Shown here: positions 1 to 64,000 of the stretch, one piece after another
How positions within the stretch are numbered: the stretch's first letter is position 1
How the letters are laid out: every line of letters begins with the position of its first letter
From: Crambe crambe
Lineage: Eukaryota > Porifera > Demospongiae > Poecilosclerida > Crambeidae
NCBI GenBank assembly: GCA_963924555.1
Contig: OZ004584.1
Span: forward strand, 7,501,001 to 7,565,000
DNA: 64,000 nucleotides
Reading direction: 5' to 3'
Program-made: the position numbers and the translations under genes
The notes under the pieces: generated by a model
The model's input: the letters and a program-made list of their open reading frames with translations, nothing else
What the model was told of the DNA's origin: nothing
Database searches by the model: none

Positions 1-2
1 AC

Positions 3-743
3 TACTGGATCAGGTCCTCCAATGGCTCTGCTGTACGTGTGTACTGTGACACAAGGTCATGTGGTGGAGTCACTGGAGGGTGGATGAGAGTGGCTAGTCT
101 GGACTGGAGCAATGAATCTCTTCCATGTCCTGATGGATTCAGAGAACGCAGTGATTCAAACATCCGCACTTGTGGAATCAATTCCATATCAACTGGTTCA
201 TGTTCTTCTATAATCTTTGAAACATACAGCACTGTGTATAGTAGAGTCTGTGGCAAGATAAATGCTCATCAAGTTGGTAATCCCGATGCCTTTTCTAGAA
301 GTGATTCAAATATAAACATTGACTCTAATTACATGGATGGTGTTAGTCTTACACATGGAAGCAATCCTAGGGGACACATCTGGACTTTTGTTGCAGCAGT
401 TAATGATGAACCTGGTTTAATACGTTCAGATAGCCTCTGTCAGTGTGTGAGACCAGGTGATACGAGCATCATGGCCCCTCCTTCTTTTGTGGGAATGGAC
501 TACTTCTGCGATACAGGAAGTCGAAGTGGATCACATATTGGACAGTTTTACCCTAATGATCCCCTGTGGGATGGGGCTGGGTGTGCTTCTACTAGCACAT
601 GCTGTTCCTTCAATAACCCCCCGTGGTTCCACAAGCAACTCCCATCAGTCACCACTGACAATATAGAGATGAGGGTGTGTCGTGATGAGGGCAGAAGCAA
701 TGAAGACATCGCCATAACAAATATTGAACTTTATGTACAGTAG
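3..743 (+). CDS. Receptor A, fibrinogen-like ectodomain, 5' truncated by window edge
   Basis: The frame is open from base 3 to the stop at 743 and encodes only the C-terminal head of the array's receptor family. It starts inside the fibrinogen-like motif ([16 protein letters not shown]) and continues through [20 protein letters not shown] and the closing block [22 protein letters not shown] to the final LYVQ. It belongs to the W class of heads ([12 protein letters not shown]), shared with the loci at 24035 and 36631, and like them has no intron after HIWTF. Relative to paralogs one codon is missing (YCD-TRSC instead of YCDMTRSC), an in-frame 3-base deletion. The tail, membrane helix and stalk lie before the window. 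The head is presumably extracellular and ligand-binding by analogy with fibrinogen-related domains; the ligand is unknown. Confidence 0.8.
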   Translation, partial: YWIRSSNGSAVRVYCDTRSCGGVTGGWMRVASLDWSNESLPCPDGFRERSDSNIRTCGINSISTGSCSSIIFETYSTVYSRVCGKINAHQVGNPDAFSRSDSNINIDSNYMDGVSLTHGSNPRGHIWTFVAAVNDEPGLIRSDSLCQCVRPGDTSIMAPPSFVGMDYFCDTGSRSGSHIGQFYPNDPLWDGAGCASTSTCCSFNNPPWFHKQLPSVTTDNIEMRVCRDEGRSNEDIAITNIELYVQ

Positions 744-1944
744 TATTCTGAGATAAACATCATCTTCAACATAAATAGTCATTTAGAGACACTATATCAT
801 TATGGATTGAAACATACACCATTTTGGTTGTGTAAATTTTTAACTTCTTGCTGGTATGTGAGCTGGGTGTGGTTAACATGTACCGACACATTTTCGACCT
901 GGGAAACTGAAACATTGTATGAGGATTCTACATTGAGTCATCCATAGAGATTTAGGGTGGGAGAGCATGGATTGAAGTATGAATGCAATATGGAATATTA
1001 AATTCAATGGTGCACGGAGGCCCTGGAATGCTGGGGCATTTTAGTGCAGGAATAATCAGTGTATACCATGTAGGCATCTTTCTATTATGCTAATTTTTTT
1101 GCCTGTTTGACCCCATTATGCTCTAGATTGTGCCCATAATCTTACTGAAAAATCAAGGTTTTCTTCTTCACACACACACTTACTCACTAGCCTAATTGCA
1201 TGCATTCCAATGATACATGATTATAAATAAGGTTCATGAGATAACTAGATTGTTTACTTCCTTAACCTTAACGTTTGGAATCTATTTGCTAAAAAGAAAC
1301 AATTAACCCTAATAATAATTATGCCTGAAAATTCACCTATTATGCTAGCATTATGCCTGATGCTCAGGAGTACCTATCATACCTAAAATTATTCCGGCAT
1401 AATAGATACCAGACCCTTCCCCCCTCCAAAATAAGAAGGAAAAAAAAAGGAGTATGTAGCAAGTATGGTCATCTAGCTAGCTTAAGGCTATTGTACATTA
1501 ATTTTTCCTGAGTATGCACATCACCAATACTCAAATTATGTCATATGTCAGAGGTGGTGTGCTAGTGTAGGGCCACATCCACCCATACTGAGGGTGCATG
1601 TCGAAGTCAGTATGATGTAGCAATAAGTCTACCTATACACTGCAAAATGAAATTATTATTTTAACAAACTTGCTTAGGGCACAGGATTTATTATGTCTGA
1701 CGAACTACTGCTGAATGAATTTATAACTTGCAGTGTGTAGCCTGTCATAATGTGCAATATTAAAGTCACACTTGCAGTTATGAGAAACCATGGTCAACCG
1801 AGCCCCAAGTAAAGTTCTACACTGCAAAAACAGAATCATTATTTCAATTGTTAGGCAAGATTAATTATCGTTGAAATAACCAAACAGTTTGTTATATTCA
1901 CCAAAAATATAGTGTCATTTTGATTAATCTCACTTAACTTTGAT
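744..1944. other. Intergenic, dispersed repeats
   Basis: No gene seen. It holds pieces of dispersed repeats also found at 4.7-5.3 and 6.9-7.2 kb, and two partial copies of a MITE with the terminal motif CACTGCAAAA (near 1639 and 1822). The second copy is cut at about 1938 by the receptor relic that follows. Confidence 0.5.
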
Positions 1945-2041
1945 TTTGTGAATGGACTACTTCTGCAATACAGAAAGTCGAAGTGGAGAACAAAGTGGAC
2001 TTTTTTATCCCGTGGGATGAAGGGTGTGCTTCTACTAGCAT
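1945..2041 (+). pseudogene. Relic of a W-class receptor head
   Basis: About 95 bases match the stretch of the W-class receptor heads that encodes [13 protein letters not shown]...[12 protein letters not shown], with several substitutions and a small deletion around the DPLWDG codons. No flanking receptor sequence remains. It is a decayed fragment. Confidence 0.75.
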
Positions 2042-2464
2042 ATATTCATTTTTTGCTGCTCTGGTGCAAAAATTTCACTTCGAAATTAATATGAACAGTG
2101 TCTTATTATTATTAAGAGTTGATTTTTTAAAACATGAAATTCAATATTATCTGTATTTTCTTCCTGTTCCTGTATTTTGTATGTCACATGACACACACCC
2201 CTTATTAAGTAGCAACATCGTAAGCATCCTAAAAATAGGTCCAAATAAGGAAATGTCTGAAGTGTTTAGTTTTTAGTGACCTATTCTTGGCTAACACTTA
2301 GCTACATCACTCTTGCCTGAGACTATTATTATCATTATGCTGAGCCATCCAATGGAGGTGGATGGTATAGCTAATATGGCTCTTGAGGATTATATATTCC
2401 CATGGATCATGCAGAACGTTTACAACTATAGCCAATAAATTTTGTAAGAATATTACTGGTAAAG

Positions 2465-2660
2465 ATATCATTGGTCATTTCCCCCTCCCCCCCCCCCCCC
2501 CCCCCCCCCCCACCAGTATAGCTGTATAGAATTGCTCAGATTGAATGGGTGAAATAGAAAGGTTTGATATTATCGTCAGTTTCACTTCTCTAGTGTGAAT
2601 TTTTTGAGCTTCTTGTGGACCTTGTGAACTACCTGACACAGCTGGATTTCCTTCCTGTAA
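2465..2660 (-). pseudogene. Decayed copy of the TERT motif A exon
   Basis: Read on the minus strand, this stretch aligns with the functional TERT exon at 23335-23126 (AATCCAGCTGT, CACAAGAAGCTCAAAAA, TTCACACTAGAG, CCTTTCTATTTCACCCATT), but with indels, and its 3' part is replaced by a C homopolymer (about 2477-2510). It lies roughly 330 bases before receptor B, the same arrangement as at 26.1 kb and 36.2 kb. Confidence 0.75.
2477..2510 (+). repeat. Poly-C tract
   Basis: A run of more than 30 C, with an A near its end. Its length is probably unreliable in assembly. Confidence 0.8.
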
Positions 2661-2993
2661 CTAAATGAAAGAGAGTCCAAATATCACTTAGAATATGTTC
2701 AGTGCCTTGTACCAGAAAGTTAATTTTTGACAAAGCTACATGAATATTTCCTTCCTATTACTTTCTGCATGTCACAAATAGTAAGCGCAAAAAAATTTCT
2801 TCTATTACTAATAGGTCCAAATAAGGAAACTTTAATTAAGTTGTTGTCTTTAGTGGCCTACGCTTAGCTACCATGTAGCTAGATCACTTTTGTCTGTTTG
2901 CTTTTGTCTGTTTGGGTAACATTCTATGTAATCATTTTCGTGACCTAATCTACATACAGACCTTGATAGAGGTAGACTTGAATTAGTGTCCAA

Positions 2994-4442
2994 ATGAGTT
3001 CCAAATTTGTTGACAACACTGCCACTTACTCTGGGGTGGATGTGACTAAGAAGAAGACTCGTCTTGCTTCTAAGAAAGACAAGCCACCTAAAATACTCTC
3101 TGATATCCCCATGTATTCTGAGATCAATCAAGTGAGTGAGACATCTGCTCCAAGGAATGCTGATACTGCATTTGATAATCAAGTGTATTCCATGGGCACA
3201 TCAGACAACACGTATTCAAAGTTAAACAGAACAGTTGAACAGTCTCGTCAGGAAAATCCAGCAACTCCTCATGATAATGTGCTTGGGACTAAGACTGCCC
3301 CACACAAAGAGAAGTCAAAGAAAGATCAGCATGAAAGGAACTTAGTATGGATCATGATCAGTGTCAATATTCTGCTACTCCTTGTAGTGGGTATACTTGC
3401 TGTGGTTGCACTTATAAAATTGAATACCGAAATAGTCTCCCTCAGAGCATTACTTTCTAATTCCAGTGCTGTGCTGAGTCGAAATTTTTCAGCACTTGAG
3501 AATAAGTTGGATTCAAGAGTGAATGACCTTTATACCATACATTCGACTGGAAGGAACTCTGATAATCCTGCTATCTCATGTTCCCATATCTTGCTGTTGA
3601 ATTCCCCCTCTCCATCAGATCACTACTGGATCAGGTCCTCCAATGGCTCTGCTGTACGTGTGTACTGTGACATGACCAGGTTGTGTGGTGGAGTCACTGG
3701 AGGGTGGATGAGAGTGGTTAGCCTGGACATGAGAGACAATAGTAGCCAGTGTCCCAGTGATCTCAGGATGGCGATTCCTGGGAATAATTGTAATCCTGAA
3801 CCTAGAATATGTGAAATTGGTACAAATGCTGGTACTGGAAAATGTACTTCAAATAGTTACACTTCACATGGTTTTTACTATTCCCATGTATGTGGGATGA
3901 TCAGAGCCTATCAGTATAGGACAGTTGATGCATTTGCAGGTTGGACCAGACGAATGTCTGGCAATATAAACTCCAACTATGTTGATGGTGTGAGTCTGAC
4001 TCATGGAGTGCGCCCCTCAAGGAAGCACATTTGGACTTTTGCTGCAGGTACAAGAATTCTTGTGTGTATGTGTGTGTGTGTGTGTGTGTGTGTTGGGGGG
4101 GGGGGGGGGGGTAACTGGAAAAAGGATTGAAAAATGTGTATTCTTATATATTGTTGTACAGGTATGAGGGATTGTGACTTGAATCAACCTTCATTCGTTG
4201 AAAATAGTCATTTATTTTGTGGTGGAGTTGATGGTACAGTTGATAACTGTTATGAGGAATCTCTTCTATGGGATGGGGAGGACTGTTGGTCCACTGTGGA
4301 CTGCACTCGCAATGATCCTCCATGGTTCTACAGACAACTTCCAGAACTCACCTCTGACGACATAGAGATGAGAGTGTGTTGTGACCAACCTCACGATGAT
4401 GAAGACATTGGAATTGAAGCATTTGAAATTTACGTCCAGTGA
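2994..4442 (+). CDS. Receptor B: type II membrane protein with fibrinogen-like head, two exons
   Basis: Exon 1 is 2994-4047 and exon 2 is 4162-4442; joined phase 1 they encode about 444 residues. The start is the ATG of MSSKF, the conserved start of the class 1 tail. Residues 1-116 form a basic, Ser/Thr-rich cytoplasmic tail with tyrosine motifs at about Y12 (TYSGV), Y41 (MYSEI) and Y74 (TYSKL). Residues 117-141 are a single hydrophobic helix without a signal peptide, preceded by a Lys/Arg cluster, so type II topology is expected. A short stalk (142-190) leads to a fibrinogen-like head starting near C196 ([19 protein letters not shown]). The donor is GCAG/GTACAA and the acceptor TTGTACAG. The intron holds a GT microsatellite and a G run. 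Exon 2 supplies the conserved [19 protein letters not shown] block. Compared with paralogs, TYSEV has become TYSGV. The function is unknown; I infer a recognition receptor. Confidence 0.85.
4070..4111 (+). repeat. GT microsatellite and G run in the receptor B intron
   Basis: A (GT)n tract is followed by about 20 consecutive G. Both lie inside the 114-base intron. Confidence 0.85.
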
Positions 4443-5627
4443 TGAACAAGGGAGTGGATGATGATCAATGGACATTACATTTCAATCATTAATTTATAAG
4501 AAAGTTCATTCACAATAGCTTAATACACACACTTCTTATTATAGCTACTGCCTCATTATTATTATGTATAGCTAGCCATGTGTGGTTATTTTATTTTTCA
4601 TAATAGCATCAAATATGGAATGGAGAATGTACTTGGAACAGATCATGAAACAGAGAATGGAATAAAGTAGGGAATGGATTGTAGAACAGAGTATGAAATG
4701 GACTGTATGTATGGAATTATGCATCTGAAGCCATCATCATAGGTAGTGTGCATATATTCAGGTAGCCAAATATTAATATTGCATTATTACAGTCTGTTTA
4801 TGGGCATATGTCAGGTAGGCTTATTGCCACACCCACTGACATGCCCCAAAGTGAGTCTGGCTTTTTGGCTTCTACACTAGTATAGTACACACTGACACTT
4901 GACATTGAATATTGCTCAATAGAGGTGTAGCTAGACACTTTGCTACACCCACTGATACTGAGGGCATGTCAGCAACAAGCCTAGATCTCTACTTGGAACT
5001 TGATTGACCCATGGTCTCTCATAACTGCAAGTGTGTGACTTTAATATTGTACATAATGACCATTCAGCAGAATGGTCGGATTATAAATCCTGGACCCACT
5101 AAGTGGATATTTGTACATATATATACACACTGCAAAAATAGAATTGTTATTTCATTAAACATAACTGTTAATTAAGACTAATCATTGTTGAAACAACCAA
5201 ACAGTTTGTTATATTCACCGAAAATATAGTGTCATTTTGACAGATTTCAAATGATTAACCTCACCTAACTAAGTAGGTTTATTAAAATACCAATTTCGTT
5301 TTTGCAGTGCATCAGCATTCAACAGGACACCAGTATACACATTCATGACTGTGAATATGATGTCATTGTTAATTCTCTAATATAGTTATTCCATAAAGTG
5401 CACTTTGCCTAAAATTATAGTTAAATGGCCTCACTTTAAATATAGTTTTGGTATTATAGAGTTGGTTCTACATGACTATCCACCCAGTTAGTGTTAGTTT
5501 TTGTGATGAGACTAAAAAGTATTCTACTTAGCTAAATTAATGTAGTTAGTTTCTATATGATTGTAGCCTGCAGTCTTCTGCACTAAGTCCTTTCATGTCT
5601 AGCTACTCTGTTTGAGTGGTCACAAAA
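4443..5627. other. Intergenic, dispersed repeats
   Basis: No gene seen. The stretch 4745-4870 recurs in inverted orientation at 6890-7010, and 4905-5100 recurs in direct orientation at 7030-7200. A MITE occupies 5127-5311. Confidence 0.55.
5127..5311. mobile_element. MITE with CACTGCAAAAA termini
   Basis: The element of about 185 bp starts with ACTGCAAAAATAGAA and ends with the inverse (TTTCGTTTTTGCAGTG). Related partial copies occur at 1639 and 1822. There is no coding capacity. Confidence 0.6.
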
Positions 5628-6027
5628 ATGAGTTCCGAGTTCGATGTTAACAAAGATGATCAACCTGAAATACTCTCTGATATATTCCTGTATACTCTGA
5701 AGTCAATCCAAAGAGGGAGTCATCCCCTCCTCATGTGGAAACATTTGAGAATCAAGCTTACTCCATCAATACACTCATGAACACACATTCAAAGTCACCT
5801 CATCAGCCAAATCCAGCAACTCATCATGATACTCTGATGATCCCCTGTGGGAAGGGATGGGGCTGGGTGTGCTTCTACTAGCATGTGCTGTTCCTAATAA
5901 CTCCCCAAGGTTCCACAAACAACTTCCATCAGCCACCACTGACGACATAGAGATAAGGGCATGTCATGATGAAAGCAGACACAATGAAGATATTGCCATA
6001 TCAAATGTTGAACTTTATGTACAGTAG
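5628..6027 (+). pseudogene. Receptor C: internally deleted pseudogene
   Basis: It starts with an ATG and a class 2-like tail ([18 protein letters not shown]). A one-base disruption in the YSEI motif region shifts the frame. At about 5835 the sequence jumps directly to the end of a W-class head ([30 protein letters not shown], stop). Membrane helix, stalk and most of the head are gone. It combines a class 2 tail with a W-class head, a pairing not seen in the intact genes here. Confidence 0.85.
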
Positions 6028-6546
6028 TGTTGAGACAAACTCATCTTCACTAAAGTTTAACAACTAGCTAGTCACATTATAATGTGATAATGTTGCCATA
6101 CCTACATCAAACATGAACTGCTATCTTGCTGGTATGAGGTGGGTGTGGTTTAAACAAGTACCAACACATTGACTCCAATTAGATTCTTATAATGTGCTAG
6201 TATGATTACTACATTAGTATGAGCTAAACCATTGATGGATGTGGATGCAAATTAACGGCTCTGTGACTCCATGGATTACACAGAAAGCAATCCTTATAAC
6301 CTTATAATAACTGTAATCCAATGTAATTTCCTATACTAATTGCTATACAGTGAAAGGATGATAATTGCATTGAATAGAAGATCTCATTTTCTCAGTGTCT
6401 GAGCTTCTCATGGAACGTGTTATCGACACAGTGTTGGGTTTCCTTCCCTGAAACTATAAGTGAAAGAGAGTATGAACATCAAAGTTGCTTTAGTGTCTCT
6501 TTCAACATGAAGATACTTCCTTATACTGTAAATCCACTGTAACATC

Positions 6547-6717
6547 CACCCACATGACATTATTGATAAACAACATGACATTGTTGATAAACATTGTTAT
6601 TTGACTACCCATCACCCACATGACATTGTTGATAAACATTATTGTTGCCCACCACCCACATGACATTGTTGATAAACATTGTTGTTGCCCACCACCCACA
6701 TGACATTGATAAACGCT
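6547..6717 (+). repeat. Minisatellite, ACCCACATGACATTGTTGATA type
   Basis: Four or more imperfect copies of a unit of roughly 25-45 bases built on CATGACATTGTTGATAAAC. A related set occurs at 7366-7480. Spacing and units are irregular, and no cas genes are present. Confidence 0.8.
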
Positions 6718-6743
6718 AGCAACGGTTGCTATAGTCTAAATAA

Positions 6744-6883
6744 GTTAGACACCTCGACCAACGGGATCTACGGTATTTAGAAACCCTCGGGCCCTTAGTA
6801 GTGCCCTCGCTGCGCTCGGGCTGCTACAGCCCAGGGCCCTTGGGTTTCTAAATACCGTAGATCCCTTGGTCTCGGTGTCTAAC
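6744..6883. mobile_element. Hairpin (foldback) MITE
   Basis: The left arm 6744-6795 and right arm 6833-6883 are near-perfect inverted repeats (GTTAGACACC, GGGATCTACGGTATTTAGAA, GGGCCCT). The GC-rich loop contains CCTCGCTGCGCTCGGG. The base composition differs sharply from the flanks. Confidence 0.8.
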
Positions 6884-7365
6884 GTATATGTAGAAGCCAA
6901 AAAAGCCACACCCACTTTGGGGCATGTCAGTGGGTGTGGCAATAAGCCTACCTGACATATGCCCATAAACAGACTGTAATAATATATAATGCAATATTAA
7001 TATTTAGCTAACTGAATATGTACACCACCTATACTCAATAGAGGTGTAGACACTTTGCTACACCCACTGATATACCCTTGAGGGCATGTCAGCAATAAGC
7101 CTAGATCTCTAGGTTGACCCACGGCCTCTCATAACTGCAAGTGTGTGACTTTAATATAGTACATATTGAGAATGGTTTGATTATAAATCCTGGACCCACT
7201 ACATCCAATGGCTATAACAACTACAAGTGTCTGAGCTTCTCGTGGACCTACAACATGTTATCAACACAGTGTTGGGTTTCCTTCCCTGAAAACTAAGTAA
7301 AAGTGAACATGAACATCAAAGTTGCTTTAGTGCCTTTCATGACTACCCATCACCCACATAACATT

Positions 7366-7480
7366 GCTGATAAACACCACCCACATAACATTGCTGATAA
7401 ACATTGACTACCCACCACCCATATAACATTGCTGATAAACATTGATTACCCACCACCCACATGACATTGTTGATAAGCAT
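7366..7480 (+). repeat. Minisatellite, CATAACATTGCTGATAAAC units
   Basis: About four imperfect copies of a unit related to the one at 6547, with ATAACATTGCTGATAAACA as core. Confidence 0.7.
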
Positions 7481-7618
7481 TATCGTTGTTAGTTTTAGGT
7501 GGTTTTAGTTTAAGTGTTAGTTATAACTAGTACAGCCATAGATCAATATGACCACACCACACACAAAACGTGCCATCTGTGGGGGCCGGGGGGTCTGGGG
7601 AATATTATGCCCTCCCCC

Positions 7619-7745
7619 TGAACTTAGTATGGATCGTGATCAGTCCTACTAACTCCTTGCAGTGGGTACAGTTGCTGTCAATCCATCACTCCCACTTGCA
7701 GAAGTAATGATGAAATAGTCTCCTTCAGAGCATTAGTGGCACTCT
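7619..7745 (+). pseudogene. Receptor relic: membrane helix and start of stalk
   Basis: It matches the receptor stretch AACTTAGTATGGATCGTGAT through the membrane helix codons and into the stalk (GAAATAGTCTCCTTCAGAGC), with deletions. It has no start and no head. Confidence 0.7.
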
Positions 7746-8962
7746 GACTGTACCCATAGTTAGTTATCACAGCTAATGGCTATAACAACATTGCACATTA
7801 TCTCCTACAGCACTCGTACTTGTTTGATCAGCCCCCTTCTGGGTTTCTGTTTTGTCTAAGCTCCCACTGGAATAATTATACTCATTGATTGAGAAGACTT
7901 GCTGATTTGCATCACATAGCTGTGTTAATCGTATTGTTGTGTGAATGTATATGCTAGATCATATGCCATAGGCTGCATACAGTGCTATGTACGTAATGTA
8001 TGTATGCACTAGTAGCCTGTGCACATTCGTGTGAATATCATATGGTACATTCCACTATTACAGTGAAACCTCCAAACAACAGCCAAGTTCGGGACAAGAT
8101 TTTTTGGCTTTGTAGAGAGGTTGCCCGTGCATTTCGGAGCTTTTCCATTCTTGCCCACTACTGATCCTTATACTTACTATTGGGTGAATTCATGAAGAGA
8201 ATGAGTGTCTATGATCATTGATTCATGAGGGATTTCTACTCATTATCGCCACATTGTAGTTTATTCTTGTGACGACCCTGGGTATAAACTGGGCATGTGT
8301 GTCAATTTTATTCTGAATTTTGCAGCTGGGGGCAATGATCTTGGCCATTGTTTGGAGTAGAGAAGGTCGCCACTTCTTGGAGTCTATGTTAATAATCATT
8401 CTACTTTGGCTACTGGCAACATTTCGGAGGTTTCACTGTCAGTCAGTAGATGTTCATAAATCAAGTATAGGCATGGCTGTACCTAATGGCCTCATTTGCT
8501 AACAATACAGGTTAGATACAGTACTTATGCACTTGCACCAAAGTTGTGACTCCATGCAGTACATTCCTTTGTTCCTTTGATATAGTTCCTTAATGGCTTG
8601 ACTAATGAGTTTATAATCAGTAATGGTGTAATGGTATGTGCAAGGCTACATCCAATTCCACCCACATGACATTTGATAGTACCAACCTAGCAGCTACATG
8701 ACATTTTGATAAACACATTCTTGCAGAAACACTAACAGTTCCAGTAGAAAAGTTTACAGGAAGCGATGTTGTACAAGACATTCGATAAAAGCATTAGGAT
8801 AATGTTACTAAACGCATTCTTGCAGGAACTTGAATGATAAAACAGCATTGAATTTCCTGCAGTAAAGTTTCTAAGTGTCCCACTCAGCTAGAATATTGTA
8901 GTTTCAATATCAAAGCTATAGCTATTTTTTCGTGACTACTCTCAGACTAGAGGTTCGACAAA

Positions 8963-10335
8963 ATGAGTTCCCAGTTTAATGCCAACGACAATGATCAAGA
9001 TACTTATGTCTATTCTGAAATCAATCCAAACAGGGAGTCATCACCTCCACATGTGGAAACATTTCAAAATCAAGCTTACTCCATCAATAAACTGGTGAAT
9101 ACTGACAAGGTGTTTGGGACTAAGACTACTCCATGCAAAGAGAAGTCAAAGAATAACCAGTGTGAAAGGAACTTAGTATGTATCGTGATCAGTGTTATTA
9201 TCCTGCTACTCCTTGCAGTGGGTGCAGTTGCTGTGGCCGCACTTGTCCAAGTTTCAAAAAAGAATTTGGAAATGGTCTCCAATAACTCATCACTACTACG
9301 TGCAGAACTTTCAAAGTTGAATGATGAAATAGTCTCCCTCAGAGCATCACTCTCAAATTCCAGTGCTGTGTTGAGTCGAAAATTTTCAGCACTTGAGACT
9401 AAGACACAAATTCAATTTGATGGGTTGAATTCAAGAGTGGATTACCTTTATACCTTACATTCAAATGAAACGAATACGAATATTAACCCCGCTGCTTCAT
9501 GTTCCCTCATCTTGCAGTTGAATTCCTCCTCTCCATCAGGTCACTACTGGATCAGGTCCTCCAATGGCTCTGTTGTACGTGTATACTGTGACATGACCAG
9601 GTCATGTGGTGGAGTCACTGGAGGGTGGACGAGAGTGGCTAGTCTGGACAGGAGAGATAACAGTAGCCAATGTCCCAGTGGTCTAAGGACGGGGAGTGAT
9701 TGCAACCCTGAACCAACATGTGTACTTGACATAGACCCCCGAACTGGAAATTGTTCTTCAAATAGTTACACTTCACACGGTCTTAACTATTCTCATGTAT
9801 GTGGGATGATCAGAGGTTATCAAGTTAGGAACCTCGATGCATTTAGAAACAGGAATCCTATCGATATAAACTCCAACTACGTTGATGGAGTGAGTCTGAC
9901 TCATGGAGTGCCTCCCTTGAGGCAACACATTTGGACTTTTGCTGCTGTTGGTACTTCAGGTAAATCTTAATGCATTTATTAGTGGGGAAGCAGATAAATT
10001 CTTATTCCTTGAAAGACTCATTAGCTCTTGTATTCTTATAAACTGCAGGTGCACACCATTGTGACAACAATATACCTTCATTTATTGAGACCAGTCATTT
10101 ATTCTGTGGTAGAATTAATGGCCAACGCAATGCTGGTGGCTGCTATACGCAAGCACCTCAATGGGACGGAGAGGGCTGTGGGTCCAGAGATGATTGCACT
10201 CGCAATGATCCTCCATGGTTCTACAGACGACTTCCAGAACTCACCTCTGACGACGTTGAGATGAGAGTGTGTCGTGACAATATTCTAGGGGACGAAGACG
10301 TCGCAATTCAAGCATTCGAAATTTATGTCCAGTGA
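8963..10335 (+). CDS. Receptor D: type II membrane protein with fibrinogen-like head, two exons
   Basis: Exon 1 is 8963-9959 (donor CTTCAG/GTAAAT) and exon 2 is 10049-10335 (acceptor AACTGCAG), joined in phase 1 for about 427 residues. The tail is the short class 2 form ([20 protein letters not shown]), about 70 residues, with tyrosine motifs at Y15/Y17 (YVYSEI) and Y39. The membrane helix is about 71-95. The stalk contains [20 protein letters not shown], heptad-like and with glycosylation sequons. The head has the QCPSGL form, with [15 protein letters not shown] and WTFAAVGTSG before the intron. Exon 2 carries an unusual insertion (GQRNAGGCYTQAPQWDGEGC). The whole locus with about 0.9 kb of upstream DNA is duplicated at 27.2-28.9 kb, where its 3' half has been replaced (receptor J). 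Confidence 0.85.
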
Positions 10336-11211
10336 AAATATGATAATCTAAATTAGAATACCTTGAAGTAACTGTCAGCTGTACATGGTTCTTGCTCACA
10401 CACATGCAGCTGTAGCTACAAGAATATTTCCCTCTACACTACCTCATGCATGCACCTGTTATCTTGTAATGATTACTTTTAGTCATAACTATAGTTTCAT
10501 GTAGCTAGACATATTTATGGTACTAATCTATTCATGAAACATGGAATGAGATATGGAATGGAATATGGAGTGAGATATGGAATGGAATATGGAGTGAGAT
10601 ATGGAATGGAATATGGAATGAGATATGGAATGGAATATGAAATGAGATATGGAATGGAATATGGAGTGAGATATGGAATGGAATATGGAATGAGATATGG
10701 AATATGAAATGGAATGGAATATGGAATGGAATATGGAATGGAATGTGTGCTTTCAGAAGCTGATGTGCAATTGGAAATTACTTATGTAGCTATAGAGTTA
10801 TGTACATGATACATGAGGTCACAGATGCATCAGTAGGAAGTCACAAGTTGACATAAATAAGAGTTAATTTTAGCAATAATTGAAACTTGTTACAGAAGTT
10901 ACATGATCATTGGAGGAAATCATACGGTGCATAGTTACAATAACCATTGTTGCTGTCAAAGTAAAAGAGTAACATATCGATCCAATAATACCCATCCACA
11001 TAGTACATATATAGACCAACTAGTATACATGCGCATTGCATAACACATTCATAATCTCTCTACCTCAACCTTTTTTAGTCTAATGACCGTGGCATTGGCA
11101 GCAACTAGATTGCAGGTCTATATAAGTAATCACTGCAGGTGGTTTTGTAACCAGACTATTTGTATCTACTCTCAGACTGTATTATAGAGGCTTGAGTGGT
11201 CACACAAAATA
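10336..11211. other. Intergenic with satellite block
   Basis: No gene seen. Apart from the satellite block at about 10540-10742, the last 180 bases before receptor E resemble those before receptor F (13.5-13.69 kb) and probably contain their shared promoter or 5' leader. Confidence 0.5.
10540..10742 (+). repeat. Satellite, GGAATGGAATATGGAGTGAGATAT type
   Basis: About eight imperfect copies of a 24-base unit made of GGAATGGAATAT and GGAGTGAGATAT halves. Confidence 0.9.
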
Positions 11212-12537
11212 ATGAGCTCTGAATTTGATGAGATTATCTCCACCTATGATTCGGTGATTTGCACAGTGACAAAGAAGAGTCATTCTGCCACTAATGAGCA
11301 TGATACATCCTTCAACATTCCTGAATATTCTGAAATAAACCAAGAGAGTCCTTCACGTGTGAATACTTTTGAAAATCAAGCGTACTCCATTGCTACACCA
11401 AACACACATGCTGAGTTAACTGCCCCACACAAAGAGAAGTCAAAGAAAGACCAGTGTGAAAGGAAATTAGTATGGATTGTGATCAGTGCTAATATCTTGC
11501 TACTTCTCGCAGTGGGTGCACTTGCTGTGGCCGCACTTATTCAATTTACTCAACTGGAGAATGAGACTCAAAATAAATTTAATAAGTTAGCTGGTCTACA
11601 CTCAAGTTTTCCTGCCATTTCTTGTGCTGCTATTCTCCAGTTTGCTCCCTCATCCCCATCAGGTCACTACTGGATCAGGTCCTCCAATGGCTCTGCTGTG
11701 TATGTGTACTGTGACATGACCAGGTCGTGTGGTGGAGTTACTGGAGGGTGGATGAGAGTGGCTAGTCTGGACATGAGAAACAGCAGTAGCCAGTGTCCCA
11801 GTGGTCTCAGGCAGGGGGATAGTTGCAATCCTGAACCAACATGTGAAATTGGTACAAACTCTCTAAGTGGAAATTGTTCTTCAAATAGTTACACTTCACA
11901 TGGTCTTAACTATTCCCATGTATGTGGGATGATCAGAGCCTATCAGTTTGGGTCACCTGATTCATTTGGTCATGATGGAAGACAGATGCCTCTCAATATA
12001 AGCTCCAACTACGTTGATGGTGTGAGTCTGACTCATGGAGTGCCTCACTCAAGGAAGCACATTTGGACCTTTGCAGCAGGTCTTTCAGGTAGATCTATTT
12101 TATACTGTATAAGAGTTAAGTATCAGAGGAAATATTCATGTGTAATTTTCATGGATTGATGCCATTGAAGCATGAACAATACAAAATCCACAAAATTTAA
12201 TAATTATTATTTTCCCTCACTAATCATGTGGAGTATTAATTTAATATCTAATTCCATAGGGATGGAGAACTGTAGCTTTAATCAACCTCAGTTTGTCAAA
12301 AGCAGTCATTTATTCTGTGGTGGAAGAAATCTTACAAAAGACTGTTATGAGGAATCTCCTCTATGGGATGGGGAGGACTGTGGGTCCAATGGGGATTGCA
12401 CTCTCAATGATCCTCCATGGTTCTACAGACGACTACCAGAACTCACCTCTGATGACATAGAGATGAGAGTGTGTTGTGACCAACCTCACGAAGATGAAGA
12501 CATCGGAATTCAAGCATTTGAAATTTACATCCAGTGA
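11212..12537 (+). CDS. Receptor E: type II membrane protein with short stalk, two exons
   Basis: Exon 1 is 11212-12088 (donor TTTCAG/GTAGAT) and exon 2 is 12260-12537 (acceptor TTCCATAG), phase 1, about 384 residues, the shortest intact member. The class 3 tail (MSSEFDEIIS) has STYDSV at Y12, which fits the strict ITIM consensus S-x-Y-x-x-V, and PEYSEI at Y39. The membrane helix is about 87-110. The stalk is only about 25 residues (FTQLENETQNKFNKLAGL) before [19 protein letters not shown], the head start also used by F, R and S. The head continues [18 protein letters not shown]. Its exon 1 end, intron and exon 2 are nearly identical to those of receptor J. If the first donor fails, reading runs into the intron and ends within about 25 residues. 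Confidence 0.85.
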
Positions 12538-13696
12538 AAATTGGCAATGATCCATGCATGCAACATACACTATTAGCTACATAAAGTGTTTATAGACATT
12601 GGTGCTGTATTATAGCAACACATACACAGTTTTAATTATACTTTCGATATCTTCTAGCATGTGAAATAATTATTATTCCCCACTAGGCCATAGAGTGTCA
12701 TATAAATTACTAACAGTAGCTACATGTGCTATTTGCTTTTGTAGAAATACTTCTTGTATCATGTAAATGGATGAAAATTATTTATTATGAAACAGTGAAA
12801 TTAACTACATGAATTCTTTCAACACGAGAAATGAAAGCAAATTACATTGGATTTTAGACCTCATGCAAAATACAGTGAAAAACCTGTTTACTCCAGGGCC
12901 AAAATAGCTGAAATCAAGACATGTTATAGAGTGGCCTTATTACAGGATGGTCTGATTAAAGGTAGCTTGAGACAGATGCTGTTGGGACATGGCAAAGTGA
13001 TGGGGTAAGTAAGTCCCACCACACTTAGCCTAGCGACTTTTCCGTATAATCTCATAATAATTATGTTCTAATGCAGTTTCTGTTCATGACGACCCCGAGT
13101 ATGCGTGTTCCCCTCCCCCCCCAATGTTTGCATTTACCAGCATTTACCAGTAGAAAGTGGCCTCAGTATAAGGAGGCCTTACATCCAATGGAGCCACAAA
13201 CCCACAGCACAGCTATGTGTAAGGGCTCATCAGTTGAGCAAATGTAGGATAACAAATAGCTTGGCTCCACCTTCTGCTTCCTGGTGTATTGACCAGTAGT
13301 AGAGGAAATCACAAGTTATTAATTTTAGCAATAATTGAAACTTGTTACAGAAGTTACGTGATCATTGGAGGAAATTGTACGGTATATAGTTATACAGAGT
13401 TACAGCAACCATTAAGTAAAGAGTAACATATTGTTTACGTGATTCAATAATACCCATCCACATACACATAGACCACCTAGTGTCTATACATGTGCATTGC
13501 ATAACCCATTCATGATCTCTTTACTTCAACCTCATTTAGTCTAATGACCATGACATTGGCAGTAACTAAAATCTCTAGATTGCAGGTCTATAAGTAATCA
13601 CTGCAGGTGGTTTTGATGAGATTGTAACCAGATTTTTATTTCTACTTAGACCATTTGCGTCTACTCTCAGACTGGCTTGAGTGGTCACACGAAATA
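12538..13696. other. Intergenic between receptors E and F
   Basis: No gene seen. It holds a piece of a dispersed repeat beginning TACAGTGAAAAACCTGTTTA (about 12880). About 200 bases before F are homologous to those before E (TAATGACC, CACTGCAGGTGG, CTACTCTCAGACT). Confidence 0.5.
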
Positions 13697-14953
13697 ATGA
13701 GCTCTGAGTTTGATGAGAGTATCTCCACCTATGATTCGGTGATTTGCACAGTGACCAAGAAGAGTCATTCTGCCACTAATGAGTATGATACATCCTTCAA
13801 CATTCCTGAATATTCTGAAATAAACCAAGAGACTCCTTCACGTGTGGATACTTTTGAAAATCCAGCATACTCCATTGCTACACCGGCAAACACACATGCT
13901 GAGTTAACTGCCTCACACAAGGAGAAGAAGTCAAAGAAAGACCAGTGTGGAAGAAACTTAGTATGGATCATGATAAGCGTTATTATCCTGCTACTCCTTG
14001 CAGTGGGTGCAGTTGCTGTGGCCGCACTTATTCAAGTTTCAAAATTAAATTCTGAAATAGTTTTGTGTTCAAGTAATGTTTCAGTATTTGAAAGTAAAAC
14101 TAAAGTACTATTCCAGAATTTTACTCAACTGGAGAATGAGACTCAAAATAAATTTAATAAGTTAGCTGGTCTACACTCAAGTTTTCCTGCCATTTCTTGT
14201 GCTGCTATTCTCCAGTTTGCTCCCTTTTCTCCATCAGGTCACTACTGGATCAAGTCCTCCAATGGTTCTGCTGTGTGTGTGTACTGTGACATGACCAGGT
14301 CGTGTGGTAACATCACTGGAGGGTGGATGAGAGTGGCTAGTCTGGACATGAGAGACAACAGTAGCCAGTGTCCCAGTGGTCTCAGGCAGGGGGATAGTTG
14401 CAATCCTGAACGAACATGCGAAATTGGTACAAATTCTCCAACTGGAAAATGTTCTTCAAATAGTTACACTTCACATGGTCTTCACTATTCCCATGTATGT
14501 GGGATGATCAGAGCCTATCAAGTTAGGTCACCCGATGCATTTGCTCATCATGGAAGACAGGTGCCTCTCAATATAAGTTCCAACTACGTTGATGGTGTGA
14601 GTCTGACTCATGGAGTGCCTCACTCAAGGAAGCACATTTGGACATTTGCTGCTGGTGGTCTAAGAGGTCCACGAAATTGTGACTTCAATCGACCTTCGTT
14701 TGTAGAAAACAATAAGTTATTTTGTGGTGGCAGATTCGAAAATGGTGAGAGATTCAGATGCTATGTGGAATCTCCTCTATGGGATGGGAAGAACTGTGGG
14801 CCCTATGCAGGTTGTACTCGCAATGATCCTCCATGGTTCTACACACGACTTCCAGAACTCACCTCTGACGACATAGAGATGAGAGTGTGTTGTGACCAAC
14901 CTCACGATGATGAAGACATCGCAATTCAAGCATTTGAAATTTACATCCAGTGA
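13697..14953 (+). CDS. Receptor F: type II membrane protein, intronless head
   Basis: A single open frame from the ATG of MSSEFDES to 14953 gives about 418 residues. The in-frame TTG at 13655 lies in the leader and is not a credible start. The class 3 tail carries STYDSV (an ITIM fit) and PEYSEI. The membrane helix is near residues 93-117. The stalk is longer than in E (LNSEIVLCSSNVSVFESKTK). The head has [20 protein letters not shown], and the reading continues without interruption through WTFAAGGLRGPRNCDFN into the final block, exactly where B, D, E, J, R and S have an intron. It therefore lacks that intron, like the W-class genes. F and E share tail and upstream DNA and probably arose by tandem duplication. 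Confidence 0.87.
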   Translation: MSSEFDESISTYDSVICTVTKKSHSATNEYDTSFNIPEYSEINQETPSRVDTFENPAYSIATPANTHAELTASHKEKKSKKDQCGRNLVWIMISVIILLLLAVGAVAVAALIQVSKLNSEIVLCSSNVSVFESKTKVLFQNFTQLENETQNKFNKLAGLHSSFPAISCAAILQFAPFSPSGHYWIKSSNGSAVCVYCDMTRSCGNITGGWMRVASLDMRDNSSQCPSGLRQGDSCNPERTCEIGTNSPTGKCSSNSYTSHGLHYSHVCGMIRAYQVRSPDAFAHHGRQVPLNISSNYVDGVSLTHGVPHSRKHIWTFAAGGLRGPRNCDFNRPSFVENNKLFCGGRFENGERFRCYVESPLWDGKNCGPYAGCTRNDPPWFYTRLPELTSDDIEMRVCCDQPHDDEDIAIQAFEIYIQ

Positions 14954-16805
14954 AAAATATGAACAAGAGAGTGACAATCACACTAACTTCATTCACATTA
15001 GCTTCACACAAACACACCTTTTATTTCCTCTAGAGTATATACTAACTGCCTTTATAAGCATTCTAGAGCTTTATTTTTTCAATAGTACATAATATCATAA
15101 AAGAGCCGATTTTCTAGAAAACACTAATAACCCAATGAGGGTGGGACACCATTTTCAACAGTATAGCTATTAGGGAAATGGCGTGCAAAGCTTTAACAAA
15201 ATTAATGATGCCACTGTATCCCACTGGGATGATCTCGCAGCTGAGGGTCTGCTACATAAATGTGTAGTTGTTGCCACAGAACCAGAAGAACATATGAAAT
15301 AATATATATATAGCCTCCCTCATTTGACTTCCTAGTGGCTCACTCTGCTCACTAATTACTGCAATGGTATCACAGAGAAAATTAATTTGTCCAAAAAAAT
15401 TATGAGCAATGATTCAAGATATTGTAATAATGTGGCCACAGGTGCGTCAGTTGATTAACATGACCGTGCCAGTTTGTTATTCTTTCAGGTAACAATAATT
15501 CAAAATTTGAAATTCACTCTAATAGTTACATGATCATTAGAGGAAATCATACATCTACTACAACTTGTAATTTCCTCTAAACATACATAATACTATCACA
15601 TACACCTATGATCATATCACTAGGGTATGTTCATGTAACATATTCAAATTGGCGAGCGAAGCAGTTGGTGAAAGTCTTTTTGTACTTCAACTTCAAATAT
15701 TGCTGTCAGGATGAAGTGATGGTGGCAGCTGCATATACAGGAGACTGTATAATGCTCAAGTGCCTACAATCCACTTAGATAAGCCTAGCACCTCTATGAC
15801 AAAATGCTGTAGAAAGCAATAAGTTCAAATATGGAATGGGATATGATTTACATCCACTTTTTTATAGGGTTGCACCAACACACAATATCGACTGCCAGCA
15901 GATAACAAAATAATTCGAACTAAACCGAATCAATTGAACCACAAAATTAATTGTTAAATTGACAAGATCTTGTAGGGGAGCAATTGTGTATTATGCACTA
16001 ATGACCTATCCAACTGGTGTCATAACTGTACCGTAACATGGCAGCTGTTTTGCATTCTGCAAGTTGTCTGTAAGACAATAGCTATAATGCAACACTAGAA
16101 AACTGAAGAAGTAATCAACTTATTAATTGTAGTCTAGGAGAAAAATTAATTGCGAATTCAGCATACTCAATATGTACTGTTGAGTTACATGTGGCCACAG
16201 GTGCTGTTGAATTATCATACATGTGGCTGTTGAGTTACGTACATGTGGCCACAATGTGACTACCCATGCAATGATATTGGTGAAAAGTAATGGTGATATT
16301 TTAGTGGTAATGGAGCACTGAAATTCTGCTAAAAAGTCCCAATAGTTGTAAGTCTCTAAGTATCTTCCTTATATCAGCTAGATTACTGTAGATTATTGTT
16401 CTATCCATGGATAAAATGCTGAGCCAATGATGGAGACTGAGGATTGCTTATAACTTTGCAGTAAACGCAAGCAACAATTATTTCCATTGGTTTTCTGAAA
16501 CTAAATGAAAGAGAGTATGAATGGCTTGTTATTGCTTAGCACAATAAAATTAATTGAATAGTGCCTTACATCTCTTCTACATCCTGTAAGTCACATGTAC
16601 TGCATGTACTACTACATGTAGTATGCATGTATAGAGTTAGCTAGTTTAATGGTCTAATGTAACCAGTGAAGTTTATGAAACTGAAAGTAGATAGCAGGAA
16701 ATGCTTCTGTTTGAATAACCTCCTATGTAGATATTTTAGTGATCTAACCTACACATAGAGGTTGATATAGTCACATGCAGTGACTACACTCGCAAGCACA
16801 AAGAA
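14954..16805. other. Intergenic; paralogous copy at 29.56-29.64 and 34.54-35.8 kb
   Basis: No gene seen. From 14954 to about 16100 it is closely repeated downstream of receptor J, where the copy is split at the position equivalent to 15036 by a 4.9 kb insertion. From about 16250 to 16805 it is closely repeated at 49.29-49.85 kb before receptor S. Confidence 0.6.
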
Positions 16806-17294
16806 ACGAGTTCTAAGTTTGCTGACAACACTGCCACTTACTCTGAGGTGGATGCGACTAAGAAGAAGACTCGTCTTGCTGCTAAGAAAGATAAACAACC
16901 TGAAATACTCTCCGATATTCTCATATATTCCGAGATCAATCAAGTGAGTGAGACATCTGCTCCAAGGAATGCTGATACTGCATTTGATAATCAAGTGTAT
17001 TCCATGGACACATCAGACAACACATACTCAAAGTTAAACACTACAGTTGAACAGTCTCATCAGGCAAATCCAGCAACTCCTCATGACAATGTGTTTGGGA
17101 CTAAGACTGCCCCAAGCGAAGAGAAGTCAAAGAAAGACCAGTGTGAAAGGAACTTAGTCTGGATTGTAATCAGTGTTATTATCCTGCTACTCCTTGCAAT
17201 GGGTGCAGTTGCTGTGGCCGTACTTGTCCAAGTTTCAATATTGAATATGGAAATGGGTTCCATTGTACGGAATGGGTTCCATTGTACGGAATGA
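16806..17294 (+). pseudogene. Receptor G: start codon lost, truncated after the membrane helix
   Basis: The sequence follows the class 1 tail codon for codon, but the start is ACG (16806-16808) where the near-identical locus at 49849 has ATG. The tail (TYSEV, IYSEI, TYSKL) and membrane helix are intact. After EMGSI the frame runs into a duplicated GAATGGGTTCCATTGTACG and stops. No stalk or head follows. Confidence 0.85.
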
Positions 17295-18029
17295 AAGCCA
17301 AGAATCTCTAAAGAATGTAAAAATCAACCACTTTGCTCGGTACTAAATCACTATGGATTTTCAAAAAATGATGTACGTAAACCATAGAACTAATTGTAGC
17401 ACTTCGAAAGAGATTAACAAAGGATTATCCTTCACAAAACAACTGACAAGTTACAAAGGAGAGAGATTATCCTTCACAAAACAACTGACAAGTTACAAAG
17501 GAGAGACTGGGTACAGTAAATTGCAAGTTGATTGTCCAAATGTAAATGCAATTTTGATTGTGATAAAAACATCTATTTTGAGGAAAAGCCACACATCTAT
17601 TCAGGAACAGCCTCAAGTTTATAATTGTCTTTAGATTTTGCATCTTGTATTCCCTGCAACAGACAATTACAAAACCACAGACATATCAATTAACCACAAA
17701 CTAGTTATCAATTAACTTAAAGTTTTGATTATAAAATATTTTCTCTGGTTAGTCTATTGTTATTTTCAGCACTTAATAGCAAGAATTGTAGCAGAATCAA
17801 AATGACGAGTTGCACGAAAACATCGCTTCAGCAGTTCTGGGCCCTGTATTAGAATGGGGGGGACAAAGCAGTACAATTATGCATTTCAAATTATAGAGAG
17901 CCCATACGTGTACAGATGCAGATGCAGGTTTAAAAGCTATTCTGTGTATACATACACCTTAATTCTATTTCAGTTACGATTATTAGTTTGTGCACCCACT
18001 TGTGATCCTTATGATTCATAGTTATATTT
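17295..18029. other. Gap between receptor G and the TERT 3' end
   Basis: No gene recognised. A 44-base direct duplication (TTATCCTTCACAAAACAACT and following) lies at about 17417-17509. Part of this stretch may be TERT 3' UTR on the minus strand. Confidence 0.4.
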
Positions 18030-18054
18030 TCAATTATTATACAACTTTACTGTA

Positions 18055-18103
<49 letters not shown>

Positions 18104-21100
18104 TTATGATTGATTCACACACCAAGGTGTTTGAAATGGTGTCCAGTTTGCAGCAGAAAAGCTGAATGAGGAAGGAGAGACGCTTAGGTTGATGATGACT
18201 CAATAAAGTTTTGAAAGCATGGCATCCAAGCCACACACATAGAGAGTGAGCCAAGTGGAAAGATGATGTTACACCACCACTCCCCTACACAGAATGCAGT
18301 TAATTAATAGGGAAATGCAAGCATTGTGGCCCATGGGGCGAACGTGCATGGTTGGTTCGTCATCATGAATAAAGAATACACATAAAAGATAATGCATACT
18401 GTAGAAAAAAATCCCTCAGCCGACTCGCTAGTGTGCAGTGAGCAAACCAATTGTAGCCGAAACAAAAGTTCATTGTTTCATAAGAGAGTAATATAGACTG
18501 AGCATAATAACCATAACACATCAGCAGGAAAGCTTTCATGTCAGTCATTGTCCTACAGACAGTAGAAGAGTACTATAGCTCTAGTATATCAGCAGATTTC
18601 TTTGTCATTACAATTGAATAACAGAAAAACTACCCAATGAATCTCTCATTATAAATAATAACATTTTAGGGATCGAGGGGTTCGTCTCCATTATAACTTG
18701 GAACTATCTCTCTTATCTCTGTCTCTCTCTTACCTCTGACGTACATCGCTTTCTTGCAAGAGTCCAATAGTAATTGAAGCATTGAACAGCCACCCCTACA
18801 ATACATGACAAGTGATTGCATCAATCACACTATAAGTATAATTTTGTAGAGTCTTGTGCTGTCATATTTAATTTTAGTGTTTGTCACTAGTCAATTATTA
18901 GAAGCTATATTTAGCATTTTCATTCATTTTCACCTAAAGATGGGTGCTTGAATATAATAATTGACTAGTGAAATTGTCCCAAACTTCTTTAATGTGGACT
19001 ATACAGAGGTCAATGGTAAAGTGTGTATATATAGTGACCACCTCTGGGCTACCAAAAGGTGGTCTCTTAAACAGAGGTCAAAATCAATGGTACAAGCACT
19101 ATTGGGGTCTTTAAAGAGAGGTGGTCTCTGAATAGGGTGGTCTCTAAATACAGGTTTTTCACTATAGTGTAGAAGCACTTAATATTCAACCCTTAAAGAG
19201 CATACACACCCTTGGATACATCAAGCCTCATAAAGTAAAACAATAATTTCAATCTCTTCTCACTAAAAAATTGAAGAATTAGCCATCGTTCCAGCTTCAT
19301 AGGTTTGTAGCCATTTTTCCTGCTCCACTGAGGTAACGTGGTGATATATGCGAGGTACTTCACCCCAGCCAGGAGCAATCCCTGGTACACGTTGATTTGT
19401 ATCGATTTCTCAGACACAAGGTCGCTGTCCAACAGAACTGGGAGACAGCGAAGTTGGAGAGATCTGCATGGATGTGAATATGATGATAAAGGTAGCTAGA
19501 ACATCAACAAGGCCAAGAATTAACAATTCACTACTATGCTGACTGTTAATTTTCATGCCTAAATTTAGAAGAAAAAAATTGGAGCAAGAGATTAACAAAC
19601 TTGGCATGCAATAGTTGGAAAAGAATGCATTGTTTTTATTCTTTTATGGCAGCCTAATGTTATGATTCATGATCATGCCTTAATAGTACTTCACTTAATT
19701 AGCAAGTTTATATAGTGGGTTATGTACATGCTGTGTTTACATAATAATAGGCCATAAAAAGAATACAGAGCCTCTCAACTCTTGCATGCCAAGTTCGTTA
19801 CTCTCCTGCTCTGATTTTTTTCTTCTAAATTTAGGCATGAAAATCAAATACAGTAGCTACAATAACAACCCATAATCCCACTATATAAACTTGCTAATTA
19901 AGTGAAGTACTACTATTAAGGCATGAAGCAGTGCACATCATTATTACTACTAAAGATAGACATGATATCATTTTATGGTAATAAAGGGCTCCTGATATTA
20001 CTCATACTGATCCTCTCAGTTTGTCTTTTTATGGTGGACAAAAGAGAGCCTGCATGCTACATACTTTTGTATGAAGGAAGGAAAGTCGAGAAGGGGTGAA
20101 GAATGCCTCACAATAGTAACACTGTCTCGTATATCTGCAGTTTCCATAGAGATACATGTGACTGTATAGATACATCAGTGAGTGAGGTTTATTATAATAA
20201 TAATAATAACAGTCCCAAATAGACCACTGCGTATAACTCATTATTTCTATCCGTGGGACTGAAATAATTATAGTGTACAGGAGACATGCTTATCAGTACG
20301 TTGTGTACATCATTACACTCACTGGAATACCGTGAATAGTCCACACGTACGTCCATACTCTTCACATTGATAAGTAGTCCACACCATTCTATCCACAATA
20401 CTGTATAATATTTTAATCAGAGATTACAGAAGGTTTGCTACAGATGCTATTTTTCTCATCACCAAATAATCTTCCATCTCACAACTGAATTCTTAGTTAC
20501 TGGTATCAGAGATTGCGGAATGCTTGTTACAGATGCACTTTTACAACTAAACAAGGCCTACCACAAGCATTACTGTGTTTGTGTAAACTGTGGCTAAGAT
20601 CATGTCCATGATACTCTATGTCTTTTCCATTTGCTGTGGACACTTTGCAATCTCCTATATATATATATATATAACTTCTTTTAAGGTGGTAGAGTCTAAC
20701 AGATGCTTGTGTGATTCTGCCAGCAGTTGCAGGGAAGGATATGACCTGGGAAGATCTGTGGTTCAGTTCATGTGAACAGTGGTAGCTTATTAAATTTCCC
20801 TCTCCCACCATAGCCTTACTGTGGTTAATGAATTTTCAAAAAGTGGTTAGCCTCCCACTGGTGGATTTCCCTTGGTACTTGTTGGGAGTAGAGATGATTC
20901 TATGGGAATGGACCCTCCAGGAAGTTATGAATAACTACCTTCTCAGGGAGGGTTTCTACTTCTTCCCAATGTGCAGCTAGCAATTCTCCCAAAGAGCCAC
21001 AGCATAACACAACACTACAATAGCTAAAGTACCTTCTTCATCCAATAGAATTTCACCGTTGTCATGCACTTTGAAGTTCGCCTTGCCCTTATTTCTGTTG

Positions 21101-21556
21101 ACAGTGCAGTTATATGCTGGGATTCCATTGGTCAGTTTTAGGACGAAATCTCTAGCCAGTTCTTTTTCTCTCGTAATGAGAAGGAAATCATCCACAAAAC
21201 GCATCAAGAGCTGGAGAGGGAGGGAGGGAAAGAGGGAGAGAGGGAGGGAGGGAGAGAGAGGGGGAGGGAGGGAAGGAGGGAGAGAGGGAGAGAGGGAGAG
21301 AGAGGGGGAGGGAGGGGGAGAGAGGTATTAATGCATGCATGTACATGGAAAGGGAACCTAATAGGGTACGTGGGTATGGTACACTTGATAACCTCCACCT
21401 CTGTATACTGCATTATGTACACCATACTTCTGTATATCATATCCACTTCTGTACACAACTGCACAACCATACCTGTACCATGCACTTACACTCATTTTGG
21501 GGTTGATTTTGGGTAAACATTTACTCTCCATATCTGCATAGTAGAACCTATGTAGA

Positions 21557-21587
<31 letters not shown>

Positions 21588-23335
21588 TTAGCTCCCTATA
21601 GTCACAGCATCAGGAGCAGAGATGCATTTGCCTTACCCACACAACATTGAGGAGAGCTTTGAACCCTGAGGGATCCCTCGAATCTGTTGGTAATACTGCC
21701 CACCCACCTGTTATATTATAAACAATTCAAACAACAAAATAACACCACAAAACAGTAAACAATGGTTAATAACAATGTTTATTAAAAAAATAAACAAACC
21801 ATAAATAAATTACTCAGAAACCTCAGGATCGAATATTGACCACCTGGGTCTAGTCTGTTAGCCAATGAACAAATTGCATAATTTATTACATTACTTAGAA
21901 ATTAAAAAGTTGTGGAGAAATAATTAATTGACCACCTGGGTCTGATCTGTTAGCTAATGGGATGATTATTTCTTGGAAAGATTCTTACCTTGACTACATT
22001 GGCAAATAAGTGTTTTCGTAATAATTCACATACTTTCCTTCGAGCTATCACAGGGTAGTTGACCTAGTGAAAGTATAGGTGCTTACATATATAATTGATG
22101 ACCCTTTACCAACAGTATCTTTAATAATTGATGATCCTTACCCACATTTTTGAACTTTGCATGGCCTTTCAATCTTTACATACCTGATCCACAAATATGC
22201 AATTGTTGGAGATTTTGGAGCAGTCCATTGCAAATTTGAAGAAAGGTAAACACTGATCTGTAGAGGAATGTATTGATAAAACATGTTGATACGTAAGCAT
22301 CAAAGAAACTTACCAACAGAAGTTGCTGCTCTTGGGAAGGACCTTCGTATCTTCCTGCTACTTATGAACACTTGAGAGTAGCGCCTTATGATGTAGTGTT
22401 CCTAAGTGTCCAGTTTATGCCACACAGAGAAACACAATAGAAAATTGAAACTAGTTTCAAAGTACTACATTATGATAATACAATAGTCTCAAAACTAGGT
22501 GGATATTCCAGTTCTTAAACATTTCCAAACCTCCTTTGATGAAATCATCCCAGTCTTCATAGCGTATTAGCTATGTTATAGTGGCTGGAATACTTTTGCA
22601 CCTTATTTCAGCCCTAAGGGTACTATCATGGCCTGTCAGTGATACATAGTATGGTCAGCCTTGTTCCTAGGCCTTCCTCTCTCAGTAGTAGATAATCTCT
22701 TCTTCTTCTTCTTTTCTTCCTGAATTTTTTCATGAGAAACTATCTACTAGTACATGGCTGGAGGCACTGCTATGGCAGGTACGGCCATGGCTGTACCACC
22801 ATTCAGAGTTTTTTTTTTGTTTTGTGTGTGTATGTGTGTGTGTTAAATAATAATGACTTGGCTATAAGTCAGTACATGGGCATTGCCTAGATCATACCAG
22901 ATTGCAGGCTTTCTTATGGCCGTACCACTACAAATGAGCTGGCTCCAGCTCTGTAGTGAGAGAGGAATGCCAGGGAACGAGGCTATATGTATGAGAGTAT
23001 GAGTTACATGTTGAACAATTGATAAATAAAATGACTCTTGAGGTTTACTCGACACTATGAGCAATGAAGAACCTATACATTGCTTATACCTCTGCAGTAA
23101 CTGCAAATTATTGTTATAGTTGTACCTGTGTGAGGATATCATTGGTCAATATTTCCATCAGCACATCTGGTAAAATAGAATCATAGCAATTGCTGAGATC
23201 GAAATGGGCGAAATAAAAAGGTCTGATATTTTCGTCAGTGCCTATTTTTCGCTGCTCCAGTGTGAACTTTTTGAGCTTCTCGTGGACCTGGTGATAACCA
23301 TAACATGTGCTCCCTGATACAGCTGGATTCTGTCC
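18030..23335 (-). CDS. TERT: TERT 3' block: motifs A, B', C, D/E and C-terminal extension
   Basis: Reading down the minus strand, 23335-23126 gives [13 protein letters not shown] and motif [19 protein letters not shown]. 22401-22314 gives [12 protein letters not shown] (compare human TYCVRRYAVVQ). 22257-22184 ends CIFVDQ. 22063-21989 is [15 protein letters not shown]. 21683-21637 is motif B' ([15 protein letters not shown]). 21547-21490 is FYYADMESK. 21210-21033 is motif C and D ([31 protein letters not shown]). 20400-20323 is motif E ([20 protein letters not shown]). 19463-19264 is [15 protein letters not shown] and [14 protein letters not shown]. 18284-18030 is GSGGVTSS then [18 protein letters not shown]. 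Donors and acceptors are canonical. The acceptor tract of the motif C exon is a long GGGA/GAGA purine tract on the plus strand (about 21214-21326). Confidence 0.9.
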
Positions 23336-26300
23336 CTGCAACCAAGAATAGCTACTTATATTGATGTTATATGCTTATCTATTTAAGTAGTCTAACAGAG
23401 TGAAAAAGTTTATATAAGATACTGCAAGTAAATATATCTAAATGAACCACACAAAGAGAAGTCAAAGAAAGACCAGTGTGAAAGGAACTTAGTATGGATC
23501 ATGATCGGTGTTAATATCCTGCTGCAGTGGGTGCAGTTGCATGTATGCACTTGTAGAAATTTCAAAATTGAATTCCAAAATGGTGACCTGGTGATAACTA
23601 ACTATAAAATGTGCTACCTGACACAGCTTCCCTGAACAAAGTGAAAGAGAGTAGCTATGTTAAACAACATTGCATAGCTTCAGGGGCCGTCATGTGATAT
23701 AGCTGGGGAATTAGCACAGGAAAGTGTAGGAAATAAATTGAATTTCATGAGTTTTTGATACAAGGCACTATAGCTAAAGTGAAATACTTTTTTTAAGTTG
23801 TTGTTCTAAGCAATATTCATGCATTAGTAGCAACATAGTATGTAGATCAGCATCATGAAAATAATGTCACTTTCAGTTATTCTTAGTGAACTATAGCTAC
23901 GTACTTTGGAGTATTATCATTGTTATTTGTTTGGATAACATTCTGTGTAATCATTCTCATGATCTAACCTACACACAGACCAAGTCAGGCACACACATGA
24001 AAACACATGCATCCATGCACATAAAGAAGTCGAAATGAACTCTGATAATACTGCTACTTACTCAGAGGTGAATGTAACAGATAAGAAGAAGAGCTGTCTT
24101 GCTTCTAAGAAAGGTGATCAATCTGAAATACAAGTACGCTCCAATATCCCCATGTATTCTGAGATCAACCAAGTGAGTGATACATTTGCTCCAAGGAATG
24201 CTGATACTGCATTCGATAATCAAGTGTATTCCATGGACACATCAGACAAAACATATTCAAAGTTGAACAGAACAGTTGAACAGTCTCGCCAGGCAGATCC
24301 AGCAACTCCTCAGGACAATGTGCTTGGGACTAAGACTGCATTTGATAATCAAGTGTATTCCATGGACACATCAGACAACACGTATTCAAAGTTAAACAGA
24401 ACAGTTGAACAGTCTCGTCAGGCAAATCCAGCAACTCCTCATGATAATATGCTTGGGACTAAGACTGCCCCACACAAAGAGAAGTCAAAGAAAGAGCAGC
24501 GTGAAAGGAACTTAGTATGGATCGTGATCAGTGTTATTATCCTGCTACTCCTTGCAGTGGGTGTACTTGCTGTGGCCGCACTTGTACAAGTTTCGAAATT
24601 GAATTCCGAAATAGTTTCCATCAGAGCATCACTCCATCTCGCACTTGCAGGAGATTCAAATTTGAATGATGAAATAGCCTCCCTTAAAGCATCACTCAGT
24701 GCTGTGCTCAATGCTGAAATAGTCTCTCTCAGAGCATCATTCCATCTTGCACTAGCAGAAGGTTCAAATTTAAATGATGAAATAATCTCATCACTCTCAA
24801 ATTCCAGTGCTGTGCTGAGTCAAAAATTTTCAACATTTGAGAATGAGACACAGATTCACTTTGATAGGTTGGATTCAAGAATGAATGACCTTTATACCTT
24901 ACATTTGACTGGAAGGGACTCTGATAATCCTGCTACTTCATGTTCCAATGTCTTGCAGTTGAATTCCCCCTCCCCATCAGGTCACTACTGGATCAGGTCC
25001 TCCAATGGCTCTGCTGTGCGTGTGTATTGTGACATGACCAGGTCGTGTGGTAGAGTTACTGGAGGGTGGATGAGAGTGGCTAGTCTGAACTGGAGCAATG
25101 AATCTCTTCCATGTCCAGATGGATTCAGAGAACGTGGGCATTTAAACATCCGCACTTGTGGAATTGGATCCAGATTAACTGGTTCTTGTTCTTCTTTGAT
25201 CTTCAAAACATACAGCACTGTGTATAGTAGAGTCTGTGGCAAGATAAATGCTTATCAAGCTGGTAATACTGATGCCTTTGGTGCACATGGGCGTGGCTCA
25301 AGTATTGACTCTAATTATGTGGATGGTGTTAGTCTTACACATGGAAGCAATCCTAGGAGACATATCTGGACTTTTGCTGCTGCTATTAATGATGATCATA
25401 GTTCATCACATTCAGGTAGCTTCTGTCAGTGTGTGAGACCAGGTGATAGCGGAATCATGGCTCCTCCTTCTTTTGTGGGAATGGACTACTTCTGCGATAC
25501 AGGAAGTCGAAGTGAAGCACAAGATAGACCTTTTTACCCTGAAGATCCCCTGTGGGATGGTGCTGGGTGTGCTTCTATTAGCACGTGTTGTTCCTTCAAT
25601 AACCCCCCGTGGTTCCACAAGCAACTCCCATCAGTCACCACTGACGACATAGAGATGAGAGTGTGTTGTGATGAGGGAGGATTCGATGAAGACATTGCCA
25701 TATTGAGTGTCGAACTTTATGTACAATAGTGTGCTTCAATAACTACCTAGTCATAATCCAGTACTGTCACATTGAAAACACTATAGCTAGCTAATTTATG
25801 TTACTATCATTATACTTTTATACATGTTTCATAGAACGAACTGTCAGTTGGTATATGAGCTGTGTGTGGTTTAAAGTGACTCATTGACTCCAATGAGAGT
25901 TCATTGATCCTCATGGTTTCTATGTATTTAGGACTGTCACATAGTGAGAACAAAAATTAATATAGTGCTGAGTCATCCACGGAAGTTGATGAAATATAAA
26001 TTATGGCTTTTGAGGTTTAGCTATCTGCTTCCATGGATTATGCAGAAAGAAATTAATGCAGCTTCATAGTAAGCAATAGCTAATAATGTTATAGTAATGT
26101 TCATATCATTGGTCAATTTTTCCACCTATTGGAAAAATCGAATTGTAGCAATTGAATGAAAGGTCTTGATATTTCTATCAGTGTCTATTTTTCACTGCTC
26201 CAGCGTGAATTTTTTTTGAGCTTCTCGTGGATCTGACGCTAATCATAAAATGTGCTCCCTGATACAGCTGGATTCTGTCCCTAAAAGCTAGATACTTATG

Positions 26301-29300
26301 AATATGAACAGTACCCTGTTGTATCAAAGGCTGATATTTTCATTATTTTGACATCAATAACTCCACAACACACAAGCACACAAAATACTAATTTTGTTGA
26401 TAGCATACTGAGGTACTGATGATAACCATGCATAACATGTGCTACCTGACACAGCTGGACTATGTCACTGAACAAAGTGAAATCGAGTATGAATATTGCT
26501 TAGAACTTTTAGTTATAATTTATATTATCCACATGCTGTGATACTTCCTTATATCACATGACAAATACTCAGGCCCTGTAGCTACGTATGCTAATGTTGT
26601 TTATCATGCAGTAATAAGTAGTGATAATATATAGTAAGATACTGCAAGTAGATAAGCATCATGAAAATTAAATGTCTGTCATAACCTTTTCAGGCTTTTA
26701 GTGACCCATCATGAAAATTAAATGTCTGTCATAACCTTTTCAGGCTTTTAGTGACCCATAGCTAGCTATACTTGTTTCCTCTCAGTATATCACTGTTTGT
26801 TTGGATAATATTCTGTGTGTAATCATTCTCACAATCTACATGCACACACAGACCTTGATATTGATAAAGGTCGGGAACCACACACGAAAATGCACTATCA
26901 TAAAGAATTCAAAATGAGCTCTAAATTTGCTGATAATGCTGCCACTGAGTTTGATTCTAACGAAGATGACCAGCCTGAAATACTCTCCAATATTCCTGTA
27001 TATTCTGAAATCAATCCAAAGAGGGAGTCATCCCCTCCTCATGTGGAAACATTTGAGAATCAAGCATACTCCATCAATACACTGGTGAACACACATTCAA
27101 AGTCATCTCAAAAGGCAAATCCAGCAACTCCTTCATATGATGATGTGCTTTGAACTGCCCCAGGCAAAGAGAAGTAGTATATTCCTTTGATCCTTTGATA
27201 TAATTCCTTAAACCTCCAAACAACAGCCAAGTTCAGGACAAGATTTTCGGGCTTTGTAGAGAGGTTGCTCTCCGGCATTTCGGAGCTTTTCCATTCTTTC
27301 CCACTACTGATCCTTATACTCACAATAGGGTGAATTCATGAAGTGAATGAGATTTAAAGTGTCTATGATCATTGATTCATGAGGGATTTCTAGTTTATTC
27401 TTGCGACGACCTTGGGTAAACTAGGCATGTGTGCTCCCCAGTGTTGTTTTGTGTCTGGCCATTTAAAGAGTCAATTTTATTCTCAATCTTGCAGCTGGGG
27501 GGCAATGCTATAGGAACATCATTCCATCATATTTACTTTGGCTACTGGCCACATTTTGGAGGTTTAACTGTCAGTAGATGCTCCATACTCCATAAATCAA
27601 GTATAAGGCATGTGTAGTTAATGGCCTCATTTGTTATCAACACAGGTTAGATACATATGCACTTGCACCAAAGTTGTGACTCCATGCATGCAGTATATTC
27701 CTTTGATCCTTTGATATAGTTCCTTAATGGCTTCACTAATGAGTTTATAATCAGTAATGAGTGTAATGGTATGTGCAAGATTACATCCAATTCCACCCAC
27801 ATGACATTTGATAGTACCAACCTAGCAGCTACATGACATTTTGATAAACACATTCTTGCAGAAACACTAACAGTTCCAGTAGAAAAGTTTACAGGAAGTG
27901 ATGCTGTACAAGATATTTGATAAAAGCGTTGGATATATTGTTAATAAACACTTTCTTGCAGGAACTTGAATGATAAAAAAGCATTGAATTTCCTGCAGTA
28001 AAGTTTCTAAGTATCCCACTCAGCTAGATTTATTTTACTGTAGTTTCAATATCAAAGCTATAGCTATTTTTTCGTGACTACTCTCAGACTAGAGGTTCGA
28101 CAAAATGAGTTCCCAGTTTAATGCCAACGACAATGATCAAGATACTTATGTCTATTCTGAAATCAATCCAAACAGGGAGTCATCACCTCCACATGTGGAA
28201 ACATTTCAAAATCAAGCTTACTACTCCATCAATAGACTGGTGAATACTGACAAGGTGTTTGGGACTAAGACTACTCCATGCAAAGAGAAGTCAAAGAATA
28301 GCCAGTGTGAAAGGAACTTAGTATGTATCGTGATCAGTGTTATTATCCTGCTACTCCTTGCAGTGGGTGCAGTTGCTGTGGCCGCACTTGTCCAAGTTTC
28401 AAAAAAGAATTCGGAAATGGTCTCCAATAACTCATCACTACTACGTGCAGAACTTTCAAAGTTGAATGATGAAATAGTCTCCCTCAGAGCATCACTCTCA
28501 AATTCCAGTGCTGTGTTGAGTCGAAAATTTTCAGCACTTGAGACTAAGACACAAATTCAATTTGATGGATTGAATTCAAGAGTGGATTACCTTTATACCT
28601 TACATTCAAATGAAACGAATACGAATATTAACCCCGCTGCTTCATGTTCCCTCATCTTGCAGTTAAATTCCTCCTCTCCATCAGGTCACTACTGGATCAG
28701 GTCCTCCAACGGCTCAGCTGTGCATGTATACTGTGACATGACCAGGTCATGTGGTGGAGTCACTGGAGGGTGGACGAGAGTGGGTAGTCTGGACAGGAGA
28801 GATAACAGTAGCCAATGTCCCAGTGGTCTAAGGACGGGGAGTGATTGCAACCCTGAACCAACATGTGTACTTGACATAGACCCCCGAACTGGAAATTGTT
28901 CTTCAAATAGTTACACTTCACACGGTCTTAACTATTCCCATGTATGTGGGATGATCAGAGCCTATCAGTTTAAGACACCCGATGCATTTGGTCATGATGG
29001 AAGACAGACGCCTCTCAATATAAGCTCCAACTACGTTGATGGTGTGAGTCTGACTCATGGAACGTCTCACTCAAGGAAGCACATTTGGACCTTTGCAGCA
29101 GGTCTTTCAGGTAGATCTATTTTATACTGTATAAGAGTTAAGTATCAGAGGAAATATTCATGTGTAATTTTCATGGATTGATGCCATTGAAGCATGAACA
29201 ATACAAAATCCACAAAATTTAATAGTTATTATTTTCCCTCACTAATCATGTGGAGTATTAATTTTATATCTAATTCCATAGGGATGGAGAACTGTAGCTT

Positions 29301-32300
29301 TAATCAACCTCAGTTTGTCAAAAGCAGTCATTTATTCTGTGGTGGAAGAATTACAAAAGACTGTTATGAGGAATCTCCTCTATGGGACGGGGAAGACTGT
29401 GGGTCCAATGTGGATTGCACTCTCAATGATCCTCCATGGTTCTACACACAACTTCCAGAACTCACCTCTGATGACATAGAGATGAGAGTGTGTCGTGACC
29501 AACCTCATGATGATGAAGACATCGCAATTCAAGCATTTAAAATTTACGTCCAGTGAAAAATATAAACAAGAGAGTGACAGTCACAATAACTTCATTCACT
29601 TTAGCTTCACACAAACACACCTTTTATTTCCTCTAGATTATCAGAGAGTGCGGTAGCACTCTCTATGTAGGGATGACTCGGACGGCCGCGCGCGCCGCCT
29701 ATAGACTAATACTAAAGTGAAATTCTAGTTCTCCCACTTAGACCTAACAAAAGCTACTGTGAATGATTATCCAGCCTACTAGAGCCTACTACAATGTGCA
29801 GACCAAGTTTCAGGACCAGGGAGCTTACCGTTTCAGAAATACGGCAAGCAGGTAAATCGCTATATTCTTCTTCTTCTCTATTCTTATTCTTCTTCTTAGA
29901 CAACCATATCTCTCGAACCACTCAAGCTACAGCCATGATTTCTGGACAAATCCACTCCAAATTCTACCAACTACGATCTTTTCTACTCGTCGATCCTCGA
30001 AAGAGTCAATGAAAAAGGAGACACTATGGAGCACAGCACTCGACTAATTCAATTAGGAAGCCATCTTTTCTATAATACGCATGCGCATGTATTTGAATAT
30101 CCAATTATTCGAAATCATAATATTACTCAGCTGTCTCTAGCTAGCTAGCTAGCTAGCTCTAGCTCTGGATAATGATGATGATAGACTACACTATCGATTC
30201 GGGGATTTAGATTCACCACGGTAGACTCTATTTCAGCATCTTCGACCTCCAAGTATGGCTCAACAACACAACTCCTTGACTCGATAATGATTGGGCCATG
30301 GGCTGGTATAGAGCGTTTGCAGTGACGTCACGAATGATGACGTCATGAACGTACACGGCCATTTTGGTGCACAATTACTGCAGCTGCATTTTTGCGGTAT
30401 GTCTGTCTAACACCACACACCATGTCCTGCTACGCTCAGAAACTTCCGCTAGAAGCCAAACAAAGATATTTGCAGAAGTTGCAACTGATTGGAGGAATAG
30501 ATCCGTTCTGCATCAGTACAAAAACTCACAAAGAGTCTCCCACACCTCCTCCCTTTACTTCTGCAGACTTAGTTTCTTACCTGGTGCTCCAAACTAGCTA
30601 CATCTCTGCAAAGCAATTCAAGGCTTATAAATCACTGGAAGCATACAATCAGTTTACTAGTGGCTGGATAAAGAATGTAACTACTTGAAAGTTAGAAGAG
30701 AAGTATGTTGTCACTGGAAAAGTATGTATAATGTATATAGCTATCATTGCCCCATAAAAATTAATTATAGAGCTTTAATTATAATAGGTTAGACATTCTC
30801 AGTCTTGTAATGAACCACCTCTAATGTGCTGGATCATCATGGAAGAAACTGGAGAGGTTTGCTGCGCTCATTGCAAGTGCATGGCTGGTCTCGGTGAGGT
30901 CTGTACTCACATAGCTGCTATTCTCTTCCACCTGGAGACTGTGGTGAGGATTGCTGGCAAGCCTACTTGCACACAGCAAGAATGTCAATGGCTTATTCCT
31001 GCTTTTCAAAATAAGATTCCTTATTTGCAGGTTAAAAATATAGACTTTTCCTCCCCGAATAGTAAAAAAAATAAGATCGACAATTCTATTGCAACTGGCA
31101 GTTTATCAGCATCCTCATCCACTCCATCCACCAAACAAAGTGCAATCCCACCAGATATATCTGAACTTCAATCATTCTTTAGTCTTCTTTCTCAGTCGGA
31201 TAATAATCCAGCAATTCTTTCTGTAGTCCCGAAGTTCTGTGATAGGTATATTCCGAAAACCAGAAATGGCAATTTTCCTTCACCCCTCCATTCTCTCTAT
31301 GAATCAAAATATCTTGCTCTTACCTACTCAGAATTATTATTGGTTTGTGATTCTGTTACTATCAATATTACTAATGATATGGCTAAAGCTGTCAGAGAAG
31401 AAACAGTGAAGCAAACTGAATCTAAATTGTGGTTTAAATTCAGAGCAGGGAGAATTACTGCATCTCGTATGAAGCAAGCCTGCCATACTGATCCAGCTAT
31501 GCCATCACAATCATTGGTCAAGGCCATCTGTTATCCAGAGGCATACAAGATATGCACCCAAGCCACACAGTGGGGTTGTCAACATGAGACTTTTGCACTG
31601 GAGCAGTATACTAGCAGTCAGTCAAGTAAGCATCAAGTTTTTTCAGTAAAAAATTGTGGCCTGTTTCTCAATCCCAAATGGCCACACCTTGGTGCCTCCC
31701 CAGATAGCATCGTTGCATGTGATTGTTGTGGAAAGGGTGCAGTTGAGATCAAGTGTCCACTTTGCAACAAAGATGAAGATATTGAAGCAACTGTTTTGAA
31801 TAGCAAGTCATGTTTAATAGTTGTGGATGGTTCAATTTATCTCGATAAAAAGCATGCCTACTATTACCAAGTGCAAGCACTTGTGAAGTAGCATACTGCG
31901 ATTTTTGTGTCTGCACATTTCCTGAAAGTAGTCCTAGCATGCATATTGAAAGGATTTACCCTGATCCTGAATTTTGGCATATCTGTGTCAGCAAAGCAGA
32001 ACATTTCTTTAAGGTCTGCATTTTACCAGAACTTGTTGGAAAGTGGTACACAAGACCAATCCAAAATGCCACTCCAAGAACCTGCACATCTGCAGCTAGT
32101 ACCTCAGCTTCAGTCAGCAAAACTACAGAACCCACAAAACATCTTTACTGCTACTGTAGACAGCCAGAACCCACAGATGGCTCCGCCTCGTCAGAAATGA
32201 TTGGGTGCGACAATCCTCAATGCTCAATTGAATGGTTTCATACCAAATGTTTGAAGAAGTCAGTTCCAAAGTGTAGATGGTACTGCCCTGATTGCAGATT

Positions 32301-35300
32301 ACTTCCTGAATATTCAAGAAAGAGGAGAAAGAGGGAAGAGTAGTAACATCGTGTATACACTATAGCTACTAACAGATTATCATTATATTATTATGTAATC
32401 TTTTTTTAATGTAGCTAATAATGATGAGGATTTATGATCTCTATAGTCAATTAAATGGCACAACTGAGTCACAAATATTGCTGAGGGCACAACAAACTCT
32501 GCCTATCCTATCAACGATTGGACACTCCTCTCCAGCTCTCATTGTGATCATATCAATGGGAAGTGTTCCCTGTAAAATGGAGAACTTTTGGCGTACTGCA
32601 CCAATAACCCTTTCTACATGTATGCGTACATTAGCCAGAGATCTGGTCTCTTCAACTTCTGCTGCTGATAATTGGTCCTTCCCTCTTGTAAATGCTGGAA
32701 TGTGTAACCTGGCCTGAAATGCACTGACTGAATCAGCAATGTCAAATCCCTGATCAGCTAGTACAATATCACCAGGTAGCAATTTGTTCAGAACTCCACA
32801 ATTCTCAGTCAAATACTTGTCACTCACCCTTCCACCCCAGGCAGCAGAAATATAAGAAACAGTACCTTGAGGAGCAATGCCAATGAGAAATTTGACGGTA
32901 TTGTGGTATTTATATGAGGACCATGTACATGCACGAGCAAGGAGGTTGGATGGTCTTTCAATAAATACTTCAAAACAATCCAATATCACACACACTTTAC
33001 ACCCAAATTCTTCACGAAAGCACTCTGGTGTAGTTTTCCACAGTATCTCTCTTGTGGGCCAGATAATCAAAGGACCGAGCCTAATATCCATAATGGTTAA
33101 CCACTTCAAAAAAATCCTTGATACAGTAGAATAGTGTACATCAAAACGATATGCAAGGTCTTGGTAAGTGAAATTATGCCGTAGTTTCACCAGTGTAAGC
33201 ACAAACTCTCTAAATGGTTCCAATTTTGTGTTTCCAAATTTGCTACTGGAGGAGACAAAGTCATACACTGCCTTAAGTACTTCAAAACTAGGTAACCCTG
33301 TGTAGTGCTTAATAAATTTCTTTTGTTGATCCTGTAGAGTTAATTCAGTGAAGGGAGTAATCTTACTAACTTTGGTCCTTAAAGTGTGTATGGTTTCGTA
33401 AGCATTGTTCAGTTCAGTTCTTAATTGTGCAATATTATCCTCAGTTTGGCTCTGTGCATCTGAGTATCTGCTGACTTCGGTAGCAGGTATATCATCAGTT
33501 GATGCCTCATCTGCTTCAATCAATACATTAACTGAATCAACGGAAGTAACTGGTGTTAATTTTACTGTTTCTGTTGGTGCTGCATGAATGTGTGCTGAAT
33601 CAATGGAAGTAACTGGTGTTGTTGATGATTTAACTGGTTCTGTTGGTGGTGCATGAATGCGTGCATTTCTGGACTTTCTTCGGAGATAGCGGTCATGACA
33701 CTGATGTAATGCTTTCATGTTGCATGTAGACCTCACATTTTGTGTGGGAAGCCAGTCAGGATTGAATTGGTCGAACAAATAAGCTGGCCTTCCAGAAATA
33801 AAATGCTTGGAACAAATTCTGACATTTCTTAAATCATGACTACTTAAGTCTCTACCAATTGCAGCCAAATAGCCAGCTCTTCTTCTCCTGCTCAGCTCCA
33901 ACTCCTCCTCATTCTTTCCAGTTCTAATGGTGGGAAGTCTGAAAAAAGCTACACCCTTATCTCTGTCCGAACGCTTGGAGCACCCAGGAACAATACAAAT
34001 AACCATTTGAACTAGCTGGAGTACTTACAGGAAAAATAACGAGCTAAAAACCACAATGCAGCTGCAGCTACAGCTGCATTGTGCACCAAAATGGCCGCGT
34101 GGTTGAGGGGCGTGGTTTGTGACGTCAAGTGCAAACGCTCTATTGGAGAACTATTGGAGAACTTCTTTCATCTGTCCCTGCATACACATAGAAGAATGAA
34201 CTCTAATCATAGCTAAAACCATAAAAGAGAGGAAAAAAGACCAGGAACAAGTAAGGGAAAAAGCATTTCGTGAAATGAAAAAAAGATGTAGGGATGACCA
34301 CTGCTCAAAAAAGTAAGGAAACAAGAAGGATGGAAATGGGATCAATCTTTGTTCTGTATATCCAGCCAACAATCCCTACATATACGCCAGGTAGCTTCAG
34401 ATAATAGTGTGTATGTGTAGGGATTGTTGGCTGGATATACAGAACAAAGATTGATCCCATTTCCATCCTTCTTGTTTCCTTACTTTTTTGAGCAGTGGTC
34501 ATCCCTACATCTTTTTTTCATTTCACGAAATGCTTTTTCCCTTATATACTAACTGCTTTTATAAGCATTCTAGAGCTTTATTTTTTCAATAGTACATAAT
34601 ATCATAAAAGAGCCGATTTTCAAGAAAATACCAATGAGGGTGGGACACCATTTTCAGCAGTATAGCTACTAGGGAAATGGCGTGCAAAGCTTTAATAAAA
34701 TTAATGATGCCACTGTATCCCACTGGGATGACCTTGCAGCTGAGGGTCTACTCCTCATCAGAATGCAGCCAGGCCAATAAAGGAGGTATGGCTTCATCGT
34801 CAAGGTAAATGGACAGTATTGAGTGTAATAATTATAGTAGGAGAATTTTTTATTTTTTTTTGGGGGGGGGGGGATTTCTTTACAGTTTTAAGCATTTGCT
34901 GCTACATAAATGTGTAGTTGTATGAAATAATATAGTAGCCTCCCTCATTTGACTTCCTAGGTGGCTCACTTTGCTCACTAATATGGTATCACAGAGAAAA
35001 TTAATTTGTCAAAAAAATAATGAGCAATGATTCAAGATATCATAATAATGTGGCCACAGGTGTGTCAGTTGATTAACATGACTGTGCCAGTTTGTTATTC
35101 TTTCAGGTAACAATAATAAACTTACTCTAATAGTTACATGATCATTAGAGGAAATCTCTACTACAACTCGTAATTTCCTCTAAACGTACATAATACTACC
35201 ACATACACCTATGATCATATCACTAGGGTAAACATATTCAAATTGGTGAGCAAAGCAGTTCGTGAAAGTCATTTGTACTTCAACTTCAAATATTGCTGTC

Positions 35301-38300
35301 AGGATGAAGTGGTGGTGGCAGCTGCATACACAGGAGACTGTATTATGCTTACCACAAGCACTTAGAAACCCAAGTGCCTACAATCCACTTAGATAAGCCT
35401 AGCACCTCTATGATAAAATGCTGTAGAAAGCAATAAGCTCGAATATGGAATGGGATATGATTTATATCCACTTTTTTATAGGGTTGCACCAACACACAAT
35501 ATCGACTGCCAGCAGATAACAAAATAATCTGAATCAATTGAACCACACAATTTAATTATTAATTATAATTTTTTGTCAAATTGACAGATCTTGTAGGGGA
35601 GCAATTGACCTATCTAACTGGTATCATAACTGTACCGTAACATGGCAGCTGTTTTGCATTCTTGGCAAGTTGCCTGTAAGACAATATATAGCTCTAATGC
35701 AACACTAGAGAAATAGCTGCTGTACTATTGGAAACTGAAGGAGTGATTAACTCATTAATTGTAGTCTAGGAGAAAAATTAATTTCGAACTCAGCATAATC
35801 AATATGAAGCTGTTGAGTTACATGTGGCCACAGGTGCTGTTGAGTTATCATACATGTAGCCACAGGTGCTGTTGAGTTACATGTGGCCACAGATGCTGTT
35901 GAGTTATCATACAATTCATGAGGCTGTTGAGTTACATGTGGCCACAGGTGCTGTTGAGTTATCATACAATTCATGTGGCCACAGGTGCACTATAGAGGAA
36001 GTAGCTGTTGACATGTCTGTGCCAGTTTATTATTAGTTACATGATCATCAGAGGAAATCATTAGAGTTACAGCAGCTATTGTTGCTGAAAATAAAAAGTG
36101 TAATATATCATTTACATGACTAAATACCTATTCACACAGACCACCTGTCTATAATGTGCACTGCATAACATGATCTCTAAATAATATTTTGAAAAGGTCT
36201 GATTTTTCATTTTTTGAGCTTCTCGTGGACCTGATGCTAATCATACCATGTGCTCCCTGACACAGCTGGCCCTGAAACCAAATGAAAGAGAGTATGAAAA
36301 TTGCTTGGAATACCATTATAATTATGATAGCTACGTGCATTATTTCGACATGAAGAGTTTACGGTATACTAAGTCACATGTAACATATCCCTGTATGTTA
36401 ATGGTGTACTATTATTTTAATTGAGTGAAGTTTATATAAGCAGATAAATATTAATAAGGAAAAACATGTATCTAGTCATTAACTTCAGTGATAAGTGTTT
36501 AGTTTCCTCTTAGCTACAACACTGTTATCAGTTTGGATAGTCATTCTTGTGCTCTATAATAACCTCGCACGGATCTTGATAAAGGTTAACTTGAGGCTAT
36601 AGGACCACACGAGCAAGTGCATACAAAGAAATAAGTTCTGAGTTTGCTGATAACTCTGCCACTTATTCTGAGGTGGATGTGACTAAGAAGAAGACTCGTC
36701 TTGCTGCTAAGAAGAACAAACCACCTGAAATACTCTCTGATATCCCCATGTATTCCGAGATCAATCAAGTGAGTGAGACATCTGCTCCAAGGAATGCATT
36801 TGATAATCAAGTGTATTCCATGGATACATCAGAGAACATGTATTCAATGTTAAACAGAACAGTTGAACCTCATGACAAGGTGCTTGGGACTAAGACTGCC
36901 CCAAGCAAAGAGAAGTCAAAGAAAGACCAGTGTGAAAGGAACTTAGTATGGATCATGATCAGTATCAATATCCTGCTACTCCTTGCAGTGGGTGCAGTTG
37001 CTGTGGTTGCACTTGTCCAAGTTTCAAAATTGAATATGGAAATCAGAACATCACCCCCTCTTGAAGAAGATTCGAAATTGAATGATGATGTAGTCTTCCT
37101 CGGAGCATCTCTCTTGAATACCAGCATTTTGCTGAATAATGAAATAGTTTCCCTTGGAGCATCATTCTCAAATTCCAGTGCTGTGTTGAGTCAAAAATTT
37201 TTATCACTTGAGAATAAGACACAGATTCAATTAGATAGGTTGGATTCAAGAGTGAATGACCTTTATACCTTACATTTGACTGGAAGGAACTCCGATAATC
37301 CTGCTACTTCCTGTTCCCATGTCTTGCTGTTGAATTCCTCCTCCCCATCAGGTCACTACTGGATCAGGTCCTCCAATGGCTCTGCTGTGTGTGTGTATTG
37401 TGATATGACCAGGTCATGTGGTAACATCACTGGAGGGTGGATGAGAGTGGCTAGTCTGAACTGGAGCAATGAATCTCTTCCATGTCCCAATGGATTCAAA
37501 GAACGTAATGACTCTGGCATCCGCACTTGTGAAATCAATTCTCCATCAATCAGTTCTTGCCCTTCTTTGATATTCGAAACATACAGCACTGTGTATAGTA
37601 GAGTCTGTGGCAAGATAAAGGCTTATCAAGTTGGTACTACTGATGCATTTGATACACATGGGTGTCGTGCTTCAAACATCAACATTGACTCTAATTACGT
37701 GGATGGTGTTAGTCTTACACATGGAAGCAATCCTAGGAGACACATCTGGACTTTTGCTGCTGCTGTTAATGATGATCCTAGTTCATCACGTTCCAGTATG
37801 AAACCAGGTATTATGCCCCCTCCTTCTTTCGTGGGAATGGACTACTTCTGCGATACAGGAAGTCGAAGTGGAGCACAAGGAGTTTTTCACCCTGACGATC
37901 CCCTGTGGGATGGGACTGGGTGTGCTCCTACTAGCACATGCTGTTCCTTCAATAACCCCCCATGGTTCCACAAGCAACTCCCATCAGTCACTACTGATGA
38001 CATAGAGATGAGGGTGTGTCGTGATGAGAGTGATCAAACTGAAGACATCGCTATATCGAATGTTGAACTTTATGTACAGTAGTGTGCTCAGACAAACATC
38101 ATCTTCACTATAAAGTACTTCAACAACTAGAAGTAGTCATTTAATCCAGTACATTGTGTGACACTACCTAACATTGTTATAATTATACACCAAAACATAC
38201 ACCATTTTACTTTTAGCTGGTACAAGCAGACCATAGCTAATATATAGACTCTAATTACAGTTCATTAATTCTTATGTGGCTATTATGATTTCTACTTGAC

Positions 38301-41300
38301 TGTCTCATAATATCATGAGAATATTATGCATTTGATAATCAAGTGTATTCCATGGACACATCAGAGAACATGTATTCAATGTTAAACAGAACAGTTGAAC
38401 AGTCTCATCAGACAAATCCAGCAACTCCTCATGACAAGGTGCTTGGGACTAAGACTGCCCCAAGCAAAGAGAAGTCAAAGAAAGACCAGTGTGAAAGGAA
38501 CTTAGTATGGATCATGATCAGTGTCAATATCCTGCTACTCCTTGCAGTGGGTGCAGTTGCTGTGGTTGCACTTGTCCAAGTTTCAAAATTGAATACCGAA
38601 ATAGTTTCCTTCAGAATATCACCCCCTCTTGCAGAAGATTCGAAATTGAATGATGATGTAGTCTTCCTCAGAGCATCTCTCTCAAATACTAGCACTTTGC
38701 TGAATAATGAAATAGTTTCCCTTGGAGCATCATTCTCAAATTCCAGTGCTGTGTTGAGTCAAAATTTTTCATCATTTGAGAATAAGACACAGATTCAATT
38801 AGATAGATTGGATTCAAGAGTGAATGACCTTTATACCATACATTTGACTGGAAGGAACTCTGGTAATCCATAAACCACCTGTAATGTTCTCAGATATCCA
38901 CATGTATTCCGAGATCAATCCAATGAGTGAAACATCTGCTCTGATACTGCATTTGATAATCAAGTGTATTCCATGGGCACATCAGACAACATGTAACTAT
39001 TCAATGTTAAACAGAACAGTTGAACAGTCTCGTCAGGCAAATCCAGCAACTCCTCATGACAATGTGCTTGGTACTAAGACTGCCCCACACAAAGAGAAAT
39101 CAAAGAAAGACCAGTGTGAAAGGAACTTAGTATGATGATCAGTGTTAATATCCTGTTACTCCTTGCAGTGGGTGCAGTTGCTGTGGCCACACTTGTCCAA
39201 GTTTCAAAAACGAATATTATTTAGAAATAGTTTCTATCAGAGCATCACTCAGTCTCAGACTGGCAGAAGATTCAAAGTTGAACGATCAAATAGTTTCCCT
39301 CAGAGCATCACTCTCAGATTCCAATGTTATGCTGAGTCAAAATTTTTCAGCACTTGAGAAAAGGTTTGAACAGTTTGAGTCCAGAGTGGGTGATCTTTAT
39401 AGCACACGTTTCATTGGAAGGAATTCAGATAATCTTGCTGCTTACTGTTCCCATGTCTTGCTGTTGAATTCTTCCTCCCCATCAGGTCACTACTGGATCA
39501 GGTCCTCCAATGGCTCTGCTGTGCGTGTGTATTGTGATATGACCAGGTCATGTGGTGGAGTCACTGGAGGGTGGATGAGAGTGGCTAGTCTGGATATGAG
39601 AGACAACAGTAGCCAGTGTCCCAGTGGTCTCAGGCAGGGGGATAGTTGCAATCCTGAACCAACATGTGAAATTGGCACAAACTCTCCAACTGGAAATTGT
39701 TCTTCAAATAGTTACACTTCACATGGTCTTCACTATTCCCATGTATGTGGGATGATCAGAGCCTATCATTTTAGGACACTTGATGGATTTGGTACTCATG
39801 GAAGACAGACGCCTCTCAATATAAGCTCCAACTACGTTGATGGTGTGAGTCTGACTCATGGAATGTCTCACTCAAGGAAGCACCTTTGGACCTTTGTGGC
39901 AGGTCTTCCAGGTAGATCCATTTATACTGTATAAGAGTTAAGTATCAGAGGAAATATTCACGTGTGATTTTTGTGGATTGATGCCATTGAAGCATAAACA
40001 ATACAAAATCCACAAATATTTTCTTATTATTGTTTCCTATAATTATTCTCATGAGATTCTCTAATCATGTGGAGTATTATATCTAATTCCATAGGGATGA
40101 TGAACTGTAGGTTTAATCAACCTCAGTTTGTTGAAAGCAGTCATTTATTCTGTGGTGGAAGAAAAGGTGTAAATCACTGTTATAAGGAATCTCCTCTATG
40201 GGATGGGGAAGACTGTGGATCCAATGTGGAATGCACTCTCGATGATCCTCCATGGTTCTACAGACGACTTCCAGAACTCACCTCTGACGACATAGAGATG
40301 AGAGTGTGTTGTGACCAACCTCATGATGATGAAGACATCGCAATTCAAGCATTTGAAATTTATGTCCAGTGAAAATTGGCAATGACCCATGCATATTAGT
40401 TGTAGTGAGACCTTTTGTACTAGGTACTGTTGTACTTGTGTGGTAATATGTAATCATGTAGTTAGCTATTAGTGATGTCATGTTATGTCATGTTGTATCA
40501 CGGGACTTGAATTATATACCATACGCTGTGTGTGTGCTTTCTCTATTATATCATAGAAAGTTTTACGCATAATTTTCTTTGATGTAATGAGGTCACTATA
40601 TAGCATAATGCATCAAATTACAGTGGTCAAGTATCTAAATGACATTAATAGTGACTCGTCACTATTTTGAAAAATAGAGACCTGCTTAGTAAAAATAGAG
40701 ACCTGCAAGACATGCATGAGTAAACAGTTATTGCAGAGAACCAGAAAAGTTACAAAAACAACAACAACAACAAAAAAAAAGAAATATGAATATCTGAATG
40801 GCAATTGGAATAAAATGGATAGCTCTAGAGATGGTGAACAAGTTACTAGCTTAGCTGAACTCTTAAGGCTGTTGATTCCAGGCTAATCACCAAGGCATCT
40901 TTATCACCACCGCCTTATTGGACTTGCCCATCACATTCAAGTGTGGGTTTAGAAGCTAGCATTGTAGAAAGATCAAGACTTTGACCTACCTGAATCAGAG
41001 AAGCTTGTTGTTATAAATCTTGAACAGCCCAATATTTTACTACGAGCTCAGCTAAGCTAAAACTTGTTCAGCATCTCTAGAACTGTAAATTTTCTATGCA
41101 GGTTAGTGACCAGTATAGACATCTACTCGGTTTCGAAACCTCGTGGTGGTCGGGCAGTGAATGATGCAATAGTCACCTTGGCTCTGCCTTGGTGACTATT
41201 GCATCATGCACTCACAGCCCTCCCACTTGGTTTCTAAAACCTCGTGGATGTCTATACTAGGTCACTAACCTAGACTTAATTAATCTACTGAGTAATTCCC

Positions 41301-44300
41301 TAATACTACATGGTGGCAGCGGTTATCAAACCTCTACAAACAATATTTCTAAGATGTCAAGATCGCCAACCCCAACTCCTGTAACAGTGGACCCCCTAAC
41401 AGTCAGGCCTAAGACTGACCATGTGATGATAACCACAACCTATCAAGTAGCACCTCCCGAGCCTTTAGCTTTAAGCCAGATGAGTGGCCAAAGTGGATAA
41501 ATCGTTTTGAACGATTCAGGAAAGCGTCCGGGTTGGATACCAAAGATGAGGAAGCACAGGTCAATACTCTCATATATTCAATGGGTGACAAGGCCAATGA
41601 CATTTTCCGATCGCTAAATTTATCTGAGGATGATAAGAAAGCATACGAACAAGTAAAGGAAAAATTTGACTGTCATTTTGTGAAAGAAAAAAAAAAGAAA
41701 TGTAATCTATGAGAGAGCAAAGTTTAACATGAGGAAACAAGAAAGAGGTGAAGGAGTCGATTTCTCCATCACTGCATTGTATGCTCTGGCAGAACACTGC
41801 ACATATGGTGTCCTCCATGATGAGATGATCAGAGACAGATTAGTGGTGGGGATATAAGCAATGCCAAGTTATCAGAAAAATTGCAGTTGGACCCCTCACT
41901 GACATTGGAAAAAGCCATCACACAAGCAAGACACATCAGCAACAATCTCTAGTTGGAGGGAAAGCATTAGAAGTACCTGACCTCCCTATTGGAGCTATCC
42001 AAAGGAGAAAAAGCTATTTCCAGAAAGAGCAGTTTTGATGCAAGTACAGAACTCCGGAGAGCAGAAGCCAGTGGCATACATATCCAGATCAATGTCTCAA
42101 ACAGAACAATGTTATGCTCAGATAGAAAAAGAAGCATTGGCCTTCACCTGGGCATGTGAGCGTTTTGCAGAATATCTGAAGTTTCATATTCAAACTGATC
42201 ACAAACCATTAGTATACGAAGAGTTTGGAAGAACTTCCTGTTCGAGTACAACGATTTCGACTTCGTATGTTATATGATTTCAGTATCTCTCATGAACCAG
42301 GAAAGAATCTCACAATAGCTGATATTTTGTCACGAGCTCCAACGGGACAACCTCAAACAAAAGACGAGGAACTCCAACAAGAAGCGAGAGTTTTTGTCAA
42401 TTTTGTCATCGAGAGTTTACCAGCTACTGAACAGAAATTGGATGAGATCAAGCAATGTCAAAAAGATGACCAAGAATACCAGCAGATAGTGCTGTATTGC
42501 CAACAAGGTTGGCCGGAGAAGAAAGAACTCACACGAAAACTTCGACAGTACTATCCAGTAGCTGCGGAGATATCAGTTGTAGAGGACCTACTGATGTGTG
42601 GGAGCAGGATAATCATTCCTTCCTCAATGCGTGAAGATATCCTCAAAAAGATACATGTTGGCCATCAAGGCATAACGAAGTGCAGAGAACTTGCTCGACA
42701 ATCTGTTTGGTGGCCAGGCATATCCTTGGACCTCGAAGAATTAGTCAAAGAATGTGAAAAATGTTGTATTTCACAGAAACCACGTGATCAGCCATTGATG
42801 CCATCAAAATTGCCGAGTCTGCCATGGCAGAAAGTTGCAACCGACCTATTCGAGTTCAAACAAAGATCGTATTTGTTAGTAGTTGACTACTACTCCCGAT
42901 TCATAGAGATTGCTCTCCTGAATGGCACTTCAGCAGATACAGTCATCCAACACACTAAAAGCATTTTTGCTAGATATGGCATCCCAGAAGTCGTCATATC
43001 TGATAATGGACCACAATTCAGTTTAGAAGCTTATCGAAAGTTTTCCAACAATTATCAATTTAAACACATTACTAGCAGCCCTTACTATCCAAGAAGTAAT
43101 GGAGAAGCAGAATGAGCCATTGCAACTTATTGAAAAAAGAGGATGACCCATATTTAGCTCTGTTAGCATACAGGTCAACACCACTTCAGAATGGATACAG
43201 TCCATCGGAATTATTGATGTGCAGAAAACTAAAATCTCTCATTCCAATCACAAGAGAACAGCTAATGCCAACCATACCGGATCTTACATCACTGAGGATT
43301 CGAGACAAAAAGATTAAAGAAAGACAAGAGAAATTTTGATGATCATCATGGTGTGAGAAACAGCTCTCAGTTAAACCCTGGAGACAGAGTTTGGATTCAA
43401 GATCAGAGAGTATCTGCACAAGTCAACACCGAAGTAGCCCCACGATCTTATGAAGTATCTACTTCGAATGGCAGCATTGTAAGAAGAAACAGAAAGGATT
43501 TAATTCCATTGCCATTATCATTACAAGAGAATAGTGATGAGAGTTCAGACGAATTGGATCAAGAACTACTAGAAGTCCCAGAAGTTGATCCATCTGACTC
43601 AGAACCAGCTGTTGAGATTACAGAGCCAACTACACTTGCAACAAATACTCAATCAGAGACAACTGAACTCCAAGCTGACCCTCCTACGTAGGAGCACACG
43701 AATCCGCCATCCTCCTCAATATTACGATTCAAGTTGGACTTGAAGAGGGGAGATGTAGTGAGACCTTTTGTACTATGTACTGTTGTACTTGTGTGGTAAT
43801 ATGTAATCATGTAGTTAGCTATTAGCTATTAGTGATGTCATGTTATGTCATGTTGTATCACAGGACTTGAGTTATATACCATATGCTGTGTGTGTGCTTT
43901 CTCTATTATATCTTAATGAGTAATTGCCTAATACTTAGTCCCAAGCACATCATCATGAAGAGTTGCTGGATTTGCCTGACGAGACTGTTCAACTATTGTG
44001 TTTGACTTTGAATGTGCGTTCACCAGTGTATTGATGGAGTAAGCTTGATTTTCAAATGTTTCCACATGAGGAGGGGATGACTCCCTCTTTGGATTGATTT
44101 CATAATATGCAGGACTATTGGAGAGTATTTCAGGCTGGTTGTCTTCGTTAGCATCAAACTCAGAACTCATTTTGTGCAACCACTTGAACCTCTAGTGTGA
44201 GACTAGATACAAAAGGACAAATTATGTAGCTATAGGTTTGATAGATCAATGAATGCAGACTACAATCTCATAGAAGCTAGCAAAGTAGAATACTTGGAGT

Positions 44301-47300
44301 CCTGCAACTTTGAAGCTAGAAACTCAGCACTCCATTATCATTGGACACACTGACATTAACTATTTATGGGCAAACTTGAGCGGTTGAGTGTTATGTAAAG
44401 AGATAGAATTGTTTCCCAATAGGATTTAGTCATAGCAGCTACATCTTACTGTTTCATGCTTATGTAGAAGCTTTTAGAACTTTAGTTATCTATATAGCTA
44501 AGGTCACTAATGTGTTTGTTGTTACTATTCAAAATCCTAATTAATAGAGATGAGAGTGTGTTGTGACCAACCTCACAAGGACGAAGACGTTGCAATTCAA
44601 GCATTTGAAATTTACGTCCAGTGAAAATTGGCAATGACCCATGCATATTAATTACATGTATTATTTGTAGACATTGGTGTTGAGACAAACATCTTCTTCA
44701 CTATTGGCAATTAGTCATTTAATTATTGTGTGTTAGTCTATCACTATCATTGGTCATTCGTTGAGGTAGCAATTAATCAACTTAAAAGAAAAAAGTTAAC
44801 TTAAAAGAAAAAAAAGTAGTAATATGTCATTTGTGTGACTAAATACCTGCAGTCTGTCCATTACATAATAACTCTATCTCAATGTGATCTATTTATTTGT
44901 TGTCATTTTGCATGTTTATGTAGAAGCTTTTAGGACTTTAGTTATCTATAGCTAAGGTCACTAATGTGTTTGTTGTTACTATTCAAAATCCAATTCTATC
45001 TCTTTGCAGAACACTCAACCTCTCAAGTTTGCCCATAATAATTAATGTCAGTGTGTCCAATGATAATGGAGCGCTGAGTTTCTAGCCTCAAAGTTGCAGG
45101 ACTCTAAGTTTCCTACTTCACTAGCTTCTATGAGATTGTAGCCTGCTATCAACCCATAGCTTCATACTTTGCCCTTTTGTATCTACTCTCACACTAGAGG
45201 TTTAAGTGGTTGCACAAAATGAGTTCTGAGTTTGATGTTAATGAAGACAAACAGCCTGAAATACTCTCCAATAGTCCTGCATATTATGAAATCAATCCAA
45301 AGAGGGAGTCACATGGAAATATTTGAAAATCAAGCTCACTCACTGGTGAATACACATTCAAAGTCAAACACTACAGTTGAACAGTCTCGTCAGGCAAATC
45401 CAGCAACTCTTAATGATGATGTGCTTGGGACTAAGACTGCCCCACATAAAGAGAAGAAAGACAAGTGTGAAAGGAACTTAGTATCATCCTGCTACTCCTT
45501 GCAGTGGGTGGAGTTACTGTGATTATGCTTTTGAAAGTTTCACAATTGAATTCTGAAATAGTCTCAATCAAAGCATCCACATTATACTCAAGCAAAGTTT
45601 CAGCAATTGAGAGTCAAACTAGAGCACTACTTCAGAATTTCAGTGATAAGTTGGAGATGAAACTGTTTTCAGCTATAGAGAATGAAACTATGATGTTTAA
45701 TGCGGAACTAGAAAATAAGTTAGCTGGTCTACACTCAAGTTTTCTTGCAGTTCCTTGTGCTGCTATTCTCCAGTTCGCTCCCTTTTCTCCACCAGGTCAC
45801 TACTGGATCAGGTCCTCCAATGGCTCTGCTGTACGTGTGTACTGTGACATGACCAGGTCAGGTACACTGGAGGGCGGATGAGAGTGGCTAGTCTGGACAT
45901 GAGAGACAGCAGCCAGTGTCCCAGTGGTCTCAGGGCAGGGGGTGATTGCAATCCTGAAAGAACATGTGAAATTGGTACAAGCTCTCCAACTGGAAAATGT
46001 TCTTCAAATAGTTATACACTTCACATGGTCTTCACTATTCCCATGTATGTGGGATGATCAGAGGCTATCAGTATGAGACACCCGATGCATTAGGTAATCA
46101 TGGAAGTCTGACTCATGGAGTGCTCCCTTTGAGGCAGCTGGTCTTTCAGGTACCATAATATTTCTTATTCCTTGAACCCCCCTCCCAATATATGTTACTA
46201 TCTTGTGGTATATTCCGACTACAAGTTCAGGGGATTGTGACACTAATCGACCTTCATTTGTTGAAAGCAGTCATTTTTTTCTGTGATGGAGTACATGGTG
46301 GCGGCTGCTCTAGGGCTGTGGGTCCAGAGATGATTGCACTTGCAATCATCCTCCATGGTTCTACAGACGACTTCCAGAATTCACCACTGACGACATAGAG
46401 ATGAGAGTGTGTTTTGACCAACCTCACAATGATGAAGACATCGCAATTCAAGTATTTGAAATTTACGTCCAGTAGAAATTGGCAATGCATGAATGTACAT
46501 TAACAATCACAAGTAGTTACATGTAGTGAGTTCTTGTAGACATTACTAACATTATTACATGTTATTATAGCAACACATACAGTTTTAATGTAGTAATTTC
46601 CTGGAAGTGATAAATTAGCACAATCCCACTGCCTTATATTAAAAAGTTGGAACAGTAACTACCTTTAACACATCACCATGCATTATTGTCAACATGAAGA
46701 TTTTACAGTATATTTTCTGTAAGTCACATGTCACTGTGTGTAAATAGTGCGTATAAATTAACATGAAAATTGTAAACATGAATTATTATCCAACAAAAAT
46801 TTCCCAATTTATGCAACCAAGTAAGTCCCAATAAAGAAATGTTATAGTCTCTAACTTGTTGTTGTCTGATAATCACCTTTTAGTGATCTAACCTTCTAAC
46901 CTGCACACAGAGGCCGAATTTGAGTCAGAGTGACTATAAACTAACAAGCACAAAGAAATGAGCTCCAAGTTTGCTGATAGTACTGCCACTTACTCTGAGG
47001 TGGATGTGACTAAGAAGAAGACTCGTCTTGCTGCTAAAAAAGACAAACCACCTGAAATGCTCTCTGATATCCCCATGCATTCCGAGATCAATCAAGTGAG
47101 TGAGACATCTGCTCCAAGGAATGCTGATACTGCATTTGATAATCAAGTGTATTCCATGGGCACATCAGACAACACGTATTCAGTGTTAAACAGAACAGTT
47201 GAACAGTCTCGTCAGGCAAATCCAGCAACTCCTCATGACAATGTGCTTGGGACTAAGACTGCCCCACACAAAGAGAAGTCAAAGAAAGACCAGTGTGAAA

Positions 47301-50300
47301 GGAACTTAGTATGGATCGTGATCAGTGTTATTATCCTGCTACTCCTTGCAATGGGTGCAGTGGCTGTAATTACGCTTTTGCAAGTTTCAAAATTGAATTC
47401 TGAAATAGCTTCAATCGAAGCATCCACATTATACTCCAGCAAAGTTTCAGCAATCGAGAGTCAAACTAGAGCACTACTTCAGAATTTCAGTGATGAGTTG
47501 GAGATGAAACTGTTTTCAGCTATAGAGAATGAGACTATGATGTTTAATCAGAGATATCTGGAACTAGAAAATAAGTTAGCTAGTCTACACTCAAGTTTTC
47601 TTGCAGTTTCTTGTGCTGCTATTCTCCAGTTTGCTCCCTTTTCTCCATCAGGTCACTACAGGATCAGGTCCTCTAATGGCTCTGCTGTGCGTGTGTATTG
47701 TGACATGACCAGGTCGTGTGGTAACATCACTGGAGGGTGGATGAGAGTGGCTAGTCTGGACATGAGAGATAACAGTAGCCAGTGTCCCAGTGGTCTCAGG
47801 CAGGGAGATAGTTGCAATCCTGAACCAACATGTGAAATTGGTACAAACTCTACAAGTGGAAATTGTTCTTCAAATAGTTACATTTCTCATGGTCTTCACT
47901 ATTCCCATGTATGTGGGATGATCAGAGCCTATCAGTTTAAGACACCCGATGCATTTGCTCATCATGATGGAAGACAGATGCCTCTCAATATAAGCTCCAA
48001 CTACGTTGATGGTGTGAGTCTGACTCATGGAACGCCTTGCTCAAGGAAGCACATTTGGACTTTCGTGGCAGGTCTTTCAGGTAGATCTATTTATACTGTA
48101 AGAGTCAAGTATCAGAAGAAATATTCATGGGTAATTTTCGTGGATTGAGCATGAATAATACAAATATTTTCCCTCACGAATTATTATCGTTTCCTATAAT
48201 TATAGTAATTATCATCACAAGTGAGCACAAAAAATGGTGAAGTAGGGACAGCAAAAAAATTTAGCTCTATTATTACTATTCCTAGCCCTCCTAATTTCAA
48301 TAACCACACCTATATCACACAACTTATTAAATCCCTACTTCACTCTCCTTTATATCTAATTCCATAGGGATGAAGAACTGTAGCTTTAATCAACCTCAGT
48401 TTGTTGAAAGCAGTCATTTATTCTGTGGTGGAAGAAACAGTACAAATGACTGTTATGAGGGATCTCCTCTATGGGACGGGGAAGACTGTGGATCCAATGT
48501 GGATTGCACTCTCAATGATCCTCCATGGTTCTACAGACAACTTCCAGAACTCACCTCTGATGACATAGAGATGAGAGTGTGTTGTGACCAAGATCATGAT
48601 GATGAAGACATCGCAATTCAAGCATTTGAAATTTATATCCAGTAAAAATTCAAAGAGAGCTCGCAATCACCAAGAATATTTTGATATTATAGTTTCACAC
48701 ACGCACACAAGAATATTTCTATAAGTCATATACTTGTGGTCATATTATGTGTCATTAGCTACTCAATATAAAGAGCATCAAGATAGTTTATGTGTAGCTC
48801 CCTATACATTGTGGAAAGTATGGAATGGACAGAGTATGAATTGAGTATGGAAATGGAGTATATTTTACATGGGTTGCTATTTGAGTACATACACTCTCAA
48901 TACTCAATGTCAAGGTAGAAAGCACTTTACAAGTGTAGCAAGCACTCAAATGTAGAGCCACACACCCCATATTGAGGTGAGGAGGCCATGGTCTATACAG
49001 TCTCTTGTACAGCTAATGGCCATAGCAACCACATTATCTCCTACATCCTTCAACAGGACACAAGTAGTCTGTACACATTCACAATGACTATGATGCTATA
49101 CGTTCCTCAACATACTCCATTAAGTGCACTCAGTCTATTATGGCCTGATTTGCATTCTAAAATGAAAGTGTTTATCACTCTATACCTTTGCTGTCATTAA
49201 CTCTTGTAAACTGTTGACTGGGAGCATGGTATAAAGTATACACATGTTTAGTCTGTGTACCGTTGGAGTTTAGTGTTTTGGGACTTGAATTAGTTGCATG
49301 TGACTACCCATGCAATGATATTGGTGAAAAGTAATGGTGATATTTTAGTGGTAATGGAGCACTGAAATTCTGCTAAAAAGTCCCAATAGTTGTAAGTCTA
49401 TAAGTATCTTCCTTATATAAGCTAGATTACTGTAGATTACTGTTCTATCCATGGATAAAATGCTGAGCCAATGATGGAGACTGAGGATTAATTGCTTATA
49501 GCTTTGCAGTAAACGCAAGCAACAATTATTTCCATTGGTTTTCTGAAACTAAATGAAAGAGAGTATGAATAGCTTGTTATTGCTTAGCACAATGAAATTT
49601 AATTATTAATTGAACAGTCTTCTACATCCTGTAAGTCACATGTACTGTATGTACTACTGCATAGTATGCATGTATAGAGTTAGCTAGTCTAATGGTCTAA
49701 TGTAACCAGTGAAGTTTATGAAACTGAAAGTAGATAGCAGGAAATGCTTCTGTTTGAATAACCTCCTATGTAGATATTTTAGTGATCTAACCTACACATA
49801 AAGGTTGATATAGTCACATGCAGTGACTACACTCGCAAGCACAAAGAAATGAGTTCTAAGTTTGCTGATACTACTGCCACTTACTCTGTAGTGGATGTGA
49901 CTAAGAAGAAGACTCGTCTTGCTGCTAAGAAAGACAAACCACCTGAAATACTCTCTGATATTCCCATGTATTCTGAGATCAATCAAGTGAGTGAGGCATC
50001 TGCTCCAAGGAATGCTGATACTGCATTTGATAATCAAGTGTATTCCATGGACACATCAGACAACACATATTCACTGTTAAACAGAACAGTTGAACAGTCT
50101 AGCCAGGAAAACCCAGCGACTCCTCGTGACAATATGCTTTGGACTAAGACTGCCCCACACAAAGAGAAGTCAAAGAAAGACCAGTGTGAAAGGAACTTAG
50201 TATGGATCGTAATCAGTGTTAATATCCTGCTACTCTTTATAGTGGGTGTACTTGCTGTGGCTGCACTTGTCCAAGTTTCAAAATTGAAAGATAAAACAGT

Positions 50301-53300
50301 TCCCATCAAAGAATCCATTTCGTGCTCAAATAGAGTTTCAGTTCTTGAAGGTAAAACTGAATCACTACTTCAGAATTTTACTCAATTAGTGGAAACAACT
50401 CAAAATAGAATCATAAATGAAACTATGACTTCAAATCAGCAATATCTTGAACTAGAAAACAAGTTAGCTGGTCTACACTCAAGTTTTCTTGCAGTTTCTT
50501 GTGCTACTATTCTCCAGTTTGCTCCCTTTTCTCCATCGGGTCACTACTGGATCAGGTCCTCCAATGGCTCTGCTGTGCATGTGTACTGTGACATGACCAG
50601 GTCGTGTGGTGGAGTCACTGGAGGGTGGATGAGAGTGGCTAGTCTGGACATGAGAGACAACAGTAACCAGTGTCCCAGTGGTCTCAGGCAGGGGGATAGT
50701 TGCACTTCTGAACCAACATGTGAAATTGGTACAAACTCTGAAACTGGAAAATGTTCTTCAAATAGTTACACTTCACATGGTCTTCACTATTCCCATGTAT
50801 GTGGGATGATCAGAGCTTATCAGTATAGGACACCCGATGGATTTAGAAACAGAGGGAACAGAGAGATGCCTCTCGATATTGACTCCAACTATGTTGATGG
50901 TGTGAGTCTGACTCATGGAATGCCTCACTCAAGGAAGCACATTTGGACTTTTGCTGCTGATCACTCAGGTACATCATAAAGTACATCACCACATAGCAGG
51001 AAATTTATGTGGGGGAATTATAATCAAAGTGGGAACCATACTGAAAGCCACAAAGTCCACAAAATAGTTTCCTCTATAGTAATGTGTTACAATCATACCG
51101 AATACTTTACAGGTGTGCAGAGTTGTTACAATAATCAACCTCCATTTCTCAATGCCAGTCATACATTTTGCGGTGGAATGAACTCTGCATACGGCTGCTC
51201 TAACCCTCCTTCATGGGATGGGGAAGACTGTGAATCCAATGTGGATTGCACTCGATGGTTTTACAGACAACTTCCGAAACTCACCTCTGATGACATAGAG
51301 ATGAGAGTGTGTTGTAACCAACATCACTGGGATGAAGACATCAGAATTCAAGCATTTGAATTTTACGTCCAGTGAAAATTGGCACTTCCCCATGCATGCA
51401 TGAATGTACATCAACAATCAGAATTAGTTACATGTAATGAGTTGTTGTAGACATTACTATCATTATTATACAGTTTGAATGAATCAACATTATTAAATTA
51501 GCACAATAATTGGAACAGCTACAACCTTTAACATAAATGACCATTATTTCAATATGAAGTGTACTTCCTATCATGTCACTGTATGTACACAGTGCAATTA
51601 CAGTTAGCTAGTCTAATGGTCTAATGTAAACAGTGAAGTGAAGCTTATAACACTGTAAATAGATGAATAAGGAAATTAATGTTAATTGTTTCTGTTTGAA
51701 TACCTCCTATGGTGATCTAACTTACAGAGGTTGATAGAGCCAAATTTAAGTCACATGTGACTATACACTTGCAAGTACAAAGAAATGAGTTCCAAGTTTG
51801 CTGACAACACTGCCACTTACTCTGAGGTGGATGTGACTAAGAAGAAGACTTATCTTGCTGCTAAGAAAGACAAACAACCTGAAATACTCTCCGATATTCC
51901 CATGTATTCCGAGATCAATCAAGTGAGTGAGACATCTGCTCCAAGGAATGCTGATACTGCATTTGATAATCAAGTGTATTCTATGGGCACATCAGATAAC
52001 ACATACTCAATGTTAAACAGAACAGTTGAACAGTCTCGTCAGGCAAATCCAGCAACTCCTCATGACAATGTGCTTGGGACTAAGACTGCCCCAAGCGAAG
52101 AGAAGTCAAAGAAAGACCAGTGTGAAAGGAACTTAGTCTGGATTGTGATCAGTGTTATTATCCTACTACTCCTTGCAGTGGGTGCAGTTGCTGTGACCAC
52201 ACTTATCCAAGTTTCAAAATCGAATACTGAAATGGGTTCCATCAGAGCATCACTCCGTCTTGCACTCAATGAAATTGTCTCCCTCAAAGCATCACTCCGT
52301 CTCGCACTTGCAGAAAATTCGAAAATTGAAGCATCAATTTCAAATTCCAGTGCTGTGCTGAGTCAAGATTTTTCATCACTTGAGAATAAGACACAGATTC
52401 AAACAGATAGGTTGGATTCAAGAGTGAATGACCTTTATACCTTACATTTGACTGGAAGGAACTCTGATAATCCTGCTACTTCATGTTCCCATGTCTTGCA
52501 GTTGAATTCCCCCTCCCCATCAGGTCACTACTGGATCAGGTCCTCCAATGGCTCTGCTATACGTGTGTACTGTGACACGACCAGGCCTTCAAATAGTTAC
52601 ACTTCACATAGTCTTAACTATTCCCATGTATGTGGGATGATCAGAGCCTAACGAGTTAGGACCCTCGATGGATTTAGAGGCAATAACAGAGGGGATATAA
52701 ACTCCAACTATGTTGATGGTGTGAGTCTGACTCATGGAGTACCTCCCTTGAGGCAGCACATTTGGACTTTTGCTGCTGATCACTCAGGTACATCATAAAA
52801 TAAAATAGCTACACTAGGCACAATATGGGAACCATAAATTTTCTAGAAAGCCACAAAGTCCACAAAACATTTCCTTTATTGTAATGTCACAATCATACCA
52901 TGTATGGAATACTTTACAATGATCACCCTCCATTTCTTAATGTCAGTCATTTATTTTGCGGTAGTCATGATTGCTCTGATGACTCTCCTTTATGGGATGA
53001 TCCTCCATGGTTCTACAGACAACTTCCAGAACTCACCTTTGATGATATAGAGATGAGAGTGTGTCGTGACCAACCTCACAATGATGAAGACATCGCAATT
53101 CAAGCATTTGAAATTTACGTCCAGTGAAAATTGGCAATGCATGAATGTACATTAACAATCACAAGTAGTTACATGTAGTGAGTTCTTGCAGACATTATTA
53201 CATTATAGAACTGTATTATAGCAACACATACATAGTTTTAATGCAATAATTTACAATGAATTCCTGGAAGTGAACCAACATTATTGAATTAGCACCAAAA

Positions 53301-54662
53301 CATGGAATTGTTAACAGTCATTACTAATACATTTGTGTCCATTTTAGATCTCATGCAAACATTTTAGAACTCATGCAAAAAAAATACGGTGAAACCAGCT
53401 TACTGTGACCACCACCTATGAGCTGGCCTTAACAGGGAGGTGGTTTTATATAATTCTGGTTGCATGAAATACAAGCTGATTAGAAATACATGTAAGTACT
53501 GTTTGGACGTGTTGGATGTGGCTTTTAACAGAGAGATGGTTTTATCACAAGGTGAGCTTCAATGTACAGTAGCTGGAATATAATACTTTCGAGACATGTA
53601 AAGTTGTCTTAATCATTACAAGGAGGTCCGATTGAACAGGTTTGTATATAAGGACTGACCTTCTCATAGTTGAGGACATGAAACACATCCGATAGTTGCT
53701 GGTTGACTGACTCCACCCTCTGCTTCCTGATGTACTGACCCCCCACCCCCAATGAGGGGGGCTGGATTCTGGATACTGATGAGGGAGGCTGAATTTTGGA
53801 CCCCAGGTTCACAATGGGACGGACTTTTGACACCTTTGGAATGAACCGAAGCTTGGAGATGCCAAGAGTCTTGTTCTGGAAGAACAAGAGTCTAACCTTA
53901 TCCTGCAGGAGGTAGTAATGAAGATATTACATCCTCTAATAATAGCTTATAATTATGATCAAAATAATCATTACAATGTTAAGGATCAGAACTGTCTTTA
54001 TTTCAGGGGTGAATTAAAACACAGTCATCCCAACCCTTAGTCATCCATAATGTTATCCAATTACTCATACCCAGAAAAAAAGGTTTCAGAGAGTCCACAT
54101 TGAAAGGTTGTGGTATGATAAATGGAACATGCACGTACTTCAGGTATGGGTACAAATTGTGTGCCTTCCAGAAGCTTGAGGGCAATATCTTGAATCTGAG
54201 ACCACACCTTCTTCCTGAAGTAGAAGACGTGATTGCGGTGTTCCTGGTGCTCCGTGACATAAAAAAAAGACTAGGAAAAGAAATGACGGGTTAATTAACT
54301 TCTATAACTTCTCGCTCTCAACTCACTTTGGTGAATTTGACAATCACTTCTTCCATTAACCAACTGATTAACTTGTGAAAAAGGCGTGGCTGAGGTGGAT
54401 GGGGTTTTCCCTTTTCTCTGGGGGAGGGGCATCTCAACCAATCACAATGAGACAGCTAGAATGCAAAGGAAAAATAAGAAAATAAACAAATAAACAAACA
54501 AACCTTAATGTTTGATGTTAGCATTTCCACACTCATACTTTCCCATCTGCGAAGATCAACGAATCTTTTTAGATGATCAAAGAACACTTGGCGATTTGAA
54601 GTAGATCCAAATAATTGGACCGGGACAAGGTGGAACACCACACTCTGCAGGAATCTGAAAAC
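18030..54662 (-). CDS. TERT: Telomerase reverse transcriptase, exons from QFP motif to C-terminus; N-terminus not found
   Basis: TERT is the catalytic subunit of telomerase and copies its RNA template onto chromosome ends. Recognised exons on the minus strand are 54662-54504, 54389-54327, 54270-54139, 53902-53660, 23335-23126, 22401-22314, 22257-22184, 22063-21989, 21683-21637, 21547-21490, 21210-21033, 20400-20323, about 20134-20110, 19463-19264, about 18552-18410, and 18284-18030. Phases agree at every junction I could test down to 20323. All RT motifs are present in order, including the catalytic aspartates of motif A ([10 protein letters not shown]) and motif C (RFVDDF). The exon equivalent to human GFKAGRNMRRKLF was not found, and the junctions after 19264 are unresolved. 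Exons for the N-terminal TEN domain were not found before 54662. A 30.3 kb intron between motifs 2 and A contains half of the receptor array on the opposite strand. The same order could also result from a split, inactive gene. Confidence 0.85.
18057..18101 (+). repeat. (CT)n microsatellite in the TERT last exon
   Basis: About 22 CT units. On the minus strand it is in frame with the TERT C-terminus and would encode an Arg-Glu repeat followed by GVTVKLYNN and a stop, unless the real end or a splice site precedes it. Confidence 0.9.
19020..19165. repeat. Dispersed repeat, AGGTGGTCTCT type
   Basis: A stretch with GTGACCACCTC, AAGGTGGTCTCT and AGGTTTTTCACTATAGTG. Related pieces occur at about 53395-53560 and 59875-60015. 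It is probably a MITE family; it lies within TERT introns. Confidence 0.55.
19549..19926. mobile_element. Interleaved inverted repeats in a TERT intron
   Basis: Segment 19551-19612 recurs inverted at 19783-19842 (CTAAATTTAGAAGAAAAAAA core), and segment 19674-19726 recurs inverted at 19871-19925 (CTTCACTTAATTAGCAAGTT core). The order is A-C-A'-C' with both copies inverted, not a simple foldback, so at least two events are needed. Confidence 0.65.
21214..21326 (+). repeat. GGGA/GAGA purine tract
   Basis: Over 100 bases of almost pure purine, mostly GGGAGGGA and GAGA units. It serves as the polypyrimidine tract before the TERT motif C exon on the minus strand. A separate (GA)n tract lies near 21560-21588. 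Confidence 0.85.
23447..23580 (+). pseudogene. Receptor relic: membrane helix fragment
   Basis: It matches receptor codons for [18 protein letters not shown] and part of the helix, with a deletion of about 10 bases in the leucine run and a shifted frame. Nothing else of the gene remains. Confidence 0.75.
23575..23655 (-). pseudogene. Relic of the TERT motif A exon (5' end only)
   Basis: The plus strand GACCTGGTGATAAC, TGTGCTACCTGACACAGCT repeats the start of the functional exon found 240 bases away. It directly follows the receptor relic. Confidence 0.6.
24035..25729 (+). CDS. Receptor H: long tail and stalk, W-class head, intronless
   Basis: An uninterrupted 564-residue frame, the longest member. 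The tail (1-158) starts [12 protein letters not shown] and has YSEI at Y41. It then carries a tandem duplication of 43 residues (59-101 and 102-144, each with VYSMDTS and TYSKL), so YSKL occurs twice. The membrane helix is about 160-184. The stalk is extended by repeats of the type LNDEIxSLKASL and [13 protein letters not shown], compatible with a coiled coil. The head is W class ([20 protein letters not shown]), followed by [37 protein letters not shown] and [20 protein letters not shown]. It lies in the 30 kb TERT intron, next to the TERT motif A exon and in the opposite orientation. Long intact frame, conserved cysteines and no stops argue that it is functional. Confidence 0.9.
   Translation: MNSDNTATYSEVNVTDKKKSCLASKKGDQSEIQVRSNIPMYSEINQVSDTFAPRNADTAFDNQVYSMDTSDKTYSKLNRTVEQSRQADPATPQDNVLGTKTAFDNQVYSMDTSDNTYSKLNRTVEQSRQANPATPHDNMLGTKTAPHKEKSKKEQRERNLVWIVISVIILLLLAVGVLAVAALVQVSKLNSEIVSIRASLHLALAGDSNLNDEIASLKASLSAVLNAEIVSLRASFHLALAEGSNLNDEIISSLSNSSAVLSQKFSTFENETQIHFDRLDSRMNDLYTLHLTGRDSDNPATSCSNVLQLNSPSPSGHYWIRSSNGSAVRVYCDMTRSCGRVTGGWMRVASLNWSNESLPCPDGFRERGHLNIRTCGIGSRLTGSCSSLIFKTYSTVYSRVCGKINAYQAGNTDAFGAHGRGSSIDSNYVDGVSLTHGSNPRRHIWTFAAAINDDHSSSHSGSFCQCVRPGDSGIMAPPSFVGMDYFCDTGSRSEAQDRPFYPEDPLWDGAGCASISTCCSFNNPPWFHKQLPSVTTDDIEMRVCCDEGGFDEDIAILSVELYVQ
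25730..26913. other. Intergenic with two TERT exon relics and a tandem duplication
   Basis: No gene seen apart from relics listed separately. A 51-base unit (CATGAAAATTAAATGTCTGT and following) is directly duplicated at 26658-26758. Confidence 0.55.
26095..26283 (-). pseudogene. Decayed copy of the TERT motif A exon
   Basis: The minus strand matches the functional exon over nearly its whole length (GGACAGAATCCAGCTGTATC, CACGAGAAGCTCAAAAA, CTGGAGCAG, ATTGACCAATGATAT), but lacks the motif A aspartate region and has frameshifts. A second short relic (ACATGTGCTACCTGACACAG) follows at 26411-26480. Confidence 0.85.
26914..27177 (+). pseudogene. Receptor I: truncated tail only
   Basis: The ATG starts a class 2-like tail ([20 protein letters not shown]) with VYSEI and NQAYSI. 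A frameshift near GATGATGTGCTTTGAAC brings a stop at 27151, before the membrane helix; the match ends near AAGAGAAGTAG. After this, DNA homologous to the upstream region of receptor D begins at once. Confidence 0.8.
27205..28104. repeat. Segmental duplication of 8075-8962
   Basis: Nearly collinear with the region before receptor D, with small indels. It includes the immediate leader CTACTCTCAGACTAGAGGTT before the ATG and probably carries the promoter. Confidence 0.8.
28105..29556 (+). CDS. Receptor J: D/E chimera, type II membrane protein, two exons
   Basis: Exon 1 is 28105-29110 (donor TTTCAG/GTAGAT) and exon 2 is 29282-29556 (acceptor TTCCATAG), phase 1, about 426 residues. Tail, membrane helix (near 72-96), stalk and the first half of the head are almost identical to receptor D ([20 protein letters not shown] through [15 protein letters not shown]). 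After that the head ([23 protein letters not shown]), the intron and exon 2 follow receptor E almost base for base. The switch lies at about 28930-28950, where CACACGGTC is still D-like and TATTCCCATG is E-like. The frame is kept and no key cysteine is lost. It probably formed by unequal crossing-over or gene conversion. It is located within the TERT intron. Confidence 0.87.
29557..29637. repeat. Left part of a segmental duplication of 14950-16100
   Basis: Matches the bases after receptor F up to TTTCCTCTAGA. The match resumes at 34543 (TATATACTAACTGC), with an insertion between. Confidence 0.8.
30310..30395 (+). repeat. Left terminal inverted repeat of the ISL2EU-like element
   Basis: Starts AGAGCGTTTGCAGTGACGTC. 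Its partner is at about 34055-34141 on the other strand. Confidence 0.8.
30422..32343 (+). pseudogene. SWIM / YqaJ-nuclease / PHD gene of the transposon, broken
   Basis: The first exon starts [20 protein letters not shown] at 30422. It reaches WIKNVTT, meets an in-frame TGA, then continues in the same frame as [11 protein letters not shown] to a donor (AAA/GTATGT, intron to 30787). The second exon begins [11 protein letters not shown] and contains a SWIM zinc finger ([19 protein letters not shown]) and a YqaJ-type exonuclease domain ([31 protein letters not shown]). After YYYQVQAL a frameshift produces the stop at 31891. In the next frame the protein goes on with [11 protein letters not shown] and [12 protein letters not shown] and ends in a PHD finger (CYCRQPE, GCDNPQC, WFHTKCL, WYCPDC) and a basic tail to 32343. 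A nonsense codon plus a frameshift make this copy inactive unless the first is read through. Confidence 0.82.
32447..34006 (-). CDS. THAP-domain DDE transposase (ISL2EU-like), intact
   Basis: A 519-residue frame starting at the ATG at 34006-34004. Residues 1-90 form a THAP zinc finger (C2CH: CIVPGC near 4-9, later CSKHF). About 115-205 is a low-complexity linker with repeated PTEPVKSST / [17 protein letters not shown] / PVTSVDSVN units and a possible coiled coil. About 225-310 carries the helix-turn-helix typical of this family ([19 protein letters not shown]). The C-terminal part is a DDE_Tnp_4 nuclease with [38 protein letters not shown] and [11 protein letters not shown] as likely catalytic blocks. 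The frame has no lesions, so this element could be young or still mobilisable. It is transcribed towards the YqaJ gene, leaving about 100 bases between the two stops. Confidence 0.9.
34055..34141 (-). repeat. Right terminal inverted repeat of the ISL2EU-like element
   Basis: On the minus strand it reads AGAGCGTTTGCACTTGACGT, later CGGCCATTTTGGTGCACAAT, matching the left end. Confidence 0.8.
34253..34544. mobile_element. Perfect foldback, arms of about 130 bp
   Basis: The left arm 34253-34383 (TAAGGGAAAAAGCATTTCGT to AACAATCCCTACA) and the right arm 34413-34544 are exact reverse complements as far as I can read. A 29-base spacer separates them (TATACGCCAGG...GTGTATG). The right end coincides with the end of the 4.9 kb insertion. 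Confidence 0.85.
35808..35990 (+). repeat. Minisatellite, GCTGTTGAGTTACATGTGGC type
   Basis: About five imperfect copies alternating GCTGTTGAGTTACATGTGGC, CACAGGTGCTGTTGAG and TTATCATACA. A shorter version is at 16180-16262, so the block expanded after duplication. Confidence 0.8.
36190..36300 (-). pseudogene. Decayed copy of the TERT motif A exon
   Basis: The plus strand has AAAGGTCTGAT, TTTTTGAGCTTCTCGTGGAC, CATGTGCTCCCTGACACAGC. It is the 5' half of the exon with an internal deletion, about 330 bases before receptor K. Confidence 0.8.
36631..38082 (+). CDS. Receptor K: W-class receptor whose usual start is ATA
   Basis: The frame is open over 483 codons from the position of the conserved start, but this start reads ATA (36631-36633) where paralogs have ATG. 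The next in-frame ATG is 36748, inside the tail at MYSEI, which would give 444 residues and drop the first tyrosine motif (TYSEV). The tail also lacks two short segments present in paralogs (NADT and the SRQANPAT region). Otherwise it has MYSEI, MYSML, a membrane helix after RNLVWIM, a stalk with [12 protein letters not shown] and [11 protein letters not shown], and a complete W-class head ([20 protein letters not shown] to LYVQ) without an intron. Either a shortened receptor is made or the gene is newly dead; the clean frame favours a recent change. Confidence 0.75.
   Translation: MSSEFADNSATYSEVDVTKKKTRLAAKKNKPPEILSDIPMYSEINQVSETSAPRNAFDNQVYSMDTSENMYSMLNRTVEPHDKVLGTKTAPSKEKSKKDQCERNLVWIMISINILLLLAVGAVAVVALVQVSKLNMEIRTSPPLEEDSKLNDDVVFLGASLLNTSILLNNEIVSLGASFSNSSAVLSQKFLSLENKTQIQLDRLDSRVNDLYTLHLTGRNSDNPATSCSHVLLLNSSSPSGHYWIRSSNGSAVCVYCDMTRSCGNITGGWMRVASLNWSNESLPCPNGFKERNDSGIRTCEINSPSISSCPSLIFETYSTVYSRVCGKIKAYQVGTTDAFDTHGCRASNINIDSNYVDGVSLTHGSNPRRHIWTFAAAVNDDPSSSRSSMKPGIMPPPSFVGMDYFCDTGSRSGAQGVFHPDDPLWDGTGCAPTSTCCSFNNPPWFHKQLPSVTTDDIEMRVCRDESDQTEDIAISNVELYVQ
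38329..38873 (+). pseudogene. Receptor L: internal fragment duplicated from K
   Basis: It begins abruptly in the tail ([20 protein letters not shown]), continues through membrane helix and stalk ([16 protein letters not shown]) and stops at NSGNP, where the head should start. It matches K closely, apart from carrying the SHQTNPATP segment K has lost. No start codon region and no head. Confidence 0.85.
38884..40372 (+). pseudogene. Receptor M: frameshifted tail, intact head
   Basis: The tail begins mid-way ([18 protein letters not shown]). It is frameshifted in the NADTAF region and again by a 4-base loss in the membrane helix start (TTAGTATGATGATCAG, where paralogs have TATGGATCATGATC). From about 39280 the frame is clean through stalk and head ([42 protein letters not shown]), donor CTTCCAG/GTAGAT after 39910 and exon 2 from 40095 to 40372. 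The upstream damage removes the start and the membrane anchor, so a surface receptor cannot be made. Confidence 0.82.
40401..40551 (+). repeat. 5' LTR, main part
   Basis: Matches 43754-43912 with few differences (GGACTTGAATTATATACCAT, CTGTGTGTGTGCTTTCTC). The right LTR has one extra copy of TAGCTATTAG. The LTR tail resumes at about 41279-41310. Confidence 0.8.
41102..41269. mobile_element. Hairpin MITE within the 5' LTR
   Basis: Arms 41102-41177 and 41191-41269 are imperfect inverted repeats (GTTAGTGACC, AGTATAGACATC, GATGCAATAGTCACC). It lies in the stretch that separates the two parts of the 5' LTR. Confidence 0.8.
41354..41950 (+). pseudogene. Gypsy gag remnant
   Basis: It starts [17 protein letters not shown], shifts frame near [12 protein letters not shown] and continues [41 protein letters not shown] further shift occurs at a poly-A run near 41690. 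This is the capsid-type gag domain of gypsy elements, not functional. Confidence 0.75.
42020..43691 (+). pseudogene. Gypsy pol remnant: RNase H and integrase
   Basis: The gag remnant is followed almost directly by RNase H ([35 protein letters not shown]). The protease and RT core are therefore deleted. After a frameshift near 42220 the integrase begins: zinc-binding part near [20 protein letters not shown] and CEKCCISQK, then the catalytic core with ATDLFEF and [10 protein letters not shown] stop after [10 protein letters not shown] (43115) and shifts near 43112 and 43340 separate the C-terminal part ([20 protein letters not shown], acidic tail to 43691). Confidence 0.82.
43754..43920 (+). 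repeat. 3' LTR, truncated
   Basis: It begins TGTAGTGAGACCTTTTGTAC. Its end, compared with the left LTR tail (CCTAATACTACA), breaks off after CCTAATACT, directly at an inverted receptor fragment. Confidence 0.8.
43936..44170 (-). pseudogene. Receptor O: inverted tail fragment
   Basis: The only receptor copy on the minus strand. The ATG (44170-44168) starts [20 protein letters not shown] with YYEI and NQAYSI motifs, up to DDVLGTK, where the LTR begins. No membrane helix or head. It is head-to-head with receptor Q, and their upstream regions are inverted copies of each other. Confidence 0.85.
44180..45218. repeat. Inverted and direct duplications between O and Q
   Basis: The leader of O (44180-44420) is the reverse complement of the leader of Q (about 44980-45218). 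In addition, 44461-44535 recurs in direct orientation at 44915-44999 (TATGTAGAAGCTTTTAG). So the pair formed by an inverted duplication plus a second rearrangement. Confidence 0.8.
44544..44624 (+). pseudogene. Receptor P: last 25 codons only
   Basis: Encodes [20 protein letters not shown] to YVQ and stop, with the typical 3' flank (AAAATTGGCAATGACCCATG). Nothing upstream. Confidence 0.85.
45219..46475 (+). pseudogene. Receptor Q: full-length but multiply frameshifted
   Basis: The ATG starts [19 protein letters not shown] deletion after KRESH, loss of about 20 bases at the membrane helix start, a small deletion at MTRSG (lost CGGV codons), further shifts in the head and a shortened NYVDG region all break the frame. 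The stalk ([20 protein letters not shown]) is like that of receptor R, and the exon 2 part ends at a TAG at 46475. It is the most extensively decayed of the full-length copies. Confidence 0.87.
46476..46957. other. Gap between Q and R
   Basis: No gene seen. The end contains the class 1 leader (GTGATCTAACCTTC, CACACAGAGG, AAGCACAAAGAA). Confidence 0.5.
46958..48645 (+). CDS. Receptor R: type II membrane protein with fibrinogen-like head, two exons
   Basis: Exon 1 is 46958-48080 (donor TTTCAG/GTAGAT) and exon 2 is 48368-48645 (acceptor TTCCATAG), phase 1, about 466 residues. The class 1 tail has TYSEV, then MHSEI in place of MYSEI (one tyrosine motif lost), and TYSVL. The membrane helix follows RNLVWIVI at about 117-141. 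The stalk is the [20 protein letters not shown] type with [18 protein letters not shown], and the head start is [17 protein letters not shown]. The usual Trp of HYWIRSS is Arg here (HYRIRSS). The remainder of the head, including [20 protein letters not shown] and [11 protein letters not shown], is conserved. The intron (287 bases) is the longest among the two-exon copies. Confidence 0.85.
48646..49848. other. Intergenic between R and S
   Basis: No gene seen. From about 49290 to 49848 it repeats 16250-16805, the region before pseudogene G, almost base for base. Confidence 0.55.
49849..51375 (+). CDS. Receptor S: type II membrane protein with fibrinogen-like head, two exons
   Basis: Exon 1 is 49849-50968 (donor CACTCAG/GTACAT) and exon 2 is 51113-51375 (acceptor CTTTACAG), phase 1, about 460 residues. 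The class 1 tail carries TYSVV, MYSEI and TYSLL. The membrane helix is about 117-141. The stalk has its own sequence ([20 protein letters not shown], then [20 protein letters not shown]). The head has [12 protein letters not shown] and [15 protein letters not shown]. Exon 2 is divergent: [20 protein letters not shown], and the LNDPP that precedes WFYRQLP in paralogs is deleted ([12 protein letters not shown]), in frame. Its upstream region is shared with pseudogene G, which has lost its start codon. Confidence 0.83.
51376..51784. other. Gap between S and T
   Basis: No gene seen. It ends with the class 1 leader (GTGATCTAACTTACAGAGGT ... ACAAAGAA). Confidence 0.5.
51785..53127 (+). pseudogene. 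Receptor T: deleted head, nonsense codon and lost splice acceptor
   Basis: Tail (TYSEV, MYSEI, TYSML), membrane helix and a repeated stalk ([20 protein letters not shown]) are intact from the ATG at 51785. In the head, about 190 bases are missing: YCDTTRP joins directly to [12 protein letters not shown], losing the CGGVTGGWM core. Soon after, GCCTATCAAG has become GCCTAACGAG, giving a stop at 52649-52651. The donor (CACTCAG/GTACAT) is still seen near 52787, but the exon 2 acceptor that is CTTTACAG in S is CTTTACAAT here. Exon 2 also has a deletion around WDG. At best a secretory-pathway protein with no complete head is made. Confidence 0.87.
53128..53659. other. Right edge of the array, in the TERT intron
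   Basis: No gene seen. It holds a dispersed repeat with GTGACCACCACCTATGAGCT and GGAGGTGGTTTTAT, related to 19.02 and 59.88 kb. Confidence 0.45.
53660..54662 (-). CDS. TERT: TERT 5' block: QFP/GQ, T/CP and motif 1/2 exons
   Basis: Four exons, all starting and ending in phase 0. 54662-54504 encodes [20 protein letters not shown] and [18 protein letters not shown] (compare human [20 protein letters not shown] and the KLSLQELTWKM block). 54389-54327 encodes [14 protein letters not shown]. 54270-54139 encodes the T motif [20 protein letters not shown] followed by [15 protein letters not shown]. 53902-53660 encodes motifs 1 and 2 ([20 protein letters not shown]) and [10 protein letters not shown]. 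Between NLGSK and the RKQRVESV block lies a Pro/Ser/Gly-rich stretch with a repeated IQPPS that is longer than in vertebrates. The 54662 exon must be preceded by further coding exons that I cannot identify. Confidence 0.9.
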
Positions 54663-55725
54663 CTGTGAAATCATGCAACAGTGCAACCATGTAAATGACA
54701 TGCCCCAACAGCCCAAGTCAAGATCACTGAACTTTCAGATTTAAATCATGAAAAGTAAATCAGGGAGACTTTGGAGTTATAATAACTCCACTCCATTGAA
54801 AGCAACTTATAAGGCTGGATTTAGGGGAAGCCCTATAGCAATGTGCCTTATGACGTGCTCCTACTGGTATTAGTATAGACACATAAGCCATCAAGCCTTA
54901 CAGAGACTGAGTTGTATCTATGCTGAATTTGCACTTATTGAAATCACATAAACCTCAATTATTGGGAAACACTGACCACTTGACATAGAGCTAATGGACG
55001 TATACTGGTCATCATAATTAGATAATTAGTTTTTTTAAAGGTACATAACATCACAAGATCAAAAAACAACAACACATTAAATTGTTTTCATGCAATATCA
55101 ACAGTCCCAAATATCGGACGCATTCACAACTTCTTCTTTCTTTAGCTCTCTCTAACTCTTGAGTACTATAGTCTATTTGCATTCACCTTGCCCCTTGATC
55201 ATTCACTACAACTGCTATAACTATCTCGATTCTTAACCGAATTTCAATTTCAAACACCAGCAGAGAGAGTGGATAATCAGCTCTCTGTTGATGCATTAAA
55301 CTAGAAATTTGGTTAAGAATTGATAAAATTATAGCAGTTATAGTGAGTGATATGGAGCAAGGTGACTTTAGTAGACTTCATGCTGAATATTAGCATATAG
55401 ATTGTTCAACTATTATAGAAGAACACATGACAGAAGATTGGAATACTTTCACTACAGCAATGGGTACTCTAATCTTGAGGCCATCACATGTAAATGATTA
55501 TGCATACAAATTTAACTCATTTAGTATACAATAGCTCTTGAAAGCTTTGGGAAAGGCTGATAAAAAATTACTGCTTTTGAAGGTAATTTTGATGTTTTTA
55601 TAACAACGTGCAAAAATTAATTGGATATTAGTATAAGTATCATTACAGAGATTTGCACGTACGACACATTAAAAGGAAACGGCATACAATGAATTGCACA
55701 CTCTGAGGAAAAAATTACAGTTCTG
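54663..55725. other. Gap between TERT and the beta-helix membrane protein
   Basis: I see no convincing TERT N-terminal exon and no other gene. Contains the hairpin at 55182-55365. The promoter of the 55726 gene must lie in the last few hundred bases; no clear TATA box was recognised. Confidence 0.45.
55182..55365. mobile_element. Hairpin MITE
   Basis: Arms 55182-55243 and 55305-55365 are imperfect inverted repeats (CACCTTGC, CACTA, AACTGCTATAA, TTCTTAACC, AATTT). The loop has a second small palindrome (AGAGAGTGGATAATCAGCTCTCT). Confidence 0.75.
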
Positions 55726-58700
55726 ATGATGTATCACTTGTTAATAATCTGCCTTAGCTGGATCATTGTTCAAGGAAGACATGAAAGAGTGTGTTTGCAT
55801 GATCCCACTTCAAACACCTCCTGTTCCTGTCCAAATGAAACTCAGAAAGTTGATGCCAATGGAACAATTTTTGAGATGATGATTGCGAATGAGAGAATGG
55901 AGAGTATGGAGCTGTATATCTGTTCTGAAATCAATCTCACTGCTGTTATGAGGTTTATAAACAAGAAGAGAATATTCATCTCAAGTATCCAACCAAGAAA
56001 CAGAATCTGGTGTCAAGATCATACCGATGCCGGATTTCTATTTATCAACGTTAGCGAGATTATCCTTGAAGGATTAACCATCAATAAATGTGCAGTTGCT
56101 CGTGATTTTGAGGAGCAGAATACCACCATCTCATTCAAGGGCAGCATTGTCATCATGGGAGCTTCGAAATCTGTAACAGTGAGCAATTTGAGAGTGAGTG
56201 AGAGTTTGGGCATTGGTCTTGCTCTCATCAACAATCAAGGCATGATAAACATCACAGAAAGTATATTTGTGAATAATTCATGTGAGAATGGCTGTGGTGG
56301 CGTGTATATCGATTACAGCAAAAAATCTGTTGGAATCTCAGTACAATATTTTATACATAAATGTCAATTTATGAACAATTTTGCAGGCGTACAAGACGCT
56401 AAGTCATTCCCAAGGACAGGCAATACTGATCTGAACAGAGGTGGAGGATTAAAAGCTTTTTACAGGGGAGAGAGTAACGACATGATCTTAAAGATAACCG
56501 ATTGCATGTTTCTGAATAACAACGGTACGTGGGGAGCTGCTGCTTACATCAACATCCAAGGAAATCCAACTCAAACAGAAATACACGTCAATGATACTAC
56601 ATTTATGAGCAACAAAGCTAAAAAAGGTGGATCGTTGGCTATAGCTCATTACGGAAATTTAACAAAGAACAATCGGGTACTCATTTACAACTGCACACTT
56701 GCAAATAACACTGCTAAATATGGCGGAGGGGTTTATATGGAAATAACTAGGAGGTATTCATGCCATAAAGACATGTCACAGACTGCTACCCAATATCTAT
56801 TTCTTTCTTGCGAGTGGATAGATAACGGAGCCCTGAAAGGGGCAGCCATTGATATTCGGCAGCACTATTTACCATACGACATTTCCCACTATATGTATCA
56901 TAAGCCTGAAATAACCTTCATGAATTGCACATTTGAAGGCAACATGGTAAAGAATGAAATCACGAAATACCCCCTCCTCAGGAGAGGGAGGGGGATTGTA
57001 AATGCTTATGAAGCATACATCTTATTCCAAGGAGACAACACATTTCAAGACAACAATAGTACTGCACTCTACCTATTCTCAAGCAAGGTTCAGTTTCGGG
57101 ATGACACACGGATGGAATTCTTAAGAAACGAAGGTTATCAAGGAGGTGCCATTGCTCTGTATGGGTCTTCAACGATACACGTTTGGGATAATGTCACGAT
57201 TGTATTTGACAGTAATAGAGCAAGTGATAAAGGTGGAGCAATATTCCAAGAGACTGCCTTTATAAGGGAATATATTTCCATGAAATCATGCTTTCTTGAT
57301 TACCATGGCAAGATGAATTCAACTCAAAGAAGAGTATCGATATATTTCATGAATAACACTGCCCAATGCGAAGGACAATCAATTTATGTGTCTTCATACT
57401 ATGCCTGTAAGAAAAGGAAAGATGTCGAGTTTCTGTTATCAAATCTGACTTATGATAAATTCTCGACTAATGGACACACTTTCAACATGAGCGAGAAACA
57501 CACAACATTGAGTATTATCCCGGGGAAAGTCACACGCATCAACATTCAGGTTCTTAATGATTTAAACATGTCAGTTTCTGCCGTTTACAAAGTCAGCATA
57601 AGTCCCAACGATAGAAACTCTAATGTGTTGATTGATCCGGATTATGTTTATGTTTCTGATAATAAGATCAGATTACTGGGGATTCCTAACAGTACTGCTG
57701 AGTTGCAAATAGTTCTCCTTGGCATGTTGGATACCATCGTAGCCATTAAAATACGTTTGCAGGAATGCCCTCCAGGTTTTGCGTTTCAAAAAAAAAAGAA
57801 AGTGTGCATTTGCTCGGCATTTTCAGACACAGTATATGCAGGCATACAGAGATGCGATGCTGAAAACTTTCAAGCTAATTTAACACGCGGTTACTGGGCT
57901 GGATATATTGAGAGTCATAGTGAGAACGGCATGATGCAGAGCACATTCCATACTGCCAACTGTCCAAAGGGATTTTGTTCTAATTCAATGAGTAGTAACG
58001 AAGAGATGCAATTACCCATGATCAGAAATAACATTGCCATCTACAAAACTGTGTGTAACACTAACAGTACAGGAATATTATGTAGCAGGTGTATTGAGAA
58101 TAACTCTGTATTCTACCATACTAATGACTTTCTTTGCCGCTACGACCAACACTGCAACATTGGCTGGCTCATCTACATCCTCTCCGAGTTGACCCCAGTG
58201 ACAATTCTCTTTACATTGGTAATCGGGTTGGACATCAAATTCACTACAGGAGCAGTTAATGGATTCATCTTCTATGCTCAGATATTCGATTCTCTCCTTA
58301 TAAGTGCCAATAATATCATTTGGTTCGAGTCACCAATATACAGATTATTAAAGGGCCTCAGGCTTATTCTTCGAACCTTCAACCTTAATTTCTTCACTAT
58401 TAACGAGATGTCATTTTGTCTTTGGCCAGGGGCTAACACGCTTGACGTGATAGCCTTCAACTATGTCACAATCACGTACTCTCTGGTTCTAGTTCTTCTT
58501 GCCATCATAGTAACCAATAAATGCTCATCCAAAATCAATAAAAAATCACTTGTTGATATGAATCGTCTATCCAATTCCATCATCCATGGTCTATCAAGTT
58601 TCCTGGTCCTTTGCTACTCACAGTGCACCAAAGTAAGCTTGCTGCTGTTGACACCGACCAAAATCAATGGGGAGACGAAAATGCGAGTGTTTTACCTCGG

Positions 58701-59427
58701 AGAGCTGCAGTATTTCCATGGAAAGCACCTCCAATATGCAATACCCGCGATGATTTTCTTGATCGTTGTGACCATCCTACCACCACTGCTGCTCTTTTCC
58801 TATCCCTTGTGTTACAAGGTACTGGCCGTCTTAAAACTAGGAGAGTCAAAGTTCACCAAACTTCTTTGCAAGGTCATCCCACTGGAAAAGTACAAGCCGC
58901 TCTTTGATTCCTTTCAGGGAACGTTCAAAGACAAACATCGGTACTTTGCAGGATTATATTTCGTTTACAGGTTATCCCTGCAGGCAATTTTCGTTGGAAC
59001 ACGTGATTTGACATCCTTTTATGTCCTAATTCAGATACAACTGGTTTTGATGTTAACCCTACACGCGTGGGTTAGGCCTTACAAAAATAAATGGCATAAC
59101 AGACTCGATGCAGCCATATTTTCTCTAATGGCAGTTCTTAACAGCTTCGCACTATATAACTATTTACTAAGAAACTATCACTTGGACCGAAAGGGCATCG
59201 TTAGGATCACGAGTTCTGTGCAAGTAATATTGTCATTCCTACCACTTGTTTATATACTTTCGTATGTGATCGTGAAAATAACTATTAAAATTCGGAGGAG
59301 ACTAAAGAATCGTTACTCGACATCCACCAATGAAACCAAACTTGTTGATGATGCATCATTGTCTATGCTTGAGTATAGAGATCGGGAGTTGACCCTTAGT
59401 TCAAGCTACAATATGCAGAGGAATTAG
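55726..59427 (+). CDS. Large secreted-face beta-helix protein with C-terminal multi-pass membrane domain
   Basis: A single exon of 1233 codons. Residues 1-17 are a signal peptide (MMYHLLIICLSWIIVQG). About 60-560 looks like a right-handed parallel beta-helix of the pectin-lyase-like / Pmp-like type: repeated units with N-N or N-x-A followed by GG (NNSCENGCGGVYI, FMSNKAKKGGSLAI, LANNTAKYGGGVYM, SNRASDKGGAIFQE) and many N-glycosylation sequons. About 685-810 is cysteine-rich (ECPPGFAFQKKKKVCICSAF, GYWAGYIES, CPKGFCS, CSRCIENNS). From about 812 to 1190 there are seven to nine hydrophobic segments (WLIYILSELTPVTILF, FIFYAQIFDSLLISANNIIW, YVTITYSLVLVLLAII), ending in a basic cytoplasmic tail. Similar proteins are numerous in sponges and some other invertebrates and have no established function. 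A surface sensor or adhesion role is inference. Confidence 0.88.
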   Translation: MMYHLLIICLSWIIVQGRHERVCLHDPTSNTSCSCPNETQKVDANGTIFEMMIANERMESMELYICSEINLTAVMRFINKKRIFISSIQPRNRIWCQDHTDAGFLFINVSEIILEGLTINKCAVARDFEEQNTTISFKGSIVIMGASKSVTVSNLRVSESLGIGLALINNQGMINITESIFVNNSCENGCGGVYIDYSKKSVGISVQYFIHKCQFMNNFAGVQDAKSFPRTGNTDLNRGGGLKAFYRGESNDMILKITDCMFLNNNGTWGAAAYINIQGNPTQTEIHVNDTTFMSNKAKKGGSLAIAHYGNLTKNNRVLIYNCTLANNTAKYGGGVYMEITRRYSCHKDMSQTATQYLFLSCEWIDNGALKGAAIDIRQHYLPYDISHYMYHKPEITFMNCTFEGNMVKNEITKYPLLRRGRGIVNAYEAYILFQGDNTFQDNNSTALYLFSSKVQFRDDTRMEFLRNEGYQGGAIALYGSSTIHVWDNVTIVFDSNRASDKGGAIFQETAFIREYISMKSCFLDYHGKMNSTQRRVSIYFMNNTAQCEGQSIYVSSYYACKKRKDVEFLLSNLTYDKFSTNGHTFNMSEKHTTLSIIPGKVTRINIQVLNDLNMSVSAVYKVSISPNDRNSNVLIDPDYVYVSDNKIRLLGIPNSTAELQIVLLGMLDTIVAIKIRLQECPPGFAFQKKKKVCICSAFSDTVYAGIQRCDAENFQANLTRGYWAGYIESHSENGMMQSTFHTANCPKGFCSNSMSSNEEMQLPMIRNNIAIYKTVCNTNSTGILCSRCIENNSVFYHTNDFLCRYDQHCNIGWLIYILSELTPVTILFTLVIGLDIKFTTGAVNGFIFYAQIFDSLLISANNIIWFESPIYRLLKGLRLILRTFNLNFFTINEMSFCLWPGANTLDVIAFNYVTITYSLVLVLLAIIVTNKCSSKINKKSLVDMNRLSNSIIHGLSSFLVLCYSQCTKVSLLLLTPTKINGETKMRVFYLGELQYFHGKHLQYAIPAMIFLIVVTILPPLLLFSYPLCYKVLAVLKLGESKFTKLLCKVIPLEKYKPLFDSFQGTFKDKHRYFAGLYFVYRLSLQAIFVGTRDLTSFYVLIQIQLVLMLTLHAWVRPYKNKWHNRLDAAIFSLMAVLNSFALYNYLLRNYHLDRKGIVRITSSVQVILSFLPLVYILSYVIVKITIKIRRRLKNRYSTSTNETKLVDDASLSMLEYRDRELTLSSSYNMQRN

Positions 59428-59561
59428 ACCATGTACTATAAATTAACCTGAATCATAAATTATTGACATTAATTTAGTATCTTGTACCCAAGTGATAATT
59501 TTTTCTATGCTTTTAATACTTAATACTAAGCAGATCTAAAGATCCATCCATCAATAATTCA

Positions 59562-59815
59562 ATGTAAAGTGACAGAGATGAAATGGCAGCAGTGTGTTTC
59601 TTGTTCAAGGACCCTGTGGCCTGGCCCCTGGACCTGCTGGAACCCCCAGAGAGAAAAAAAGGACCCCTGGGGATCCTCTACACACCAGGTTGGGGAAGAG
59701 CAAGTGTCCACAAATGAAATAGTCTCCCTCAGAGTCAAATTTTTTCAACACTTGATAAGATGCAAGTTGGAGTCCAGGATAAGGGATGTCAGAGATATTG
59801 AGGCTGGTGAGGACA
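59562..59815 (+). pseudogene. Chimeric relic: collagen exon piece joined to receptor stalk piece
   Basis: 59562-59702 matches the start of collagen exon 2 (AATGGCAGCAGTGTGTTTCT, CCTGGACCTGCTGGA, CAGGTTGGGGAAGAGCA, TGTCCACAA) with large deletions. From 59703 the sequence matches receptor stalk codons (AATGAAATAGTCTCCCTCAG, CAACACTTGA, GAGTCCAG). Both are decayed. Confidence 0.6.
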
Positions 59816-60831
59816 TAGCCTCAGCCTCCTTTCTTTCCTACATAGAACTGTTAGTGATCACCCTATAGCCTATAACAATCACAAAAAGTGGTCTTTTATA
59901 GAGAAGTGGTCTCTGTACGGAAGTCAAAATCAATTGAAATAGCACTACCAAGTGGTCGTTATATAGAAGGGTGGTCTCTGGATACAGGTGGTCTTTAAGG
60001 CAGGTTTCACTATACATGAAGTAATACATGGCACTGTACTGATTGCATGTACTGTTACATAGCACTGTGCAGAACCTTGAACTCTATTGCACTTCAGTTG
60101 CATAGCAGATTCATGCATGTTGGTTATACTATTGCATCACTGTAGGTAGCTTTAGAGGCTTTCTCTCTTTGCCTTGGTGCCTATCACATTATAGTGTGCA
60201 CTGTCTTGATCTAACATAATATACAGTGCAGCCTCTTAAAGTGGACTTCCCGAAACGCACAAATCTCTTTGCAATACAAATGGTAATAGCTAATCAACCC
60301 CTGAAATATAAAGACAAGGACCTTTCTTCTGGTCTCAAAAGCGTCCACATTCAGTGACACAGCTATAGACAGATTTGTTGAACTTTGGTATTAACTTCAA
60401 AATGATTAGCTGGCATATCTACTGTATTATTATAATTCTGAACATAGAGTTGTACATTTATATCAATTCTGCCTTAAAAATGCTATAGATTAGACTAGTA
60501 GTCAATATCCATTACTCTAATAGCCATTAAAAATAAAATAACAAATTGTTTTACATTACAAAGTTGTAGGGCATTCAAAAACTTCTAAGCCCAATCCATA
60601 AAAAATATAACAGTGCATGCTGAGTTTGATCCAAAAAGAAGAATTAACCTATTAATAGGTAGTTAGCTGTTGCGGTATTGTATTCTTCATTACACATAAG
60701 ACACACACAAGTAATTCCAGCATCCATTTAGCTAGTACATTCTATAGTCAGAGGGGAAACTTTATACAATAATATGCAGCTAAGTATACCCATCCATACC
60801 TAAGTGCATACAACAAACAGAACCTGAAGAT

Positions 60832-60840
60832 TATAAAAGG
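60832..60840 (+). promoter_or_regulatory. TATA box of the short-chain collagen gene
   Basis: TATAAAAGG followed by ACTGGAGGTCTGAGACAGCA, a block repeated exactly at 62850. It lies about 170 bases before the collagen ATG. Confidence 0.65.
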
Positions 60841-61001
60841 ACTGGAGGTCTGAGACAGCACAGCTAGATCGCTGCAAGCTGAGATATATATAAACTAAGA
60901 ACAAAAGGACTTACTGACTCTCAGTCACACATCTCTTTCCTATATATACCTAGTCGACTAAACATTGAGGAGACTAAGAATCCAAACCTTTTCACAGATT
61001 G

Positions 61002-61838
61002 ATGGAGTATGCAGCTATTTTTCTCCTTGTCCTCTACAGCACCTTGCACCTTGAAGGTATTGATTGACTTGCATGTATTCATTACTCACACTCTTATTCT
61101 GCAGGGTCAACTGGTCACAGCATTAAGGTGACGGAGAATAATGGCAGCAGTGTATTTCTAGAACTGCTTCGAGGAAGGGACGGTCTCCCTGGAAGAGATG
61201 GGGTTCAAGGACCTGCTGGACCCCCTGGACCTGCTGGAAGCCTAGGACAACAAGGACCCCCTGGACCTCGCAGTGGGGGGACCCTCTACACCAGGTGGGG
61301 GAAGAGTACATGTCCACAAGTGGGAGGTACTGAGTTAGTCTACTCTGGGATAGCCGGAGGAAGCTTCTACACCCAAAGAGGAGGTGGAGCCAATTACCTC
61401 TGCATGCCCAAAGTACCAGAGTACAGCCCGACCCTTCGATACCAGAGTGGAGTAAGAGGCCATGCCTACGTGTATGGGGCAGAGTATCAGTACCCTCTTC
61501 AGGGAGGTCATGATCACAATGTACCATGTGCTGTATGTCGAGTGTCCACTAGATCAACTGTCCTCATGATCCCAGCCAAGGCCACCTGCCCCTCCAGTTG
61601 GACCAGGGAGTACTATGGATACATCATGGCTGCATGGATAGGAAATCGTGGCAGTAGCATTGTCGGTCGTACCATGTTTGAGTGTGTGGATAGGGACCAG
61701 GAGTCTCTACCTGGTGGTGGTCATGCTGACACTAATGGTGCCATCTTTAATCATGTTGAAGTAGTATGTAATCATGGCCTTCCCTGTCCACCTTACAACC
61801 CAACGCAGGAACTAAATTGTGTCGTGTGCACAAAGTAA
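61002..61838 (+). CDS. Short-chain collagen C4-like protein (spongin-type), two exons
   Basis: Exon 1 is 61002-61056 and exon 2 is 61105-61838 (donor TTGAAG/GTATTG, acceptor TTCTGCAG), phase 1, about 262 residues. Exon 1 encodes a signal peptide (MEYAAIFLLVLYSTLHLEG). Exon 2 begins STGHSIKVTENNGSSVFLEL, followed by a short triple-helix region of about 15 Gly-X-Y units (GRDGLPGRDGVQGPAGPPGP), then the large C-terminal domain with RSGGTLYTRWGKSTCP, GGGANYLCMPK, CAVCRVSTRS and CNHGLPCPPYNP. This is the architecture of sponge short-chain collagens related to spongin, secreted extracellular matrix proteins that attach cells or spicules to substrate or skeleton. The conserved cysteines are intact. 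A second copy starts at 63448, and relics lie on both sides, so this is a small tandem family. Confidence 0.92.
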
Positions 61839-62299
61839 AACACAGAACCTTGACATTTGTGTGCACTGAAGTATTAAATAGCTAACTGTCCCCTACAACT
61901 TCTTCTGTATAACATATTAGAACAGATTCATGTGGTTGTACATACAGATATGCACATTTAAATAATTCTGCATTATAAATACTATAAGTTTGGCATTCAT
62001 ACTATTTGCACGGCATTACTTAGTAGTTGAACTCAGTCCAATGAGTGTCTGATTGCAGAGTTCATGGAGCCAATGATCCTGGAGCTACACAGCTAGCTAG
62101 CTACATGGAAATTTCTATTTGTTGAAGTTAAGCATTTATGTACACAACCTGTGCACCATAATAATGTTGATCCCAATTGTACTAATGTCATGGGAAGATC
62201 CTTTCATTCAATCATGCATGACTCAGGGCAGCCTTGATAGGGTGGCCCCACTAGCTAGAAAGATTTCACTGTATCACTATTGATGACTGGGACTATATT

Positions 62300-62510
62300 G
62301 GTCGGAGGATTAGGGTGACAGAGAGTAATGGCAGGAGTGACTGCGTGGATAGGAGACCATGGTAGTGAGTCTCTCTACCTGGTGCTGGTTGAGTTAGTAC
62401 TGCTGGCCGGTGCCATCTTTAATCATGCCGAAGCAACATGCAATCATGGCCTTCCCCTGTCCACCTTACAACCCAACACAGGAACTCAACTGTGTCATAT
62501 GCACAAAATG
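62300..62510 (+). pseudogene. Collagen relic with the middle deleted
   Basis: It starts like exon 2 (GGTGACAGAGAGTAATGGCA), jumps to the end of the C-terminal domain (GCGTGGATAGGAGACCATGG, GTGCCATCTTTAATCATGCC, CCACCTTACAACCCAACACA) and ends at ATGCACAAAATGA. The triple helix and most of the C-terminal domain are missing. Confidence 0.85.
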
Positions 62511-62849
62511 ACACAAAACTTGCCTGGGGGAATAAGGCAAAAACAATAAAAGCTGCATGCACATGGATGTAACTACTATTATGAACTACGAATAACAAAT
62601 TGACAGTCAGAGTTTACAAGCATAATGTAGTTTAGCTGTATGAGTTGTAGGGCTTTCAAAAAAAAACTTCCTTTGGTACTTGAACCCAGTCCATTAAAAA
62701 CATTATCAACAGTGCACAGTTCATGTACCTATAATCCAAAAAAGATGGAGGACTAACATGGCTATAGCTGTTTAGTATTATTATTATAAAGCACTCAATG
62801 TATACACCATAGGACATAATATATGGTACAGTGAATACGATCTGAAGAC

Positions 62850-62858
62850 TATAAAAGG
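62850..62858 (+). promoter_or_regulatory. Duplicated TATA box (orphan or for the second collagen)
   Basis: TATAAAAGG and the following block (ACTGGAGGTCTGAGACAGCA) are identical to those at 60832. The next collagen start is about 590 bases downstream, so it may be an orphan promoter. Confidence 0.55.
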
Positions 62859-63447
62859 ACTGGAGGTCTGAGACAGCACAACCATAATTTTAAAATGAGT
62901 GAGAGTGAGGAGTTCATGGAACTAATGATCCATGTAGCTACACAGGAGTTAAGCATGTACACACAACATGTGCGTCATAAGGTTGACCCCAACAGGACCC
63001 CAATTGCACTATTAATTCTTGATGTCATGGGAACATCCTTTTGCTTAATCATGCATGACTCAGGTCATGTCAACTCACACAGGAGTTCATATCAGTAAGT
63101 CCGCAAGTTATTGTTCAATGAAAAAATTGTTTTTTGTATTACCACAAAATTTCATAGAGATGGATACATATTAAGTTATGTTGGTTTTTTTTTTGTTTTG
63201 TTTTTTTGTCTTTTTTGAGCCACAAAAAAATTACTACCTTCATTACATCATAGCTACTCGTACATCATCATCACTAAAAATATGATTCTCGATAATCAGA
63301 TCATGCAGGTATAAAAAGATGATATGCTCCTACACTTGGAACAAGCCACTCCAGAATCAAGAGCAAATTTATTTGAGAAAGAAGAAAAAGGAGCACTAAC
63401 AGTCAACGGTTCTAATCATTAACAAAGCTCCCTTCATTATAACAATA

Positions 63448-64000
63448 ATGAGATATATAGTGTTTCTCATACTCTTTTTTCTAACAATGGTTCCAAAAGG
63501 TAATTCATTCTTCAATACTGCAAGTATTTAGCTAAAACTAGTGCAGCAACATAAATACATACATAGTTATTTGTTATGTCTTCACATACTTCATCTTCTC
63601 CACAGGGATTATTGGTCAGAGGGTGAAGGTGACAGAGAGTAAGTGTGTTTCTTGAACTGCTTCGAGGAAGGGATGGTCTTCCTGGAAGGGACGGGATTCG
63701 AGGACCTGCAGGACCTCCTGGATCTGCTGGAGCCCCAGGGAGACAAGGACCTCCTGGACCTCGCAGTGGGGGGACCCTCTACACCAGGTGGGGGAAGAGC
63801 ACGTGTCCACAAGTAGCAGGCATTGAGTTAGTGTATTCTGGGATAGCCGGAGGAAGCTTCTTTGACCACAGAGGAGGTGGAGCCAATTACCTCTGCATGC
63901 CCAAAGATCCAGAGTACAGCCGCACCGTTCGATACAGAAGTGGAACACAAGGATACGCATATGTCTATGGGTCAGAGTATGAGAGTCCCCTACAAGGAGG
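63448..64000 (+). pseudogene. Second short-chain collagen, frameshifted, cut by window end
   Basis: Exon 1 (63448-63499) encodes a signal peptide (MRYIVFLILFFLTMVPKG), donor AAAAG/GTAATT. Exon 2 starts at 63606 after CTCCACAG with IIGQRVKVTES. Compared with the 61002 gene, 8 bases (TGGCAGCA) are missing after GAGAGTAA, so the frame hits a TGA within a few codons. Beyond it the other frame is clean: FLELLRGRDGLPGRDGIRGP, then RSGGTLYTRWGKSTCPQVAG and FDHRGGGANYLCMPKDPEY to the window end. The deletion creates GTAAGT, so a cryptic donor is possible, but I see no splice that would rescue it. It may also be a sequencing error. Confidence 0.75.

Follow-up and report, generated by a model that had tools for sequence, protein, structure and literature searches.

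How sponges distinguish food, symbionts, pathogens, and other sponges is the question raised by a cluster of receptor-like genes in the demosponge Crambe crambe, located in the 64,000-nucleotide stretch analyzed here (the window; contig OZ004584.1, positions 7,501,001 to 7,565,000), which appears to lie on chromosome 4. On balance, we favor the view that the cluster belongs to a polymorphic (haplotype-variable) family of genes predicted to function as type II endocytic or phagocytic recognition receptors, with a layout like that of FIBCD1 and a tail logic like that of CED-1; such receptors may help the sponge to detect microbes or foreign cells or to ingest them. The locus provides eight intact genes, a tail code from which reader proteins can be predicted, and a gene content that differs between haplotypes and could be typed alongside graft outcome or the uptake of microbes. 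We found no paper on this receptor family in the open-licence literature, and a term search of the main text of a proteomic study of sponge and vibrio (PMC12345144) returned neither fibrinogen nor ITIM.

A tandem array of receptor genes and relics

When three proteins from the window served as queries in translated searches of it and the matches were grouped by hand, 20 units or relics emerged at positions 3-53127, 19 on the forward strand and one relic on the reverse strand (43934-44188). This confirms the initial annotation, which had described a tandem array of at least twenty copies or relics, eight of them intact. The units are intact from ATG to stop in eight of the 20 cases (u2, u4, u5, u6, u9, u11, u18, and u19); u6 and u9 are intronless, and the other six each carry one predicted phase-1 GT-AG intron at a corresponding position in the head, that of u2 lying a few codons earlier than in the remaining five. 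Units u1 and u12, which have open frames, were excluded from the intact count, as neither has an ATG at the usual place; the first Met of u1 stands shortly before PVYSEIN. The array extends upstream of the window at least to window position -12582 (at least 12.6 kb). The mapped features are as follows.

3..743, +, u1: stalk end and long-type head; gene begins before the window, with the frame open from about -756
2994..4442, +, u2: intact receptor with short-type head; predicted intron 4048-4161
5598..6024, +, u3: relic with the head end and pieces of the tail in shifted frames (translated search)
8963..10335, +, u4: intact receptor; predicted intron 9960-10048
11212..12537, +, u5: intact receptor with one strict ITIM-like STYDSV in the tail; predicted intron 12089-12259
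13697..14953, +, u6: intact intronless receptor of 418 aa with FENPAY (NPxY) and STYDSV in the tail
16797..17282, +, u7: truncated copy, tail to stalk start (translated search)
23438..23588, +, u8: relic of the membrane helix region (translated search)
24035..25729, +, u9: intact intronless receptor with long-type head
24209..24466, +, u9 tail modules: two in tandem, ~43 aa each (43 residues apart; end placed from the module length)
26848..27174, +, u10: truncated copy, tail only (translated search)
28105..29556, +, u11: intact receptor; predicted intron 29111-29281
28923..28938, +, u11 recombination breakpoint (informative-site comparison with u4 and u5, with permutations)
36595..38082, +, u12: open frame with long-type head, usual ATG missing
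38328..38894, +, u13: partial copy, tail to stalk (translated search)
38869..40372, +, u14: broken tail, stalk and head open
43934..44188, -, u15: inverted tail relic (translated search)
44544..44621, +, u16: relic of the head end (translated search)
45268..46472, +, u17: copy with shifted frames (translated search)
46958..48645, +, u18: intact receptor; predicted intron 48081-48367
49849..51375, +, u19: intact receptor; predicted intron 50969-51112
51773..53127, +, u20: broken copy with shortened head and shifted frames
55693..59427, +, flanking gene outside the array, open frame of 1244 aa

Predicted topology and stalk

In the eight intact genes, a tyrosine-containing tail is followed by a membrane helix, a stalk, and a C-terminal head; as a tail or a head is missing from several relics, only the intact copies demonstrate this layout in full. 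Inspection by eye revealed no hydrophobic stretch upstream of the membrane helix. A strong hydrophobic helix precedes the head in 93 of the 120 homologues listed, the predicted frames of the other 27 having no such helix, and among these 93 the N side of the helix was richer in K/R in 77, poorer in 2, and equal in 14. An N-terminal anchor helix, a positively charged N side, and a C-terminal head are the features of a type II membrane receptor, and the type II topology first proposed for these proteins is borne out, as a prediction, by the intact genes and by the K/R bias in the 77 homologues.

The hydrophobic periodicity of the stalks (pooled, n = 9) peaked at 3.6 residues and then at 3.5, and at a period of 3.5 three of the nine stalks exceeded 95% of their own shuffles. 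This result makes an amphipathic helical stalk likely and leaves a heptad coiled coil unproven.

Haplotype difference, recombination, and selection

The flanking gene anchors a comparison of haplotypes: protein P0121, on a contig of 2013234 bases, is identical to its product at 1226 of 1233 residues (99.4%), and the array genes on that second contig are mostly nonmatching. An identical u6 protein is found on two contigs among those listed, the longest having 2013234 bases. Since the same flanking gene is accompanied by different array genes on two contigs, gene content differs between haplotypes, and by these matches the difference is strong. Within the array, u11 agrees to the left of 28923..28938 with u4 (178 of 181 informative sites) and to the right with u5 (136 of 163), support that was reached in none of 5000 permutations; on this comparison u11 is a clear chimera, and tail, stalk, and head are exchanged between units. 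The duplication, recombination, and decay expected from the first reading of the locus are evident in the relics, the u11 mosaic, and the fast turnover of the tandem array.

The array itself is real, as initially annotated, but it does not stand in isolation: its head recurs in further clusters, both elsewhere on this chromosome and on other chromosomes, with other tyrosine tails. Head matches genome-wide came to at least 131 and at least 143 stretches, with 95 and 86 scored of 689 and 692 candidates, respectively. Pooled dN/dS in six segments of ten genes was 0.35 to 0.54. For the head it was about 0.40, and none of 45 pairs exceeded 1 over the whole head, so that positive selection on the heads left no sign in a pairwise test, which would miss single sites. 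Pairs with a dN/dS above 1 in a single segment were seen for the membrane helix (8 of 44), the stalk (2 of 41), and the mid-head (1 of 30).

These findings bear on allorecognition, in which variable heads would be read between contacting sponges and the tails would set fusion or rejection. The mosaic genes and the differing gene content beside a 99.4% identical flanking gene are what such a system might produce, and a graft study in Amphimedon reports that the specificity and repeatability of the outcomes indicate a polymorphic genetic system (PMC5450542). However, the heads show no excess of amino acid changes by the pairwise measure, an argument that is weak for single sites; a term search of the main text of that Amphimedon study returned neither fibrinogen nor receptor nor ITIM (PMC5450542); and a head that recurs in many clusters is more easily reconciled with a repertoire than with a single compatibility locus. 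We consider allorecognition rather unlikely as the function of the array.

Head domain

The head is fibrinogen-like over its first ~70 residues only. Three window proteins were compared with domain models, and all three matched NCBIfam NF040941 (fibrinogen-like YCDxxxxGGGW domain) at 33.9 to 36.6 bits, above the cutoff of 30. Pfam Fibrinogen_C (PF00147) had 81 matches genome-wide, none of them on the window's contig (C6), and no match in the three proteins at E up to 1; a plain fibrinogen domain is not supported for the cluster. Pfam COLFI (PF01410) scored 19.6 to 24.0 bits in the same three proteins, below the cutoff of 26.2. Of 72 aligned members, however, 37 matched it at E up to 0.01 (lowest E, 6.1e-24), which makes it the Pfam family matched by most members and places the wider family nearer to COLFI than the window proteins are. 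Profile matches of the head included intelectin-1 (8.9e-7, spanning about 70 to 90 residues) and procollagen (4.8e-4).

AlphaFold models of two heads had pLDDT values of 85.8 and 89.1. From the list of 120 homologues, the two alignments used for modeling drew on 71 and 74. Procollagen C-propeptides were at the top of the Foldseek results for both heads, with low scores; intelectin rows stood at ranks 18 and 28 in two structure lists and were not separated from other folds. We read the VIA rows for Cry toxin domains, reelin, meprin, and carbohydrate modules, like the influenza haemagglutinin entry from Foldseek, as the general similarity of beta-sandwich folds. The initial annotation had called the head fibrinogen-like and had proposed an HMM search and structure prediction as a check: the description holds for the first ~70 residues and for NF040941 but fails for Fibrinogen_C, and the nearest folds are those of procollagen C-propeptides.

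A head of this kind could also belong to adhesion or matrix receptors, in which it would trimerize and bind matrix while NxxY, which is also a motif of integrin beta tails, would lead to the cytoskeleton as in integrins. The procollagen C-propeptides that lead both Foldseek lists and the COLFI matches in most members are consistent with this function. It is nevertheless unlikely, as a structural matrix receptor would not usually be expected to turn over fast, decay, and differ between haplotypes.

Tail motifs and candidate readers

The N-terminal tails, first described as rich in YxxI/V/L, do contain YxxPhi in strong excess, but that description was incomplete, as a second class, NxxY, is also present. 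In 43 nonredundant tails, YxxPhi occurs 77 times versus 28.7 +/- 4.7 in shuffled tails (maximum of 2000, 46) and NxxY, a motif chosen after reading these tails, 47 times versus 13.3 +/- 3.4 (maximum, 28). YxxPhi is found in 40 of the 43 tails, NxxY in 32, and both in 30; NPxY proper is confined to 12 of 89 tails. Neither motif was in excess in the stalks (75 proteins; YxxPhi, 37 versus 36.1; NxxY, 15 versus 11.7 shuffled). The heads had an excess of YxxPhi (212 versus 126.8), which we attribute to fixed positions of the shared domain, and none of NxxY (38 versus 44.0). Genes carry one to four tail modules, each of the two in u9 combining FDNQVY (NxxY) with TYSKL (YxxPhi), and the tyrosine columns are conserved. 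Three other motifs were counted in 89 tails and were not used in interpretation: YxN (19 versus 27.2 shuffled), YxxP (27 versus 17.3 +/- 4.0), and [DE]xxxL[LI] (0 versus 3.8). The combination of YxxPhi and NxxY appears closer to the tails of engulfment or endocytic receptors than to an NK-type ITIM. Candidate readers of the tails in the genome comprise a locus that joins two SH2 domains to a tyrosine phosphatase, of SHP type by domain order, together with 135 SH2 matches and 8 PTB exon matches.

The initial annotation had likened the array to NK-type receptor clusters; on such a reading, ITIMs would inhibit via an SHP phosphatase. The type II layout, the tandem array, and the YxxPhi tails agree with this, as does the SHP-type locus. 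The strict ITIM pattern (defined as [SIVLT]xYxx[ILV]) occurs in 32 of 89 homologue tails versus 14.2 shuffled (maximum of 500, 25). Within the window, however, it is limited to two of the eight intact genes (u5 and u6). Neither ITAM spacing, by the motif list, nor a charged residue in the 21-residue membrane helices was seen in those eight genes, and Pfam assigned a C-type-lectin domain to none of the three window proteins at E up to 1; the tail and stalk of u12 gave a subthreshold match to Lectin_N (E 0.5), the nonlectin N-terminal part of hepatic lectins. Moreover, NxxY, which is not known to belong to the NK receptor scheme, has a spread similar to that of YxxPhi. The NK-type reading thus fares poorly, and we regard it as quite improbable.

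Functionless amplification with neutral decay, suggested by the 12 of 20 units that are not intact (two of those being open frames), is very improbable in view of the pooled dN/dS values, the conserved tyrosine columns, the eight genes that keep open frames and predicted splice sites, and the relatives on other contigs with the same kind of tail.

Proposed mechanism and significance

Returning to uptake receptors, we propose that the stalk would hold an oligomer and that the head would bind a surface ligand, the most likely candidates for a filter feeder being glycans of microbial or particulate origin. Clustering would then lead to tyrosine phosphorylation of YxxPhi, to be read by SH2 proteins, and NxxY would recruit PTB or clathrin adaptors, leading to uptake of whatever the head has bound. 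Turnover of the array by unequal exchange might supply new combinations of heads and tails. More tentatively, these genes could represent a large, haplotype-variable type II repertoire of the sponge's own, whose modules are exchanged such that a procollagen/fibrinogen-like head comes to be joined to varying tails with one to four YxxPhi and NxxY modules; each animal would then have its own uptake and signaling set, and the same loci might serve self/nonself recognition.

Comparison with known systems

FIBCD1, described as a type II transmembrane endocytic receptor (PMC9994688), has a short cytoplasmic tail with two potential phosphorylation sites, a membrane helix, a coiled-coil region, and a C-terminal fibrinogen-like head akin to that of ficolins, and it acts in endocytosis (PMC3908420). 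The sponge genes have the same order of parts, with a head that is fibrinogen-like in part only; they differ in forming a multigene array and in having a divergent head and several YxxPhi and NxxY motifs per tail, and their role in endocytosis is a predicted one.

CED-1, like Draper and MEGF10, resembles the sponge receptors in bringing NPXY-type and YXXL-type motifs together in the tail. It is a type I protein with an EGF-type ectodomain and is not known to lie in a large array, whereas the sponge receptors are type II, stand in a large array, and have another ectodomain. Both motifs co-occur in 30 of 43 sponge tails, strict NPxY being confined to 12 of 89, and adaptor binding is predicted. 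In CED-1, NPXY engages the PTB adaptor CED-6, and phosphorylated YXXL engages the SH2 adaptor NCK-1 (PMC9388098).

Placozoan intelectin-like proteins, which are clustered and mostly predicted to be secreted, align with vertebrate intelectins in the N-terminal part only (PMC6321704). Intelectins align with the first ~70 to 90 residues of the sponge head and have neither membrane helix nor tyrosine tail. COLFI is the nearest Pfam family and fold neighbor of the head, although the sponge proteins are transmembrane, lack a triple helix, and, in the three window proteins, fall below the Pfam cutoff. Ly49 and NKG2 are likewise type II receptors with a stalk and a tyrosine tail, encoded in a tandem cluster that duplicates and decays; they differ in their C-type-lectin-like head and in an ITIM or adaptor pairing not seen in most window genes. 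If our reading is confirmed, clustered type II signaling receptors would have arisen in sponges apart from the vertebrate NK clusters.

Results

A translated search with three window proteins as queries, its matches grouped by hand into units, resolved 20 units or relics (u1 to u20) at window positions 3-53127, one of them on the minus strand and eight of them intact genes (u2, u4, u5, u6, u9, u11, u18, and u19), in agreement with the tandem array of at least twenty copies or relics, eight intact, described in the initial annotation. A reading of the 20 kb upstream extends the array to position -12582 (negative positions lie upstream of the window), with more open and broken copies there. Six of the eight intact genes have a single predicted phase-1 GT-AG intron at a corresponding position in the head; the other two are intronless. 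From an excerpt of the published chromosome table (PMC12166358), we infer that the window lies on chromosome 4 of the Crambe crambe assembly odCraCram1.1. The window also holds the following features:

30341-34024, a stretch resembling a DNA transposon, with a minus-strand protein that matches THAP and DDE_Tnp_4 and a plus-strand frame for a YqaJ-type exonuclease
42213-43691, frames resembling a retroelement integrase region, by eye
55693-59427, flanking frame of 1,244 amino acids with one Chlam_PMP repeat match (22.8 bits; cut-off, 20.6)
61068-61838, short collagen-like frame, its Collagen match under the cut-off
63633-63998, short collagen-like frame resembling that at 61068-61838, by eye

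The C-terminal part of the 55693-59427 frame appears polytopic by eye, and the frame has 16 more relatives at 24 to 35% identity.

Each intact gene encodes an N-terminal tail of 70 to 162 residues, an uncharged hydrophobic helix, a stalk, and a head. The helix precedes the head in 93 of the best 120 homologues, and 77 of these 93 have more K/R in the 12-residue stretch on its N-terminal side than after it (2 have fewer, 14 equal numbers), consistent with the type II layout that had been claimed, as a predicted topology. The predicted frames of the other 27 contain no such helix; several of those inspected begin within the stalk. The head, initially annotated as fibrinogen-like, is not a canonical fibrinogen domain. 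Canonical Fibrinogen_C clusters, separate from the array family, occur at C5:989188-1054476 and C19:1235232-1259483 and on C8, C9, and C18 (contigs of the primary genome).

The claimed richness of the tails in YxxI/V/L motifs was upheld for YxxPhi, a pattern set beforehand from the initial view of the window: the 89 tails of at least 30 residues contain 162, against 57.5 ± 7.0 after shuffling (largest of 2,000, 87), and the 43 left once similar tails were removed contain 77, against 28.7. A second pattern, NxxY, occurs 94 times in the 89 tails (shuffled, 26.6 ± 4.8; largest of 1,000, 43) and 47 times in the 43 (shuffled, 13.3), and the sub-patterns N[PQ]xY, NxCY, and Y[SAED][EDVI][VIL] occur in 38, 24, and 50 of the 89 tails (expected, 2.2, 0.4, and 3.6); since these four were picked after the tails had been inspected, their counts are descriptive and not a test. 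Neither nonredundant count was reached by any of 2,000 shuffles, and 30 of the 43 tails carry both motifs. In stalks neither motif exceeded the shuffled expectation; in heads YxxPhi did and NxxY did not. Among ten window genes, identity at the tyrosine columns was 1.0, 0.9, 1.0, and 0.625, against a mean of 0.74 over 100 tail columns. A tail module, FDNQVY plus TYSKL, is present twice in u9; by eye, the relative P0015 has three copies, one of them missing its YxxPhi part, and the gene at -12582 has four. Two other relatives, P0020 and P0043, each have two partial head starts per chain, after a YSEI/NQVY tail resembling those of the window genes.

The closest relative of a window gene switches between tail, stalk, and head. 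In u18 the tail is nearest u2, the stalk and first part of the head nearest u6, and the remaining head nearest u11. The sequence of u11 agrees with u4 at 178 of the 181 informative sites that precede 28923-28938 and with u5 at 136 of the 163 that follow, a breakpoint reached by none of 5,000 permutations; the final informative sites, near the gene end, lean back to u4. These mosaics, together with the broken copies, bear out the proposal that the array recombines and decays. Pooled dN/dS over pairs of ten genes was 0.49 for the tail, 0.50 for the membrane helix, 0.54 for the stalk, and 0.40 for the head; none of 45 pairs exceeded 1 when the head or the gene was taken as a whole, and in single segments 8 of 44 pairs did so for the membrane helix, 2 of 41 for the stalk, and 1 of 30 for the mid-head.

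At least eleven relatives, among the best 120 proteins listed, lie on a 2,013,234-base contig, where the counterpart of the flanking gene at 55693-59427 is identical at 1,226 of 1,233 residues, and we therefore infer that this contig carries the same locus. We take this contig to be the alternate haplotype of this assembly project; it may instead derive from a different individual. Of the eleven listed proteins, one matches u6 exactly, another shares 97% identity with u11, and the best whole-protein partners of the other nine in the primary region are about 67 to 86% identical, in alignments that may span introns; array content thus differs between the two contigs. Against the whole primary genome, P0003 is 74% identical over its length, up to 84% across 150 to 230 residues, and 91 to 92% in short tail modules. 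In P0007 and P0009 the tail is nearest one primary gene and the stalk and head nearest another.

The head recurs on C6, which carries the window, at about 1.2, 1.5 to 1.65, 3.4, 4.8, 5.4 to 5.6, 6.2 to 6.5, and 7.5 Mb, and on C1, C3, C5, C8, C9, C12, C15, and C17. A different tyrosine tail (TYELP, QYEIP, VYDDV, NECY, or IYVQV, for example) stands in the head's frame at 9 of 12 inspected loci outside the array, and none does at the other 3. A locus on C18 encodes two SH2 domains and, after them, a tyrosine phosphatase, and PTB domains have 8 exon matches in the genome. Arrays of SH2 matches occupy C5:1468041-1522148. On its minus strand, the stretch inspected there encodes SH2-SH2 pairs with Kelch repeats after them, which may be adaptors for tyrosine tails; further SH2 clusters lie at 1.49 to 1.61 Mb on C9 and 1.75 to 1.84 Mb on C12. 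With 150 of 601 candidates scored, at least 183 exon stretches match tyrosine phosphatases, many of them in clusters, on C12, C9, and C13.

Discussion

In the mechanism that we consider most likely, of which the motifs and candidate reader genes are what is seen here, a ligand would bring the heads into clusters, Src-type kinases would phosphorylate the tyrosines of YxxPhi, and SH2 proteins (adaptors or SHP) would then bind; NxxY may draw PTB or clathrin adaptors, leading to uptake. Sponge Fibrinogen_C genes respond to microbial molecules (PMC6208332), and sponge receptor expression is individual-specific (PMC8242945), according to the portions of these reports consulted, which do not concern the array family. 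Searches of openly licensed literature brought up no paper describing this receptor family. CED-1 is a type I receptor; for this reason, and given the noncanonical head, we claim membership in neither the FIBCD1 nor the CED-1 family. Among known systems, FIBCD1 is the closest to the array receptors in layout, and CED-1 is the closest in the logic of the tail.
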